Of a stretch of DNA of 64,000 nucleotides, positions 1 to 64,000 are shown one piece after another (the stretch's first letter is position 1; every line of letters begins with the position of its first letter). The position numbers and the translations under genes are program-made. This DNA is from Cloeon dipterum (taxonomy: Eukaryota; Arthropoda; Insecta; Ephemeroptera; Baetidae), in the NCBI RefSeq assembly GCF_949628265.1, contig NC_088790.1:28400545-28464544 (forward strand), given 5' to 3'. Under the pieces are notes generated by a model that saw nothing but the letters and a program-made list of their open reading frames with translations, made no database searches and was not told where the DNA came from.

Positions 1-1324
1 AACTGCCATTAGATCGGTTATTAAAACTTTGAAATAATCAGCAAAAAGAAAATTAAATGGATTTATCACAGATCTTTTAAATATATATATTCTCATTTTC
101 TTTTAATTAGAAATTCGGAAACAGTCAAAAATACAGATTTTTAATTCGACACGTTTTAATTTCAAGCTGTCTCAGTTTAAGAAAGTTTAACCAATTACTA
201 TATCTGAAATTTGATACCAAACCATTTTAAATCCCTTGTCGTTCTGGGTGAACACGGTTGCAATTTCGGTTCACCTGGTATTTTGCGAAAACCGCATCGA
301 TTTTATTTTTAACGTTCAAAACGTGCTAATACTTTTCTAAAAATTTCCCGACCCACTTGGGATTTATTGGGGGGTAATATGTTTTTTTTTTGTTTTTTCT
401 GGGTTTTCTGGGTTTTTTCAGATTTGCTATTTAATGCATTTTTTCAAGAAACGAAGAAATTATTGTTGATACTGAAAATTCTGGAGCTTTGGGAAAAATA
501 GTGGGTTTTATTGGGTTCTTTGCCTGGTTAAAACCGTTAAACCCGGGTGGGTTTTATCCGGGTAAGGAAAAATCGGAACCCTGTCCACCGAGCTTCGAGG
601 AGGCTTTCGCCGGCTCGGACCGGAGACGGTTTCCTGGCCTCTGCCTACTCGTTTGCCCTTCTTTTGCCTCGCCAGTCACAGTAAGAATTTGTCTTTTATT
701 TTCAGTCTCGTCCGCATTAATTTAACGTCAGTTACGTAATTAATGGCCAATTTCGCGATCGAAAGTCCTTTTCTCTCTGTTAGAGAGTCACTCTGAACAA
801 TAAATAAAAAACTTTATTTCCAAGCACAATTCGCCGTTGTTTGTCTTTCTTCTTGACCAGCAATAAAATTAAAGGAATACTTAAACGATAAAGGAACCTC
901 AATATTTCATCATTTATTAAAGGCTCACTTAAGGAGCAGCCTTTTTCTGTCTTGAAACTCATTGAATATTATTTAAAGCGATATTACCGCGGCATGTCCT
1001 GATTGTTCTCGGCTTGTGGCCTTCGCGTGACTCTCGACGTTGAATAATTAAGACTGGCTCCGGGACTTATCAAATGTTTACGAGGAAATCTTCCGTTCGA
1101 CTGATCTCTCCTGGCCGTTGAAGGAATTTGATCAAAATAGTAAGAAAATTAATTAATATCATGAGAGACAGCCACCGCGACGATGAGTTAGAGGGATGGC
1201 TCGGCGGCAGCGAGAAAGCTCGGCGAGGCCAAGAGGCCGCTCCAGTTCTGCGGGCTGAAAGCTAAGGGGTCGGAGGGCACTAATCATGCATTTTGGTATA
1301 GCTGTGTTGCAGATAATCGCAACA
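1..1324. other. Left flank of the array, no gene recognised
   Basis: No array exon, RNA gene or recognisable transposon was found. The stretch mixes AT-rich DNA with GC-richer patches near 540-700, 960-1110 and 1160-1290. Short open frames on both strands show no motif or splice context. Similarity to intron 1 of the array genes begins only near 1325, so this is probably DNA outside the duplicated unit. Confidence 0.5.
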
Positions 1325-1401
1325 GAGGAATCGGTGCCTAGTTTGATAAATAAAGGCAAGATTTAAAAAATTAACAATCGCACTCGCAAAAATAAACTCA
1401 C

Positions 1402-1458
1402 TGCGGCAGAAGCTTGCGCGAGAAGAGCCAGCACCACAATCCATCGGGAGGTGCGCAT
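1402..1458 (-). pseudogene. Orphan signal-peptide exon of a lost array copy
   Basis: A 57 nt first exon reads MRTSRWIVVLALLAQASAA and ends at a good GTGAGT donor, exactly as in the intact neighbours. Intron 1 resembles those of A-C only down to about 1325, and no exon 2-7 follows at lower coordinates. The gene body was therefore lost, or lies elsewhere after a rearrangement. Promoter and start codon are still in place, so a truncated transcript is possible. Its spacer resembles that between genes C and D, which makes C its closest relative. Confidence 0.75.
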
Positions 1459-1508
1459 AGTTCAGTCGGCAGCAACAGATTTTGAGTTGATCCTATTCAC
1501 GGCTAGGG

Positions 1509-1587
1509 TTTTATACATTTCCCCCTCTAAATCGAGACACCAAGAAAAGCAAATTTTGGCCCTCCAACTCCATCCGCCGTCTAATTG
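1509..1587 (-). promoter_or_regulatory. Promoter of the orphan exon: TATA box and upstream block
   Basis: TATAAAA on the minus strand lies at 1509-1515, about 50 nt before the start codon. The shared upstream block covers about 1542-1587 in a somewhat diverged form. In the array consensus this block reads, on the minus strand, roughly GGATGGGAGC then NCCAAAAACAGCATTTT. Confidence 0.6.
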
Positions 1588-1622
1588 AGCAGTTTACGAC
1601 GCGACTATTTTTTTTAATGTCA

Positions 1623-1826
1623 GTCGTGACATGACTCGGCCCGGTTTGCCCCAAGATAATATTGTTAACAGCTCTGCGTTTGAGAAGCTGCTGCTCCGGC
1701 GTCCAAAAGCAGCCTACAGAAAACAGCGTTCGCGGCCGGTCCGTTGGACAAATTGGTCTCCTTGCGGCCAATAGTGCCACGCTGCAGGCGCATGTTGGGG
1801 CAAATCAGGCCGAGTCATGTCACGAC
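1623..1826. mobile_element. 204 bp miniature inverted-repeat element
   Basis: Positions 1623-1654 and 1795-1826 are inverted copies of each other with about two mismatches; the outer end reads GTCGTGACATGACTCGGCC. The interior is GC-richer than its surroundings and has no convincing coding frame. The matching spacer upstream of gene C (about 14570-14640) lacks it. No clean target duplication is visible, so the superfamily is unassigned. Confidence 0.65.
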
Positions 1827-2361
1827 ATTGGCCGATATAAATTGTAGCTGTATGTACATCGATAAAGATAGGTTTCTGTAATAATAGTTGCAGCAATATA
1901 CCAGATGTGAAAAGGAAATTGTAAACATTAGCCCTTCCCGGTCCTCAGACAGGGATAGAAACAAGCAAAAAAGTGCTATTTCTCCCTCCTTTATTCCCTT
2001 TGATCTTTTCTTTTATCATCAATCCACACAGAAGTATCCTTCAGCGAACTCTTCACATCGACTCGGTTTGATAATGAACTAATGAATGATAAGTTACGAC
2101 ATATATTCTATGATCGCGATTGATTGTATTTCAATATAAAAATCAAACCTATCAAAAATATATATTTAGCAGGGCAGTTACTTCTGAAAAAAATAATATT
2201 TTCATTCCAACTATAAATCTATTTTATTTTTTTAGCATCTTATAGAGATGTCTATTATATAAAAAATATCTGAAAAGCCCAGATGGTAACGGCATAGAAA
2301 AATAATAAACTAGGTGCATGAACGAACAAATAAGGTTTTTAATTTTTTGTAAATAAAAATA
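1827..2361. other. Spacer homologous to the C-D spacer
   Basis: No gene. About 1965-2095 and 2160-2200 resemble 14747-14880 and 15355-15400, so this spacer and the one beyond gene C descend from the same duplicated segment. Confidence 0.5.
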
Positions 2362-2427
2362 TTTATTTTGTGTCACATTTATCACCAAGGATAAATATAA
2401 AAAGCAAGCTTAGAGATGCAATAAATA

Positions 2428-5302
2428 CTACGTGAAATTTTTCTTAGTCGTGGCTCTGATCCAACTAATGTAGGGATAAATCCAGGTGAAAGAGCCGGGA
2501 TAATCACTTGGGCAAGCCAATCTTTGAGAGGTGACGCCGATAATTTTGGCAGTGGACTCAGATGAGCTTGTGTAAAGAACAGGTGCACCTTCGTCACCCT
2601 GGAAATTTAATTTAACATTGTAAGAAATTATGCAGATGATGTAGTTACAAAATTCGTACAAAGCAAATTCCTTTGGTTCCAGAAGAGGTGCCCAAACATC
2701 CAGTGTTTCCTGGGTACGTCACGTAAACATCAATTGTGTTTGCATTGCACGTCGACTTTTTCACATTCGTCATTTCGACAACATTCAGTGTTACTGGAGT
2801 TGTGCCTGTCGTGGCTATAGTTTGTGCTGAAAAAAAAACACGATTTGTTCACTGTAAAAAAAGAATCAATCATTTTGCCTATAGTTTCAAATCCCGTAAA
2901 AATTAAGTAGAGAATTTTGCGATTGTTCTTTCATCTGCAAATTAATCTTAAGTGTTTTGTAAATTTTTAGACTCAGAATTAAAATTGAATTTAGAGGGAA
3001 GGTCTTTTTAAACAACACAAAAACAAATAATGGTTCTTTGAATGAAAAATACCAAGAACTAGGACGCATTAAAAAAAATTGAGTTTTCCTTGATATTTCA
3101 ATTTCACACATTTATTTGTTTTGTGTTACTCGAGAGTGCCTTCCCTGGTAAATGCAAGTAAATTATGGTTATTGCCAATTTATTATAATTTTGATAAGAA
3201 TGATAGAATTTGGAAAATGTAATTTCAAAAATATAGATCCAAAAATGTGTCCCAACCAAATCCGAGATAAATTAAAAAAGAAACAGTAATTTCTCTCTTT
3301 ACCATCAGTTTTAGGACCGAATCCCATGGTCGTGAGCGCGACATTATCTAACGCAGCAGTGGGTTTGACGAGGGAAAGTCTAGCGGTCCCAATAGTACCT
3401 GAAATATTAATGTAGTAAAATTGTAAACAATTTTGAAATTTTGCTTACCACTAAGTGTCAATGGTGTGCCAATCTTCAGCAGCGCGATGTCGTTGATCAT
3501 TAAATTAAGTCTAAAAGAGGGATGAATATAGGCCGTGGCTGTCGATGGGGTGTTTGTAGCTGCCAATGGATCCTCGAACGTTCCAGGAAAAACATTAATG
3601 GTAGAAACCCTTAAAATATTCAAAATTAAAAAAAAATAATACAAACGCAAGCAATTGTATGAAGATAATATTGACGCGATAGCTCAGCTCAGCTATAGGA
3701 TCCATTCAGAATAGATATTCAAATATATTTTGTAGCTGCACTATAATTTGGATATAAATTATTTAATGTGACTGTTAAATTAGCCTTCAGTTTGATCATC
3801 CCCTAAAACAACCCTTCCAATTAAAAATGTTTTACAATCCCCAAAATCATACAAAAGTTTGATCTGCTATTTTCATCATAGAAATAGTTAACTTTGATAT
3901 TAATTCTAAATTTGGTTAAACTTTAAAGAGAAATACTCACAAAACGACGCAGTGAGCGGCGGTCAGCGCCCAAGTGGACGACAATAATGCGCCACTGCAA
4001 AACCACCTGGGAACGCCAGCGGCAGTTTCGCTCACAATTAATACGTGGTAATTGTACTGCGGAAAAGTTTCCGTCGTGACTGCTGTTCCTCCCAATATTC
4101 TGCCATTTTGAGCCGTTCCATTGTGAAATTCAAACTGGTCCTCTTCACCCTCTTCACTTGGCTTTTCCGTTGCTGCATCAACTTCGTAATTCGTGGTGCT
4201 CTCTTCGTTTTCCATCGCTAAAATAGCCTCGATTTCTGTGTCTATTTAAATTTGAATTTTTTTTGTAATGGAAATAAATAATTTAAGTGGAATACTTGCA
4301 ATTGCTGTCTGTCAGCAGTTCTTCCAGTGTGTACTCTGTTGTGATGCTCGCTTCATGAAGGTTTCGTAGTTTTTCTGCATCTTCGTCTGAACGGTCGGTG
4401 ACCTTTGAATAAAAAATTTAATTTTAAAATAGGATATTTAAATAATGCATGGAGCACATCGCCACTGCTGTTGTTGTATTTGAATGCTGTATTATTAGAT
4501 TAGATTTTTATCCAAAATTTACTAAAAACAAATAGGACAAAGCTTTCTGTCGAGACCTGCATGTTTTGCTACGGAATTTCAAAACTGGCCCCTTGATTTG
4601 AAAATTTCCAACATTGACTTGTACTTTAATAATGATGAGAGATCGATTTTTAGTTTTCGACTGCAATATTTTCCACTGCAAGAAATCATGCCATTTTTCA
4701 ATTTTTCGGTTCTTTGCATCTCCAACCATCAGAATTGCTAAAACTATATACCCTCCGTTAAACACGTCTCAACTTCCCCTAACCACAGCTAAAAGGTTTG
4801 GGGTGCTTACACCATCCCCTTACATCCCCACTATGCATATTTGGAAAATTTAAAAATAAAAATCTGTAAGAAAATGTAAAATTCTTTCTAATTGGAGCAG
4901 CTTACAAATATGTTGATTATATTAAGCTGTTTTTTTAACGCCCCACGGGAGTGCGGCCAGCGGTCCAGAAAAGCAGGCCAAATCCGGTAAGCACCAGGAG
5001 TGCTGACCGGCGTAGCGCATAAAATACAAAACCCCTAGACCGGGCTGTGTGTTACAACATTTTATTTGAAAACAATAAAAAAGTCCTGTATAGATTAAAT
5101 CAAAATTAGGATGGTTGAGGTTAGAAATTCATATATTTTGGGAATGAATCTGACAAATTTTTGAGGAATCGGTGCCCAGGTCGATAAATATTTTTCAAAA
5201 CTAAACTATTGCACTTGTGAAAAAAATTGAGTGAAATAAACTTACTGCGGCAAAAGCTTGGGCGAGAAGAGCCAGCACCACGATCCATCGGGAGGTGCGC
5301 AT
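2428..5302 (-). CDS. S1 serine protease homolog, copy A (Ser195 to Glu)
   Basis: Seven exons join at 5302-5246, 4402-4300, 4241-3941, 3609-3449, 3398-3303, 2826-2660 and 2598-2428, giving 351 residues. Residues 1-19 form the signal peptide. An acidic Glu/Thr/Ser-rich propeptide with an NGT glycosylation site precedes the cleavage site NGR101/ILGG. The family catalytic triad is represented by His150 (TAAHC) and Asp194 (NDIALL), but the serine motif reads GDEGAP, with Glu298 where Ser195 belongs. Cys pairs expected for the fold (42-58, 168-182, 191-220) are present. A secreted inactive protease is inferred. Exon 2 ends in a GC rather than GT donor. AATAAA lies at 2362-2367 on the minus strand. 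Ligand and function are unknown. Confidence 0.88.
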
Positions 5303-5352
5303 AGTCTCGCCGGCAGCAACAGATTTTGAGATGGTCCTCTTCACGGCTGGGG

Positions 5353-5493
5353 TTTTATACATTTCCCCCCACTAAATCGATTTCAACAGATTTTTCGACA
5401 CCAAATCGAGTAGAGCAAAAAAGTAGGCGATCGGTTACTGATTCGCCTAAAAAATGCTGATTTGTGTGCTCCCATTCCATCCGCCGTCTAATT
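5353..5493 (-). promoter_or_regulatory. Promoter of copy A
   Basis: TATAAAA on the minus strand at 5353-5359; conserved upstream block at about 5445-5493, in the variant with GGGAGCACACAAA shared with B. Confidence 0.65.
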
Positions 5494-5536
5494 CATATGT
5501 TCATCCGAACCCATAAAATTCTAACGGTATTATCGA

Positions 5537-6482
5537 TAGTGCTGTGAATTTTAGACGACTGACTATTTTTTTATAAGCTTCAGATCATTGTGAGACTATC
5601 AAATGATCTCGAATAGTTCAATTTTAAGGTATTTAAACCGCACTTAAAATCGTCCAAAACCGTTTAAATTTGCCAAAACCATCTAAAACCCGTCTAAAAT
5701 CGTATTAAACCGTCTAAAAAGTTATGTTTGGCGTGCAAAATTTTCCAAAAACTTAATTTTCTAAGCCATAAAAAATATTTACAACAAAATTCGAACTGTG
5801 ATGGGTAAAAAACCCAGTGAAACGACACAAAACTTGACAATTTGACCGTGTCCCTAAAAAAATTAAATTAAAATTCGATTTCTCGGAAAAGGTCTCAAAA
5901 TTTGATCTTGACGTTTGACCTACAACCTTTTCAGGGTAGGGAAAGTTGTTCAGGGTGAATGACTAGGTCGGGTAGGGAAATTTTCAGCATGATATCTCAA
6001 CGCAATCAAAATTTGAGTCCGACTTTCATTCTAAAAATTTAATTTTTCTATATTTTTGAAATTATGTAAAAATATGGAGCGCATACCGTCTCCCGGACCT
6101 CAAAATCTGGAATTTCTCCATTTCCTAACAAGGACTTAAATAAAATTTATCAAATAAAACCACAGCATATTTCCGATGTCTCTAAATTACGTCCAAATGG
6201 ACCTTATTTTCTAATTAAACTACTCGATTAACTAAAAAATACCAGTGATTTTCCTTTTCCATTAGTTGTCAAACTCAATTTATCTGTGAATTGGCCTTTA
6301 ATTATAATACATAGCATGCGTTAAACATACATTTGTATGAAATAATTAAAAAAAAAAACGCGAAGGAAATAATGAAAACTAAAACCGTAAAATTGACAAA
6401 AATCGTCTAAAACTTACTAATTTTCTTGTAGAAACAGTCTCAAAATAGTCGACTATTTTGGCCAAAAAAATTCACAGCCCTA
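5537..6482. mobile_element. Non-autonomous hAT-like element, copy 1
   Basis: The ends are inverted: TAGTGCTGTGAATTTT on the left and the complement of TAGGGCTGTGAATTTT on the right. Flanking octamers attatcga (5529-5536) and aatattga (6483-6490) match at 6 of 8 positions, as expected for an aged 8 bp hAT target duplication. Degenerate GTCTAAAA subterminal motifs recur inside, and there is no transposase frame. It lacks about 290 bp that copy 2 has. Confidence 0.7.
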
Positions 6483-6618
6483 AATATTGATAAATAAAGG
6501 TTTCTGAAATGGGAATTGTTCGGAATTTACCAGGTTTTTTTTTAAAAAATATTTATTTTTCCACATTTTACTCACCAAGAATAAATATAAAAAAGCAAGC
6601 TTATAGAAGCAATAAATA

Positions 6619-9494
6619 CTACGTGAAATTTTTCCTAGTCGTGGCTCTGATCCAACTAATGTAGGGATAAATCCAGGTGAAAGAGCCGGGATAATCACTT
6701 GGGCAAGCCAACCTTTGAGAGGTGACGCCGATAATTTTGCCAGTGGTTTCAGATGAGCTTGTGTAAAGAACAGGTGCACCTTCGTCAGCCTGGAAATTTA
6801 ATTTAACATTGTAAGAAATTATGCAGATCATGTAGTTACAAAATTCGTACAAAGCAAATTCCTTTGGTTCCAGAAGAGGTTCCCAAACATCCAGTGTTTC
6901 CTGGGTACGTCACGTAAACATCAATTGTGTTTGCATTGCACGTCGACTTTTTCACATTCGTCATTTCGACAACATTCAGTGTTACTGGACTTGAGCCTGA
7001 CACGGGTATACCTTGTGCTGAAAAAAAAAACACGATTTGTTCACTGTAAAAAAGAATCAATCATTTTGCCTATAGTTTCAAATCCCGTAAAAATTAAGCA
7101 GAGAATTTTGCGATTGTTCTTTCACCTGCAATTTATTCTAAAGTATTTTGTATATTTTTAGACAGAATTAAAATTGAATTGAGAGGGAAGGTCTTTTTAA
7201 ACAACACAAAAACAAATAATGGTTCTTTGAATGAAAAATACCAAGAACTAGGACGCATTAAAAATAGAGTTTTCCTTGATATTTCAATTTCACACATTGA
7301 TTTGTTTGTGTTACTCGAGAATGCCTTCCCTGATAAATGTAAGTAAATTATGATTATTGCCAATTTATTATAATTTTGATTAGAATGATAGAATTTGGAA
7401 AATGTAATTTCAAAAATCATATTTAGATCCAAAAATGTGTCACAACCAAATCCAACATGTATTACAAAAGACACAATAATTTCTCTTTTTACCATCAGTT
7501 TTAGGACCGAATCCCATGGTCGTAAGCGCGACATTATCTAACGCAGCAGTGGGTTTGACGAGTGAAAGTCTAGCGGTTCCAATAGTACCTGAAATATTAA
7601 GGTAGTAAAATTATAAACAATTTTGTCATTTTGCTTACCACTAAGTGTCAATGGTGTGCTCAGCTTCAGCAGTGCGATGTCGTTGATCATTAAATTAAGT
7701 CTAAAAGCGGGATGAATATAGGCCGTGGCTGTCGGAGGGGTGCTCGTGACTGTTGAAGGATCCTCGAATTTTCCAGCATAAACAGTTATGGTAGAAACCC
7801 TTAAAATATTCAAAATTTGAAAAAAATTAATACAAACGCAAGCAACTGTATAAAGATAATATTGACGCGATAATATTCCACTCAGAATAGATATTCAAAT
7901 ATATTTTGTTGCTGCACTATAATTTGAATACTAATTATTTAATGTGACTGTTAAATTAGCCTTCAGTTTGATCATCCCCTAAAACAACCCTTCCAATTAA
8001 AAATGTTTTACAATCCCCAAAATAATACAAAAGTTTGATCTGCTATTTTCATCATAGAAATAGTTAACTTTGATATTAATTCTAAATTTGGTTAAACTTT
8101 AAGGAGAAATACTCACAATACGACGCAGTGTGCGGCGGTCAGCGCCCAAGTGGACGACAATAATGCGCCACCGCAAAACCACCTTTCGATGTCAGCGGCA
8201 GTTACGCTCACAATTAATACGTGGTAATTGTACTGCGGAAAAGTTTCCGACGTGACTGGCGTTCCTCCCAATATTCTGCCATTTTGAGCCGTTCCATTGT
8301 GAAATTCAAACTGGTCCTCTTCACCCTCTTCACTTGGCTTTTCTGTTGCCGCATCAACTTCGTAATTCGTGGTGCTCTCTTCGTTTTCCATCGCTAAAAG
8401 AGCCTCGATTTCTGTGTCTATTTAAATTTGAATTTTTTTTTGTAATGGAAATAAATAATTTTAGTGGAATACTTGCAATTGCTGTCTGTCAGCAGTTCTT
8501 CCAGTGTGTACTCTGTTGTGATGCTCGCTTCATGAAGGTTTCGTAGTTTTTCTGCATCTTCGTCTGAACGGTCGGTGACCTTTGAATAACAAATTTAATT
8601 TTAAAATAGGACATTTAAATAATGCATGGAGCACATCGCCACTGGTGTTGATGTATTTGAATGCTGTATTATTAGATTAGATTTTTATCCAAAATTTACT
8701 AAAAACAAATAGGACAAAGCTTTCATGCATGTTTTGCTACGGAATTTCGTGTTTCTCTTTCAAAACTGGCCCCTTAATTTGAACATTTCCAACATTGACT
8801 TGTACTTTAATAATGATGAGCGATCGATTTTTAGTTTTCGACTGCAATATTTTCCACTACAAGAAATTATGCCATTTTTCAATTGTTCGGTTCTTTGCCC
8901 CTCCAACCATCAGAATTGCTAAAACTATATACCCTCCGTTAAACACGTCTCAACTTCCCCTAACCACAGCTAAAAGGTTTGGGGTGCTTACACCATCCCC
9001 TTACATCCCCACTATGCATATTTGGAAAATTTAAAAATAAAAATCTCTAAGAAAATGAAAAATTCTTTCTAATTGGAGCAGCTTACAAATATGTTGATTA
9101 TATTAAGCTGTTTTTTTAACGCCCCACGGGAGTGCGGCCAGCGGTCCAGAAAAGCAGGCCAAATCCGGTAAGCACCAGGAGTGCTGACCGGCGTAGCGCA
9201 TAAAATACAAAACCCCTAGACCGGGCTGTGTGTTACAACATTTTATTTGAAAACAATAAAAAAGTCCTGTATAGATTAAATCAAAATTAGGATGGTTGAG
9301 GTTAGAAATTCATATATTTTGGGAATGAATCTGACAAATTTTTGAGGAATCGGTGCCCAGGTCGATAAATATAGAGAAAATATTTTTCAAAACTTAACTA
9401 TTGCACTTGTGAAAAAAATTGAGTGAAATAAACTTACTGCGGCAAAAGCTTGGGCGAGAAGAGCCAGCACCACGATCCATCGGGAGGTGCGCAT
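6619..9494 (-). CDS. S1 serine protease homolog, copy B (Ser195 to Glu)
   Basis: Exons are 9494-9438, 8579-8477, 8417-8117, 7799-7639, 7588-7493, 7017-6851 and 6789-6619, encoding 351 residues. Signal peptide MRTSRWIVVLALLAQAFAA is followed by the same acidic propeptide as A and cleavage site NGR101/ILGG. His150 and Asp194 are intact; the serine motif reads ADEGAP with Glu298, and Gly193 of the oxyanion hole is also changed to Ala. Exons and introns are very similar to A and C, so the duplication is recent. It shares the GC donor after exon 2. The poly(A) signal is at 6552-6557. A secreted catalytically dead homolog is inferred from these residues. Confidence 0.88.
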
Positions 9495-9544
9495 AGTCGA
9501 GCTGGCAGCAACAGATTTTGAGATGGTCCTCTTCACGGCTGGGG

Positions 9545-9710
9545 TTTTATACATTTCCCCCCACGAAATCGATTTCAACAGATTTTTCTACACTAAATCA
9601 AGTAGAGCAAAAAAGTAGGCGATCGGTGATAGCAAAGTGGAACCCTACTATTTACTGATTCTCCTAAAAAATGCTGATTTGTGTGCTCCCATTCCATCCT
9701 CCGTTTAATT
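9545..9710 (-). promoter_or_regulatory. Promoter of copy B
   Basis: TATAAAA on the minus strand at 9545-9551; upstream block at about 9661-9710, close to that of A. Confidence 0.65.
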
Positions 9711-9753
9711 CATATGTTCATCCGAACCCATAAAATTCTAACGGTATTATTGA

Positions 9754-10990
9754 TAGTGCTGTGAATTTTAGACGACTGACTATTTTTTTATAAGCTTCAG
9801 ATCATTGTGAGACTATCAAATGAGCACGAATAATTCAATTAAGTTATTTAAACCACACTTAAAATCGTCTAAAACCGTCTAAATTTGCCAAAACCATCTA
9901 AAACCGACTAAAACCCGTCTAAAATCGTATTAAACCGTTTAAAAAAATTAAGTTTGGCGTGCAAAATTTTTCAAAAACTTAATTTTCTAAGCCATAAAAA
10001 ATATTTACAACAAAATTCGAACTGTGATGGGTAAAAACCCAGTGAAACGACACCAAACTTGACAATTTTATGCATTTTTTCGCAATCTGACCATTCAGGG
10101 CCATATCAGGGTAAGAACCTGAGGGTCGGAATCAACCTTTGGTGGTTCAATTCCGATCCCAGCAGAGCGTTGAAGTAAACAGGGCACGGAAAATCGTTTT
10201 TTTAATAACGGGCGCATTTTCTATTTAAATGTCGTTCTTGAGAGAACGGATTCGAGCCGCGGTTTAAAAACTTCAAACTTTGATTTCCACGAAACTGCCA
10301 TTTTGAATATTTGTTAACTTGCACAAAATTTCACCGGCTACAATTTGACTGTGTCCCTAAAAAAACTAAATGAAAAATCGATTTCTCGGAAAAGGTCTCA
10401 AAATTTGATCTTGACTTTTGACCTACAACCTTTTCAGGGTAGGGAAAGTTGTTCAGGGTGAAAGACTAGGTCGAGTAGGGAAATTTTAAGGATGATATCT
10501 CAACGCAATCAAAAGTTGCAGTTTGACTTTAATTCAAAGAATTAATTTTTTCTATATTTTTGGAAAATTATGAAAAAATATGGATGGATATTGCGGGTTT
10601 CAAAATTTGGAATTTTTAACAAGGAGTTAAATACAATTTATCAAATAAAACCACAGCATATTTCTTATGTCTTAAAATTCCGTCCAAATGGACCATTATT
10701 TTCTAATTAAACTACTCGATTAACTAAACACTACCAGTGATTTTCCATTTCAAATAATTGTCAAACTCAATTTATCTGTAAATTGGCTCTGAAAAATACA
10801 ATTATAATACATAACATACGTTAAACATACATTTGTATGAAATATAAAAAAAAAACGCAAAGGAAATAATAAAAAATAACACCGTCTAAATTGACAAAAA
10901 TCGTCTAAAACTGACTAATTTGCTTGTAGAAACAGTCTAAAAATAGTCGAATATTTTGGCCAAAAAAATCGTCTAAAATTCACAGCCCTA
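9754..10990. mobile_element. Non-autonomous hAT-like element, copy 2
   Basis: Termini TAGTGCTGTG and CACAGCCCTA are flanked by a perfect 8 bp duplication, attattga (9746-9753 and 10991-10998), diagnostic of hAT insertion. The element sits at the same spacer position as copy 1, so it was duplicated with the gene unit. About 10064-10340 is absent from copy 1. It contains no transposase. Confidence 0.82.
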
Positions 10991-11118
10991 ATTATTGATA
11001 AATAAAGGTTTCTGAAATGGGAATTGTTCGGAATTTACCAGGTTTAAAATATTTATTTTTCCACATTTTACTCACCAAGAATAAATATAAAAAAGCAAGC
11101 TTAGAGAAGCAATAAATA

Positions 11119-14100
11119 CTACGTGAAATTTTTCCTAGTCGTGGCTGTGATCCAACTAATGTAGGGATAAATCCAGGTGAAAGAGCCGGGATAATCGCTT
11201 GGGCAAGCCAACCTTTGGGAGGTGACGCCGATAATTTTGGCAGTGGATTCAGATGGGCTTGTGTAAAGAACAGGCGCACCTTCGTCACCCTGGAAATTTA
11301 ATTTAAAATTGTATGAAATTATGCAGATGATGTTAAACAACTCGTACAAAGCAAATTCCTTTGGTTCCAGAAGAGGTGCCCAAACATCCAGTGTTTCCTG
11401 GGTACGTCACGTAAACATCAATTGTGTTTGCATTGCACGTGGACTTCTTTACATTCGTCAGTTCGACAACATTCAGTGTTGGTGGAGTTGTGGCTGACGG
11501 GGTTATAGTTTGTGCTGAAAAAAAACACAATTTTTTCACTGTAAAAAAAGAATCAATCATTTTGCCTATAGTTTCAAATCCCGTAAAAATTAAGCAGAGA
11601 ATTTTGCGATTGTTCTTTCACCTGCAAATTAATCTTAAGTGTTTTGTAAATTTTTAGACTCAGAATTAAAATTGAATTTAGAGGGAAGGTTTTTTAAACA
11701 ACACAAAAACAAATGGTTCTTTGAATGAAAAATACAAAGAACTAGGACGCATTAAAAATAGAGTTTTCCTTGATATTTCAACTTCGCACATTGATTTGTT
11801 TGTGTTACTCGAGAATGCCTTCCCTGGTAAATGTAAGTAAATTATGATTATTGCCAATTGAATTTTGATAAGAATGATAGAATTTGGAAAATATAGTTTC
11901 AAAAATTATATTTGGATCGAAAAATTTGTCAAAACCAAATCCAAGATGTATTACAAAAGACACAATAATTTATCTCTTTACCATCAGTTTTAGGACCGAA
12001 TCCCATGGTCGTAAGCGCGACATTATCTAAGGCAGCAGTGGGTTTGACGAGTGAAAGTCTAGCGGTTCCAATAGTACCTGAAATATTAAGGTAGTAAAAT
12101 TATAAACAATTTTGTCATTTTGCTTACCACTAAGCGTCAATGGTGTGCCAATCTTCAGCAGTGCGATGTCGTTGATCATTAAATTAAGTCTAAAAGCGGG
12201 ATGAATAAAGGCCGTGGCTGTCGATGGGGTAGCTGCCAATGGATCCTCGAACGTTCCAGGATAAACATTAATGGTAGAAACCCTTAAAATATTCAAAATT
12301 TGAAAAAAAATTAATTAATACACTCGCAAGCAACTGTATGAAGATAATATTGACGCGGTAGCTCAGCTATAGGATCCACTCAGAATAGATATTCAAATAT
12401 ATTTTCTATCTGCACTTTAATTTGAATATAAATGATTTTATGTGACTGCTTAATTAGCCTTCAGTTTGATCATCCCCTAAAAAACCCTTCCAATTAAAAA
12501 TGTTTCAAAATCCCCAAAATCATACAAAAGTTTGATCTTCTGCTATTTTCATCATAGAAATAGTTAACTTTGATTAATTCTAAATTTGGTTAAACCGTAA
12601 GGAGAAATACTCACAATACGACGCAGTGTGCGGCGGTCAGCGCCCAAGTGGCCGACAATAATGCGCCACTGCAAAACCACCTATCGATATCAGCGGCAGT
12701 TTTGCTCACAATTAATACGTGGTAATTGTACTGCGGAAAAGTCTGCGTCGTGACTGCTGTGCCTCCCAATATTCTGCCATTTTGAGCCGTTCCATTGTGA
12801 AATTCAAACTGATCCTCTTCATCCTCTTCACTTGGCTTTTCTGTTGCCGCATCCACTTCGTAATTCGTGGTGCTCTCTCCGTTTTCCATCGCTAAGAGAG
12901 CCTCGATTTCTGTGACTATAATTTTGAAGTTTTTGTAATGGAGATAAATATTTTTAATGAAATACTTGCAATTGCTGTCTGTCAGCAGTTCTTCCAGCGT
13001 GTACTCTTTTGTGATGTTCGCTTCATGAAGGTTTCGTAGTTTTTCTGCATCTTCGTCTGAACGGTCGGTGACCTTTGAATAAAATATTAAATATTAAATA
13101 ATGCATTTGGCACATCGCCACTGCTGTTGTTATATTTTAATGCTGTAATATTAGACAGTGTATGATTTTTATCCAAAATTTAGAAGAAGCAAATAAATAA
13201 GACAAAGCTCTCTGCCGAGACCTGCATGTTTTGCTACGGAATTTCAAAACTGGCCCCTTGATTTGAAAATTTCCAACATTGACTTGTACTTTAATAATGA
13301 TGAGCGATCGATTTTTAGTTTTCAAAGATTTCCCACTTCAAGAAATCATGTCATTTTTAAATTTTTAGGTTCTTTGCGCCTCTATATAACCATCAGAATT
13401 GCTAAATCTGCCCTCCGTTCGACTCGTCTCGACCTGCCCTGACCAGATAATAGGTTTGGGAGGGGGTGCTTGAACCATCCCCTTACATCCCCACTATCCA
13501 TTTTTGGAAAATTTATAAATTATGAATCCTAATATTAAGGAAATATAAAATTTATTAAAATTGTAGCGGCTCAAAATTTTCTTGATTACGAATATGCCGT
13601 TTTCTTCTTTTTACAAATTTGTAATGCATAAAATATAGAGCAAATCAATTAGTCTCACTTAAAGTGGAATGATACTGGGCAACAATTGAAAATTATTTAA
13701 ATTGTTGGATGCCTTAAACAATTTGTTCAACAATTTGCAAAAATAAAAAAAATAACCTTCCTAAAATAAAAACTCAAACTTTGCCAATTTTCTCCAAAAT
13801 TTACAGCGCTTGAACATATTTTCTTGGCATATTCCGATTCCTCTCGTCGAGATCTGTCCAACGGTGTAAGCCACTTGTTGGGGAAACTCTTGCTTTTGAA
13901 ATTAAATCGGATTTCAAGTAAGGAGACAACCATTACCATTTGAAAAGCACGCTAACTTTCCAGCCAATTTTCTCAAAAAATTACAGCGCTCCATAGGTCA
14001 ATTTAGGCGTTAACTGAATCCAAATGGGTGAGTTTATGCATTGGCAACAAGCATTTCCCAGGCTTTTCCAGTATCATTCCTCTTTAAAAATTACCACATG

Positions 14101-14394
14101 CAGTTTTTTCATTATTAGTAGTATAAAAACAAAATTCTATATGATTAAACAAATATTGTATTTAAAAATTAAATAAGTCCTAGATTTGAAAAAAAAAATT
14201 AGAACGATTGAAAATAGAAAATGCACATATTTTTGGAATGAATATGAAAAATCGGTGCCTAGTTTGATAAACATAGAGAAAAGATTTCAAAACTAAACTA
14301 TCGCACTTGTGAAAAAAATTGAGCGAAATAAACTTACTGCGGCAAAAGCTTGGGCGAGAAGAGCCAGCACCACGATCCATCGGGAGGTGCACAT
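11119..14394 (-). CDS. S1 serine protease homolog, copy C (Ser195 to Glu)
   Basis: Exons are 14394-14338, 13072-12970, 12915-12615, 12282-12128, 12077-11982, 11514-11348 and 11289-11119, giving 349 residues. The signal peptide starts MCTSR instead of MRTSR. Exon 4 lacks two codons relative to A and B, moving Asp to 192 and the serine position to Glu296 (GDEGAP). His150 and cleavage site NGR101/ILGG are kept. The GC donor after exon 2 is shared with A and B. Intron 1 carries a miniature transposon at 13659-14087. The poly(A) signal is at 11052-11057. As in A and B, the acidic propeptide and Glu for Ser point to a non-catalytic secreted protein. Confidence 0.87.
13659..14087. mobile_element. 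TTAA-type miniature inverted-repeat element, copy 1
   Basis: The element begins TTAAAGTGGAATGATACTGG and ends with the inverse of TTAAAGAGGAATGATACTGG. TTAA at both ends may be the target duplication (piggyBac-like), though TA cannot be excluded. It lies in intron 1 of gene C; related copies occur in intron 1 of I and K. Confidence 0.75.
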
Positions 14395-14444
14395 AGTCCA
14401 GTCGGCAGCAACAGATTATGAGCCGATCCTATTCACGGCTAGGG

Positions 14445-14570
14445 TTTTATAGATTTCCCCCACTAAGTCGAGTAGAGAGAAAAAGTAGGCGATCGGTGAT
14501 AGCAAGGTGGAATGATTGGCCAAAAAATGCTAATTTTGGTGCTCCCATTCCATTATCCGCCGTCTAATTT
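14445..14570 (-). promoter_or_regulatory. Promoter of copy C
   Basis: TATAAAA on the minus strand at 14445-14451; upstream block at about 14521-14570. The sequence at about 14598-14625 (ctaacggtatcgataaat) is the empty site matching the hAT-like insertions upstream of A and B. Confidence 0.65.
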
Positions 14571-14884
14571 GGTCGCGACTATTTTTATTTGAACCCATAA
14601 AATTCTAACGGTATCGATAAATACAGGTTTGCGAAACGAAAATAGTTAGGAATTGACCAGAAGAAAAGAATGAAATGCTTTTGCAAAAATTAATTTATGG
14701 TGTGAGTTTTCAGACTTATGGAAAAAAGATTTGAGTTTAAATTTAAAAAAGTGATATTTCTCCTTCCTTTCCTTATTCTTTTCTGCTACCATCATCCCCG
14801 CAAGAGTATCCCTCAGCGAACACCTTCATGATAACCGACATACGACGCTGTCTGACGATGATGAACTAATGAATAATTTTGAAT

Positions 14885-15317
14885 AATTCACCAGTGTTGC
14901 AAAAACTCTGTGTTCGAAGCCGCCAACAGATGGTGCCACCGTAGACTTTCGATTTTAAGGCACTTCCGCTGCGATTTCAGACTCAATCTAGCTACTGAGC
15001 ATTCTTCAATTAATTTGCTATTTATTGACGTGCTGAAAACCAAAATCGGTTCAGCCATTCGCCGTAGAATCGTGAAAAACAATTTTTTGAAATAAAAAAT
15101 CTTTTCCAACGTTTCTACGGCGATTGGCTGAACCGATTTTGGTTTTCAGCACGTCAAAAATTATCAAATTAATTGAAAAAAGCAAAATAGCTAGATTGAG
15201 TCTGAAATCGCAACGGAAATGCCTTAAAACCGCTTAAAACAAAATTTTTAAGAAAGTCTGTGGTTGCGCCATCTGTTGGCGGCTTCAATAACTAAGGGTT
15301 TATGCAACTGGTCAATT
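14885..15317. mobile_element. Fold-back element with about 200 bp arms
   Basis: About 14885-15092 and 15112-15317 are imperfect inverted copies around a short AT-rich loop. Arm landmarks are GCCGCCAACAGATGG on the left and CCATCTGTTGGCGGC on the right, and matching copies of the stretch around CGTGCTGAAAACCAAAATCG. No coding potential. It interrupts a spacer that is uninterrupted near 2085. Confidence 0.75.
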
Positions 15318-15676
15318 TACGATTATTAATTGCATTTTTTAGAAATGACTTAAATCTTAAAAGTATATATTTCAGGCAGTTTCTTCTGAGCTAAAAATAG
15401 ATAGCAGTAGGTCTGTACTGTAAAATTCAAAAAATTTAATTCAGAATAATTTTTATGCTTCCTCAATATTTAAAAAAAACTGTACAGATAAAGGAATATT
15501 CTCTAAAATCTAAACGAGACTGAATTTAAATTTCAGATCAGCATTTTTCATTATTTCACGTCCTAATTGGGGCAAGAGAAAGGAGACTATTCTAAAAGGT
15601 TTTAAAGAAAATATTTTAATCAAATTTAACAAAGAATAAATTAAAAAAAATATTCAACAGAAGCAGTGAATAAATA
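15318..15676. other. AT-rich spacer downstream of gene D
   Basis: No gene or repeat recognised. A canonical poly(A) signal for gene D is not obvious here. Confidence 0.4.
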
Positions 15677-18600
15677 TTATGTGAAATATTTCTTGGTCGT
15701 GGCTGTGATCCAGCTGATGTAGGGATAAATCCAGGTGAACGAGCTGGGATATTGACTTGGGCAGCCTATAAATTGAGAGTTGATCCCAATTAGTTTCGCA
15801 GTACCGTCGGTCGAACTTGTGTAAATGACAGGTCCACCGGGATCAGCCTAAAAATGAAATAATCTGTAAGCACTTAGAGAATGATAATAAAACACTCTTA
15901 CATAACAAATTCCCTTGGTTCCGGAGGAGGTGCCCAAACATCCGGTGTTTGCTGGGTACGCCACATAAACATCGATTGTCTCTGAATTGCATGTGGTTTT
16001 TTTCACATTCGTCAATTCAACCCAGAACAGCTTTGACGTTGCACCAATTGCAGTGGTAGCTAGAAACATAATATATTTATTTATTTAGAAATCGTTAGTT
16101 GAATTATATAAAAATCTAATAAGAAAGTTATTTTCATTTCATTATTTTTATAAATTGAAATAAAGTTTTGTTTAATAATAGCAGACTGATATTTAATATA
16201 ATTTGATGAGGGTGCTTCCCTAGTGGATAAAAGGCTCACCTGCAAATTTCAGGTCGAAATTGAAGGAATCGCCAATTTTAGAAGGGCTCAAAATCAGTCA
16301 CTTGTTTTTAATAAAACATATATATTTTTTGTAGCTTTTAAAAATAAAATATCTGGTGAGCGGATCATAAATATTGTAAGAATTTCAGGGGGTTGTTTTT
16401 GGAGGCAAATTTGACCTGACCGATACTTTGCGTTTTGGTTGTCGATGATTTATATGTTTTTAATTTTTAACCATCAGGCACTCAAATCTGGTGCATTTCA
16501 ATTGCACCGTCAATTTTTAAGTCTATTTTCAATTAAAGTGTTTTATTTTAGCAAAATTTGGAGAAAAACGGAAGGTTTATTGGAAAGTTACATTTGAATA
16601 AAGAAAATTGCAAAAATTGGTAAAATGAAATGTCAATAAATCATTTACAACAATTATAATGTCAATATAGCTGTCCCTTTTGCAACAAATATAGTCGACT
16701 ATTTACCAACAACCATCTACGTTATTACACATTTCTAATAATAACAAAATTAAAATTAATTTAATTTTGTGTGTCATCAAAAGTCATTTTCCTGACAATT
16801 TTCTTACACTGTAAAGTGTACAAAATTTCTTTGATTCATTGTATTATTTTATCACCGCGTAATAAAATAAACAGGCACATTTCCTGCCATGCGAATTTGG
16901 TTTCTGATCAAATAATCTGTTGGAATAAATTAACCCTTATAAATTTAAATGATTGTACTTCTTACTGTCATCATTAGGACCGAATCCCAACGTCTTAAAC
17001 GCAACATTGTCCAAAGCAGTGGTGGGTTTGACGCTTGAAAGTCGAATGGTCCCGATAAGAGCTGGAATTTCGATTAACTTAAATGTAAGGACGAACGATA
17101 CACTCCGTTACTTACTCCCGAGGGTCAACGGTGAAGTCATCTTTAGCAGCGCGACGTCGTGTATCATGAAATTCCATCTAAAACCAGGATGAATCGTAGG
17201 CGTGGCTGTGGTTCCAGTGCCTGCAGTTGGATTCGAATATGTGCCAGGAAAAACAGTAACGGTGGACACCCTTTAAACAATAAAAATTAGTGGCATCAAC
17301 AGCCAACGAAATGTGAAGGGCTGGATGAAAAAATTGGAGTCAGTTAGAGCAAACTCTCGTTTAAATATACGATCCAGGAATTTTGAATTTCCCTGTTTTA
17401 TACAATTCAATTAAAAAAATATTGCAAAATTTTCCTTGACTCGATGAGTTGTTTGATTATTTGCAATGAACCATTTCTTCATCTAAATTCAAAATGTAAT
17501 TTCATTTTAAGCATTTTTTCGAAAGATTTGCTCATTGTCAGTTGGAAAAACTGGAAATTTAATCAGATTTTGACGCAACTCTCAACTCGTGCATTTTAAT
17601 GAGGCCAAACACAGACCCCTTTCGAAAATCTGCAATATTTGAAAAAATAAAAAAATAACATTCAAGACTGAAAAGTATTATTTTTATCTTCTCACCATTT
17701 AATTTTTACAAATTTTTCAACCCGGATGCAATTAATTTACTTTTTTTTCTGATAAAATTCTAAAAATTTGAATTTGGGGCATTTTTGGTCAGAAATTTTT
17801 GAACAAAATTGGTTGGTTAGGATTTACTTTTCATGTTATATCATTTTTTTAAATTTAAAAAAAAACACTTTAAACCCGTTTTATATGTTCAAATGGTTTT
17901 CAACGGTTTTTAGACGCTCTTGTTGTTATTCAAGCTTGGCAGTTTTTGACAATAGCAGCGTAAAATCGCACGATTTGTGCTCATGGATTAGAATTTCAGA
18001 AAATCACAGCATTGATATAATAAATACTCACAATGCAACGCAATGAGCGGCGGTCAAGGCCCAAGTGTTGGACAGTAAAGAGCCTCCGCAGAAGGTCCGA
18101 TGAGTGCCAGCGGCACTTGTGCCCCGCACTAACACGTAATAAATGTACTGCGAAAACCCGGCATCACTCGTAATTTCTGTTCCTCCCAATATTCTTCCGT
18201 TCCGGGCTGTGGCGTTGGGAAATTCATTATTGCTAAGCACGTTGATTGGTGCCGCAGTTGTACTATTTGCCAGCCAGGCTTCGACTTCTGTGTCTAAATT
18301 TTAGAAATTATAGCCGAGCTAAAATATATCAGAGGAATGAAATAGTTACAATTGCTGTCTGCCACCAGTTCTTCCAGCGTGTATTCTTTGGTGATGCTCT
18401 CTTCGTCAAGGTTGCCTAATTTTTCTGCATCTTCCTTGGCACCGTTGGAGACCTTTAAATTTTAATATATTTGAATAATTATTTTGCAGTGCAACAGCAA
18501 CAATTATTTACTTTTAATTTTAAAAACACCGTTTTTGTTGGTGCACATTTTTTTCGTGTAAAGTGCAGTGAAGGTGGAGCGTGAAATGATCAACCAAAAG

Positions 18601-19725
18601 CGGAAATCGATAGTGGGGGTCGAAAAAATGTGTCTCGCGTTACAATTAGGTCGATCAGGCTCATGAAAAAATTAAGAAAAAAAAAATAGAACCAACCACC
18701 GTGGCGGCGGTTGTGCACAATTGACGCAGAATTTTGTGAGAAACACCGTTAGGATCGGTAGATTGCAGTAGGTAGCTACAAGACCGGAGATAGAAAGTTT
18801 TAAAGTTGAAAAAAACGCGATTTTAGACATTTCTCGGGACTCTATTTTCGGGGTCTATGTTGAACTCTATCATATGGACTCTACGGAGTTCCAACACGTT
18901 TCATTCCATGCCCCTTGGTAATTTCTACCAGACCGAGTATGGTTTTTGAAAATCAGACAATTTTTTGTGAATTTAGCAATTTTTTATTGCCGCTGGTACC
19001 CCAGAACAACCTCCCAAAGATTCATAGTGTAATTTTGACAGGGAAAATTTTATCTTCTGCTCAAAATTAATGTAACGAAAATTTTGCAAATTCTGTGGAA
19101 TAAGGCATTAGTAGAAAAATAAAAAAAAAACTTATTTTTGTTGATTTTGATATGCAGAGTTGCAGACACGACGGCGTGGGCGCCACGCAACGATCGCCGT
19201 GAAATAATGGGAAACGCCCTGCGCTTCTCAGAGCGGTTACCTTTCAGCTTAAGCCTCTTCCCTGCGAGCAAGGAACACAAGCTGGCCTCGGCTATGTGCT
19301 TAATTCTTTGCGAGAAGGAAAAAGAAAAATAGTTGAAAAAAACTAAAATCAATTACGATAACCTACTCAATTTCAAATTTCAAAAAAAAATTAACGATAA
19401 TCATTAAATTTCATTGAAAGTTGAGTCGTTTAAAAAATAATCGCTGGCCTTAACTGAGTTTTGTCTATTAAAGTTTCCCCGCAGTTCAAAAAAAAACTCT
19501 AAAAAGGTTTAAATTGAAAAAACTTAAAAATTGTATGTTAAAAACCAAAACTATTGCAAAGTGAATTTTAAAAACTTCACTCGACCTTAAATTATAAAAA
19601 TTAAATAAGTTCCTACACAAATTGCGACAGCGAAACATAGCGAAATAAAATCAAAGTAATGTACTCACCCTGGCACAAACGTGCGTAAGGAGAGCAAGTA
19701 CGAGAATCCATTGGGAGATGCGCAT
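15677..19725 (-). CDS. S1 serine protease homolog, copy D (Ser195 to Pro)
   Basis: Exons are 19725-19669, 18452-18350, 18293-18032, 17270-17116, 17061-16966, 16059-15902 and 15847-15677, for 333 residues. The signal peptide MRISQWILVLALLTHVCAR is the most divergent in the array; an in-frame ATG six bases upstream (19731) would add two residues. The propeptide is shorter and not acidic, with cleavage at NGR87/ILGG. His137 and Asp179 are present, and Pro280 replaces Ser195 in ADPGGP. Exon 2 uses a normal GT donor. Intron 1 is enlarged by unrelated DNA at about 18530-19335. D lies between the A-C and E-N groups in position and sequence, so it may be an old branch. Confidence 0.85.
18530..19335. 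other. Foreign-looking block in intron 1 of gene D
   Basis: About 18530-19050 is less AT-rich than other introns, and about 19155-19330 is GC-rich. Neither part resembles intron 1 of other copies. The short open frames on both strands carry no recognised domain. It is probably one or two transposon insertions of unknown class; no clear terminal repeats were found. Confidence 0.4.
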
Positions 19726-19789
19726 GACCATGCTGACAGCAGTTGACTGATTTTTACGTGCACCTTTAGCACCTTTTTATTGCCTGCGT

Positions 19790-19920
19790 TTTTATAGGGT
19801 CCCCTCCAAAATTGAGCAGCGCAATGAGAAATTGTAAATCGAGGAGTGGCTCTACTTGTTTGACCCGAAAATGCTGTTTTATGCGTGCCCCCACATCCTT
19901 TGAATCTGCCGTGTCTAATT
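19790..19920 (-). promoter_or_regulatory. Promoter of copy D
   Basis: TATAAAA on the minus strand at 19790-19796; upstream block at about 19861-19920 retains the CAGCATTTTCGGG core. Confidence 0.6.
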
Positions 19921-20319
19921 TCATTACAACGCATTACATGTCCACTTTTTTTTTGAAAACGTTTAAAGTAAGCAGTAAATTTCTTGGGTTCAGATAAAGA
20001 CACGTGTGGTCGTTTTCTTTAATAGGTTTCTGAAATGCAACTTAAAAATTGTACGAAATATAATTTAAAAAAATAGTGCTTAGTGTTATAAATATTTATT
20101 AATTTAGTGCAAGAATTTAAATCCAGTAAGACAAAATCTCTGTTGCAGAAAATTCAAGACTAAATTTGCATGACGAAGTGATCAAAGAAACAAAAATATG
20201 GATTCAATATTCATAATGTAATAAAAAGAAGAGAAACAAATCAATAATTTTCATTAAAAAATATTTATTTGGGTCCCACCTTCCAACACCAAGTGTAAAT
20301 AATGATGAGGTACGCAGCA

Positions 20320-23300
20320 TTACGTAAATGTTTTGAGAGTCTTAGCTCTGATCCAGGGAATGAAGGGGAAAATCCAGGTGAACGAGCTGGGTTGTTGACG
20401 TGGGCAGCCAATAAATTGAGAGTTGATGCCAATAATTTTACCCTCGGTGTCAGTGGGAGATTCGTGAAAAACAGGTCCACCGGGGTCAGCCTAAATATTC
20501 AAAGATTACATTAAGGACGTCTTTAACATGAAATTTAATTGGTCGAATGGCATCTTGGCTTTGTAGAAATTTACTAGTAATGAATGGCAATAAACTAGAG
20601 AAATTTTAAGAGCAAGTAAATTTAAATAACAATAGTTCTCAAAGTACAAAGCGACTGATTAGACCTCGGATCAGCTGTTCAAATTCATGCCACTTTATTG
20701 GGTACTGAGAACTGTGTTTGTTTTCTCATTATTGCCGTTTTCCTTCACAAAACCTCACAAGCCCAAAATGCCATTATTTTTGCAATGACAAAATATTTAT
20801 AAAAATGCTTACATTGCAGATTCCTTTAGTTCCGCCAGCGGTGCTCAAACATCCCGTGTTTCCAGGGTACGCCACGAAAATTGGTGCTGTCTGTTGGTTG
20901 CACGTTGCCTTATTCATATTCTGCATATCGACAACATGCAGTGTTGCCCCAGCGCTCGCGAAAGGTGCTAAAAATTGAATAAAATAATTTGAGTCTCTGA
21001 AATTAAGTACATATTAAAATTGAAACAATTGAGAACCATTACGCCTAACCAAAAGAAGAGGAAAATTTGAAGAAAATTAGGGAGTATGCAGTTATTACAA
21101 TTATTTTCAGTTGGAACCCGAGATTAACTATCGAAAATCTAAAAATCCCCGTTTTTTTAGTTTTATGACCTTCGATATCTTGCAATTTATCCATCCATTT
21201 AGATCTACATCTTCGAAGTGATTTAAATTAATCCTTGTCTAAGAAATAAACTAAAAAAATAATTTTATTTAATTTTCAGTCGAAAACAGAAGAAATTAGT
21301 GTAAAAAATTTCTCCGTAGAAAAAATTCTTCTCAGTCGAAATTCAGTTTCAGCAGGAAAGAAATGGCTTGGATATTCTAATTAGAAAAGATGAAAAGCAG
21401 CAGTTAAAATTCACGTTTCTTTGGTTGCCGGTTCCAAGCTAAAACTTTCAGGAGAAATTTTTCTCATCAAATTCCGTTGAAATTCGCGTAACAAGTAATA
21501 AAAAAATTAACTGTTGGCGAAATAATTAAGAATGTAAATAAACATAAGGCTTGGATCGGTCTTCAAACCACAAACCAATTGAAATATAAATAGTCTAATT
21601 TAAAAAAAAACTCACTTGATAAGGCCACAAAAAATTTAATTAGACGAAGAAATTGTTTAAAGTAAGAAAAATAGTTAGCAAACATACCGCAAAAAAATAT
21701 ATTAAAACTTACTGTCGTCAACAGGACCGAATCCCATTGTTTTAAACATCAGATTGTTCAACGCAGCGGTGGGTTTGACGGTTGACAATTTAGCTGCCCC
21801 GACCCCTATAATAATTACAATTTATAATTAAAAGATGCATTCAGGAACAATTCAATTTGTATTCACCAGCAAGAGGTGTGTCTATACTAAGCAGAGCGAT
21901 GTCATTTATCAAGAAGTTCAGCAGAAACTGGGGATGAATGATTGCCGTGGCTGTGCTTTTTATGCCGGCTGCAGCTGTTACCGGATCAGCTATCTCCCCA
22001 GCAATGACAGTAATATCTGTGGCCCTTTAATAATGATAATTAAATACATGACATTTGTGAAATTACAGATTTTACTCACAGCGCGACGCAATGAGCGGCC
22101 GTCAACGCCCAAATGTTCGACAGCAATACACCACCACAGCTACTTATAACAACTCCAGCAGCATTTTTGGCTTCAACAAAGATATAGGCGTTGAGTGGCG
22201 GCACGAGTTCGGCAACAGTATTAATTAGTGTTCCTCCCAAAATTCTTTTGTCATCCGTTCCGTTGTGATTGATCGGTGTGGCAGTGGTTGGAGCAACTGC
22301 AGAATTCGTGGTGCTCTCTAAGTTCGACAGCAAGATTTCGGTTTCTGTGTCTATAAATTGAAAAAATTAAATATAGCATGATGTGAAATTAACTAAAATA
22401 ATCATTACAATTGGCATCTGCCAGCAGTGCTTCCACAGTGTATACTTTCGTGAAATCCTCTACATCAAAGTCGACTGTTTTTTCAGCATCTTCCTTCAGA
22501 CCTTTCGAGACCTTTGAACACAAAATTAAAATTTTTCATTATAGGAAACTTAATGGCATTTTAAATTTTAGAAGATCCTCCATTTTTTACTAAAAATATA
22601 GTATAATTAAATCTCTGCGTCACAAAATCGTTATAGAAAAAAAATCCATTAAATTTGTGTTTTTTCAGTTCAATGTTTAATTTCCCATTTTGTTAAAATG
22701 AAGTCGAATATTTTGTTTTGCAAACAGGTCTGTCTGCGTTTTGATTAAAAAAGGTTCTAGTTCTCCCTTTCATTTGGACAATTTGTGCAAAATTGTGCGG
22801 TGGAAATGCTATTATTCTTTTGAACAGTTTCAAATGGAAAAAATTCAAAACGTAATTATACAAAAGCCGAAAAAAGGTGTAGGTATGATTTTAAACAGTC
22901 AAACGGTTAAAAAAACATTTAATTTCTCCTTGAAATTCAAGCGTTCTCTCTGTCTTAAAGGAGGACACTCAAATTTGTAAGAAATTAAACATTAAATTGA
23001 TTCAATTCTCCTAATGACAAGGACATCACTTTTTTTAAAACCGGATATAGGTAGGAATTTAAAAGGCTAATTTTCTTAAATTCTTGTTAATTGGGCTTAG
23101 TGACCATGTCTCTCTAAAAACCGTCCAAGTTACTCGAGAAAAGAGTCTAAATAATGCCGGGTATTTCAAATAACTCAATTCTGAATTATGTCCCTAAAAA
23201 CAAACAGAATATTCTCCACTAAACGCAATCTAAAAATGTTCGAATGTGAAATCAAACAATTTCTAAAATTAGCAGAGCATTTTAAATTTTCTTACAACTA

Positions 23301-23458
23301 TACGCAGATATCTAAAAAATAAAGCCAAAGAGTAAAAAATAGTGCCAACAGAAAATTTAAATTTTTAAAGTATTTAATGAAAAAAATAATGGTGTACTCA
23401 CCCCAGCAGAAGCTTGCGCGAGAAGAGCAAGCACAGCAATCCACAGGGAGGTGCGCAT
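20320..23458 (-). CDS. S1 serine protease homolog, copy E (Ser195 to Pro)
   Basis: Exons are 23458-23402, 22511-22409, 22350-22080, 22024-21867, 21805-21713, 20967-20813 and 20490-20320, for 335 residues. After signal peptide MRTSLWIAVLALLAQASAG comes a Thr/Asn-rich propeptide ending DDKR89/ILGG. His140 and Asp185 are retained; ADPGGP puts Pro282 at the Ser195 position. Exon 5 is one codon shorter than in A. The poly(A) signal is at 20264-20269. Exon 6 and the sequence upstream of it are unusually close to gene N, 42 kb away. The last exon ends WIRAKTLKTFT, as is usual in the E-N group. Confidence 0.87.
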
Positions 23459-23524
23459 CGCGAAGCCGGCAACAGCAGCAAAATGATTCCCAGTTGCGTT
23501 TGTTTCACCTCTTCTTTTCAGGGG

Positions 23525-23655
23525 TTTATATACTGTTTGGTGAGTCCCACTCCGAATCAAGCAGCGCAATGAGTAATTGCAAAACAAGTAGTGGCAGTAC
23601 TTGTTCAACCCGAAAAAATGCTGTTTTTGGCGCTCCCATCCTACCCGTCTGGATT
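23525..23655 (-). promoter_or_regulatory. Promoter of copy E
   Basis: TATATAAA on the minus strand at 23525-23532, followed by CCCC; upstream block at about 23611-23655 in the common form with GGGAGCGCCAAAAACAGC. Confidence 0.68.
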
Positions 23656-24602
23656 TTCTTCTTGTTACTTTTCGTGACATCATGCTGTTTATCTGTACTG
23701 GAGAGGATTCTACTGGTTCGTTGGCCCGAAATTTTTCAGCAGCGGGAATCCCTTCACACGAAAATCTGATTGGGAGTAATGTGTTGGGGGTACAGCGCGG
23801 GTTCCAAGCACGCTCTGCGTTTTAGTTTCAGTCGAAATAACCATGGAATTCTCTTGGTGGAAGAGCCACGAAAATTATTATTCGTGGCTTTGATTTTGAA
23901 TTAAATTGTTGGATTTTTAGAAAACCAGTTCCAAGATTTTACAACTAATCTAGCAGTGAGAATTTCCTCCGTTTTGAAAATAATTATTTAAATTTACCTC
24001 CGAATTCAAACACCGATGGATTGGCCTTGACGAGGGGAATTGAAATCAAGCGAAAAATCATCAGCAACCCTTTTTAATATTTCGAAAACATTTCTAAATA
24101 AAATTGTAACTATTTTTGGTCCTGATTTGTTCTTTACATACTCAAAAGAGTGAATTTGTTGCAAACATTTAATTCTAATTAAAAATGTTGTTCACTGCCA
24201 GGTAAATTTCGGCAATATATACATTAAATCATTAATTTTTTAATTTTTTGTGCCTGATTGATTTGCCTCAATAAAAGTGTCTCAATGTAACAACAAAAAA
24301 ATCACGTATTGTCTAATTCATTAATTTTTGTTGAAATATAATTTTTTTTTTATCAAAATCCTGTTTATACTGAAATTTAAATTGAGATATTATGTCAGAA
24401 ATAAGTATAATGCAACCCTTAACAAAACGTCACTTAATTTGCTCTTTAAATTTATCCGTCTCGTTTCCCATCAGCAAATAAAAAAATAAAATTTTTAATG
24501 CTGGTTAGTGGAAAATAAGCCTCTTTGTTCAAAGCCAAAACATTTAAATACCAAGAATAAAAATATTATAGAAATCAACATCCATGCAAAAACACTGCCT
24601 TA
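23656..24602. other. Upstream spacer of E shared with other copies
   Basis: No gene. About 23660-23830 continues the conserved upstream region found before F, G, I and J. About 24110-24300 matches spacer sequence near 30820-30910, 31495-31640, 36730-36960 and 46660-46790, the remains of repeated duplication. Confidence 0.5.
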
Positions 24603-24957
24603 TTAAGTGAGCGTCTGCTTGGCCTTGGCTTGGACCGAGCAAATAAATAAACGGATGTGATAGAGCTGGGATATTGGCCGTGGAGCAGGCCAAATATTGC
24701 GAGTTGATTGCTTACATGTTTGGGCTGTTGTCGGTTGCGCTACCGCGCCGTCTCCCTAGAAATTAAATTTCCTTTCTGAATTTCCTGAAATATAATTAAA
24801 ATAGTATATCTTACAAAGCAAACGCATTTGGATCCGCTGATTCTGTGCTCAAACAACCAGTTTCTGGAGGGTAGTCCACAAAAACATCCGACTTGCATGT
24901 GGGCCCAGCCAAATACGTCATTTCAATTGACGATTACGTTCAGTGTCGGCAGAGTGG
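24603..24957 (-). pseudogene. Relic R1: decayed last two exons of an S1 homolog
   Basis: Exon 7-like sequence (24755-24603, 153 nt against 171 in intact genes) follows a TAG acceptor and reads GDGAVA at the serine motif. Exon 6-like sequence (24957-24815, 143 nt) keeps the Cys-rich part and donor but is shifted and shortened. No exons 1-5 were found nearby. A weak promoter-like block remains at 25389-25449. It belongs with R2 and R3 to a third lineage that has Gly or Glu at the serine position. Confidence 0.7.
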
Positions 24958-25388
24958 CTGAAAATCCATAGCATCGATGCAAAATATCATATAAAGAAAA
25001 ATAAAACAAGTTGATGGAAAAATTATGGCTGCGTCAAATGTTTTTGTTGCTTTAAAATACGGTCAAACCCGTGGAATTTTAAACTCTCGTTGAATTGAAA
25101 GTAAACATCAAGTTTTTATGGATCAAATGGTGCGCTCCAGTTGGAAACAATTCACCGCAAAATAATTACGTTTCAGAAAACCCCACAAAGTCCATATTTT
25201 TTTTTCAATTCAACAGTTTTCCCGGGAAAATTAAGTCTTGACAAAATTCATAACCAGCACAGTAAAAGCTGCAGAGAATTTTGAATCAGCGATCATTCCA
25301 CCTGCAATTGTCTCTGCGGGTGCCAATGCAAAAAATGAAAACAATAAGCAACTAAAGTGATATACAAAATTTAAACCGATGAGTTGTT

Positions 25389-25449
25389 TGACCCGAAAAT
25401 GCCGTTTTTTTTGCGTTCTCCCATTCTTATATCCGCGCCGTGTCTTATT
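25389..25449 (-). promoter_or_regulatory. Relic upstream block of R1
   Basis: Recognisable CGGCATTTTCGGG and GAATGGGAGAACGC motifs in array order, with no TATA box or first exon at the expected place downstream on the minus strand. Confidence 0.45.
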
Positions 25450-25807
25450 CTGTAGTCCAAATAACGCTACATTTATATTTTTTATCGAAAACGATAAAAA
25501 TAGTGCTCCGTTAATAATTTAAGATCGACCAGAAAAGATAAAAAATTACCTTTTCACATTTTAGGAGTAGAATTTTAATTGGAAAATATTTTCGTTAGAA
25601 CGAAAAATCTAAAGAGATATATTTTCTGAAGTAGAAAATTCAAGACTTAAGCTGCATGATGAAGTAATCAAGGAAGAATCAACATTTTGAGACAGGGTTC
25701 TTCAATTATTAAAATGAAAGGAAACAAATCAATCATTTCAATGAACAATTATTTATTTGGGTCCCGCCTTCCAATACCACGAATAAATAATGATGATGTA
25801 CGCAGCA

Positions 25808-28800
25808 TTACGACGTCAATGTTTTGAGAGTCTTGGCTCTGAGCCAGGGAATGAAGGGAAAGATCCAGGTGAACGAGCTGGGTTGTTGACGTGGGCAGCC
25901 CACAATTTGAGAGTTGATGCCAATAACTTTCCCGACGTCATCATTCGGGGCTGTGTGGAAAACAGGTCCACCAGGGTCAGCCTAAAAATTCAAAAATATT
26001 TTTAGAACATATTAAGTATGAAATTTAAATTGTCAATTGGCATCTTAGCTCTGTGCAGATTTACTAGGAATAAAAGGATTAATAGAGAAATTTGAAGATC
26101 TAATAAATTTAAATAACTAGTTCGCTCAAACTAAAAAGCGACTGACTCGGCCCGTTTGTGCCTCGGATCAGCTGTTAAAAATCATACCACTGAGAATGGT
26201 GGCACATGCCCGACTTAATTCATTAACAAAAGTTCACAAGCCCAAAATGCCATTATTTTTGCAATGAAAAAATATTTATAAAAATTCTTACATTGCAGAT
26301 TCCTTTAGTTCCGGAAGCGGTGTTCAAACATCCCGTGTTTCCAGGGTACAACACGTAAATTGGTGCTGTCTGTGCGTTGCACGTTGCCTTATTCATATTC
26401 CGCATATCGACAAAATTCAGTGTTGACCCCGCGCTCAGGAAAGCATCTAAAATTGTATAAAATAAATAAAGGGGGAACGGTAAAATATTTTCTCTATAAT
26501 AAATTCCACATTAAATTAAATCAAAAGCATAGCCAAAAGAGGTACCGTTAGCATGAAGAGTAAAATTAGAAACAAATTGAGGACGTTGAGTCGAGTCTTT
26601 GGATGTGCAGTTTTTGCAAAAATTTTCAGTTTAAATCTGAATATAATTAGCGAAAATCTAAATGTCCCTGTTTTTTAGTTATGACTAACAACGTTCTCAT
26701 ATTTTTTAATTATCCATTAAGTTCTACATCTGTAGTGAATCAAACATATCCATTACTCGAAAATAATTATTTAGAAATCTAATTTCATTGAAACTCGTGT
26801 AACAGTTAATCCCGAAATAAAAAGAAAATATCTTTTGACGAAATTAATAAAAAATAATCATGATCGTTATATTTCAAACCAAATATATCAATTTAAAATG
26901 CAGTCGAATAAAAAAAATTCAAAACTCAAAGCCATAATAAGGCCAAAAAATTGATAATAAACGAATAAACTGTTTAAAATAAAACAGACTCTATTCCTCC
27001 ACAATAATAAGCAAACATGCCGAAAAAATTCAAACTTACTCTCATCAATAGGACCGAATCCCAGTGTCCTAAACATAATATTGTTCAACGCAGCGGTGGG
27101 TTTGACGAGCGACAGTTTAGCTGTCCCGACAACTCCTAGAATTGCAAATATAATCAAAATGCATTCAGGAATTATTAAATTAATTTTTACTCATGTGACC
27201 GGATTCGGGAGAATTCCGGTCACAACTCACCACCAATTGCCAACGGCGTGGCTAGACTAAGCAGAGCAATATCATTTATCAAGAAGTTCAGTACAAATTG
27301 GGGATGAATTATTGCCGTGGCTGCACTTGTTATGCCGCCTACAGCTGCTGCCGGATCATCAATCTCCCCAGCAACTACAAGAATATCTGTAGCCCTTTAA
27401 ATAATGATAATTAGATACATGACATTTGTGGAATTAGAGATTTTACTCACAGCGCGACGCAGTGAGCGGCTGTCAACCCCCAAGCGGATGTCAACAATAC
27501 ACCACCACAGCTACTTATAATAACAGCAGCAGCATTCGAGGATTGAACGAAGATATAGGAATTGAGTGGCTCCACTAATTCAGCAGGAGCAGCAATAAGT
27601 GTTCCTCCCAAAATTCTTCCGTTTTCATCCGTTCCGTTGAGATAGATCGGTGTGGCACTGGTTGGAGCAACTCCAGAATTCGTGGTGCTCTCGAAGTTCG
27701 ACAGCAAGATTTCCGTTTCTGTGTCTATAAATTTAAAAAAATTAAATATAGCATGTGAAATTAAATAAAATAACAATTACAATTGGCATCTGCCACCAGT
27801 GCTTCCAGAGTGTATTCTTTTGTGATATCCTCTATATCAAAGATGGCAATTTTTTCAGCATCTTCATTCTGACCTTTCGAGACCTGTAAACACAAGATTA
27901 ATTTTTTCATTAAACGACATTTAACAGCATTATAAACTTCAGAAGATTTATTAAAAATGTAATATAATTTAATTGTTATAGAAGTAAAAACGCGTCTTAA
28001 ATCCATTAAATCTTTGGTTTTTCGTTCAGATAGAGTTAGTTAAAATTGAAATTTAGACTATTGACAATTTTTCTTAGCATCAAATAATTGTGGTTGGCGG
28101 GATTATCAACTGAGCACAAATCACGTTATTTAAAGCCATTTAATCCAAACGTTGAATGGTCTAAATCTTCAAAAAAAAAAACAGTCTAAAAGTGATAGTT
28201 GGTCATAAAAACCATCTTAAAAAGACGACTATTTCATGAAAATAAAGCAATGCTAAGTAACTATTTACAAATAAATTTAAATGTTGGATTTTTTGCTACC
28301 CGTCCAAATGGTCACGAAATTGTGCAATTTTAAGCCATTTGAAACCATCCAAAAACGTCTCAATTTGATTATTGCGTATATATTGCTTTGCGCTGGGACA
28401 TTGTTAGATTTTAAATGGAATTTTTCCGTTCCAATTTTAAACAGCAGTTTTATTTTACTTTGCAAACAGGTCTCTCCTCGTTTCGATTCAAAAGTTTCCC
28501 TTTCATTTAGACAATTTGTGAGAAGAAAATGCCACTGTATACTTTTGAACAGTTTCAAATAGTTTAAATATTTCCATTTTCCAGCGTGGTAAAAATACAA
28601 AAACCTAAGAAAAGGTTTAGGTATAGTTTTAAACAATCAAACGGTTAAAAATAATTTAATTTCTCATTAAAATTCAAGAAGAGAAATCTATCACTGAGAT
28701 TCCTATGTTTTAATTTAAAGGAGGACTGACACAATTATCATTTTTAATATTGAAAAATTGTTGAAATGATAATTTTATTCATTTGGTTCGATTCTCCTTA

Positions 28801-29243
28801 AGAAAGGGACAAAAATTTGGATGTGAAAATTCTAATTTTTGAAAACCTTAGTTAATGGTCTCTAAAAACTATCCAATTTAATCTCAGGAAAACAGTCAAT
28901 ATAAGGTCGAGTGTTATAAAAACTTCTGAAGTTTAATGACAAAGCATGTCCCTAAAAACATTTTAAACAAAATTTCCGCTCCTAAAGACAATCTAAAAAT
29001 TTTAGATAATTTTGAACAAAAAAATATCTTTCCTAGGCTAATTTAAATTGCCTACAAAATCAAACCATTTCTTAAATTACAAGTAAAACCTTCATTACTT
29101 TTTTAAAACTACGCAGATGTGCCAAGTGTCAGAAAATATCAACTTTGAAACCTAAGTATTTAAAGTAAAAATACTGTTTTACTCACTCCAGCAGAAGCTT
29201 GCGCGAGGAGAGCAAGCACGACAATCCACGGGGAGGTACGCAT
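25808..29243 (-). CDS. S1 serine protease homolog, copy F (Ser195 to Pro)
   Basis: Exons are 29243-29187, 27883-27781, 27724-27451, 27394-27231, 27135-27040, 26446-26292 and 25981-25808, for 340 residues. The signal peptide is MRTSPWIVVLALLAQASAG; cleavage site is NGR90/ILGG. His141 and Asp186 are intact, Pro286 replaces Ser195 (ADPGGP). The C terminus is one residue longer than usual (LTS instead of FT before the stop). A palindrome lies just beyond the exon 4 donor, at 27194-27223. The poly(A) signal is at 25752-25757. Relic R1 lies downstream and a duplicated promoter block upstream. Confidence 0.86.
28040..28255. repeat. Diverged hAT-like remnant in intron 1 of F
   Basis: GTCTAAA-type motifs, a stretch around TTATCAACTGAGCACAAATC and an AGACGACTATTT end resemble the hAT-like elements at 5537 and 9754. 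A similar remnant is in intron 1 of G. Boundaries are approximate. Confidence 0.4.
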
Positions 29244-29310
29244 TGCGAAGCTGGCAGCAGCAGCAAGATGAATCCCAGTTGCAGATGTTGCACCTCTTCT
29301 TTTCAGGGGT

Positions 29311-29440
29311 TTTTATACTGTTTGAGGAGTCCCACTCCGAATCAAATAGCACACAATGAGTAATTGCAAAACACGTAGTGGCAATACTTGCTCAACCCGA
29401 AAATGCTGTTTTTGGCGCTCCCATCCTTCCCGTCGAGATT
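29311..29440 (-). promoter_or_regulatory. Promoter of copy F
   Basis: TATAAAA on the minus strand at 29311-29317 (TATATAAA in most E-N genes); upstream block at about 29396-29440. Confidence 0.66.
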
Positions 29441-30144
29441 TTTTTTTGTAGTTTTTGTGATATGTTTATTTTTACTGGAGAAGATTCTAGTCGTTCGTTG
29501 GCCCGAAATTTTTTAGCAGCGCCGGGCAATAGCTATACACGAAAATCTGATTGGGAGCAATGTTGGGGGTAAAGCGCGGCTCCAAGAACGCTCATAGGTC
29601 ATAGGGATTCGGCGTTTTAGCTTTCGATGAAATAACTATTGGCCTTTTTTGCTGCAAGAACCACGAACAGTATGGAGGAGATTTTTTTTATTTTATAATT
29701 CTAGGAATTTTTGGAGATATTTTCAAAATTAATTTCAAAATCAGCTGAAATTTCGTTAGCTGACACTGTTCAAGAAGACAAACCGATGGCGTTCTGAAAA
29801 ATGATAATTTCACACAAGGGTTTGTTCCAAACGTTTTTAAATGTTTCAGAAGAGGAAGGTAAAATAGTTTCCTCCGATCAACGTGTCTTTTGTCAATTAG
29901 AGTCACGTGATATACAATTTTAATTTGAAAAATTACCCAAGTAGGATTTTTAACTTCAAATTTGGAAGATAGCTCTAAAATTGATACTACAAGACTTCAA
30001 TAGTTTCAACCAAAACTAAAACGTGAAATCCAATCAGTTTCCTTGATGATGAACAAATTTAATTAAAAAATATAAGTTGAAACATTATTTTAGTCTGTTT
30101 TTAGTGGATTTTGTCTATTGAATAATTACAAAAACAATTATTTG

Positions 30145-30480
30145 GATTGACTCCGGATCAAGCAGCACAATGAGTAATTGCAAAACAGTAGCAGAAATAC
30201 TTTTTCAACCCAAATATACTGTTTTTTGCGCTCCCAGATTTTGTGTAGTTTTCGAGACTCGAGAAGGTTCTAATAGTCGTTCGTTGGCCCGATTTTTTTA
30301 GCAGCGCCTGGCAACCACTTTACGCGAAAATCTGATTGGAAGCAGTGCTGGGGGTAACGCGCGGGCTCCAAGCAAGAAACAAGCACGCTCATAGAGGGAT
30401 TCTGCGTTTTAGTTTTGTCGAAACCATTGACCTTTCTAGGTGTGAGAGCCACGAATATTATGGCATTATTATAGATTTTT
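30145..30480 (-). repeat. Second copy of the upstream region of F
   Basis: This stretch repeats about 29335-29665: the TGAGTAATTGCAAAAC motif, the promoter block (about 30204-30240), the TTCGTTGGCCCGA motif and the CACGAATATTATGG end follow in the same order. It has no TATA box or first exon of its own. It is probably the upstream remains of a deleted array copy. Confidence 0.6.
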
Positions 30481-30977
30481 TTATTTTATTATTTTAGGAG
30501 ATTTTAAAAAATACCTAGATTTAAAATACAGTTTTTTGCTCTCAATTTAGCTGAAATTTGGATGACGGACACTCTTCAATGTGAAAAACCGATGGGTGTT
30601 CCGAAATAAAAATTTCCCAAGCTTTGTGAAAGTATGAAATGAACGATCCTGAACGCGGAAAGAAAAAAAAATCCATCGATCAATGTGGGTTGTAAAGTTG
30701 AGATGCTCTCGTGATTTGCAAATTGAATCTGAAAAATTATACACGTAAAAAAACAATAAGAACCTTAAATTTTGGAGATATTTTGTAATTCATTTATAAA
30801 CTCTGAAATGAAAAACTGTTTTAGGTCCTGATTTGTTGATTACAAATTGAAGAAAGTTAATTTCTTGATAACACTTAAAATGTACTTATGCTATTTTAGC
30901 TAGTATAAAAGAATTTTCGCTATAAATAGTGAAATCAAAAAGAGGTAATTAAATCAAATTGAGAAAACATGATATTA

Positions 30978-31366
30978 AATGAACTCAACACTTGTGCAAT
31001 GATAAAATTTACTTGGCAACCAGAGATATGAAAAACACTGCTGGGCCAACCAAAACATCTCTATTAATCGGCATTTGTCTCGATTATTTTGTTCTCAGGA
31101 CACAGAGTTCTGTTAGTTGCTAGGGTCGGTCACCCTCTCTCGGTCATAAATTTACATTGGTGTTATTATATGCTGTTTAGACAAACAACTAATTCGGTTC
31201 TTTGTAATTCACAGGCACTCTGTTTTTACTTTTCTGTCTTAAAAACACAAAACAAGCGTCTTCTGGATGAAAACACTTTTATGGAGATGTTTTTGCTGAC
31301 CCAGCTATGTTTTTCATATCTCTGGTTGCCAAGCAAAATTGATCATTGCACAAGTATTGAGTTTAG
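30978..31366. mobile_element. Fold-back element with about 100 bp arms
   Basis: About 30981-31067 and 31278-31365 are inverted copies; CTTGGCAACCAGAGATATG on the left pairs with its complement on the right. The central loop of about 200 bp has no recognised coding sequence. Boundaries are approximate and no target duplication was identified. Confidence 0.65.
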
Positions 31367-31959
31367 TTTTTAATTGATTATCCATCGATTTCTTTTAATC
31401 AACTTAATTACAATCCATCCCATTATTAATTGCGAAAATTTATTAATATACCTGCTACAAGAGCTTAGGGAAATTACACACTTTTGTACTAAAAAAATGC
31501 CGCTCGCTGTCAGGTACTTTTGGCAATATACAGGTATATCATTTTTTTTTTAAATATTTTATTGGGTCTTCCGCTGTTTTATGACAGAGGGTTTTTTTGC
31601 CTCGATATTAGCGTCTCAACGTAACGTAAGAAATTAGTTTAAAAGTTAGTTATAACTGAAGAATTTTGGTTGGATTATATTTTTAGATGAAATATTTGTT
31701 TTTAATTGAAATTTTAATTTAGTTGTAAGAAAGAAAGAGTTAGTATTAACACTTTAGAGGGGGTCAATGCTTTATATCGTTCATTAACTCTTGAAAATGT
31801 TTGTTTTTCCTCAGCCGACATTCTTTTTTTAATATTTTTACTATGGGTTAAAGGAAATTAAGCCTCTTTATTTAATGCCAAAATATTTTATTTAAATACA
31901 ATGTTTGAATGTGATAAATATCAACATATCTTTAGTATTTTTTACCGCACTAACACTTA

Positions 31960-32109
31960 TTAAGTGAGCGTGCCTTGGATCCAGCTAATGAAGGAATACA
32001 GGCGATTGTTCTTGGATATTGACTGGAGCAGACAAATAGAATTAATAGCTAACAATTTCGGGCTGTTGTCGGTTGCATTCAGGTAAACGACAGGTCCACC
32101 GCCGTTTCC
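31960..32109 (-). pseudogene. Relic R2: last exon of an S1 homolog
   Basis: An open exon 7-like segment of 150 nt, shorter than the usual 171, reads GNGGGPVV at the serine motif and ends SWIQGTLT before a stop. The stretch that should hold the GCP motif, whose Cys pairs with Cys191, is altered. No exon 6 follows upstream; the flank at 32110-32150 is unrelated. It belongs to the same lineage as R1 and R3. Confidence 0.65.
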
Positions 32110-32534
32110 CTCATCTTCTGTAAACACTTCACGAGCTTTTTGAAATATATGAGATGAAAAGCGGGCGAAATAATTTTAAAAAACTGGTTGTCCCTAATAA
32201 TCTAAAGCAGACCAGAAAAGATTTATAATTTATCATTTTTGCAAAGTACAAGAATAATCTAAAATACTTTCATTAATAGAACGAAAAATGTAAAGAGCTA
32301 CCTCGCTACTTTTGACCTTTCTAGAACGTAGACAAAACTCAGAAGAAGAAAATTCAAGACTTAATTAAGCTGCATGTGTTGAAGTTATATATGAAAAGAA
32401 TCGATAACATTTTAATATAATATGTTTTTGAGGTATTAAAAAGAAAGGAAACGAATCAATCATTTAAATTAACAATTATTTATTTGGGTCCGACCTTCCA
32501 ATGCCACGAATAAATAATATTGATGTGCGCAGCA

Positions 32535-35282
32535 TTACGTAAATGTCTTTTGAGTCGTTTTTTGGATCCAGGGAATGAAGGTATAAATCCAGGTGAATGA
32601 GCTAGGTTGTTGACGTGGGCAGCCAATGAATTGAGAGCTGATCCCAATAATTTTCCCTACGTCATCATTTGGAGATTCGTAAAAAACAGGTCCACCAGGG
32701 TCACCCTAGATATTCAAAAATTATTTTAGAATATATTAAGTATGAAATTTGAATTGTTAAATGGCATCTTAGCTCTGTGCAGATTTACTAGGGATGTATG
32801 GAAAAATAGAGAAATTGTAGTATCAAATGAATTTAAATAAAAAAAGTTCGCTCAAACTAAAAAGCGACTGATCCGGCTCCTATAGACCTCGGATCAGCTG
32901 TTAAAAATCATACTACTGAGAATAGTGGCACATGCCCGACTTTACTCGTTATTGCTGTGTTCCTTCACAAAAATTCACAATCCCAAATTATTTTTGCAAT
33001 GAAAAAATATTTATAAAAATGCTTACATTGCAGATTCCTTTTTTTCCGGAAGCGGTGCTCAAACATCCCGTGTTTCCTGGGTACGTCACGAAAATTCCTA
33101 TGGTCTGTGCGTTGCACGTTCCCTTATTCATATTCTGCATATCGACAAAATTCAGTACTGGTGCTGTCGCGGGGTCGAAAGCATCTAAAAATTGTATCAA
33201 ATATCGTCAGAGGAAATTGTAAATTATTTTCTCTATAATAAATTCCACATTAAGTTAAATCAAATGCATAGCCAAAAGAGGTACCGTTAGCATGAAAAGG
33301 TAAATTTGAAGTTTGAGTCGATTGCAATTATTTTCAGTTGGAACCCGAGATTAACTAGCGAAATTCTAAAAATCCCTGAACTTCAATTACTCGCCAACTA
33401 ATAACGGTCTCGTAGCCATTCAGTTCTACATCATCAGTGACTCAAACATATCCTTCACTCAAAAATAAATAAATAAAACATTTTTAAATTTATTTAGTTT
33501 AAATTATTTTTAAAGTCAAAAAAATACTTCTTCGGTCAAACATTATTTTCAGCAGCGAAGAAATGGCTTTGATATTCTAATTAGAAAAGATATAGAGCAA
33601 CAGTCAAAATTACGAGTATAAACATGAGCTATCTTGTTGACACTTTCAGGAGATTAGGCTTGATCAGTCTATGTAAAACCAAAAATCAATTTAAAATAGT
33701 CGAATTAAAAAAAATTAAAGACTTAGTAAGGCCACAATAAAATCAAAATAGACGAAGAATCTGTTTAAAATAAATAAGACTCCATTCCTCAAAATATGCC
33801 ATAAGAAATAGAAAAATTATGACTTACTGTCATCAGCAGTACCGAATCCCATTGTCCTAAACACAATATTGTCCAACGCTGCCGTGGGTTTGACGAGCGA
33901 CAGTTTAGCTGTCCCGAAAGCGCCTAGAATTGCAATTATGTATAATTAAAATGCATGCAGGAACAATTCAATTTGTACTCACCAGTAAGGGGTGTGTCTA
34001 TACTAAGCAGAGCGATGTCGCTTGTCAAGAAGTTCAGTAGAAACTGGGGATGAATAATTGCCGTGGCTGTACTTTTTATGCCGGCTGCAGCTGTTACCGG
34101 ATCAGCAAACTCCCCAGCAACGACAGTAATATCTGTGGCCCTTTAAAAAATGATAATTAGATAAATGTGCCATGTTGGAATTAGAGATTATGCTCACAGT
34201 GCGACGCAATGAGCGGCCGTCAACCCCCAAATGGGTGACAACAATACACCACCACAATTGTTTATAACAACTCCAGCAGCATTTGAGGCTTGAACGAAGA
34301 TATAGGCGTTGAGCGGCGGCACGAGTCCAGCAGCATCAGCAATAAGTGTTCCTCCCAAAATTCTTTTGTCTTCCGTTCCGTTGTGATAGATCGGTTTCGC
34401 AGTTGTTGGATTAACTCCGGAATTCGTGGTGCTCTCTAAGTTCGACAGAAAGATTTCCGTTTCTGTGTCTAAAAATTTAAAAAAATTAAATATAACATGT
34501 GAAATTAATTAAAATAATAATTACAATTGGCATCTGCTAAGAGCGCTTCCAAAGTGTATTCTTTTGTGACATCCTCTGGATCAAAGATGACTGTTTTTTT
34601 ATCATCTTTTTTCAGACCTTTTGAGACCTTTAAACAAAAAATGTATTTTTTCATTATAGGACACTCAACAGCATTATAAATTTTAGAACATCCTCCATTT
34701 TTACTCTAAATGTTTAATGTATTTTATTTCCCTACATCACAAAATCGTTCTAGAAGTAAAAAAGTGGCTCAAAACCATTAAAACTTTGAATTTTTTCGAA
34801 ATTAGAGGGCTTTGAAATTTAGACTATTGACAATTTTTGTGAGATTCAAATAATTGCGATTTGCGAGATTATCAACTGATTGTGAGCACAAATCATGTTA
34901 TTTAAAGCCAATTAAACCAAACTTAGAGTAGTCTAAATCCGTCTAAAAGTGACTAAATAGGTTACAAAAACAGTCATAAAAACACAACCATTTCCGGCGT
35001 AAAAGTATATTTTCAAAGCCCTATATTTATAACAGAAAACAAGCTAAAAATAAAATGTTCTCGACATAAAAATACACAAAAAAGTTTAATAAAAATCTAA
35101 AAAGAGATTAAAACTTTTTTACTTCTGTAAATCAGGTAGCTAAAATTATTGCCAAGTGTCAGAAAATTGTACAAACAGAAAATACCATCTACCTAAGTAT
35201 CTGAAAAAAAAAACGGTTTACTCACTCCAGCAGAAGCTTGCGCGAAAAGAGCAAGCACAAAAATCCACAGGGAGGTGCGCAT
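32535..35282 (-). CDS. S1 serine protease homolog, copy G (Ser195 to Pro)
   Basis: Exons are 35282-35226, 34627-34525, 34468-34198, 34140-33983, 33923-33828, 33184-33027 and 32705-32535, for 337 residues. Signal peptide MRTSLWIFVLALFAQASAG; cleavage at EDKR89/ILGG. His140 and Asp185 (LTSDIALL) are present. The serine motif is GDPGGP, so Gly193 is kept but Pro284 replaces Ser. Exon 6 is one codon longer than in E. The poly(A) signal is at 32479-32484. Intron 1 contains a hAT-like remnant near 34805-35030. Confidence 0.87.
34805..35030. repeat. Diverged hAT-like remnant in intron 1 of G
   Basis: Related to 28040-28255 in gene F, with the same order of motifs (GACTATTGACAATTTTT, TTATCAACTGA, GAGCACAAATCA, GTCTAAA). 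The equivalent intron position suggests it was inherited through gene duplication. Confidence 0.4.
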
Positions 35283-35349
35283 TGCGAAGCTGGCAGCAGC
35301 AGCAAGATGCTTCCCAGTTGCGGATGTTTCACCTCTTATTTGCTTGGGG

Positions 35350-35475
35350 TTTATATACTGTTTGGAGAGTCCCACTCCGAATCGAGCAGCACAATGAGTA
35401 ATTGCAAAACAAGTAGCGGCAATACTTGTTCAGCCCGAAAATGCTGTTTTTGGCGCTCCCATCCTACCCGTCGAG
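35350..35475 (-). promoter_or_regulatory. Promoter of copy G
   Basis: TATATAAA on the minus strand at 35350-35357; upstream block at about 35434-35475 in the common form. Confidence 0.68.
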
Positions 35476-36098
35476 ATTTTTTTTTTAGTTTTAAAGACAT
35501 GTTTATCTTTACTGGCGAAGATTCTAGTCGTTCGTTGGCCCGAAATTTTTTTCAGCAGCGGGCAATAACTTTGATTGGGAGTAATGTTGGGGGTAACGCG
35601 CGGGCTCCAAGCCAGAAACAAGCACGCTCATAGGAATTCTGCGTTTACGTTTTTGTCGAGATAAACCATTGGCCTTTCTTGGTGCGAGAACCACGAATAT
35701 TATGGTGGAGATTTTTCTGTTCTTATTATTTTTGGTAATTTTTAGAGATTTTAAGAAAAATAAGCCCTAGATTTCAAAATTAATCTAAAAATAGAATTTT
35801 AGCTCAATTTGGCAAATATTAACATTTTTAAAATTTAAAAGAACCTAAATTTAAAAAGATTAGATCAAGAAAACTAAAAGGCTTCCTCACTTTTGACCTT
35901 TCTGCAAGGAAGACGAAACTCAGAAGCAGAAAATTCAAGACGAAGTGATCAAAGAAGAAACAACATTTTCAAATAATGTTCACGAAGTATTAAAAATAAA
36001 AAAAAACAAATCAATCATTTAAATTAACAATTATTAATTTGGGTCCCTCCTTCCAGTACTTCCAATACCAAGAATAAATAATAATTATGTACGCAGCA

Positions 36099-36206
36099 TT
36101 ACGTAAATGTTCTGAGAGTCTCGGCTTTGATCCAGGGAATGAAGGGAAAGATCCAAGTGAACGAGCTGGGTTCTTGACGTGGGCAGCCCACAATTTGAGA
36201 GTTGAT
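36099..36206 (-). pseudogene. Collapsed array copy: half of exon 7 joined to a promoter
   Basis: The end of exon 7 is well preserved (INSQIVGCPRQEPSSFTW through LRTFT and stop) but breaks off at about 36206, before the serine motif, and continues directly into 5' leader sequence and the TATA box. All sequence from the start codon to mid exon 7, about 2.5-3 kb, has been removed. The join falls in a short GATGT-like match, which suggests microhomology-mediated deletion. Confidence 0.75.
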
Positions 36207-36236
36207 GTTTGATGTTGCAACTCATATTTTCAGGGG

Positions 36237-36367
36237 TTTATATACTGTTTGGAGAGTCCCACTCCGAATCGAGCAGCACACAATGAGTAATTGCAAAGCA
36301 AGTAGCGGCAATACTCGTTCAACCCGAAATACTTGCTGTTTTTGGTTTTCCCATCCTACCCGTCGAG
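36237..36367 (-). promoter_or_regulatory. Promoter left behind by the collapsed copy
   Basis: TATATAAA on the minus strand at 36237-36244 and upstream block at about 36322-36367 look intact. The start codon and signal exon are gone. Confidence 0.6.
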
Positions 36368-36479
36368 ATAGATTTTTTAGTATTCATGACATGTTTATTT
36401 TTACTGGAGAGGATTCTAGCCGTTCACTGGCCCGAATTTTTTTAGCAGATTTTAAAATCTGATTGGGAGCAATGTTAGA

Positions 36480-37118
36480 GTAGAGCGCTGGATCGAAATT
36501 ATCAAAACTATCGCGCTATTTGAGTTTGACTTTTTATTTTGTGGCGAAATTTCTCTTGGATTTAATTTTTCAGCCTCTCTTTGTGTGAGAAACACGTACG
36601 TCAATGGTGGAGATTTTTTATTTTCTTCTTTTACGAATTTTAGGAGATTAAAAAATCCATTGATTTCAAATAAATATTTGCTCTTAATTTAGGAGAGATC
36701 TCTTGAACTCATTTGTAAATTCTAAATAGGAAAACCTTTTTAGGTCCTGATTTGTTAATTGGAAATTGAAGAAAGTGAATATTTTGTTTACACTTTTCTA
36801 ATATAAAAATGCTGCTTGCTGTCAAGTCTTTTTGGCTTTTTCCAAAGATATCATTCATTCTTTCTTTCATTTTAATTTTAAAGTTAATAAGGCTTTCACC
36901 ATTTTATAACAGAGTGATTTGCCTCGATATTAGCGTCTCGTAAACGTAACGTAAAAAAAGAAACATCATTCGATGTAAGTAATGAATTTTGGTTGAATTA
37001 TAATTTTTGATGAAAATCCCGTTTTTTGAAGAAATTGTCAAAGAAATAACATTTTGAGATTTGGTTCTTGAGGTATTAAAAGGAAAGGAAACAAATCAAT
37101 CATTTCAAATATAAATTA
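36480..37118. other. Spacer downstream of gene I
   Basis: No gene. About 36730-36960 matches the shared spacer block also found upstream of relics R1-R3, but here no relic exon remains. Confidence 0.45.
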
Positions 37119-37168
37119 TTTATTTGGGTCCCACCTTCCAATACCAAGAATAAATAATAATGATTTAA

Positions 37169-40100
37169 TTACGTAAATGTTTTTAGGGTCGTGGAATGGA
37201 TCCAGGGGATGAAGGAATAAATCCAGGTGAACGAGCTGGGTTGTTGACGTGGGCAGCCAACAATTTGAGAGTTGATGCCGATAATTTTCCCTGAGTCATC
37301 AGTTGGAGATTCGTAAAAAACAGGTCCACCGGGGTCAGCCTAAATATTCAAAGATTATATTATGGACATCTTGAATTCAAAATTTAAATTGTCTAATGGC
37401 AGATTTGCTAGAGGATGTATGGTTAAATAGAGAAATATTAAGAGCAAGTATAATTTTAAAATGTGACAGATTTGGCCCCTTTAGACCTCGGATCAGCAGT
37501 AAAAAATTCATACTACTGAGAATTGTGTAAATGCCCGACCTTATTCATTGCTCTTTTTCCTTTACAAGCACAAAATGCCATTATTTTTGCAATGAAAAGA
37601 TATATTTATAAAAAACTTACATAGCAGATTCCTTTTTTTCCGGTCTCGGTGCTCAAACATCCCGTGTTTCCTGGGTACGTCACGTAAATTCCAATTGTCT
37701 GTGCGTTGCACGTCGCCTTGTTCGTATTTTGCATATTGACAACATTCAGCGTAGACAATGCGTCCACAAGTTGTACTAAAAATTGAATATTATAACATAA
37801 GAGGAAACGGCAAATAATTTTGTTCATAGTAAATTTCTTCCTGATGAAATTATTCTTATAGACAAAATGTTCTGCATAAAAAACAGGTTTATAGAAGCGA
37901 AGAAATAGCCTAGATATTCTAGTTTGGAGAATATAGAGAGCAACATTGAAAATTACGCGTTTAAGAATTCCCGTTTCTTTGGGTGCCGGTTCCCAGCTTT
38001 CTTGTTGAAACTTTCAGGAAACATGTTTCACATCTACGCAATTGTATGAAATCTGCTTATAAGGTAATTAAAAAGAATAAATTGTTGACGAAAAAAATTT
38101 AGAATTTAAAAAATTATAATAGTCCGTTTTCATGCCAAAATATTGCCGGTTACATATTTAAAAAAAAAACTCAAAGCCATATTAAGAATATATAAACAAT
38201 GGAAAATAGATGAATGGACTGTTTAAAATAAAGCTGATTATATTCCCAAACATAAATTATATCTTACCGTCAGTAGCAGGACCGAATCCCAGCGTCGTAA
38301 ACGTCCTGTAGTCCAACGCAGCGGTAGGTGAGATGGTTGACAATTTAGCTGCCCCGACTCCTAGATTTGCAAATAATATAATTAAAATGCACGCAGGAGC
38401 AGTTAAATTATTTCTCACCCATAAGCGGTATGTTTAAACTAAGCAAAGCAATGTCATTTAACAAGAAATTCAGTCTAAAAGTGGGATGAATTATAGCCGT
38501 GGCTGTACTTGATGTTGTGGCTGTACCCACTGGATTGGTAAGTGACCCACCGTAGACAGTAATATCTGTGGCCCTTTAAATAACAAAAATGAGAAACATG
38601 AAATATTAGAATTACAGATTATACTCACAACGCGACGCAATGAGCGGCCGTTAACCCCCAAATGGTTGACAACATTACACCCCCGCATTCCTGGATAACA
38701 GTCCCAAGAGCATTCGTGGATTGAACGAAAACATAAGCTGTGAGCGGCAGCACGAATGTACCAGCCGTAAGGAGTGTTCCTCCCAATATTCTTCCGTTTT
38801 CATCCGTTCCGTTGTGATTGATCGGTTTCGCAGTTGTTGGATCAACTCCAGAATTCGTTGAGCTCTCTAACTTTGACAGTAAGATTTCGGTTTCTGTGTC
38901 TAAAAGTTATAAAGAAAAAATAGCATGAGAAATTAAATAAATTGATAATTATTACAATTGGGAACTGCCACCAGCGCTTCCAGAGTGTATTCTTTTGTGG
39001 CATCCACTGCATCAAGGATGACTCTTTTTTTAGCATCTTCTTTCACACCTTTTGAGACCTTTGAACCAAAAATAAAATGTAAGACTTAACAGAATTATCA
39101 ATTTTAGAAAATATGCTTTTTTGTTCCAAATATTCATCTTTTTTAATCTTCTGAACAGTACTAGAAGTAAGAAAGTGGCTAAATAAATCTACTAATTAAA
39201 ATACATTTTTAACTTTCAGAAAGAACTCTGGTTTAAAGTGGAATGATACTGGGCAACAATTGAAAATTATTTAAATTGTTGGATGCCTTAAATAATTGAC
39301 CGATAAACAATTTGTTCAACAATTTGCAATAGTAAAAAATGACCTTCCTACAGTAAAAATTCAAAATTTGCTAATTTTCTCAAAATTTAACAGTGTTTTA
39401 GCATACCTTCTTGGCATATTCCGATTCCTCTCGCCGAGATCTGTTCAACGGTGTATGCCACTTATTGGGGAAACTCTTGGTTTTGAAATTAAATCGGATT
39501 TCAAGTAAGGAGACAGCCCTTACCATTTGAAAACCACGGCAACTTTCCAGCCAATTTTCTCAAAAAATTACAGTGCTTCTTAGGTCAATTTAGGCTTTAA
39601 CTGAATCCTAAGGGACGAGTTTATGCATTGGCAACAACCATTTTCCAGGCTTTTCCAGTATCATTCCTCTTTAAGTAAGTTTTCCTACAATGCAAATATC
39701 CTATGGATACAGAAAGTCATCCTTGATGCCAATTTTTAGACTCATGTTAAGCTATTTTCATTAATTAGAGTAAATTTAATTTGTATGCGTATTTTTACAA
39801 TTAATTTCGCTTTTCCTGGCCTGGATAAGAAAACGTCATGACTCTTTTATAACTAAATGCAAAAATATTTAAACATTTTAAGGGATTCGCACAGTTTATA
39901 AAGAGCTGGCTGTACTTTTAATGAAGACCTTAAAATGTACTGAAAACCTACGTTCCCTGTTTGCCTCTAAATTTAAAATAATTTTTTTCGCAACAGATGT
40001 CTAAAATCTAATGGAATTAGATGAAAGTTTCTTTCCGGCACTTCAGGTGTGTTAAATTGCCAATATATAATTTTCCCTGAAATGTATCAAATATTTTTGA

Positions 40101-43100
40101 CCTAATAGCTGTTATTTAAAATGGAAATTTGAATGAAAAAGTGAACTATTTAAAATTTACAAATCAGAATAATGACTTTGAAATTTAAATTAATGAATCA
40201 ATTTTAAGCCATTTGAAATACTCAAAACATTTTAAGACCACCTAAACCAACTGGATAAATATAATGTTCCTGAAAATAAAACGTTTCGCTCAAAGACACA
40301 ATCTATAATTTTCACAAAAAATCTACTCCCGCCAAGAAATCGGATATCCGCGGATAACTGTCCAAAATTTCAAAGTTTGAGTTAGAGTTGATTTAGGTTT
40401 CCTGATGACCTACATTTTAACTCCCTTCAACCCCCAATGCTGACAAATTGTCGGATCACCCTTTAAAACGCGTTTATCCAATTCGGATAGGATTTTGCAT
40501 ATCTTTTGGATATCCTCGAAAGACAAGTGACGGATTCTCGTCATCCAAATTTTGACCATTTTTGGATAGCATTTTGCACAACATTAAAAATGCTCTTTTT
40601 CCGTCATTTGGTATTTTTAACCAAAAATATTTGTATCCCAAATTGGATATCTGATGGATATCAATCGGATATCCAATGGCGGACAAGTCCAAATTGTGAC
40701 TAATTTTGGATAACATTTTGCACAAAATTAAAAATGCTTTATTTCGTCATTTTTAGTATTTTTAATCAAAAATATTTGTATCTCAAATTGGTTATCTGAT
40801 GGATATCCATCGGATATCCAATAGCGGACGATGAACTTAGAAAAATTTTATAAAAAAAATTATGACACGTTATTCCCTTATTTTTTTCAGCAAAAGTACA
40901 AACTTTTTAAAATTAAGAATTTGAAATGAAAAATAAAATTTCAAGTACACGGCTTTCGCATGCATTTTAAATAATTAAATATTTTTTTTAAAAATCTAAG
41001 AAAATATAATTATATTATTTACATAATTTCATTTTGAATTGACGAAGATTGCCTTTTTGTCCTCTTGCTAATATATTTTATATAATAATCTCAACTATCG
41101 TGTTTCCTATAATTTTAAATAATATTTCTACTCGTATGAAATGAGAAGAAAAAAGTAAGGAGAACTTTAAGATTAGCGCACGCGACTCATTCAGAGCTAC
41201 ATGCCGCAAAAGCGCGTTTAATTCAAAGTCATGCTCCGCATGAAACGCGTGCGGATGAGATGCATTATTTTTCGTTCTGCAACCGCACCAAACCGCACAC
41301 AACGCATACACGCCCGCTCAATCAGAGTTGCCAGCTTCGCGCGCAGGCTGGCTTCACTTCATTCCAATCCACAAGCGCACAGTGTGAAATGGCAACAGCG
41401 CACCAGCGCAGACGACTAAGGCACTCGCAGCAGCAGAGTGCGTATGCATTCGCTCGCATTCTGCATCCATTGGACAACAGACTTCGTAATTGAATAGTGT
41501 TTTGTGTGGTGCCGGTTCGCGTTCATCGAATTTAAAATGGAGTTGACTCGATGCAAATTTATGGAGTGTCTCTGGAGTACATTTCTACCCATCGGACATG
41601 TAAGTGTGTATTAATTTCATTAATAATCGTGTAATATTACATGCATAGTGTTTTATTGTGCATTCGCATAGCTTTTCTGCCTTTTCTTAAGACAATTCTG
41701 TTGTAATACTAAGCAATTATGTACACTACATAATAATTAACACATGGAAATTTGAATGATATTGCTTATGGCAATATTTTTAAATGAATTATTATGTACA
41801 TATGTATGAATAATAATGCGTGCCGCGCGTGCGTAATATTGTAATATGTTTGTACTTGCGTAGAGCCCTTTGCAGCCGATTTTGCGTCCGCCTAACTCCC
41901 CCCATGTATTTATGTAATATATATACATATAATTAATGCAAGTTATGTATCATATTGCTCCGCAAAGTCTCAATAAATTTAAAAAGTACATACATACATA
42001 GCAAATAAGTAAATTTATGCATGTGATTTATCTAATAACAGTTAATCTATTTTTGCATTATTATTTTAGTCGTTTATGTATTTATGAAAACAATCACAGT
42101 ACACCTTACTATCACCCTGCTTCGCCTTTAACTTAAAATCATTTTTGCTGTCTTAACTAGACATAATTATAATTATTTCTTTGGTCGTTTTAAGTTTTAC
42201 CCGTAGTCCTTCTTTGTTTTCTGTTGCCTAACTGTTGCTGATTGCTCGTTTTTTCCGTTTTTTCTTTCAGTTCTCCTAGGAGTTTGATACGAAAAAACAG
42301 CGAGTGAGTCTTCCTCGGGAAAGTCTTACAAGAAGAGAAATATCAGGTAAAAATAAAACAAGCTACATAATTAATTTCTAAACCCGTTAATTCCATAATC
42401 TTATGAACTTAATAAAATATTTTTTTAAAAATAGGAGTAGAAAAAATTGTCCACATTTTTGTAAACTTTCCATTGAGTCGATAGCAGGCTAGTCGCTAGT
42501 CTATCAGTCAGATGGTCGTTGGTCGGAGAGTTTTCCAAAATCAATTTCTGTGTTTTTAATAAACTTTTTCAGGTATTTTAAAGGGTGATGGAATTTTCTA
42601 ATAAATATCATTCGTTGCTGTTGCATCTCCTCTCTAAAATTACTTGTACATTATTTTTGCTCATTAGAGTTAATTTATGTATTAATGCCTAATTCCTCAT
42701 ATTTTTATCGGTTTTATTTGACTTTCATATTTTTTTTAAAATGTATACGCATGTAGTGTACTTTGTAGTTAATGTTTTCTCGTTTCAAGAGGTGGAATTT
42801 TTCTAAGGATCATTATTTTTTGCAGGAATGTGGCTGCTTTAGTGGATTTTGATGAGTGTTTGGCCTCTGGAATGTTGAAATGGACTATGCAGCCTCTTAA
42901 TTATGGTAATTTTATTTATTTGGAACTCTTAATTATGGTAATTTTATTTATTTGGAACATTAAATTTTGTGAGAGTTGACTGCATTGAAAAGGATTGTTC
43001 ACTAATTATTGTTTAATAATGCGCGTTGCTTTTCTTGACAAACTAAGTTGAGATTTTTTAGTATTCAATATAATACTTGCTGTTGCTGACCAATAAGAAT

Positions 43101-45811
43101 TTGAAAATTATTACAATTATATTGGAATTAAGAAAATTAAATGCTGCCCATTTAGGAGTGTTCCAATTTTAGCCAATCAGTTTAATCCAGGGTAGTTTAA
43201 ACTTGACCTTTGCCAATAAAAGCACAAACAGACAACCACTGAGTGGCAAATTAAGAAGCAAGAGTGGTCGGCAGACAGATAGTTATTAGAGATTCGCGAA
43301 AGCGAGAAGCAGCAGCACTAACCATGGGTATGGGATATGGGACAGAGCAAACTTTCCGTAGACATCACGTCCAAACCAAAGAAGGGTGAGATGGCCATCG
43401 ATAGCACTGAGCTGGTCGAGAAGATCGTGGACAACAAAGAGAACCAAGCGCTGAATAGCACCACGCCCCACAACAGACACGTCCAGGATAACTGAAAGAC
43501 AATGGTGATGTAGAGAAGGGTGCAGCTCCAGTGGTCAATGCCAAGAGGGTGGAGAGGCCGTTCCCGTGGAGGAGCACCTAGGAGGAAGGCCTCCTCGTCC
43601 AGCCCCTTAAATAAGCCTTAAAAGGAAAGGTTCAGCTTCTGCTCCATAAGCTCCTCACGCAAGGACAAAAGGCTGTCGCTAAGGAAGAGCAGGAGGCAAC
43701 CCAGTAGACGGTGGCCGCCGCTGGAGAGGTCAAGAAGGACTTGAGGAGGCCCCCATGCAGGACGATGACGCCGAGAAAAGGCCTGAGGAGACCAAGGAGG
43801 CTGGCAGGGGTGACCGTGCAGCCCGCGACCCTCGTCGCAGTCACTGCCACCGCCGAAAACGCGGAAGAGAAGGCTGAGGAGACAATTGGGGTGGAATCCA
43901 AGAAGGCTGAGGTCATAGAGTTGACATCTGCCCCCGTCAACAAAGAGGCGTCAGAGCCACATGCCGAGCCCAAACTCGAGGAAAAGAAGGAAGAGGAGGA
44001 AGAGGACGCTGCCGCGCCTGAGGTCGCTCCTGTCAGGCCAGACGCACTGTTTAAGCCTGTGGAAGAGCCCACTATGCAGCTTTCGTCGTCGCCGTCACCA
44101 AGCCTGAGCCAAAGGCAAAGGTGGAAGAGGAGGCTGTCAACCCCGCCAAGGATGAGAGCGAAGAGAAGGGCAAGGAGGCTGCTCAGGAGCCCAAGGCAGC
44201 TGACACCGTAAAGACCGAGGAGTTGCGCAAGAAGCAGACAAAAATAAGAAAAAGTGGAATGAATACGATAGAAGTGCGCCGCCATTGAGGGAACCCTCAT
44301 ATCAGGCTTTAAATAATATAAATCGAAGATGAGAGAAGAAGAAAATTATAACATTCTTAATTTTGTAGCTTTTCTTTGTCAACTTATATTTTTTAATCTT
44401 TCACAAACACATACAAGGGGCCATGGTATATCCAAAGTTTTTTTATATTGTAAGCAAGAATTGCCTAGAAAATTGTTCATTAAATATTCAAAGTAGGGTG
44501 TACATGACATTTTTAAAGTTAAAGAATGCAACGTTTTTAATCTAATTTTTGAATTAAGTTTGCTCATTAGATTTCTACATTGACAAGCAAAATATTTATT
44601 GTAGAATCTGTCAAGATAAAATGTTTTTCTTCAATTTTTAAAATTAATGCTTGCAATATTTTTCAAAATCTAAAGTCTCCCAAAAAACACTCAAACTTAA
44701 ATAAAAATGAAATGTGTATTTTGATTTTGAACTGCTTACTTTAAATTTAATTTTATTTACTACCAAATATCCTATAAACAGGACCCATTTAATGCTGTTC
44801 CCCAAAACAGCTTAACTATTACTGATAACGCTCAAATTTTGTTTCAGGTGTGCCAAATAGCTCCAGAACATTCTGAGTGACTCGGACGAGGAAGTTCTCT
44901 CTAAAATTGGGAAGTATCGAGTCATCTGCTGCCTGGTCAATCCTCCACCTCATTTGCATCACCTTCCCTCTTTGGATGACGACTATTTCCGTCCCAATGA
45001 AGGCCACGACCCTGATAACGACCGCCATTCCATTGACCACCATCAAATTCAACATTCTTGTAAAAGCCAATATGTAAGTTTTTACTCAAATAAAATTAAA
45101 ATAAAAACTATAAAAAATTTTAATTTACAGTAAACCATATTTTTCCCAAAATTTTACAAATTTGCCCAGAAATATCGCCTGTCCAAAATTGGACAGTTTA
45201 TGGACAGTCATACCGAGAAGGATATCCTGGTGTACAGGTCTCGGTATATCCAAAAGATATCCGCCGGATATCCATTACGGATATCCGAATTGTATCCGTT
45301 AGCGGATATCTTTTCGTCACTTCTTAATTGTTTTTAGATCTGTTTTAGATGGGTATTCAATTTCATGCCAGTGTGGCCCAAAAATTAGACTATCCAAAAT
45401 CCGACAAATTTAGGACAGTTATACCGAAGGATATCCAAATGTACAGGCGTCCGTATATCCGAAAGCATATCCTTCGGATATCCATTACGGATATCCGACT
45501 ATCCGAAACGGATATCTTTCGGATATCTTTTCGCTATCTTTTTTCTTGGCGGGCTTGACCAGCTAATTTACTTTTCTAACGAAATTTCAGTATTTCTAAA
45601 ACTATAATCTCTTATTTCGTTAAAATTCAGTATATATTTTAAACTACAACAAAAATATAGCCATAATTTCAGAAACCTATGCATTAAGACAGTACCAAAT
45701 ATTTAATTTAGTTTGAAGCCTACATTAAAATAAAAATATTGGTTTACTCACTCTAGCAGAAGCTTGCGCGAGAAGAGCAAGCACAATAACAATCCACAGG
45801 GAGGTGCGCAT
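37169..45811 (-). CDS. S1 serine protease homolog, copy I (Ser195 to Pro), 6.7 kb first intron
   Basis: Exons are 45811-45752, 39058-38956, 38899-38629, 38573-38419, 38360-38268, 37775-37621 and 37339-37169, for 335 residues. The signal exon has one extra codon (MRTSLWIVIVLALLAQASAR). Cleavage site NGR91/ILGG, His141 and Asp185 are kept; Pro282 replaces Ser195 (ADPGGP). Intron 1 spans 39059-45751 and holds a miniature transposon and a 5.2 kb insert. Donor, acceptor and phase of that intron still match the other copies, so splicing is possible. It is also possible that exon 1 and exons 2-7 no longer work together. The poly(A) signal is at 37119-37124. Confidence 0.8.
39233..39674. mobile_element. 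TTAA-type miniature inverted-repeat element, copy 2
   Basis: Same termini and orientation as the copy at 13659, 442 bp, in intron 1 of gene I. TTAA is found at both ends. Confidence 0.75.
41165..41536 (+). promoter_or_regulatory. GC-rich promoter/5' leader-like block
   Basis: This stretch is markedly GC- and CpG-richer than the surrounding DNA, with CAG-rich and GCGCAC-type motifs, and leads into an ATG at 41537 followed by a consensus donor. It resembles the leader of a broadly expressed insect gene. No TATA box was identified. Confidence 0.35.
41537..45073 (+). CDS. Candidate multi-exon gene or captured exons, unrecognised
   Basis: Three plus-strand segments look exon-like. 41537-41599 reads MELTRCKFMECLWSTFLPIG and His, then GTAAGT. 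42826-42905 lies between TTTTTGCAG and GGTAAT and reads NVAALVDFDECLASGMLKWT and more. 44861-45073 is open for 71 codons, including LSDSDEEVLSKIGKYRV, then GTAAGT. I recognise no domain. Phases of the segments do not all fit a single chain, and the third also has an open frame on the minus strand, so it could be antisense. A further block at 42281-42346 is flanked by CAG and GTAAAA but has stops in all frames. These may be pieces of one or several genes, or chance. Confidence 0.25.
42894..42957 (+). repeat. Perfect 32 bp tandem duplication over a candidate splice donor
   Basis: Two exact consecutive units, 42894-42925 and 42926-42957, each containing TTAATTATGGTAATTTTATT. The duplication copies the presumed exon end and donor, so it is recent. 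Confidence 0.8.
43324..44290 (+). pseudogene. Intronless broken copy of a MARCKS/Akap200-like gene
   Basis: The start reads MGMGYGTEQ in one frame; a neighbouring frame gives GQSKLSVDITSKPKKGE, resembling the N-terminus of insect Akap200, an anchor protein that tethers protein kinase A to membrane and actin. Further on, a frame gives ERFSFCSISSSRKDKR, like the basic MARCKS effector domain, then a long Ala/Glu/Pro/Lys-rich tract (about 43711-44211). The coding sense shifts frame several times and stops occur, so it is not functional. Absence of introns suggests a retrocopy; no clear poly(A) tract is seen. The assignment rests on remembered family features, not a search. Confidence 0.55.
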
Positions 45812-45877
45812 TGCGAAGCTGGCAGCAGCAGCAAGATGCTTCCCAGTTGCGGATGTTGCATCTCATATTTGCTGGGG

Positions 45878-46004
45878 TTTATATACTGTTTGGTGAGTCC
45901 CACTCCGAATCGAGCAGCACAATGAGTAATTGCAAAAAATAAAATAGCGGAAATACTTGTTCAGCCCAAAATGCTGTTTTTGGTGCTCCCATCCTACCCG
46001 TCGA
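45878..46004 (-). promoter_or_regulatory. Promoter of copy I
   Basis: TATATAAA on the minus strand at 45878-45885; upstream block at about 45961-46004. Confidence 0.67.
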
Positions 46005-47120
46005 TTTCATGACTCGTTTATTTTTACTGGAGAAGATTCTAGTGGTCCGTTGGCCCGCATTTTTTGAGCAGCGCCGGGCAATCACTCTGATCGGGAGCAA
46101 TGTTGGGGGTAAAGCGCTGGCTCGAAATCATAAAAACAAGCACGCTCTTTGCATTCGACGATTTATTTTTTGGCGAAATAACTGTAGCTTTTCTTGGTGA
46201 GAGAACCACGTACATTATGGTGAAATTTTTATTTATTTTAATAATATTTTAGGAGATTTTAAAAAAGCTCTAAATTTAAATTTAGCTGAAATTTGGTTTT
46301 AAGATACACTGTTTATTTAGACAAACCAATATGAATAGATCATGTTTGACGCTCTGAAAAAATATAAGAAAATTTTCCACAAGCTTTGTATGTTTTGTAA
46401 AAAGTTTCCACCGATTGATGTGTCTCGTCAAGTTGAGATACTCGTGATTCACAAATTTAATTTGAAACGTCAAATTCTTGTAAACATTTCCTGAACTTAT
46501 TTAGTTAAAAAGTAAATTTACAGATCATTAAAATGTTTTTTAATTGAATCTGTTTTGAAAAATTACTTATAAATTATTCAAAACTTTGCATTGAACTCTC
46601 GGATTAAAAAAAACGGCTACGAAAGTTGGAACACCATTCAAGCGGTAAGAATCGTCTTTTCTCACAAAAAATGCTGCTCGCTGCCAGATAATTTTGGCAA
46701 TTTACAGCAATAATGATATCGAGGTTTTCACCTTTTTATGACAGAGTGATTTGCCTCGATGTTAGCGTCTCATCAATAAATTTAACACTTAGGCCCAATA
46801 AATGAATTTTGATTGAATTATAATTTTTGATGAAAAACCTGTTTTATTTTAATTAAATTAGGAAGAACATAAGAAAGAATGAGTTAGAATTATCCTTTAG
46901 GAGATGAGGTCATTGCTCTATATCATTTATATATATGCTCTTGAAAAATGGGGTTTTCCTCCAGCCAAGGATAATTTTTCATGTATTTGTGATGTGGCCA
47001 GGTTATATGAAAATAAAAGACTCTTTATTTGAAGCTGATACCATTTTATTAAAATACCAAGAAGAATACTCTTTTTTTTAAAAAAAAGAAATACGTTTTT
47101 AGAAATTTTCCCACAAACAC
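46005..47120. other. Spacer upstream of I, shared with other copies
   Basis: No gene. About 46015-46470 continues the upstream homology also seen before F, G and J; about 46660-46790 is the spacer block that borders relic exons elsewhere. Confidence 0.45.
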
Positions 47121-47265
47121 TTATTCAGTGAGCATTCTGCTTGCCCGTGGCTTGTATGCAGCCAATGAAAGGATAAATGAAGGTGAGTATTGCAATTTTA
47201 TTGCTAACAATTTCGGACTAGTTGTCAGTAGCGCTCGGGTAAACGTCGGGTCCACTGCCTTCTCC
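47121..47265 (-). pseudogene. Relic R3: last exon of an S1 homolog
   Basis: An exon 7-like segment of about 145 nt reads GEGSGP at the serine motif. It has an in-frame stop shortly after, and the AG acceptor is lost. A promoter relic lies at 47728-47784. It is a sister of R1 and R2. Confidence 0.65.
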
Positions 47266-47727
47266 ATAAAAATTAAATTTCTTTTGAGGATTTCCTGAAA
47301 AAAGCAAAACGCAAACGCAAAGGTCCAAAAATTTTAACAATCATCGTAATTTACCAAAATTGCTAACGTATTGGCGCGAAATGTCACCTTTTCGGTGAGA
47401 AATTCAGAAAAACAATTCTGATTTTTGCGCAAAAAACAGAGATGGATTTTTGAACAATGCAAAATTGACAAACTTTGGTCCTTGGAGAATATTATTATGT
47501 CGCTTTTGGACTATGCATACCTTTAGGAAACTTACGTTTTTAAACTCTCAAGAGGTCGAGAGTAAACATGAAGTCTTTTGGATCAAATAGTGCGCTCCCC
47601 TTGGACACAATTTAATGTCAAATAATTTTGTTTTAGAAAATCCCAATTCTGCGAGTGCAAACGCATAAAAATATATGAAATTGATAATCATACATAAATT
47701 GTAATCAAGGAAGTTGCTCTACCCTTT

Positions 47728-47784
47728 CGACCCGGACATGCTGTTTTTTGGGCACTCCCATCCTTTAATCTGCCGTGTCTAATT
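47728..47784 (-). promoter_or_regulatory. Relic upstream block of R3
   Basis: Retains AAACAGCATGTCCGGG and GGATGGGAGTGCCC in array order. No TATA box or signal exon is seen on its downstream (lower-coordinate) side. Confidence 0.45.
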
Positions 47785-48245
47785 CAGCAGTCCATTACGC
47801 GAAATATTTTTATTCAAAGATAAAAGTACCCCGTTAATATCCAGCGTTCAATAAGAGATCCCGGTGCAGAGGACCAATAACTTCACGAGCTGTTTCAAAT
47901 AAGAGATAAAAAAGCGATCGAAAATAATTGAAAAAACTGGCTGTTTCAAATAATTTAAGGTCGACCAGAAAAGATGAATATCAAATTTGTACCATTTAGA
48001 AGAAACATCTCAAAATAATTGCATTAAAATCTTAAGAGCTACCTCGCTTCTGACCTTTTTTAAAGGAAGACAAAACTCAGAAGCAAACAATTCAAGACGA
48101 AGTGATCAAAGAAGAATCAACATTTTGATATAATGTTCTTGAGGTATTCAAAAGAAAGGAAACAAATCAATCATTTCAATTAAAAATTATTTATTTGGGT
48201 CCCACTTTCCAAAACCAATAATAAATAATAATGATGTCCGCAGCA

Positions 48246-50706
48246 TTACGTAAATTTCTTAAAAGTCTTGTCTTGGATCCATTTAATGTAGGGATTAATC
48301 CAGGTGAATGAGCTGGGTTCTTGACGTGGGCAGCCCACAATTTGAGAGTTGATGCCAATAATTTTCCCTACGTCATCATTCGGGCCTGTGTGGAAAACAG
48401 GTCCGCCAGGGTCAACCTAAATAATCAAAAATTATTTTAGAACATATTCAGTATGTAATTTAAATTGTCAAATGGCATCTTAGCTCTGTGCAGATTTACT
48501 AGGGATGTATGCACATTTACTTTTGCAACGAAAAGATATTTATTAAAAATCCTTACCTTGCAGATCCCTTTAGTTCCGCCAGCGGTGCTCAAACAACCCG
48601 TGTTGGCTGGGTACGTCACAAAAATTCCTAAAGTTTGTTGGTTGCACGTCAACTTATTCATATTCTGCATGTTGACATGACTCAGTGTTGCCGCCGCGGG
48701 GTCGAAAACATCTAAAAATTGTAACAAATGTCATAAGAGGAAACCGAAAATCATTTTCTCAATAATAAATTTCTTCCTAATGAAATTAATTAAATCAATT
48801 GGGAGCTATATAAAAAAAGGTGCCGTCTGCATGAATAAGTAAATTTTTATAAAATTAGGGAGGTAGAGTCGAGTCTTTGGGTACGCAGTTTTTGCAATAT
48901 TTTACAGTTTTAAATTCGGGCAAAATGTAATTGTAAGGGAATAAAATTGACGAAAACATTCAATAATCATTAGCGTCCGTTTTCAGGCCACTAATATTCT
49001 CGAAATATTAAAAAACTCAGGCCGCAAAAATAGAAATTATGTCTTACTGTCATCAGCAAGACCGTATCCCAGTGTCGTAAACACCATATTGTCCAATGTT
49101 GCGGGTTTGGCGAGCGACAGCAGAGCTGGCGCGACAGATGCTGGAATTGCAATTATATTATAATTAAAACGTCTGCAGGAATGATTGAATTTTAACTCAC
49201 CACCAAGTGCTAACGGTGTCAATATATTAAGCAGAGCGATGTTATCTGTCAAGAAGTTGAGTCTAAAATTGGGATGAATTATGGCCTTGGCTCTGCTTGT
49301 TGGGGTTCCGGCCGTCGGATCCGCAATCTGCCCACCATAGACATTAATAGTAGTGGCCCTTTAAATTACGAAAATTAGATTCATAACATAAATTGGAATT
49401 ACATAATGTACTCACAGCGCGACGCAATGAGCGGCCGTCAACCCCCAAATGGACGACAACAATACACCACCGCAATTATTTAAAACAATCCCAGCAGCAT
49501 TCTTAGTTTGGACAAAGAGAATGGAATTTAGCGGCGCCACGAGTAAAGCAGCATCATCAATAAGTGTTCCTCCCAAAATTCTTTTGTCTTCCGTTCCGTT
49601 GTGATAGATCGGTTTCGCGGCTGTTGAAACAGCTCCAGAATTCGTGGTGCTCTCTAAGTTTGACAGGAAGATTTCGGTTTCTGTGTCTAAAAATTTAAAA
49701 AATTAAATATGGAATGTGAAATTAAATATAAAATAATAATTACAATTGGCATCTGCCACCAGTGCTTCCAGAGTGTATTCTTTTGTGACATCCTCTACAT
49801 CAAAGATGACTGCTTTTTTAGCATCTTCTTCCAAATCTTTATTCGTGACCTTTGAACAAAAAATTATATTTTTTTTAATTAATACGACTACACAGAATCA
49901 TATAATTTAGATGATCCGCTTTTTATACCAAAATATTCATCTTTTTTAATCTTTAGAATCGCAAAATCGTACTAGATGGCTAAATAAATCCATTAATTAT
50001 AACCAATTTTAATCATTCAGAAGAAATTTTTCAAATTCGCTAATTTCCCATGGATACAGAAAGTTTTCCTTGTTGCCAATTTTTAGACTTTTTAATTTAA
50101 TAAATAAGCGTATTTTTCTATCAAATCAAATTTTCCTCGATAGGAAAACGCCATGACACATTAAACTGAATGCACAAATTTTTACATTTTAAGGGGTACA
50201 GTTTTAATTGAACGTGCCGAAGCCCTCTAAATTTGAAAGAAACTTTTGCATCAGAGATTTCTAAAATTTATGGAATTAGATAAAAACTACCGCTTCAGTT
50301 TCTATCTACACTTCAGGTGTGTAAAATTGCTAGTTTATAATTTTTCACCCGATTGAAAAAAAATTGTTCTTGACGTGATCACGAAAATAGAGATACATTA
50401 GTCAATGTAAATTAAAAAGGTAACCATTTAAAATCTAAAAAGAGGTTTAATTACTGTGAAAATGAACGTTTAAACATTTTTGTGAGCTTAAAAAAGCATA
50501 AAATAATATTCAGTTAAAAGCCAGCATATATATATCTTTAAACTACAACTCACTAATGTTGCCAAGTTTCAAAAAAATAATGCAAATTCAAAATATGTAA
50601 TAAAATTTGGTTTCAAACCTGTAATTTAATTTAAAAAAGGTTTACTCACTCCAGCAGAAGCTAGCGCGAAAAGAGCAAGCACGGCAAGCCACAAGGAGTT
50701 ACGCAT
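48246..50706 (-). CDS. S1 serine protease homolog, copy J (Asp102 to Asn, Ser195 to Pro)
   Basis: Exons are 50706-50650, 49849-49744, 49686-49416, 49358-49201, 49140-49048, 48711-48557 and 48416-48246, for 336 residues. Signal peptide MRNSLWLAVLALFALASAG; exon 2 has one extra codon. Cleavage at EDKR90/ILGG and His141 are kept. The Asp102 motif reads LTDNIALL instead of the usual NDIALL, so Asn184 occupies the Asp102 position. The serine motif is VDPGGP with Pro283. Two of three triad residues are therefore gone, which makes this the clearest non-enzyme. The splice sites and frame are intact. The poly(A) signal is at 48190-48195. Confidence 0.86.
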
Positions 50707-50773
50707 AGCGAAGCTGGCAGCAGCAGCAAGATGATTCCCAGTTGCGGATGTTGCACCTCTTATTTGCCTGGGG

Positions 50774-50899
50774 TTTATATACTGTTTGGAGAGTCCCACT
50801 CCGAATCGAGCAGCACAATGAGTAATTGCAAAACAAGTAGCGGCAATACTTGTTCAACTCGAAAATGCTGTTTTTAGAGCTCCCATCCAACCCGTCGAG
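50774..50899 (-). promoter_or_regulatory. Promoter of copy J
   Basis: TATATAAA on the minus strand at 50774-50781; upstream block at about 50856-50899. Confidence 0.67.
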
Positions 50900-51239
50900 A
50901 TTTTTAAGTAATTTGCGTGGCATGTTTATCTTTACTGGAGAAGATTCTAGTCGTCCGTTGGCCCGCATTTTTTTAAGCAGCGGGCAATAACTTTACACGA
51001 AAATCTGATTGGGAGCAGTGTTGGGGGTAAAGCGTTGGCTCAAAATCGTTTAAACAAGCACGCTCTTTGCATTCGACGATTTAGTTTTTCACGAAATAAC
51101 TATCGAGTTTAATTATATTGTATGCGAGAATGGGGATTTTTTGATTTTATTATTTTAGGAATCTATGGAGATTTTAAAATAGCTCAATAATTTAGCTGAA
51201 ATTTGGTTGGCAGACACTCTTCAATATGTCGGAATTTTA

Positions 51240-51600
51240 AGGATCTGTAGCGGAACAACAACGCGGTCCTCCTTTTAGTTGGAAGCCAACAATTGTCGGC
51301 GGTTTGAATTATTGTAATTTTGCATTATTGTTTAACAGCAGAAAGATGATTTTAAAATAAGAATTTAGTTTTCGTCCGTCAGCCACACGGTGCTGACGTG
51401 ATTCGTTTAATAGTGCAGAACCCGATTCAAAGGGGTGAGTCCAACCGTCAGTTAAACAAAAGAATTTGTAACTTATTATTGTAATCAATTTCAGTTCTTG
51501 TATTTGATTAAGTATCCGATCGGATTTGCAACTGTAAACCAATACCAACCAAATTCTTCATCTAAATTCATCAGTCTTCATCATTCAACCCTCTTTCAAT
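51240..51600. other. Insertion in the upstream region of J
   Basis: Sequence shared with the upstream regions of F and I stops near 51240 and resumes near 51640. The inserted block is less AT-rich (for example around CCGTCAGCCACACGGTGCTG) and has no recognised domain or clear terminal repeats. It is probably a small mobile element. Confidence 0.4.
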
Positions 51601-52027
51601 CTCCCAAAGATCCAAAAAATATTCCAAGCATTGAAAGTTTTTATTGGACGATTGCGAATGCGGAAAGTACAAAAATTTCCATCGATCGATTTGTGTTGTC
51701 AATTCGAGATGCACTCTCATGTTTTACAAATTTAATTGATTGAAATTTTTCCCTTAAATCATTTCTAAATTTCTGAAATGAAAAACTGTTTTAGGTCCTG
51801 ATTTGCTCATTGCAAATTAAAGAAAGAGAATTTGTCAACTTTTCTAATAATAAAAATGCTGCTCGGCTTTCAGGAATTTTTGGCAATCATGCTTTTTAAA
51901 AAATATGTTATTAAGGTGATTGGAATTAGAAGATTTTAGTGATAAAAAAGAAACAACATTTTATGATATTGGGTTCTTGATGTGCTAAAAAGAAAGGAAA
52001 CAAATCAATAATTTCAGTTAAAAATTA
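51601..52027. other. Spacer between J and K
   Basis: No gene. The first part resumes the shared upstream region; about 51780-51900 is the spacer block that elsewhere borders relic exons, but none is left here. Confidence 0.45.
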
Positions 52028-52086
52028 TTTATTAAGAGTCCCACCTTCAAATAGCATAGGAATAAATAATAATTATGTCCGCAGCA

Positions 52087-54474
52087 TCACGTCAATTTTT
52101 TAAAAGTCTTGGCTTGGATCCAGGGAATGTAGGGAAAAATCCAGGTGAACGAGCTGGGTTGTTGACTTGGGCAGCCAATATATTGAGAGTTGATGCCAAT
52201 AATTTTGGCAGTGATATCCTCTGGAGATGTGTGAAAAACCGGTCCACCAGGGTCAGCCTAAATATTGAAACATTAGTTTTAGAACATATTAAAATGAAAT
52301 TTGAATTGATTAATGGCATCTTACAATTAGGTAAAAGGAGCAAAATAAATTTAAATAACAGGTTATCTAACTATAAAGTTCAGGCCTCGCATCAGCAGCA
52401 AAAAACTGATACCACCATCATTCATTGCTTTATTCCTTCACAAGCTCAAAATGCCAATATATTTGCAAAGGATAAGTTATTTATAGAAATCTTACATAGC
52501 AGATTCCTTTTTTTCCGGTCTCGGTGCTCAAACATCCCGTGTTTCCTGGGTACGTCACAAAAACTCCAATTGCCGGTGCGTTGCACGATGCCTTTTTCAT
52601 ATTCCGCATTTCCACAACAGTCAGTACTGGCACCACGTCCAAAACGGTTGCTAAAATTTGTAAAAAAATATCATAATAGTGGAAATATTTGAAAATCAAT
52701 AATAAGTTACCGTCACCAGGTGGACCGAATCCCATTGTCGTAAACACAATATTGTCCAACGCAGCGGTGGGTTTGACGGTTGACAGAAGAGCTGTCCCGA
52801 CAGTTCCTAGAATTGCAAATAAAATCTAAATGCATTCAGGAATTATTTAATTAATTTTTGCTCACCACTAAGCGCAAACGGCGTGTCTAATCTGAGCAGA
52901 GCAATGTCATTTGTCAAGAAGTTCAGTCTAAAATCGGGATGAATTATCGCCTTGGCTCCACTTTTTACAAGGGGTAAGATCGAAATCTCAGTCTCCCCAG
53001 CAATGACGGTAATATCTTTTGCCCTTAAAATAATGAAAATTAGATACATATGCCATGTTATTGGAATCACAGATTATGCTCACAGCGCGACGCAATGAGC
53101 GGCTGTCAACACCCAAACGGACGACAAAATTACACCCCCGCATTCCCTTATAACACCCCCAGCAGCATTCAAGGCTCGAACAAATGCATAGGCAGTGTAC
53201 GGCGGCACGAATGTAGCAGCCGTAAGAGGTTTTCCTCCCAAAATTCTTCCCTTTCCATTAGTTGCGTTTTTAATTTCATTGATCGGCGTCGCAGTTGTTG
53301 AATCAACTCCAGAATTCGTGATGCTCTCTAACTTCGAGAGAAAGATTTCGGTTTCTGTGTCTAAAAAATTTAAAGCTTAAATAATATGTGTAATAAACTA
53401 AAATAATAATTACAATTGGCTTCTGCCAGCAGTGCTTCCAGAGTGAAATCCTCTACATCAAGGTTGCCTGTTTTTTCAGCATCTTCTTTCAGACATTTTG
53501 AGACCTTTGAACCAAAATTTATTCTTTTTTTCCATTAAAGGAAATTTTGAACTTAATCACTCTCATGGCCTTTATTTCGATTCTCCTAATGAAATTGTCA
53601 AACTTGTTGAAAACAGGACAAAAAGGATTTCCAAAATAATTTTTTATGTAATGTTTTAAGGATTATGTTTTGAAAAACAGTTCAACTTACTCGGGGAAAC
53701 AGTCTAAATATTGTTAGTTGCTAAAATATCATTAAATACCAAATTATGTCCCAAAAAAATGTTTTTAACCGATTCATCAATCCTAACCCCGATCTAAAGA
53801 ATTTCTGGACCAATTAATTTACTTTGCTAACAAAATCATGACCTTTAAAGAGGAATGATACCGCAAAAGCCTGGAAAATGCTCGTTGTCAATGTATAAAC
53901 TCGTCCCCTAAGATTCAGTTAAAGCCTAAATTGACCTAAGAAGCAGTGTAATTTTTTGAGAAAATTGGCTGGAAAGTTCCCGTGCTTTTCAAATGGTAAT
54001 GGCTGTCTCCTTACTTGAAATCCGATTTAATTTCAAAACCAAGAGTTTCCCCAACAAGTGGCATTCATCGTTGGACAGATCTCGACGAGAGGAATCGGAA
54101 TGTGCCAAGAAAATATGTTCAAGCACTGCAAATTTTGGAGAAAATGGGCAAAATTTGAATTTTTACTGTAGGAAGGTCCTTTTTTATTATTGCAAATTGT
54201 TGATCGATCAATTGTTTATGGCATCCAACAATTCAAATAATTTTCAATTGTTGCCCAGTATCATTCCACTTTAAAACATTTTAAAGGTCTCTCAGCAAAA
54301 CATTTTTTACTTTTTTTAAACTCATAGATAACTAAAAAGTAATACCAAGTGTCTAAGAAAATACCAAATAAAATTTGGTTTGAAACCTGTATTTTGATTA
54401 GGAAAAGGTTTACTCACTCTAGCAGAAGCCTGCGCAAGAATAGCAAGCACAACAATCCACAGGGAGGAACGCAT
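52087..54474 (-). CDS. S1 serine protease homolog, copy K (Ser195 to Pro)
   Basis: Exons are 54474-54418, 53504-53414, 53360-53084, 53023-52866, 52806-52711, 52650-52496 and 52257-52087, for 334 residues. Signal peptide MRSSLWIVVLAILAQASAR. Exon 2 lacks four codons (the TKEY of its relatives), and exon 3 has two more than most, ending NGKGR88/ILGG. His138 and Asp181 are intact; Pro281 replaces Ser195 (ADPGGP). The stop is TGA, whereas most relatives use TAA. Intron 1 carries a miniature transposon. The poly(A) signal is at 52028-52033. Confidence 0.86.
53845..54274. mobile_element. TTAA-type miniature inverted-repeat element, copy 3
   Basis: Same family as 13659 and 39233 but in the opposite orientation, 430 bp, in intron 1 of gene K. 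TTAA is found at both ends. Confidence 0.75.
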
Positions 54475-54532
54475 GGTGAAGCCGGCGGCAGCAGCAAGAT
54501 TGCAGATATGTTGCACCTTCTATTTGCCGGGG

Positions 54533-54661
54533 TTTATATACTGTTTAGAGAGTCCCTTCCAAATCAAACAGCATAATGAGTAATTGATGCAAAACAACTA
54601 GCGGCAATACTTGTTCAACCCGAAAATGCTGTTTTTAGTTCTCCCATATATACCTGTCGAG
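54533..54661 (-). promoter_or_regulatory. Promoter of copy K
   Basis: TATATAAA on the minus strand at 54533-54540; upstream block at about 54617-54661, slightly diverged in its distal half. Confidence 0.65.
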
Positions 54662-55016
54662 AATTTGTAGCAGTTTTCGTGACAATTTTATCTTTACTGC
54701 AAGAGATTCGAGTCGTGGCCCGCATTTTAGCAGCGGGTATGTATTCATTACACGAGAATCTGTTTGGGAGTAATGTTCTGGGTAGAGTGCGGGATTTGCA
54801 TTGGGTTTGTGGTGTGAGAACCTGGAGATTTTTTTAGTAATTTCACGTGACTGTACAAAAATAATTTTTTAAAAAACACAATCGTTACTTAATCTTGCTG
54901 AAATTTGGTCCAATAAGCCAAAACAATGACGAAGTGATTAAAGAAGCAACAACATTTTGATCTTAATGTATGAAAAAGAAAGGAAACAAATAATCAATCA
55001 TTTCAATTAAAAATTA
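54662..55016. other. Spacer between K and L
   Basis: No gene. It is shorter than the other spacers. The first half is a degraded copy of the common upstream region. Confidence 0.4.
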
Positions 55017-55072
55017 TTTATTAGGGTCACACCTTAAAATACCAAGAATAAATAATGATGTTTTACGCGGAA

Positions 55073-57729
55073 TTACGAAAAATTTTCAAGAGTCGTGGAT
55101 TCGATCCAGGTAATGTAGGGATGAATCCAGGTAAATGAACTGGGTTGTCGACGTGGGCAGCCCAACATTTGAGAGTTGATGCCGATTATTTGACCCGTGT
55201 TTTCATCTGGAGATGTGTAAAATACAGGTCCGCCTTCATCAGCCTAAATATTAAAAAAAATATTATCAGGTCATATTAAAAATGAAAAATTTAAACTGTC
55301 GAATGGCATTTTGGCTCTGTGCGGATTTACTAGGGATGTATGGATTAATAGATAAATTTTAATAGCAAGTAAATTCCGCTCAAACTAAAAAGCGACAGAT
55401 TCGGCTCCTTTAGGCCTCGCATCACCACTGAGAATGGTGGCACATGCCCGACTTCAATCATTCACAAAAATTCACAAGCCCAAAATGCCATTATTTTTGC
55501 AATTAAACGATTTTTATACAAATCTTACATAGCAGATTCCTTTAGTTCCGGAAGCGGTGCTCAAACATCCCGTGTTTTCTGGGTACTCCACAAAAATTCC
55601 TATTGTGTGTAAGTTGCACGTCTCCTTATTCATATTCTGCATATCGATAACATTCAGTGTTGGCTTCGCGGCCACAAGAGATGCTAAAAAATGCATGAAA
55701 TGATGATATATAAATGGAAACGATACATTATTTTCTCTTAAATCAGTTTTTCCCTTACGAAGTTCAATTATTTGAGAGCTATTAATATAAGTAACCAAAT
55801 ATGGTAACGTTAGCATGAAGAGAGAAATTTTAATAAAATTCGGGAGGTTGAGACTTGAAACGAGTCTTTGGGTGTGCAGTTTTTTTTTAATTTTTAACAG
55901 TTAGAACTCGTGAATTGTCGTTGGCATAGTTTGGGAAATTCTAAAAAAAAATTGGTTTTGATCTCCGATACCTCGCAAATTAATAACGATCAATTCGCAT
56001 TTTGGTTCGAAATCTTGAAGGCTTCAAATTGAACTTTACTCAAAAAATGAAAAAAAAAATCATTTTGAGAAATGTTTAATGAAAAACTCAGAAAATTAAC
56101 TTCAAAGTTACGATATTAATCTAATTTAAAATTTCTAATCAACACAACATGTAAGAAAGTCTAAAAGCTCTAAGTCTTAATTAGGCTACAAATATTGAAA
56201 AAATTTAAGATGAAACTGTTTGAAATAAAATAAAATTATTTCAAAAAACAAAAATTATACTTCTTACTGTCATCAGCAGGACCGAATCCCATTGTCGTAA
56301 ACAAAATATTGTCCAATTCCAACGCATCGGTCGCATTGACGGTTGACAGTAGAGCTGTCCCGACAGTTCCTAAAGAATTGCAAGTATGATTAAAATTCAT
56401 GCAGGAACAATTAAAATTAATTTGTTCTCACCACTAAGAGTAAACGGCGTTTCTAAACTAAGCAGAGCGATGTCATTTGTAACTAAGTTGAGTGAAAAAT
56501 CAGGATGAATTAGAGGCGTGGCTTCACTTTTAACGTTGCTTGCCGTCGGATTCGTTATTGTCCCAGCAAAGACAGTAATAGATCTGGCCCTTTGAGTGAA
56601 GAAAATTAGATAATACGCGACATGTTGGAATTGCAGATTATACTCACAGCGCGACGCAATGGGCGGCTGTCAACACCCAATTGGGCGACAAAATTACACC
56701 ACCACAATCCTGTATAACAACCCCAGCAAGATTGAAGGATTGAATAAAGACATAGGCAGTAAACGGCGGCAGGAATGTAGCTGCCGTAAGAGGTTTTCCT
56801 CCCAAAATTCTTCCGTTTTGAATTTCTTTGATTGGTGTCGCAGTTGATGCTGAATCTAACTTCGGCACCAGTGCTTCCAGAGTGTATTCTTTTGTGACAT
56901 CAGCTACACCAAGGAGTTTATTTTTGGCATCATCATTCAGACCTTTCGAGACCTTTGAACAAAAAAATATTGGATTTAACAGAATTATAAATTGTAGCAA
57001 ATGCGCTATTTTAATATCAAATATCAATTTTTTTAATCTTCTGAATTGCAAAATTGTACCAGAAGTAAGAGAGTGGGTAAATAAATCCATTAATTATAAT
57101 AAATTTTAATCTATCAGAAAGATCTGAAGATTTAGTTTGACCGTTTTCAAATATGCAAATTTTCCGTGAATACAAAAAGCCGGTCTCGTTGCCAATTTCT
57201 AGGTTTGTATTTTTTACTGATGGGTGAGAAAGAATAAATTCAATCTAATTATGTGCATTTTATCGGTTAAATCAGCTTTTCCTAAGGCAAATTATAACTA
57301 ATACAAAGATTAAAAAATATTCATTTTATGGAAAACAGTTTATCAAGAGCCATACCTGCAAATGTACTGAACGCGTGGAAACCATGCGTTTCCTGTTTGC
57401 CTCTATATTTAAAATAATATTTTGCATTAAACATCGAAAATCAAATGGAATTAGATTAGAGTTTCCTTCTGGCAATTGCTAATTAATAATTTTTCCCTTC
57501 AATGAAATATTTTGTTCCTTATACCTATTCATAAAAATGGAGAATGAAAATAATTTTAAGACTCAAAACTCAAAGACGGTGCTAAAAGTGTCTGTGAATT
57601 GTGCAAAAAGAAACTACCAAGTACAATTTAATTCTAAGCCTGTATTTTTAGTAAAAATACTGTTTTACTCACTCCAGCAGAAGCTTGCGCGAGAAGAGCA
57701 AGCACAACAACCCATAGAGAGATACGCAT
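55073..57729 (-). CDS. S1 serine protease homolog, copy L (Ser195 to Glu), fused exon 2-3
   Basis: Six exons: 57729-57673, 56952-56648 (fused 2 and 3), 56589-56432, 56369-56268, 55683-55529 and 55243-55073, for 315 residues. Signal peptide MRISLWVVVVLALLAQASAG in outline. In the fused exon, EALVP passes directly into KLDSASTATPI, so the end of exon 2, all of intron 2 and the start of exon 3 are deleted, in frame; the propeptide is about 20 residues shorter. Cleavage at NGR67/ILGG, His117 and Asp160 are kept. ADEGGP puts Glu262 at the Ser195 position. Exon 5 has two extra codons (ALELDN). The C terminus ends ENFS. The poly(A) signal is at 55017-55022. Confidence 0.86.
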
Positions 57730-57790
57730 GGCGAAGTAGCACAGCAAGATGATTTCCAGTTGCAGATGTTGCATTTCTTATTTGCCGGGG

Positions 57791-57916
57791 TTTATATACT
57801 GTTTGGAGAGTCCCACTCCAAATCAAACAGCGCAATGAGTAAGTGCAAAACAAGTAGCTGAAATACTTGTTCAACCCAAAATGCTGTTTTTGGTGCTCCC
57901 ATCCCACTCGTCGAGG
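57791..57916 (-). promoter_or_regulatory. Promoter of copy L
   Basis: TATATAAA on the minus strand at 57791-57798; upstream block at about 57871-57916. Confidence 0.67.
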
Positions 57917-58039
57917 TTTTTTTTTAATAGTTTCCGTGACATGTTTATCTTTACTGGAGAAGATTCTAGTGGTTCGTTAGTGGCTCGCATTGTTTACAGT
58001 ATAGCAGCGGGCAATTACATTACACGAAAATCTAATTGG

Positions 58040-58444
58040 GAAAATTGCCATAAACGAGCATGCCTCGGTTATGGGGAGCGCCGTGCAGAGTATGCAACCG
58101 GCACGGCTGGTTTCCTTTGCTCCGCCCTCGTCGCTGCAACAATTAATAATTATTGCCCTGCAGCGGTCGAGCAGACACGCGAGCGAGTGCATCACTTAAT
58201 TCTCTCGGAGCAAGCTCATACTTGAGGTATTTTTATCGGCGTCATTTGTGCAGTGTTTTTATATTTATTTGTTTTTATTTTACTGTATTCATTGTGAATA
58301 AGTTGTTATGTTGATTTACAGTTATTGCACACTCGTGATTTGTGAATCTGCGATCAAGGCCTCTTTGAGCGCGTGTATTTAACACATACTATTTGAACCC
58401 GGACTCGGGGTGAGCATTTTTATGTTTTTTTTTTTTTTTTTTTT
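58040..58444. other. Foreign block upstream of L ending in a run of 20 T
   Basis: Shared upstream sequence breaks near 58040. The next 180 bases are GC-rich; the rest is AT-rich and ends with 20 consecutive T at 58425-58444. The block is unlike other spacers. It could be a retroposed or transposed fragment, but no element family is recognised. Confidence 0.4.
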
Positions 58445-58797
58445 ATTGAGTTAATTATTACAAAATATTGTTCATTACCAATATGAATTGTATTTACTAT
58501 TTACGGAAAATCTTCATGAACTGTTTAAATTTGAACAAATAGATGAAAGGGCAATAAAAAAAATACCAGTTTTCCCTACATAATTAAATTTTAAAAATAT
58601 TTGCATTAAACCGAAAAAAGACTTAAATTCAATTCTCAATTAAATTTAGTTGGAAGACCAAGTGGAAAAAAGCAACAACATTTTGTTCTTAATGTATTAA
58701 AAAGAAAGGAAACAAATCAATCATTTCAATTAAAAATTATTTATTAGAGTCCCATCTTCCAACACCAAGAATAAATAATAATGATGTCCACGTAGAA

Positions 58798-61700
58798 TTA
58801 CGTAAATGTTTTTAGAGTCGTGGAGTGGATCCAGGAAATGTAGGGATAAATCCAGGTGAATGAGCTGGGTTGTTGACGTGGGCAGCCCACTATTTGAGAG
58901 TTGATTCCAATAACTTTACCACTGATTTCAGCTGGAGATGTGTAAAAAACAGGTCCACCTTCATCAGCCTAAAATGAATTATTTTATAACTTTTTAAATA
59001 TGAAATTTAAATTGTCTAATGGCATCTTAGCTCTGTGCAGATTTAGTGGAGACGAATGGCTAAATAGTGAAATTTTAAGAGCCAAATACTTGACTTTACT
59101 TATTGCTATGTTCCTTAAAAAAAAGTTGCAAGCTCAAAATGCCATTATTTTAGCAATTAAGATGAGATATTCATAAAAATCTTACAAAGCAGACTCCTTT
59201 AGTTCCGGAAGCGGTGTTCAAACATCCCGTGTTTCCAGGGTACGTCACAAAAATTCCAATTGTCTGTGCGTTGCACGTCTCCTTATTCATATTCTGCATA
59301 TCGATAACATTCAGTGTTGACATCGCGTCCACAAATGATACTAAAAATCGCATAAAATAACATAAGTGCAAACGGTAAATAATCATGCACTCTTGATGAA
59401 ATTCCATTCAAATTAAATTATTTGGGAACTGTAAATAAGGTAACGTTAGCATGACGAGGAAATTTGGATAAAATTCGGGAGGTTGAGGCTAGTCTTTGCG
59501 TGTGCAGTTTTTGCAATTTTTTACGGTTAGAACCATAATTAGTAAATTTTTAAAAATACCGCTTTGTATTTTAGTTTATTTGATCTCCAAAATCTCGCAA
59601 ACAAATAATGATATTCCCTTTTTCGCATTTTGGTTCTACGTCAAATTTAACGTTTACTCGGAAGAAAATCAATTTGAGAAATATTTATTTTAATATTACG
59701 GATATAAGTCTCATATAAAATCTCCGTCAAAAATTTAGTAAAGCAGCGAAGATATGGCATGGATACTCTAATTAGCAGAGAAGATAGCAGAACAACGGTC
59801 AAAATTACGATTTATTAATTTCTTTTGTTCCGGGAACGGTGTTCAAACATATCCCAAATTTCCTGGGTAAGTCACACAAAATACCTCTTGCCTGTGCGTT
59901 GTACGGTGCATTATTCAGAGTCTGCGTATCGGAAACAGTCTTTACTGGCGGGGGTTGCACCACGACCGTAACAGTCGCTAAAAATTGTACAAAATAACAG
60001 TTGAAACAGTAGATGGTCCAACAATAAAATATCCCCTAATGAAATTCTCAATTGAGATTGTTGAAAAAAAATAATGACCTTGAAAAAAAAGTAAATTTTG
60101 ATAAAATTATACATAGATAGGTTATGAGACGAGTGCAGGTTTTGCAATTTTTTACAGTTTGAACCGAAGACTTGACATATAGAGACGTAAAATTCCCATA
60201 AATCCTTTTTTTAATTTTTGATTTAATTTTTGTATCACGCCATTCATTTCTGTGGAATTTGCGTAGCGAGGAATTTTAAAGAAAAAAATAACTGCTGATG
60301 AAAAAAATGAGTTTAAATTATGAGTAGCATGCTCCATCTATTTTACAAAAAAAAATCTGTTTACAGTCGAGTAACAAACTTTTTTAGACTACAAACAATG
60401 CAAAATCGATGAAAATACTTTTTCAAATGAAATAAAATAAAATACCTCCAATATAATCCCACAAAAAAAAGATGGAAATTGTAACTTACCGTCATCAGCA
60501 CGACCGAATCCTAGTGTCGTAAACACAATATTGTCCAACGCTGCGGTGGGTTTGACGGTTGACAGACGAGCTGTCCCGACAGTTCCTAGAATCGCAAGTA
60601 TAATTAAAATGCAAGCAGGAACAATTAAAATTAACTTGTTCTCACCACTAAGTGTAAGCGGTGTGTCTAAATTAAGCAGAGCGATATCATTTATATCGTA
60701 GTTCAATCTAAAATTGGGATGAATTATAGCCGTGGCTGTGCTTGATGATGTGGCCATATTCAGCGGATTCACAATTGTCCCAGCAAAGACAGTAATATCT
60801 GTGGCCCTTTAAATAACGAAAATTAGAAACATGACATATTATGGAATTACAGATTATAATCACAGCGCGACGCAGTGAGCGGCAGTCAACACCCAAACGG
60901 ACGACAAAATTACACCCCCGCATTCTTCTATAACAACCCCACCAGCATTCAAGGCTTGAATAAAGACATAGGCAGTGAATGGCGACACGAACGTAGCAGC
61001 CGTAAGAGGTATTCCTCCCAAAATTCTTCCGTTGTCATCCGTTCCGTTGTGATAGATCGGTTTCGCAGTTGTTGGATTAACTCCAGAATTCGTGTTGTTC
61101 TCTAATTTCGACAGGAAGGTTTCTGTTTCTGTGTCTATAAATTTAAAAAATTAAATATACATCATGTGAAATTCAATAAAATAATAATTACAATTGGCAT
61201 CTGCTACCGTAGCTTCCAGAGTGTGTTCTTTTGTGACAACCTCTAAATCTACGTTGCCTGTTTTTTTAGCATCTTCTTTCAGACATTTTGAGACCTTTGA
61301 ACCAAAAAATATTTTATTTTTTATATATTAAAGGGGAAATTTTGAAATTTCATGCTATCATGGCCTTTACTTCGAATATCCTAATGAAAATGACAAACGT
61401 TTTGAAAACATGTCAAAAATCCCAAGTTCCAAAATTAATTTCGTTTTTTAAACTTATTTTTTTAGAAAATAATATTTATTTAGAAATTTTTGAAGTCCAG
61501 CCTATTCAAAAGAAGGGTGCATATTCAGCTGCAGCTTTCATTAGGCTGTAAGGCGTAAGGGCGTTTAAAAAACAGTCCAACTTATTAGGGGCAACAGAGT
61601 TTAAATAAAGTTTAAAAAATACTATTGTATCATAAAAATTTTAATTTTTTTGTAATTTAAAAAAAATGCCTATATATAACGTTAAAAAAGGTCCTAAAAG

Positions 61701-61803
61701 AAAATTTGCAGTGAATCTGTATTTAAAATAAAAATGGTTTACTCACTCTAGCAGAAGCCTGCGCAAGAATAGCAAGCACAACAATCCACTGGGAGGAACG
61801 CAT
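58798..61803 (-). CDS. S1 serine protease homolog, copy M (Ser195 to Glu)
   Basis: Exons are 61803-61747, 61294-61192, 61134-60864, 60806-60646, 60585-60490, 59340-59186 and 58968-58798, for 337 residues. Signal peptide MRSSQWIVVLAILAQASAR; cleavage at NGR90/ILGG. His140 and Asp184 are retained and ADEGGP puts Glu284 at the Ser195 position. The exon 3 donor is GTGATT where its relatives have GTGAGT, a loss of the conserved +5 G that could weaken splicing. Intron 5 holds a decayed second copy of exon 6 (59977-59817). The poly(A) signal is at 58740-58745. Confidence 0.85.
59817..59977 (-). pseudogene. Decayed extra exon 6 inside intron 5 of gene M
   Basis: A TTTTTAG acceptor is followed by sequence clearly derived from exon 6 (TVSDTQTLNNAPYNAQ matches the region NVIDMQNMNKETCNAQ). 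The Cys168 codon has become Tyr. A later frame change turns the GNTGC region into KFGIC, and the donor after the exon is lost. If included in mRNA it would break the reading frame. Confidence 0.7.
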
Positions 61804-61861
61804 GGTGAAGCCGGCAGCAGCAGCAAGATTGCAGATATGTTGCACCTTTTATTTGCCGGGG

Positions 61862-61963
61862 TTTATATATACTGCTCAGAGAGTCCCTTCCAAATCGAGC
61901 AGCACAATGAGTAATTGCAAAACAAAAATGCTGTTTTTAATGCTTCCTTTTATACCTGTCGAT
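61862..61963 (-). promoter_or_regulatory. Promoter of copy M
   Basis: TATATAAA on the minus strand at 61862-61869; upstream block at about 61921-61963 is shortened, with GGAAGC instead of GGGAGC. Confidence 0.6.
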
Positions 61964-62533
61964 AATTTGTGGTTTTCATGACCTTTGTACCTTTACTGTA
62001 GAAGATTCGAGTCGTTCATTTTAGTGGCCCGCATCTTTTAGCAGCGGGCAAATCACTTTAAACGACTATCTGATTGGGAGTAATGTTGGAGGTAGAGCGT
62101 TTTAGTTTTTGGCCAAATTAACCACTGGATTTTTGTTGCCTTTCTCGCTGCGATAACCACCAACATTATGGTGGAGATTTATTTTATTTTATTCTATATT
62201 TAATGAATTTTAGGAGTTTTAAAAAAGCCCTAAATACTTTTTTGCTCAACGTGCCTGACATTTGGTTTTTCTGTAATAGGCTTCTTCAACGAACTGTTCG
62301 AAATTAGAGGTGATTGAAAAATTTGTCGTGCAGGAAAGATGAAAAATCGGATTTTTTCAAGTTAGAACAATAATTTTAAAATAAAAGTATTTGCATTAGA
62401 CCGATATTTCTTGCACAAAAGACAAAAAACCTGAAGAGTTGCATGCGTCAAAGAAGCAACAACATTTTGACACAAGGTTCTTGATGTATTTTAAAAAGAA
62501 AGGAAACAGGTCAAACATTTGAATTAAAAATTA
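61964..62533. other. Spacer between M and N
   Basis: No gene. A diverged form of the common upstream region covers about 61964-62250; the rest is AT-rich. Confidence 0.4.
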
Positions 62534-62589
62534 TTTATTTGGGTCGCACCTTCCAATACCAACAATAAATAACGATGATTTACGCAGCA

Positions 62590-64000
62590 TTACATAAAAT
62601 TTATAAAAGTCTTGGAATGGATCCAGGGAATGTAGGGATAAATCCAGGTGAATGAGCTGGGTTGTTGACGTGGGCAGCCCAAGATTTGAGAGTTGATGCC
62701 AATAACTTTCCCGAAGTCATCAGTTGGAGATTCGTAAAAAACAGGTCCGCCAGGGTCAGCCTAAATATTCAAAGATTATTTTAGAACATATGAAGTATGA
62801 ACTTGAAATTGTCGAATGCCATCTTAGCTCTGTGCAGATTTACCGAGCTAAATAGATAACTTTTAAGAGCGAAAAAATTTAAATATAAAATTATCTATTT
62901 GTAAAGCGACTAATGCGGCCCCTTAAGACCTCGCACCAGCAGTAAAAAAATTATAACTGAGAATTTTGAATCAGTATAATTGAAGCAAACATCCGACTTT
63001 ACTAATTGCTGTTATTTTACAAAAAAAAAAAACACTAGAGCTCAAAATGACATTATTGTAGCAATGAATATGAGATATTTATAAAAATGCTTACATTGCA
63101 GATTCCTTTAGTTCCGCCAGCGGTTTTCAAACATCCCGTGTTTCCAGGGTACAACACGTAAATTGGTGCTGTCTGTTGGTTGCACGTTACTCTATTCATA
63201 TTCTGCATATCGACAACATTCAGTGTTGACCCAATGCTCGCGAAAGGTGCTAAAAATTGAATAAAATAATTAAAGTCTCTGAAATTAAAAACATATTAAA
63301 TTGAATCAATTGAGAACCATTGTGCTTAACTAAAAGAAGAGGAAAATTTGAAGAAAATTAGGGAGGAGTCTTTGGGTATGCAGTTATTAAAATTTTTCCA
63401 GTTGGAATCCGAGATTAACTAGCGAAAATCTAAAAATCCCCTTTTTTTGTTTTATGACCTTCGATATCTCGCAAACTATCCATCCATTTAGATCTACATC
63501 TTCAAAGTGATTTATTCAAGTGATCAAATTTAACGTTAAGTAAAAAATAATTAATTTTGAGAAATATTTCATAAAATTAAACTAATGAAAGTATTTTAAA
63601 AGTTAATACAGATAAAAGTTGTTCTCAGTTGAAAATTAGTTTCAGCATTGAAGATCTTGTTTAAAGTCGAATAAAAAACTACAAACAATGTAAAATAGAT
63701 AAAATAATTTTTCAAGTAAAAAATCCTCCAAATTGGTCGACAAAAAATATCTAAATCAAAACTTACCATCCGTAGCAGGACCGAATCCCAGTGTCGTAAA
63801 AATAAAATTGTCCAACGCAATGGTGGGTCTGACGAGCGACAGAGAAGCTTTCCCGACAGTTGCTAGAATTGCAAGTATAATAATTAAAATGCAAGCAGAG
63901 GAGCCATTCAAATTTTACTCACCACTAAATGTAAGCGCTGTGTCTAAACTAAGCAGAGCGATGTCATTTAATAAGCAGTTCTGTCTAAAACTGGGATGAA
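62590..64000 (-). CDS. S1 serine protease homolog, copy N (Ser195 to Pro), partial
   Basis: Exons 7 (62760-62590), 6 (63249-63095), 5 (63862-63767) and the end of exon 4 (from 63923 to the window edge) are visible; exons 1-3 lie beyond it. The Asp102 motif NDIALL is present, and the serine motif reads ADPGGP. The C terminus is KTFINFM rather than KTFT. Exon 6 and the intron beyond it resemble gene E far more closely than they resemble neighbour M. The poly(A) signal is at 62534-62539. Confidence 0.83.

What the first reader, a model, noticed from the sequence alone, without database searches (positions are those of the whole stretch)
2428..64000. Tandem array of at least 13 S1 homologs, none with a catalytic serine
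Seen: all thirteen last exons lack Ser195, while reading frame, signal peptide, splice sites, Arg/Ile zymogen site and Cys residues are kept. Known: single-Ser serine protease homologs (often Ser to Gly) act in insect immunity and melanisation. Inference: selection maintains a large family of secreted, activatable non-enzymes here, perhaps as binding proteins, decoys or structural secretions. A whole array fixed for serine loss is unusual.
Basis: partly seen in the sequence, partly recalled or inferred. Interest (0 to 1): 0.88.

Follow-up and report, generated by a model that had tools for sequence, protein, structure and literature searches.

The report
Mayfly family of inactive protease genes
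In the pond mayfly Cloeon dipterum, a family of some thirty secreted protease look-alikes has lost the cutting residue but keeps its on-switch, and some of its surface loops evolve fast, which suggests the proteins bind things instead of cutting them.

Summary
The window (Cloeon dipterum, Ephemeroptera) has 12 complete S1 genes, one cut by its right edge, and one first exon. All 13 last exons lack Ser195 (8 Pro, 5 Glu). Window models G05-G10 equal deposited 'brachyurin-like' predictions letter for letter.

The array is one of three in this genome (contigs C5, C1, C2; 33 models plus two broken remnants). None of 40 sequences tabulated has Ser195, including one from Neocloeon triangulifer. The family is one clade (100/100) near active brachyurin-like enzymes, so the serine was most simply lost once, before the two genera split; the arrays grew from an already dead ancestor.

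Retained: signal peptide, Arg/Lys15, Asp/Glu194, the Cys. Changed: residues 195, 190, 216, mostly 193, and His57 in the C1 and C2 arrays. Codon models of the C5 array reject neutrality (omega 0.71) and show positive selection, also exon by exon, two thirds of the sites in three loops.

Best reading: secreted, cleavage-switched binding proteins, perhaps in the nymphal gut. The kind is known: insect serine protease homologs, scabies-mite SMIPP-S. The clip-domain immune analogy fits poorly. No expression data were available.

The parts
62590..64000 (-). G01: exons 4 (part) to 7; rest lies right of the window. Codon 195 at 62754-62752 = Pro
   Evidence: full model equals deposited P0008
58798..61803 (-). 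G02: complete SPH gene; codon 195 at 58962-58960 = Glu
59885..59977 (-). G02 optional 93-base exon between exons 5 and 6, lengthening the loop near residue 147 (numbering approximate); present in deposited 'isoform X2' P0009
55073..57729 (-). G03: complete SPH gene, intron 2 absent (exons 2 and 3 fused in frame); residue 195 = Glu
52087..54474 (-). G04: complete SPH gene; residue 195 = Pro
48246..50706 (-). G05: complete SPH gene; residue 195 = Pro, residue 102 = Asn
   Evidence: equals P0005
37169..45811 (-). G06: complete SPH gene with a 6.7-kb intron 1; residue 195 = Pro
   Evidence: equals P0007
32535..35282 (-). G07: complete SPH gene; residue 195 = Pro; protein used for the structure model
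   Evidence: equals P0001
25808..29243 (-). G08: complete SPH gene; residue 195 = Pro
   Evidence: equals P0004
20320..23458 (-). G09: complete SPH gene; residue 195 = Pro
   Evidence: equals P0002
15677..19731 (-). G10: complete SPH gene; residue 195 = Pro
   Evidence: equals P0012
11119..14394 (-). G11: complete SPH gene, GC-AG intron 2; residue 195 = Glu
6619..9494 (-). G12: complete SPH gene, GC-AG intron 2; residue 195 = Glu
2428..5302 (-). G13: complete SPH gene, GC-AG intron 2; codon 195 at 2592-2590 = Glu
1402..1458 (-). G14 exon 1 (signal peptide); the other six exons lie left of the window (C5:28400445-28398286), residue 195 = Asp
47146..47265 (-). fragment of a last exon (relic copy, one stop)
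36102..36206 (-). fragment of a last exon (3' part only)
31963..32112 (-). orphan last-exon-like stretch (EGNGGGP)
24700..24927 (-). fragments like exons 6 and 7 of a relic copy (exon 7 match weak, E 0.014)

Best explanation
The array belongs to a baetid-mayfly family of secreted S1 pseudoproteases. SHOWN: the family is one clade; no member read has Ser195; the zymogen latch, fold and Cys are kept; S1-pocket positions are changed; some loop sites fit positive selection. INFERRED from the tree: an ancestor related to active brachyurin-like enzymes lost Ser195 once, before Cloeon and Neocloeon split, and duplication made three arrays in C. dipterum. INFERRED mechanism: the protein is secreted as a pro-form, a trypsin-like enzyme cuts after Arg/Lys15, the new Ile16 end pairs with Asp194 as in active proteases, and this sets the loop surface into a binding-competent shape without catalysis. 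That surface binds a partner that varies, so copies diverge at the loops. Most likely site: the gut lumen of the feeding nymph (a guess of about 45%, by ancestry and by analogy with beetle gut SPHs). The partner is not known.
Against: No expression, proteomic or binding data. Gut location rests on analogy; mature pI values spread from 4.4 to 9.3, unlike the acidic active brachyurins L026-L028 (4.2-4.5). Site models on tandem paralogs can be inflated by gene conversion; per-exon trees reduce this but do not remove it, and my null simulations had no recombination. Subclade c5b alone does not reject omega=1 (2dlnL 2.6). The third loop stretch (229-236) lies at an exon junction where alignment is less sure. 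The latch could be kept for folding or secretion and not as a switch. Loss of Ser195 happened elsewhere in the tree too (at least five changes between Ser and not-Ser over all 57 rows).
Confidence: 0.6

Rival explanations
1. Haemolymph immune cofactors: like clip-domain SPHs they are cleaved and help activate prophenoloxidase or mark microbes. (This and the next two name a site or partner and so overlap with the best reading.)
For: Cleavage-dependent non-catalytic SPHs exist in mosquitoes (PMC6901238, abstract); the latch is kept; loop sites diversify.
Against: No clip domain in the 28 family sequences among the 33 scanned; no conserved Cys pattern in the 16 C5 propeptides aligned; [quoted passage not shown]
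Confidence: 0.2
2. Decoys for dietary protease inhibitors: algal or cyanobacterial inhibitors bind the dead copies and spare the active digestive enzymes.
For: In Tribolium ten SPH genes rose more than 5-fold under dietary inhibitors (as reported in PMC11172050, passages); the positively selected 37-, 70s- and 145-type loops (numbering approximate) rim the cleft (placing by general knowledge of S1 folds).
Against: Canonical inhibitors need an open S1 pocket (general knowledge); here 190 is bulky and 216 is not Gly in the parsed sequences, and 193 is Gly in only 12 of 40.
Confidence: 0.15
3. Reproductive or structural secretions: proteins of the female tract, egg coat or male glands in this brooding species, diversifying by sexual or maternal-embryo conflict.
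For: Positive selection at loop sites and copy turnover are typical of such proteins (general knowledge); C. dipterum broods its embryos (recalled).
Against: Nothing in the sequence points to these tissues; Neocloeon, which has at least three members, does not brood (recalled).
Confidence: 0.15
4. Mere decay: the copies are dying or selectively neutral leftovers of a duplicated enzyme.
For: Relic exons in the window, a chimeric copy K03 and a model with stops, A4, outside it; omega=1 not rejected in c5b alone.
Against: Open frames with splice signals in 12 of 12 complete window genes; omega=1 rejected in c5, c5a, a1 and b2; conserved latch and Cys.
Confidence: 0.04
5. Still enzymes by other chemistry, for example Thr195 or an acid at 195 with His57.
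For: A beetle S195T homolog has low activity (PMC11172050, passage); C5 copies keep His57 except G15.
Against: Thr195 copies B1, B2, B4, B5 also have Gln57; S1 pocket and residue 193 changed; Pro195 cannot act as nucleophile.
Confidence: 0.03

Closest known systems
Insect serine protease homologs without regulatory domains (e.g. 102 SPHs of Tenebrio molitor; PMC11172050, passages and section 2.6)
   Same: Secreted S1A fold, trypsin-type processing site, loss at 195 and often His57 to Gln, many copies; 95 beetle SPH transcripts were predominantly expressed in feeding stages
   Different: Here one clade without any active member read, in three arrays; Pro195 is common here and is not in the beetle paper's list of replacements; propeptide of about 50-80 residues, with NxS/T sites in 32 of 34 models; tissue unknown
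SMIPP-S, scabies mite inactivated S1 protease paralogs (PMC4930577, PMC3398963, passages; structure 3h7t)
   Different: Named as paralogs of mite group 3 allergen homologs; parasite; inhibit human complement; Cloeon is a free-living grazer (recalled). Shared descent was not tested
Brachyurins / insect collagenases (1azz, 1hyl)
   Same: Best solved-sequence match is crab collagenase 1azz; Hypoderma collagenase 1hyl heads the fold list, tied with others; nearest active paralogs are of this type
   Different: No Ser195, altered S1 pocket; the public name 'brachyurin-like' therefore misleads
Clip-domain SPHs (CLIPA, PPAF-II)
   Same: Cleavage-activated non-enzymes (abstract)
   Different: No clip domain found here
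Hepatocyte growth factor beta chain (recalled)
   Same: Works alike in principle: a dead S1 domain switched to binding form by zymogen cleavage
   Different: Not a relative beyond the S1 fold; no kringles found here (only Trypsin-type models)

Membership tests
S1A serine protease homolog (SPH) | S1 (chymotrypsin) fold / Pfam Trypsin | tested here: met
S1A serine protease homolog (SPH) | at least one residue of His57-Asp102-Ser195 replaced | tested here: met
   Ser195 replaced in 40 of 40; His57 replaced in 20 of 40; Asp102 in 3 of 40
S1A serine protease homolog (SPH) | no proteolytic activity in assay | not testable with these tools
   needs recombinant protein
Brachyurin-type S1 enzyme | complete catalytic triad | tested here: not met
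Brachyurin-type S1 enzyme | sequence kinship with brachyurin-like enzymes | tested here: met
   trees place L026-L028 (with P0016) nearest among the active genes sampled; 1azz best solved-sequence match
SMIPP-S | descent from the mite group 3 lineage | not tested
   SMIPP-S sequences were not put in the tree; only fold similarity to 3h7t
SMIPP-S | complement inhibition | not testable with these tools
   biochemical
Clip-domain SPH | N-terminal clip domain | tested here: not met
   only Trypsin-type models matched; no conserved Cys pattern in 16 C5 propeptides

The most novel reading that the evidence does not exclude
The three arrays encode a germline repertoire of cleavage-gated binders on an S1 scaffold: catalysis was lost once, the protease on-switch was kept, and rim loops (about residues 115-123, 154-166 and 229-236 of G07) diversify by positive selection, copy turnover and, in G02 and K02, an additional exon in the third loop, so that the insect carries a panel of binders against a changing set of dietary or microbial molecules.
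Probability: 0.13. Interest if true: 0.8.

Novelty: new member of a known kind. Interest (0 to 1): 0.48.

Why it matters
In one well-studied beetle nearly half of the S1 sequences are predicted to be dead (125 of 269, PMC11172050), and the role of such homologs is, in that paper's words, still poorly understood. Here is a clade in which catalysis was most simply lost once, the zymogen switch residues are kept in every copy tabulated, and the changing sites are mapped. That makes the question testable: cut the recombinant protein, ask what it then binds, and ask whether the fast loops set the choice. It also shows that at least 23 deposited proteins of this assembly, named 'brachyurin-like', 'trypsin-like' or after a mite allergen, should not be counted as proteases.

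Tried and rejected
Independent losses of Ser in each copy of the array: rejected for one ancestral loss. From Ala codons each of Pro, Glu, Asp, Thr and Gly is one base change away (by inspection), which fits Ala195 as an early state. Whether absence of a return to Ser is itself selected cannot be told; by a rough count of my own twelve random changes would miss Ser about one time in nine.

Positive selection in the propeptide: not significant (M8a/M8 2dlnL 2.5 on 16 rows). Metal binding by His57 plus Glu195: considered, no evidence. Tissue from papers: the Cloeon genome paper (find: no 'protease', 'peptidase' or 'trypsin' in the main text), the Cloeon development paper (find: none) and the gill regeneration paper (find: no protease terms) gave nothing; the C. 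viridulum transcriptome paper mentions 'serine protease' once without detail. No description of this family was seen in the listings. Supplementary files were not open to me.

Column 216 in the automatic alignment fell in a gap, and its column 226 is likely out of register; both were re-read by motif, where B9 and L002 could not be parsed.

Rows dropped: K03 (chimeric, with stops) and B3 (orphan last exon, Thr195) from then on; A4 (two in-frame stops in my model) also from trees and codon models; A7 from the C1 codon set; K04 from the C5 codon set; K02 and K04 from the propeptide set. The 5' exons of A1, A7 and B7-B9 are unsettled. L001, L004 and L029 were modelled but not used further (L001 and L029 incomplete at the 5' end, L004 the same gene as L003). 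The protein searches scored only the 8000 and 7999 candidates sharing most words, so the count of Neocloeon members is a lower bound.
Full report
WHAT IS THERE. The window is C5:28400545-28464544 of a 190-Mb genome in 10 contigs. My model G07 equals, over all 337 residues, a deposited Cloeon dipterum protein named 'brachyurin-like', so the host is this mayfly (lineage). On the minus strand lie 12 complete genes, G13 (2428-5302) to G02 (58798-61803), part of G01 at the right edge and exon 1 of G14 near the left edge. The common plan is seven exons: signal peptide; propeptide in exon 2 and the first part of exon 3, which runs on to just after His57; exon 4 with Asp102; exons 5 and 6; and a last exon that starts at residue 193. 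The intron phases are shared by the window genes. Departures: G03 lacks intron 2, G11-G13 have a GC-AG intron 2, and G02 can take up one more 93-base exon.

SERINE 195. In the 13 last exons residue 195 is Pro (8) or Glu (5); the neighbours Asp194 and Gly196 stay.

BEYOND THE WINDOW. A search of the genome with the last two exons led to three arrays: C5 28.393-28.488 Mb (18 models and the chimeric pseudogene K03), C1 4.04-4.07 Mb (7 models, A4 with stops) and C2 5.92-5.96 Mb (8 models and the orphan exon B3). Of 40 sequences tabulated (33 from this genome; 6 C. dipterum proteins on other, shorter contigs, which I take to be another assembly; 1 from Neocloeon triangulifer) 0 has Ser195: Ala 15, Pro 11, Glu 6, Thr 4, and Gly, Asp, Asn, Ile once each. 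His57 is kept in 20, Gln in 19, Arg in one; Asp102 in 37. In contrast Arg/Lys15 is found in 40 of 40, Asp/Glu194 in 40 of 40 (38 Asp), and the Cys at 42, 58, 191 and 220 in 40 of 40. Two more Neocloeon proteins found later have Ala195 and Lys195.

THE SITE IS CHANGED MORE WIDELY THAN THE SERINE. Residue 193, Gly in 8 of 8 active paralogs, is Gly in 11 of 34; residue 190 is Ile, Phe, Val, Trp or Leu in 34 of 34 against Ser, Thr or Ala in 8 of 8; residue 216 is not Gly in 33 of 33 parsed, against Gly in 7 of 7 parsed active ones. So substrate-like binding in S1 is unlikely. Numbering away from the anchor residues is approximate, and no model coordinates were at hand to inspect the pocket.

ORIGIN. 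In two trees, WAG+R4 and a mixture model, the family is one clade (94; 100/100 with 42 family rows), with active brachyurin-like genes L026-L028 (GDSGGP) and the unnamed protein P0016 among its nearest relatives in the set. The long stem (1.0-1.6 changes per column), long comparison branches and 18 of 54 inner branches drawn open make the exact sister uncertain. The Neocloeon protein P0038 pairs with the copy A7 (100/99). Inside the family residue 195 changed at least 12 times and is Ser in no row. The simplest account is one loss before the two genera split; thirteen losses are not needed. Loss of Ser195 as such is not rare: over all 57 rows at least five changes between Ser and not-Ser are needed, and another Neocloeon protein, P0107 (Thr195), lies outside the family. 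My sample of other S1 genes of this genome is small (eight with Ser195 and one, L005, with Gly195), so this is not a full survey.

SELECTION. My codon code reproduces IQ-TREE's likelihood for the one-ratio model (-7319.575). For 17 C5 copies omega is 0.71, and omega=1 is rejected (2dlnL 32). Models with a positively selected class win clearly: M1a/M2a 88.6, M8a/M8 82.6, with about 17% of sites at omega 2.5. In 30 simulations without that class the largest M1a/M2a statistic was 4.88; these had no recombination. The other sets tested (c5a, c5b, C1 without A4 and A7, C2) give M8a/M8 of 16.2, 78.0, 19.2 and 22.4; c5b alone does not reject omega=1 (2.6). Split by exon, each with its own tree to blunt recombination, the four parts give 30.1, 14.8, 35.3 and 11.1. 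Of 21 sites above 0.9 posterior (empirical Bayes at point estimates), 14 lie in three stretches of G07 that I marked after seeing the list: 115-123, 154-166 and 229-236; by anchor residues these correspond to the 37-, 70s- and 145-type loops around the cleft. Posteriors at residues 15-19 and at Asp194 are 0.0; at residue 195 it is 0.25. The propeptide shows no significant positive selection (2.5). The third stretch crosses an exon junction and its alignment is less sure; the other exon parts stand without it.

HOW IT MOST LIKELY WORKS. Fold and zymogen latch are held, catalysis and the usual S1 pocket are gone, loop sites adapt. The economical reading is a secreted pro-protein that a trypsin-like enzyme cuts after residue 15, after which the domain binds a partner through loops. 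That the latch is a switch is inferred from its conservation while residues a few positions away drift. Location in the nymphal gut is a guess by ancestry (brachyurins are digestive, general knowledge) and by the beetle case, where 95 SPH transcripts without regulatory domains were mainly expressed in feeding stages (PMC11172050, passages). Cleavage-dependent non-enzymatic S1 proteins are established for clip-SPHs (PMC6901238, abstract). The rivals that name a site or partner overlap with this reading, so the odds given do not add up to one.

AGAINST WHAT IS KNOWN. It is an SPH family by sequence criteria. In scale and kind it resembles the inactive S1 families of scabies mites, where 16 inactive paralogs were reported and five tested ones inhibited complement (PMC4930577 and PMC3398963, passages); shared descent was not tested. 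In T. molitor 125 of 269 S1 sequences are SPHs and the replacements listed at 195 do not include Pro. Hence the finding is a new member of a known kind; the parts worth attention are a large clade without any active member read, the kept latch and the loop selection.

WHAT IS NOT SHOWN. Expression, secretion, cleavage, binding and place of action. The deposited predictions may rest on RNA-seq but I did not see the evidence. The deposited 'isoform X2' P0009 starts like K03's first two exons and goes on like G02; whether that is a real transcript or a prediction error is open.

Noticed in passing
window 40328-45554 (intron 1 of G06): A 5.2-kb element in three copies 99-100% identical (here, C3:5.93 Mb, C3:7.24 Mb). 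Its inside (about 43257-44482) matches, mostly at 71-79%, in order and in exon-sized pieces, the minus strand of C1:32446484-32462467; stretches near both ends bear inverted GGATATCC-type repeats. It looks like a young mobile element that carries a spliced host-gene copy.; two open stretches had no Pfam family over its cut-off.
   Followed up: partly
window 39232-39675: A dispersed repeat of about 440 bases; 38 further matches at 88-95% identity were listed genome-wide, capped by the search (2344 candidates, 40 scored).
   Followed up: no
window 59885-59977; C5:28479651-28479559: Additional in-frame exon in G02 and its relative in K02, lengthening the loop near residue 147; deposited proteins P0009 and P0010 contain it.
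   Followed up: partly
P0009 against K03 (C5:28477576-28477134) and G02: A deposited isoform joins exons that look like 1-2 of K03 to 3-7 of G02 about 15 kb away: prediction error or a transcript across genes.
   Followed up: no
C1 and C2 arrays; C5 array: The 15 tabulated C1/C2 copies have Gln57, C5 copies His57 (Arg in G15). Gln57 is also in the three Neocloeon family members, so the history of residue 57 (two losses or one return) is unsettled.
   Followed up: partly
L005 (C1:27617297-27620776): Another S1 gene outside the family reads GDGGGP (Ser195 to Gly) with His57 kept: a separate SPH.
   Followed up: no
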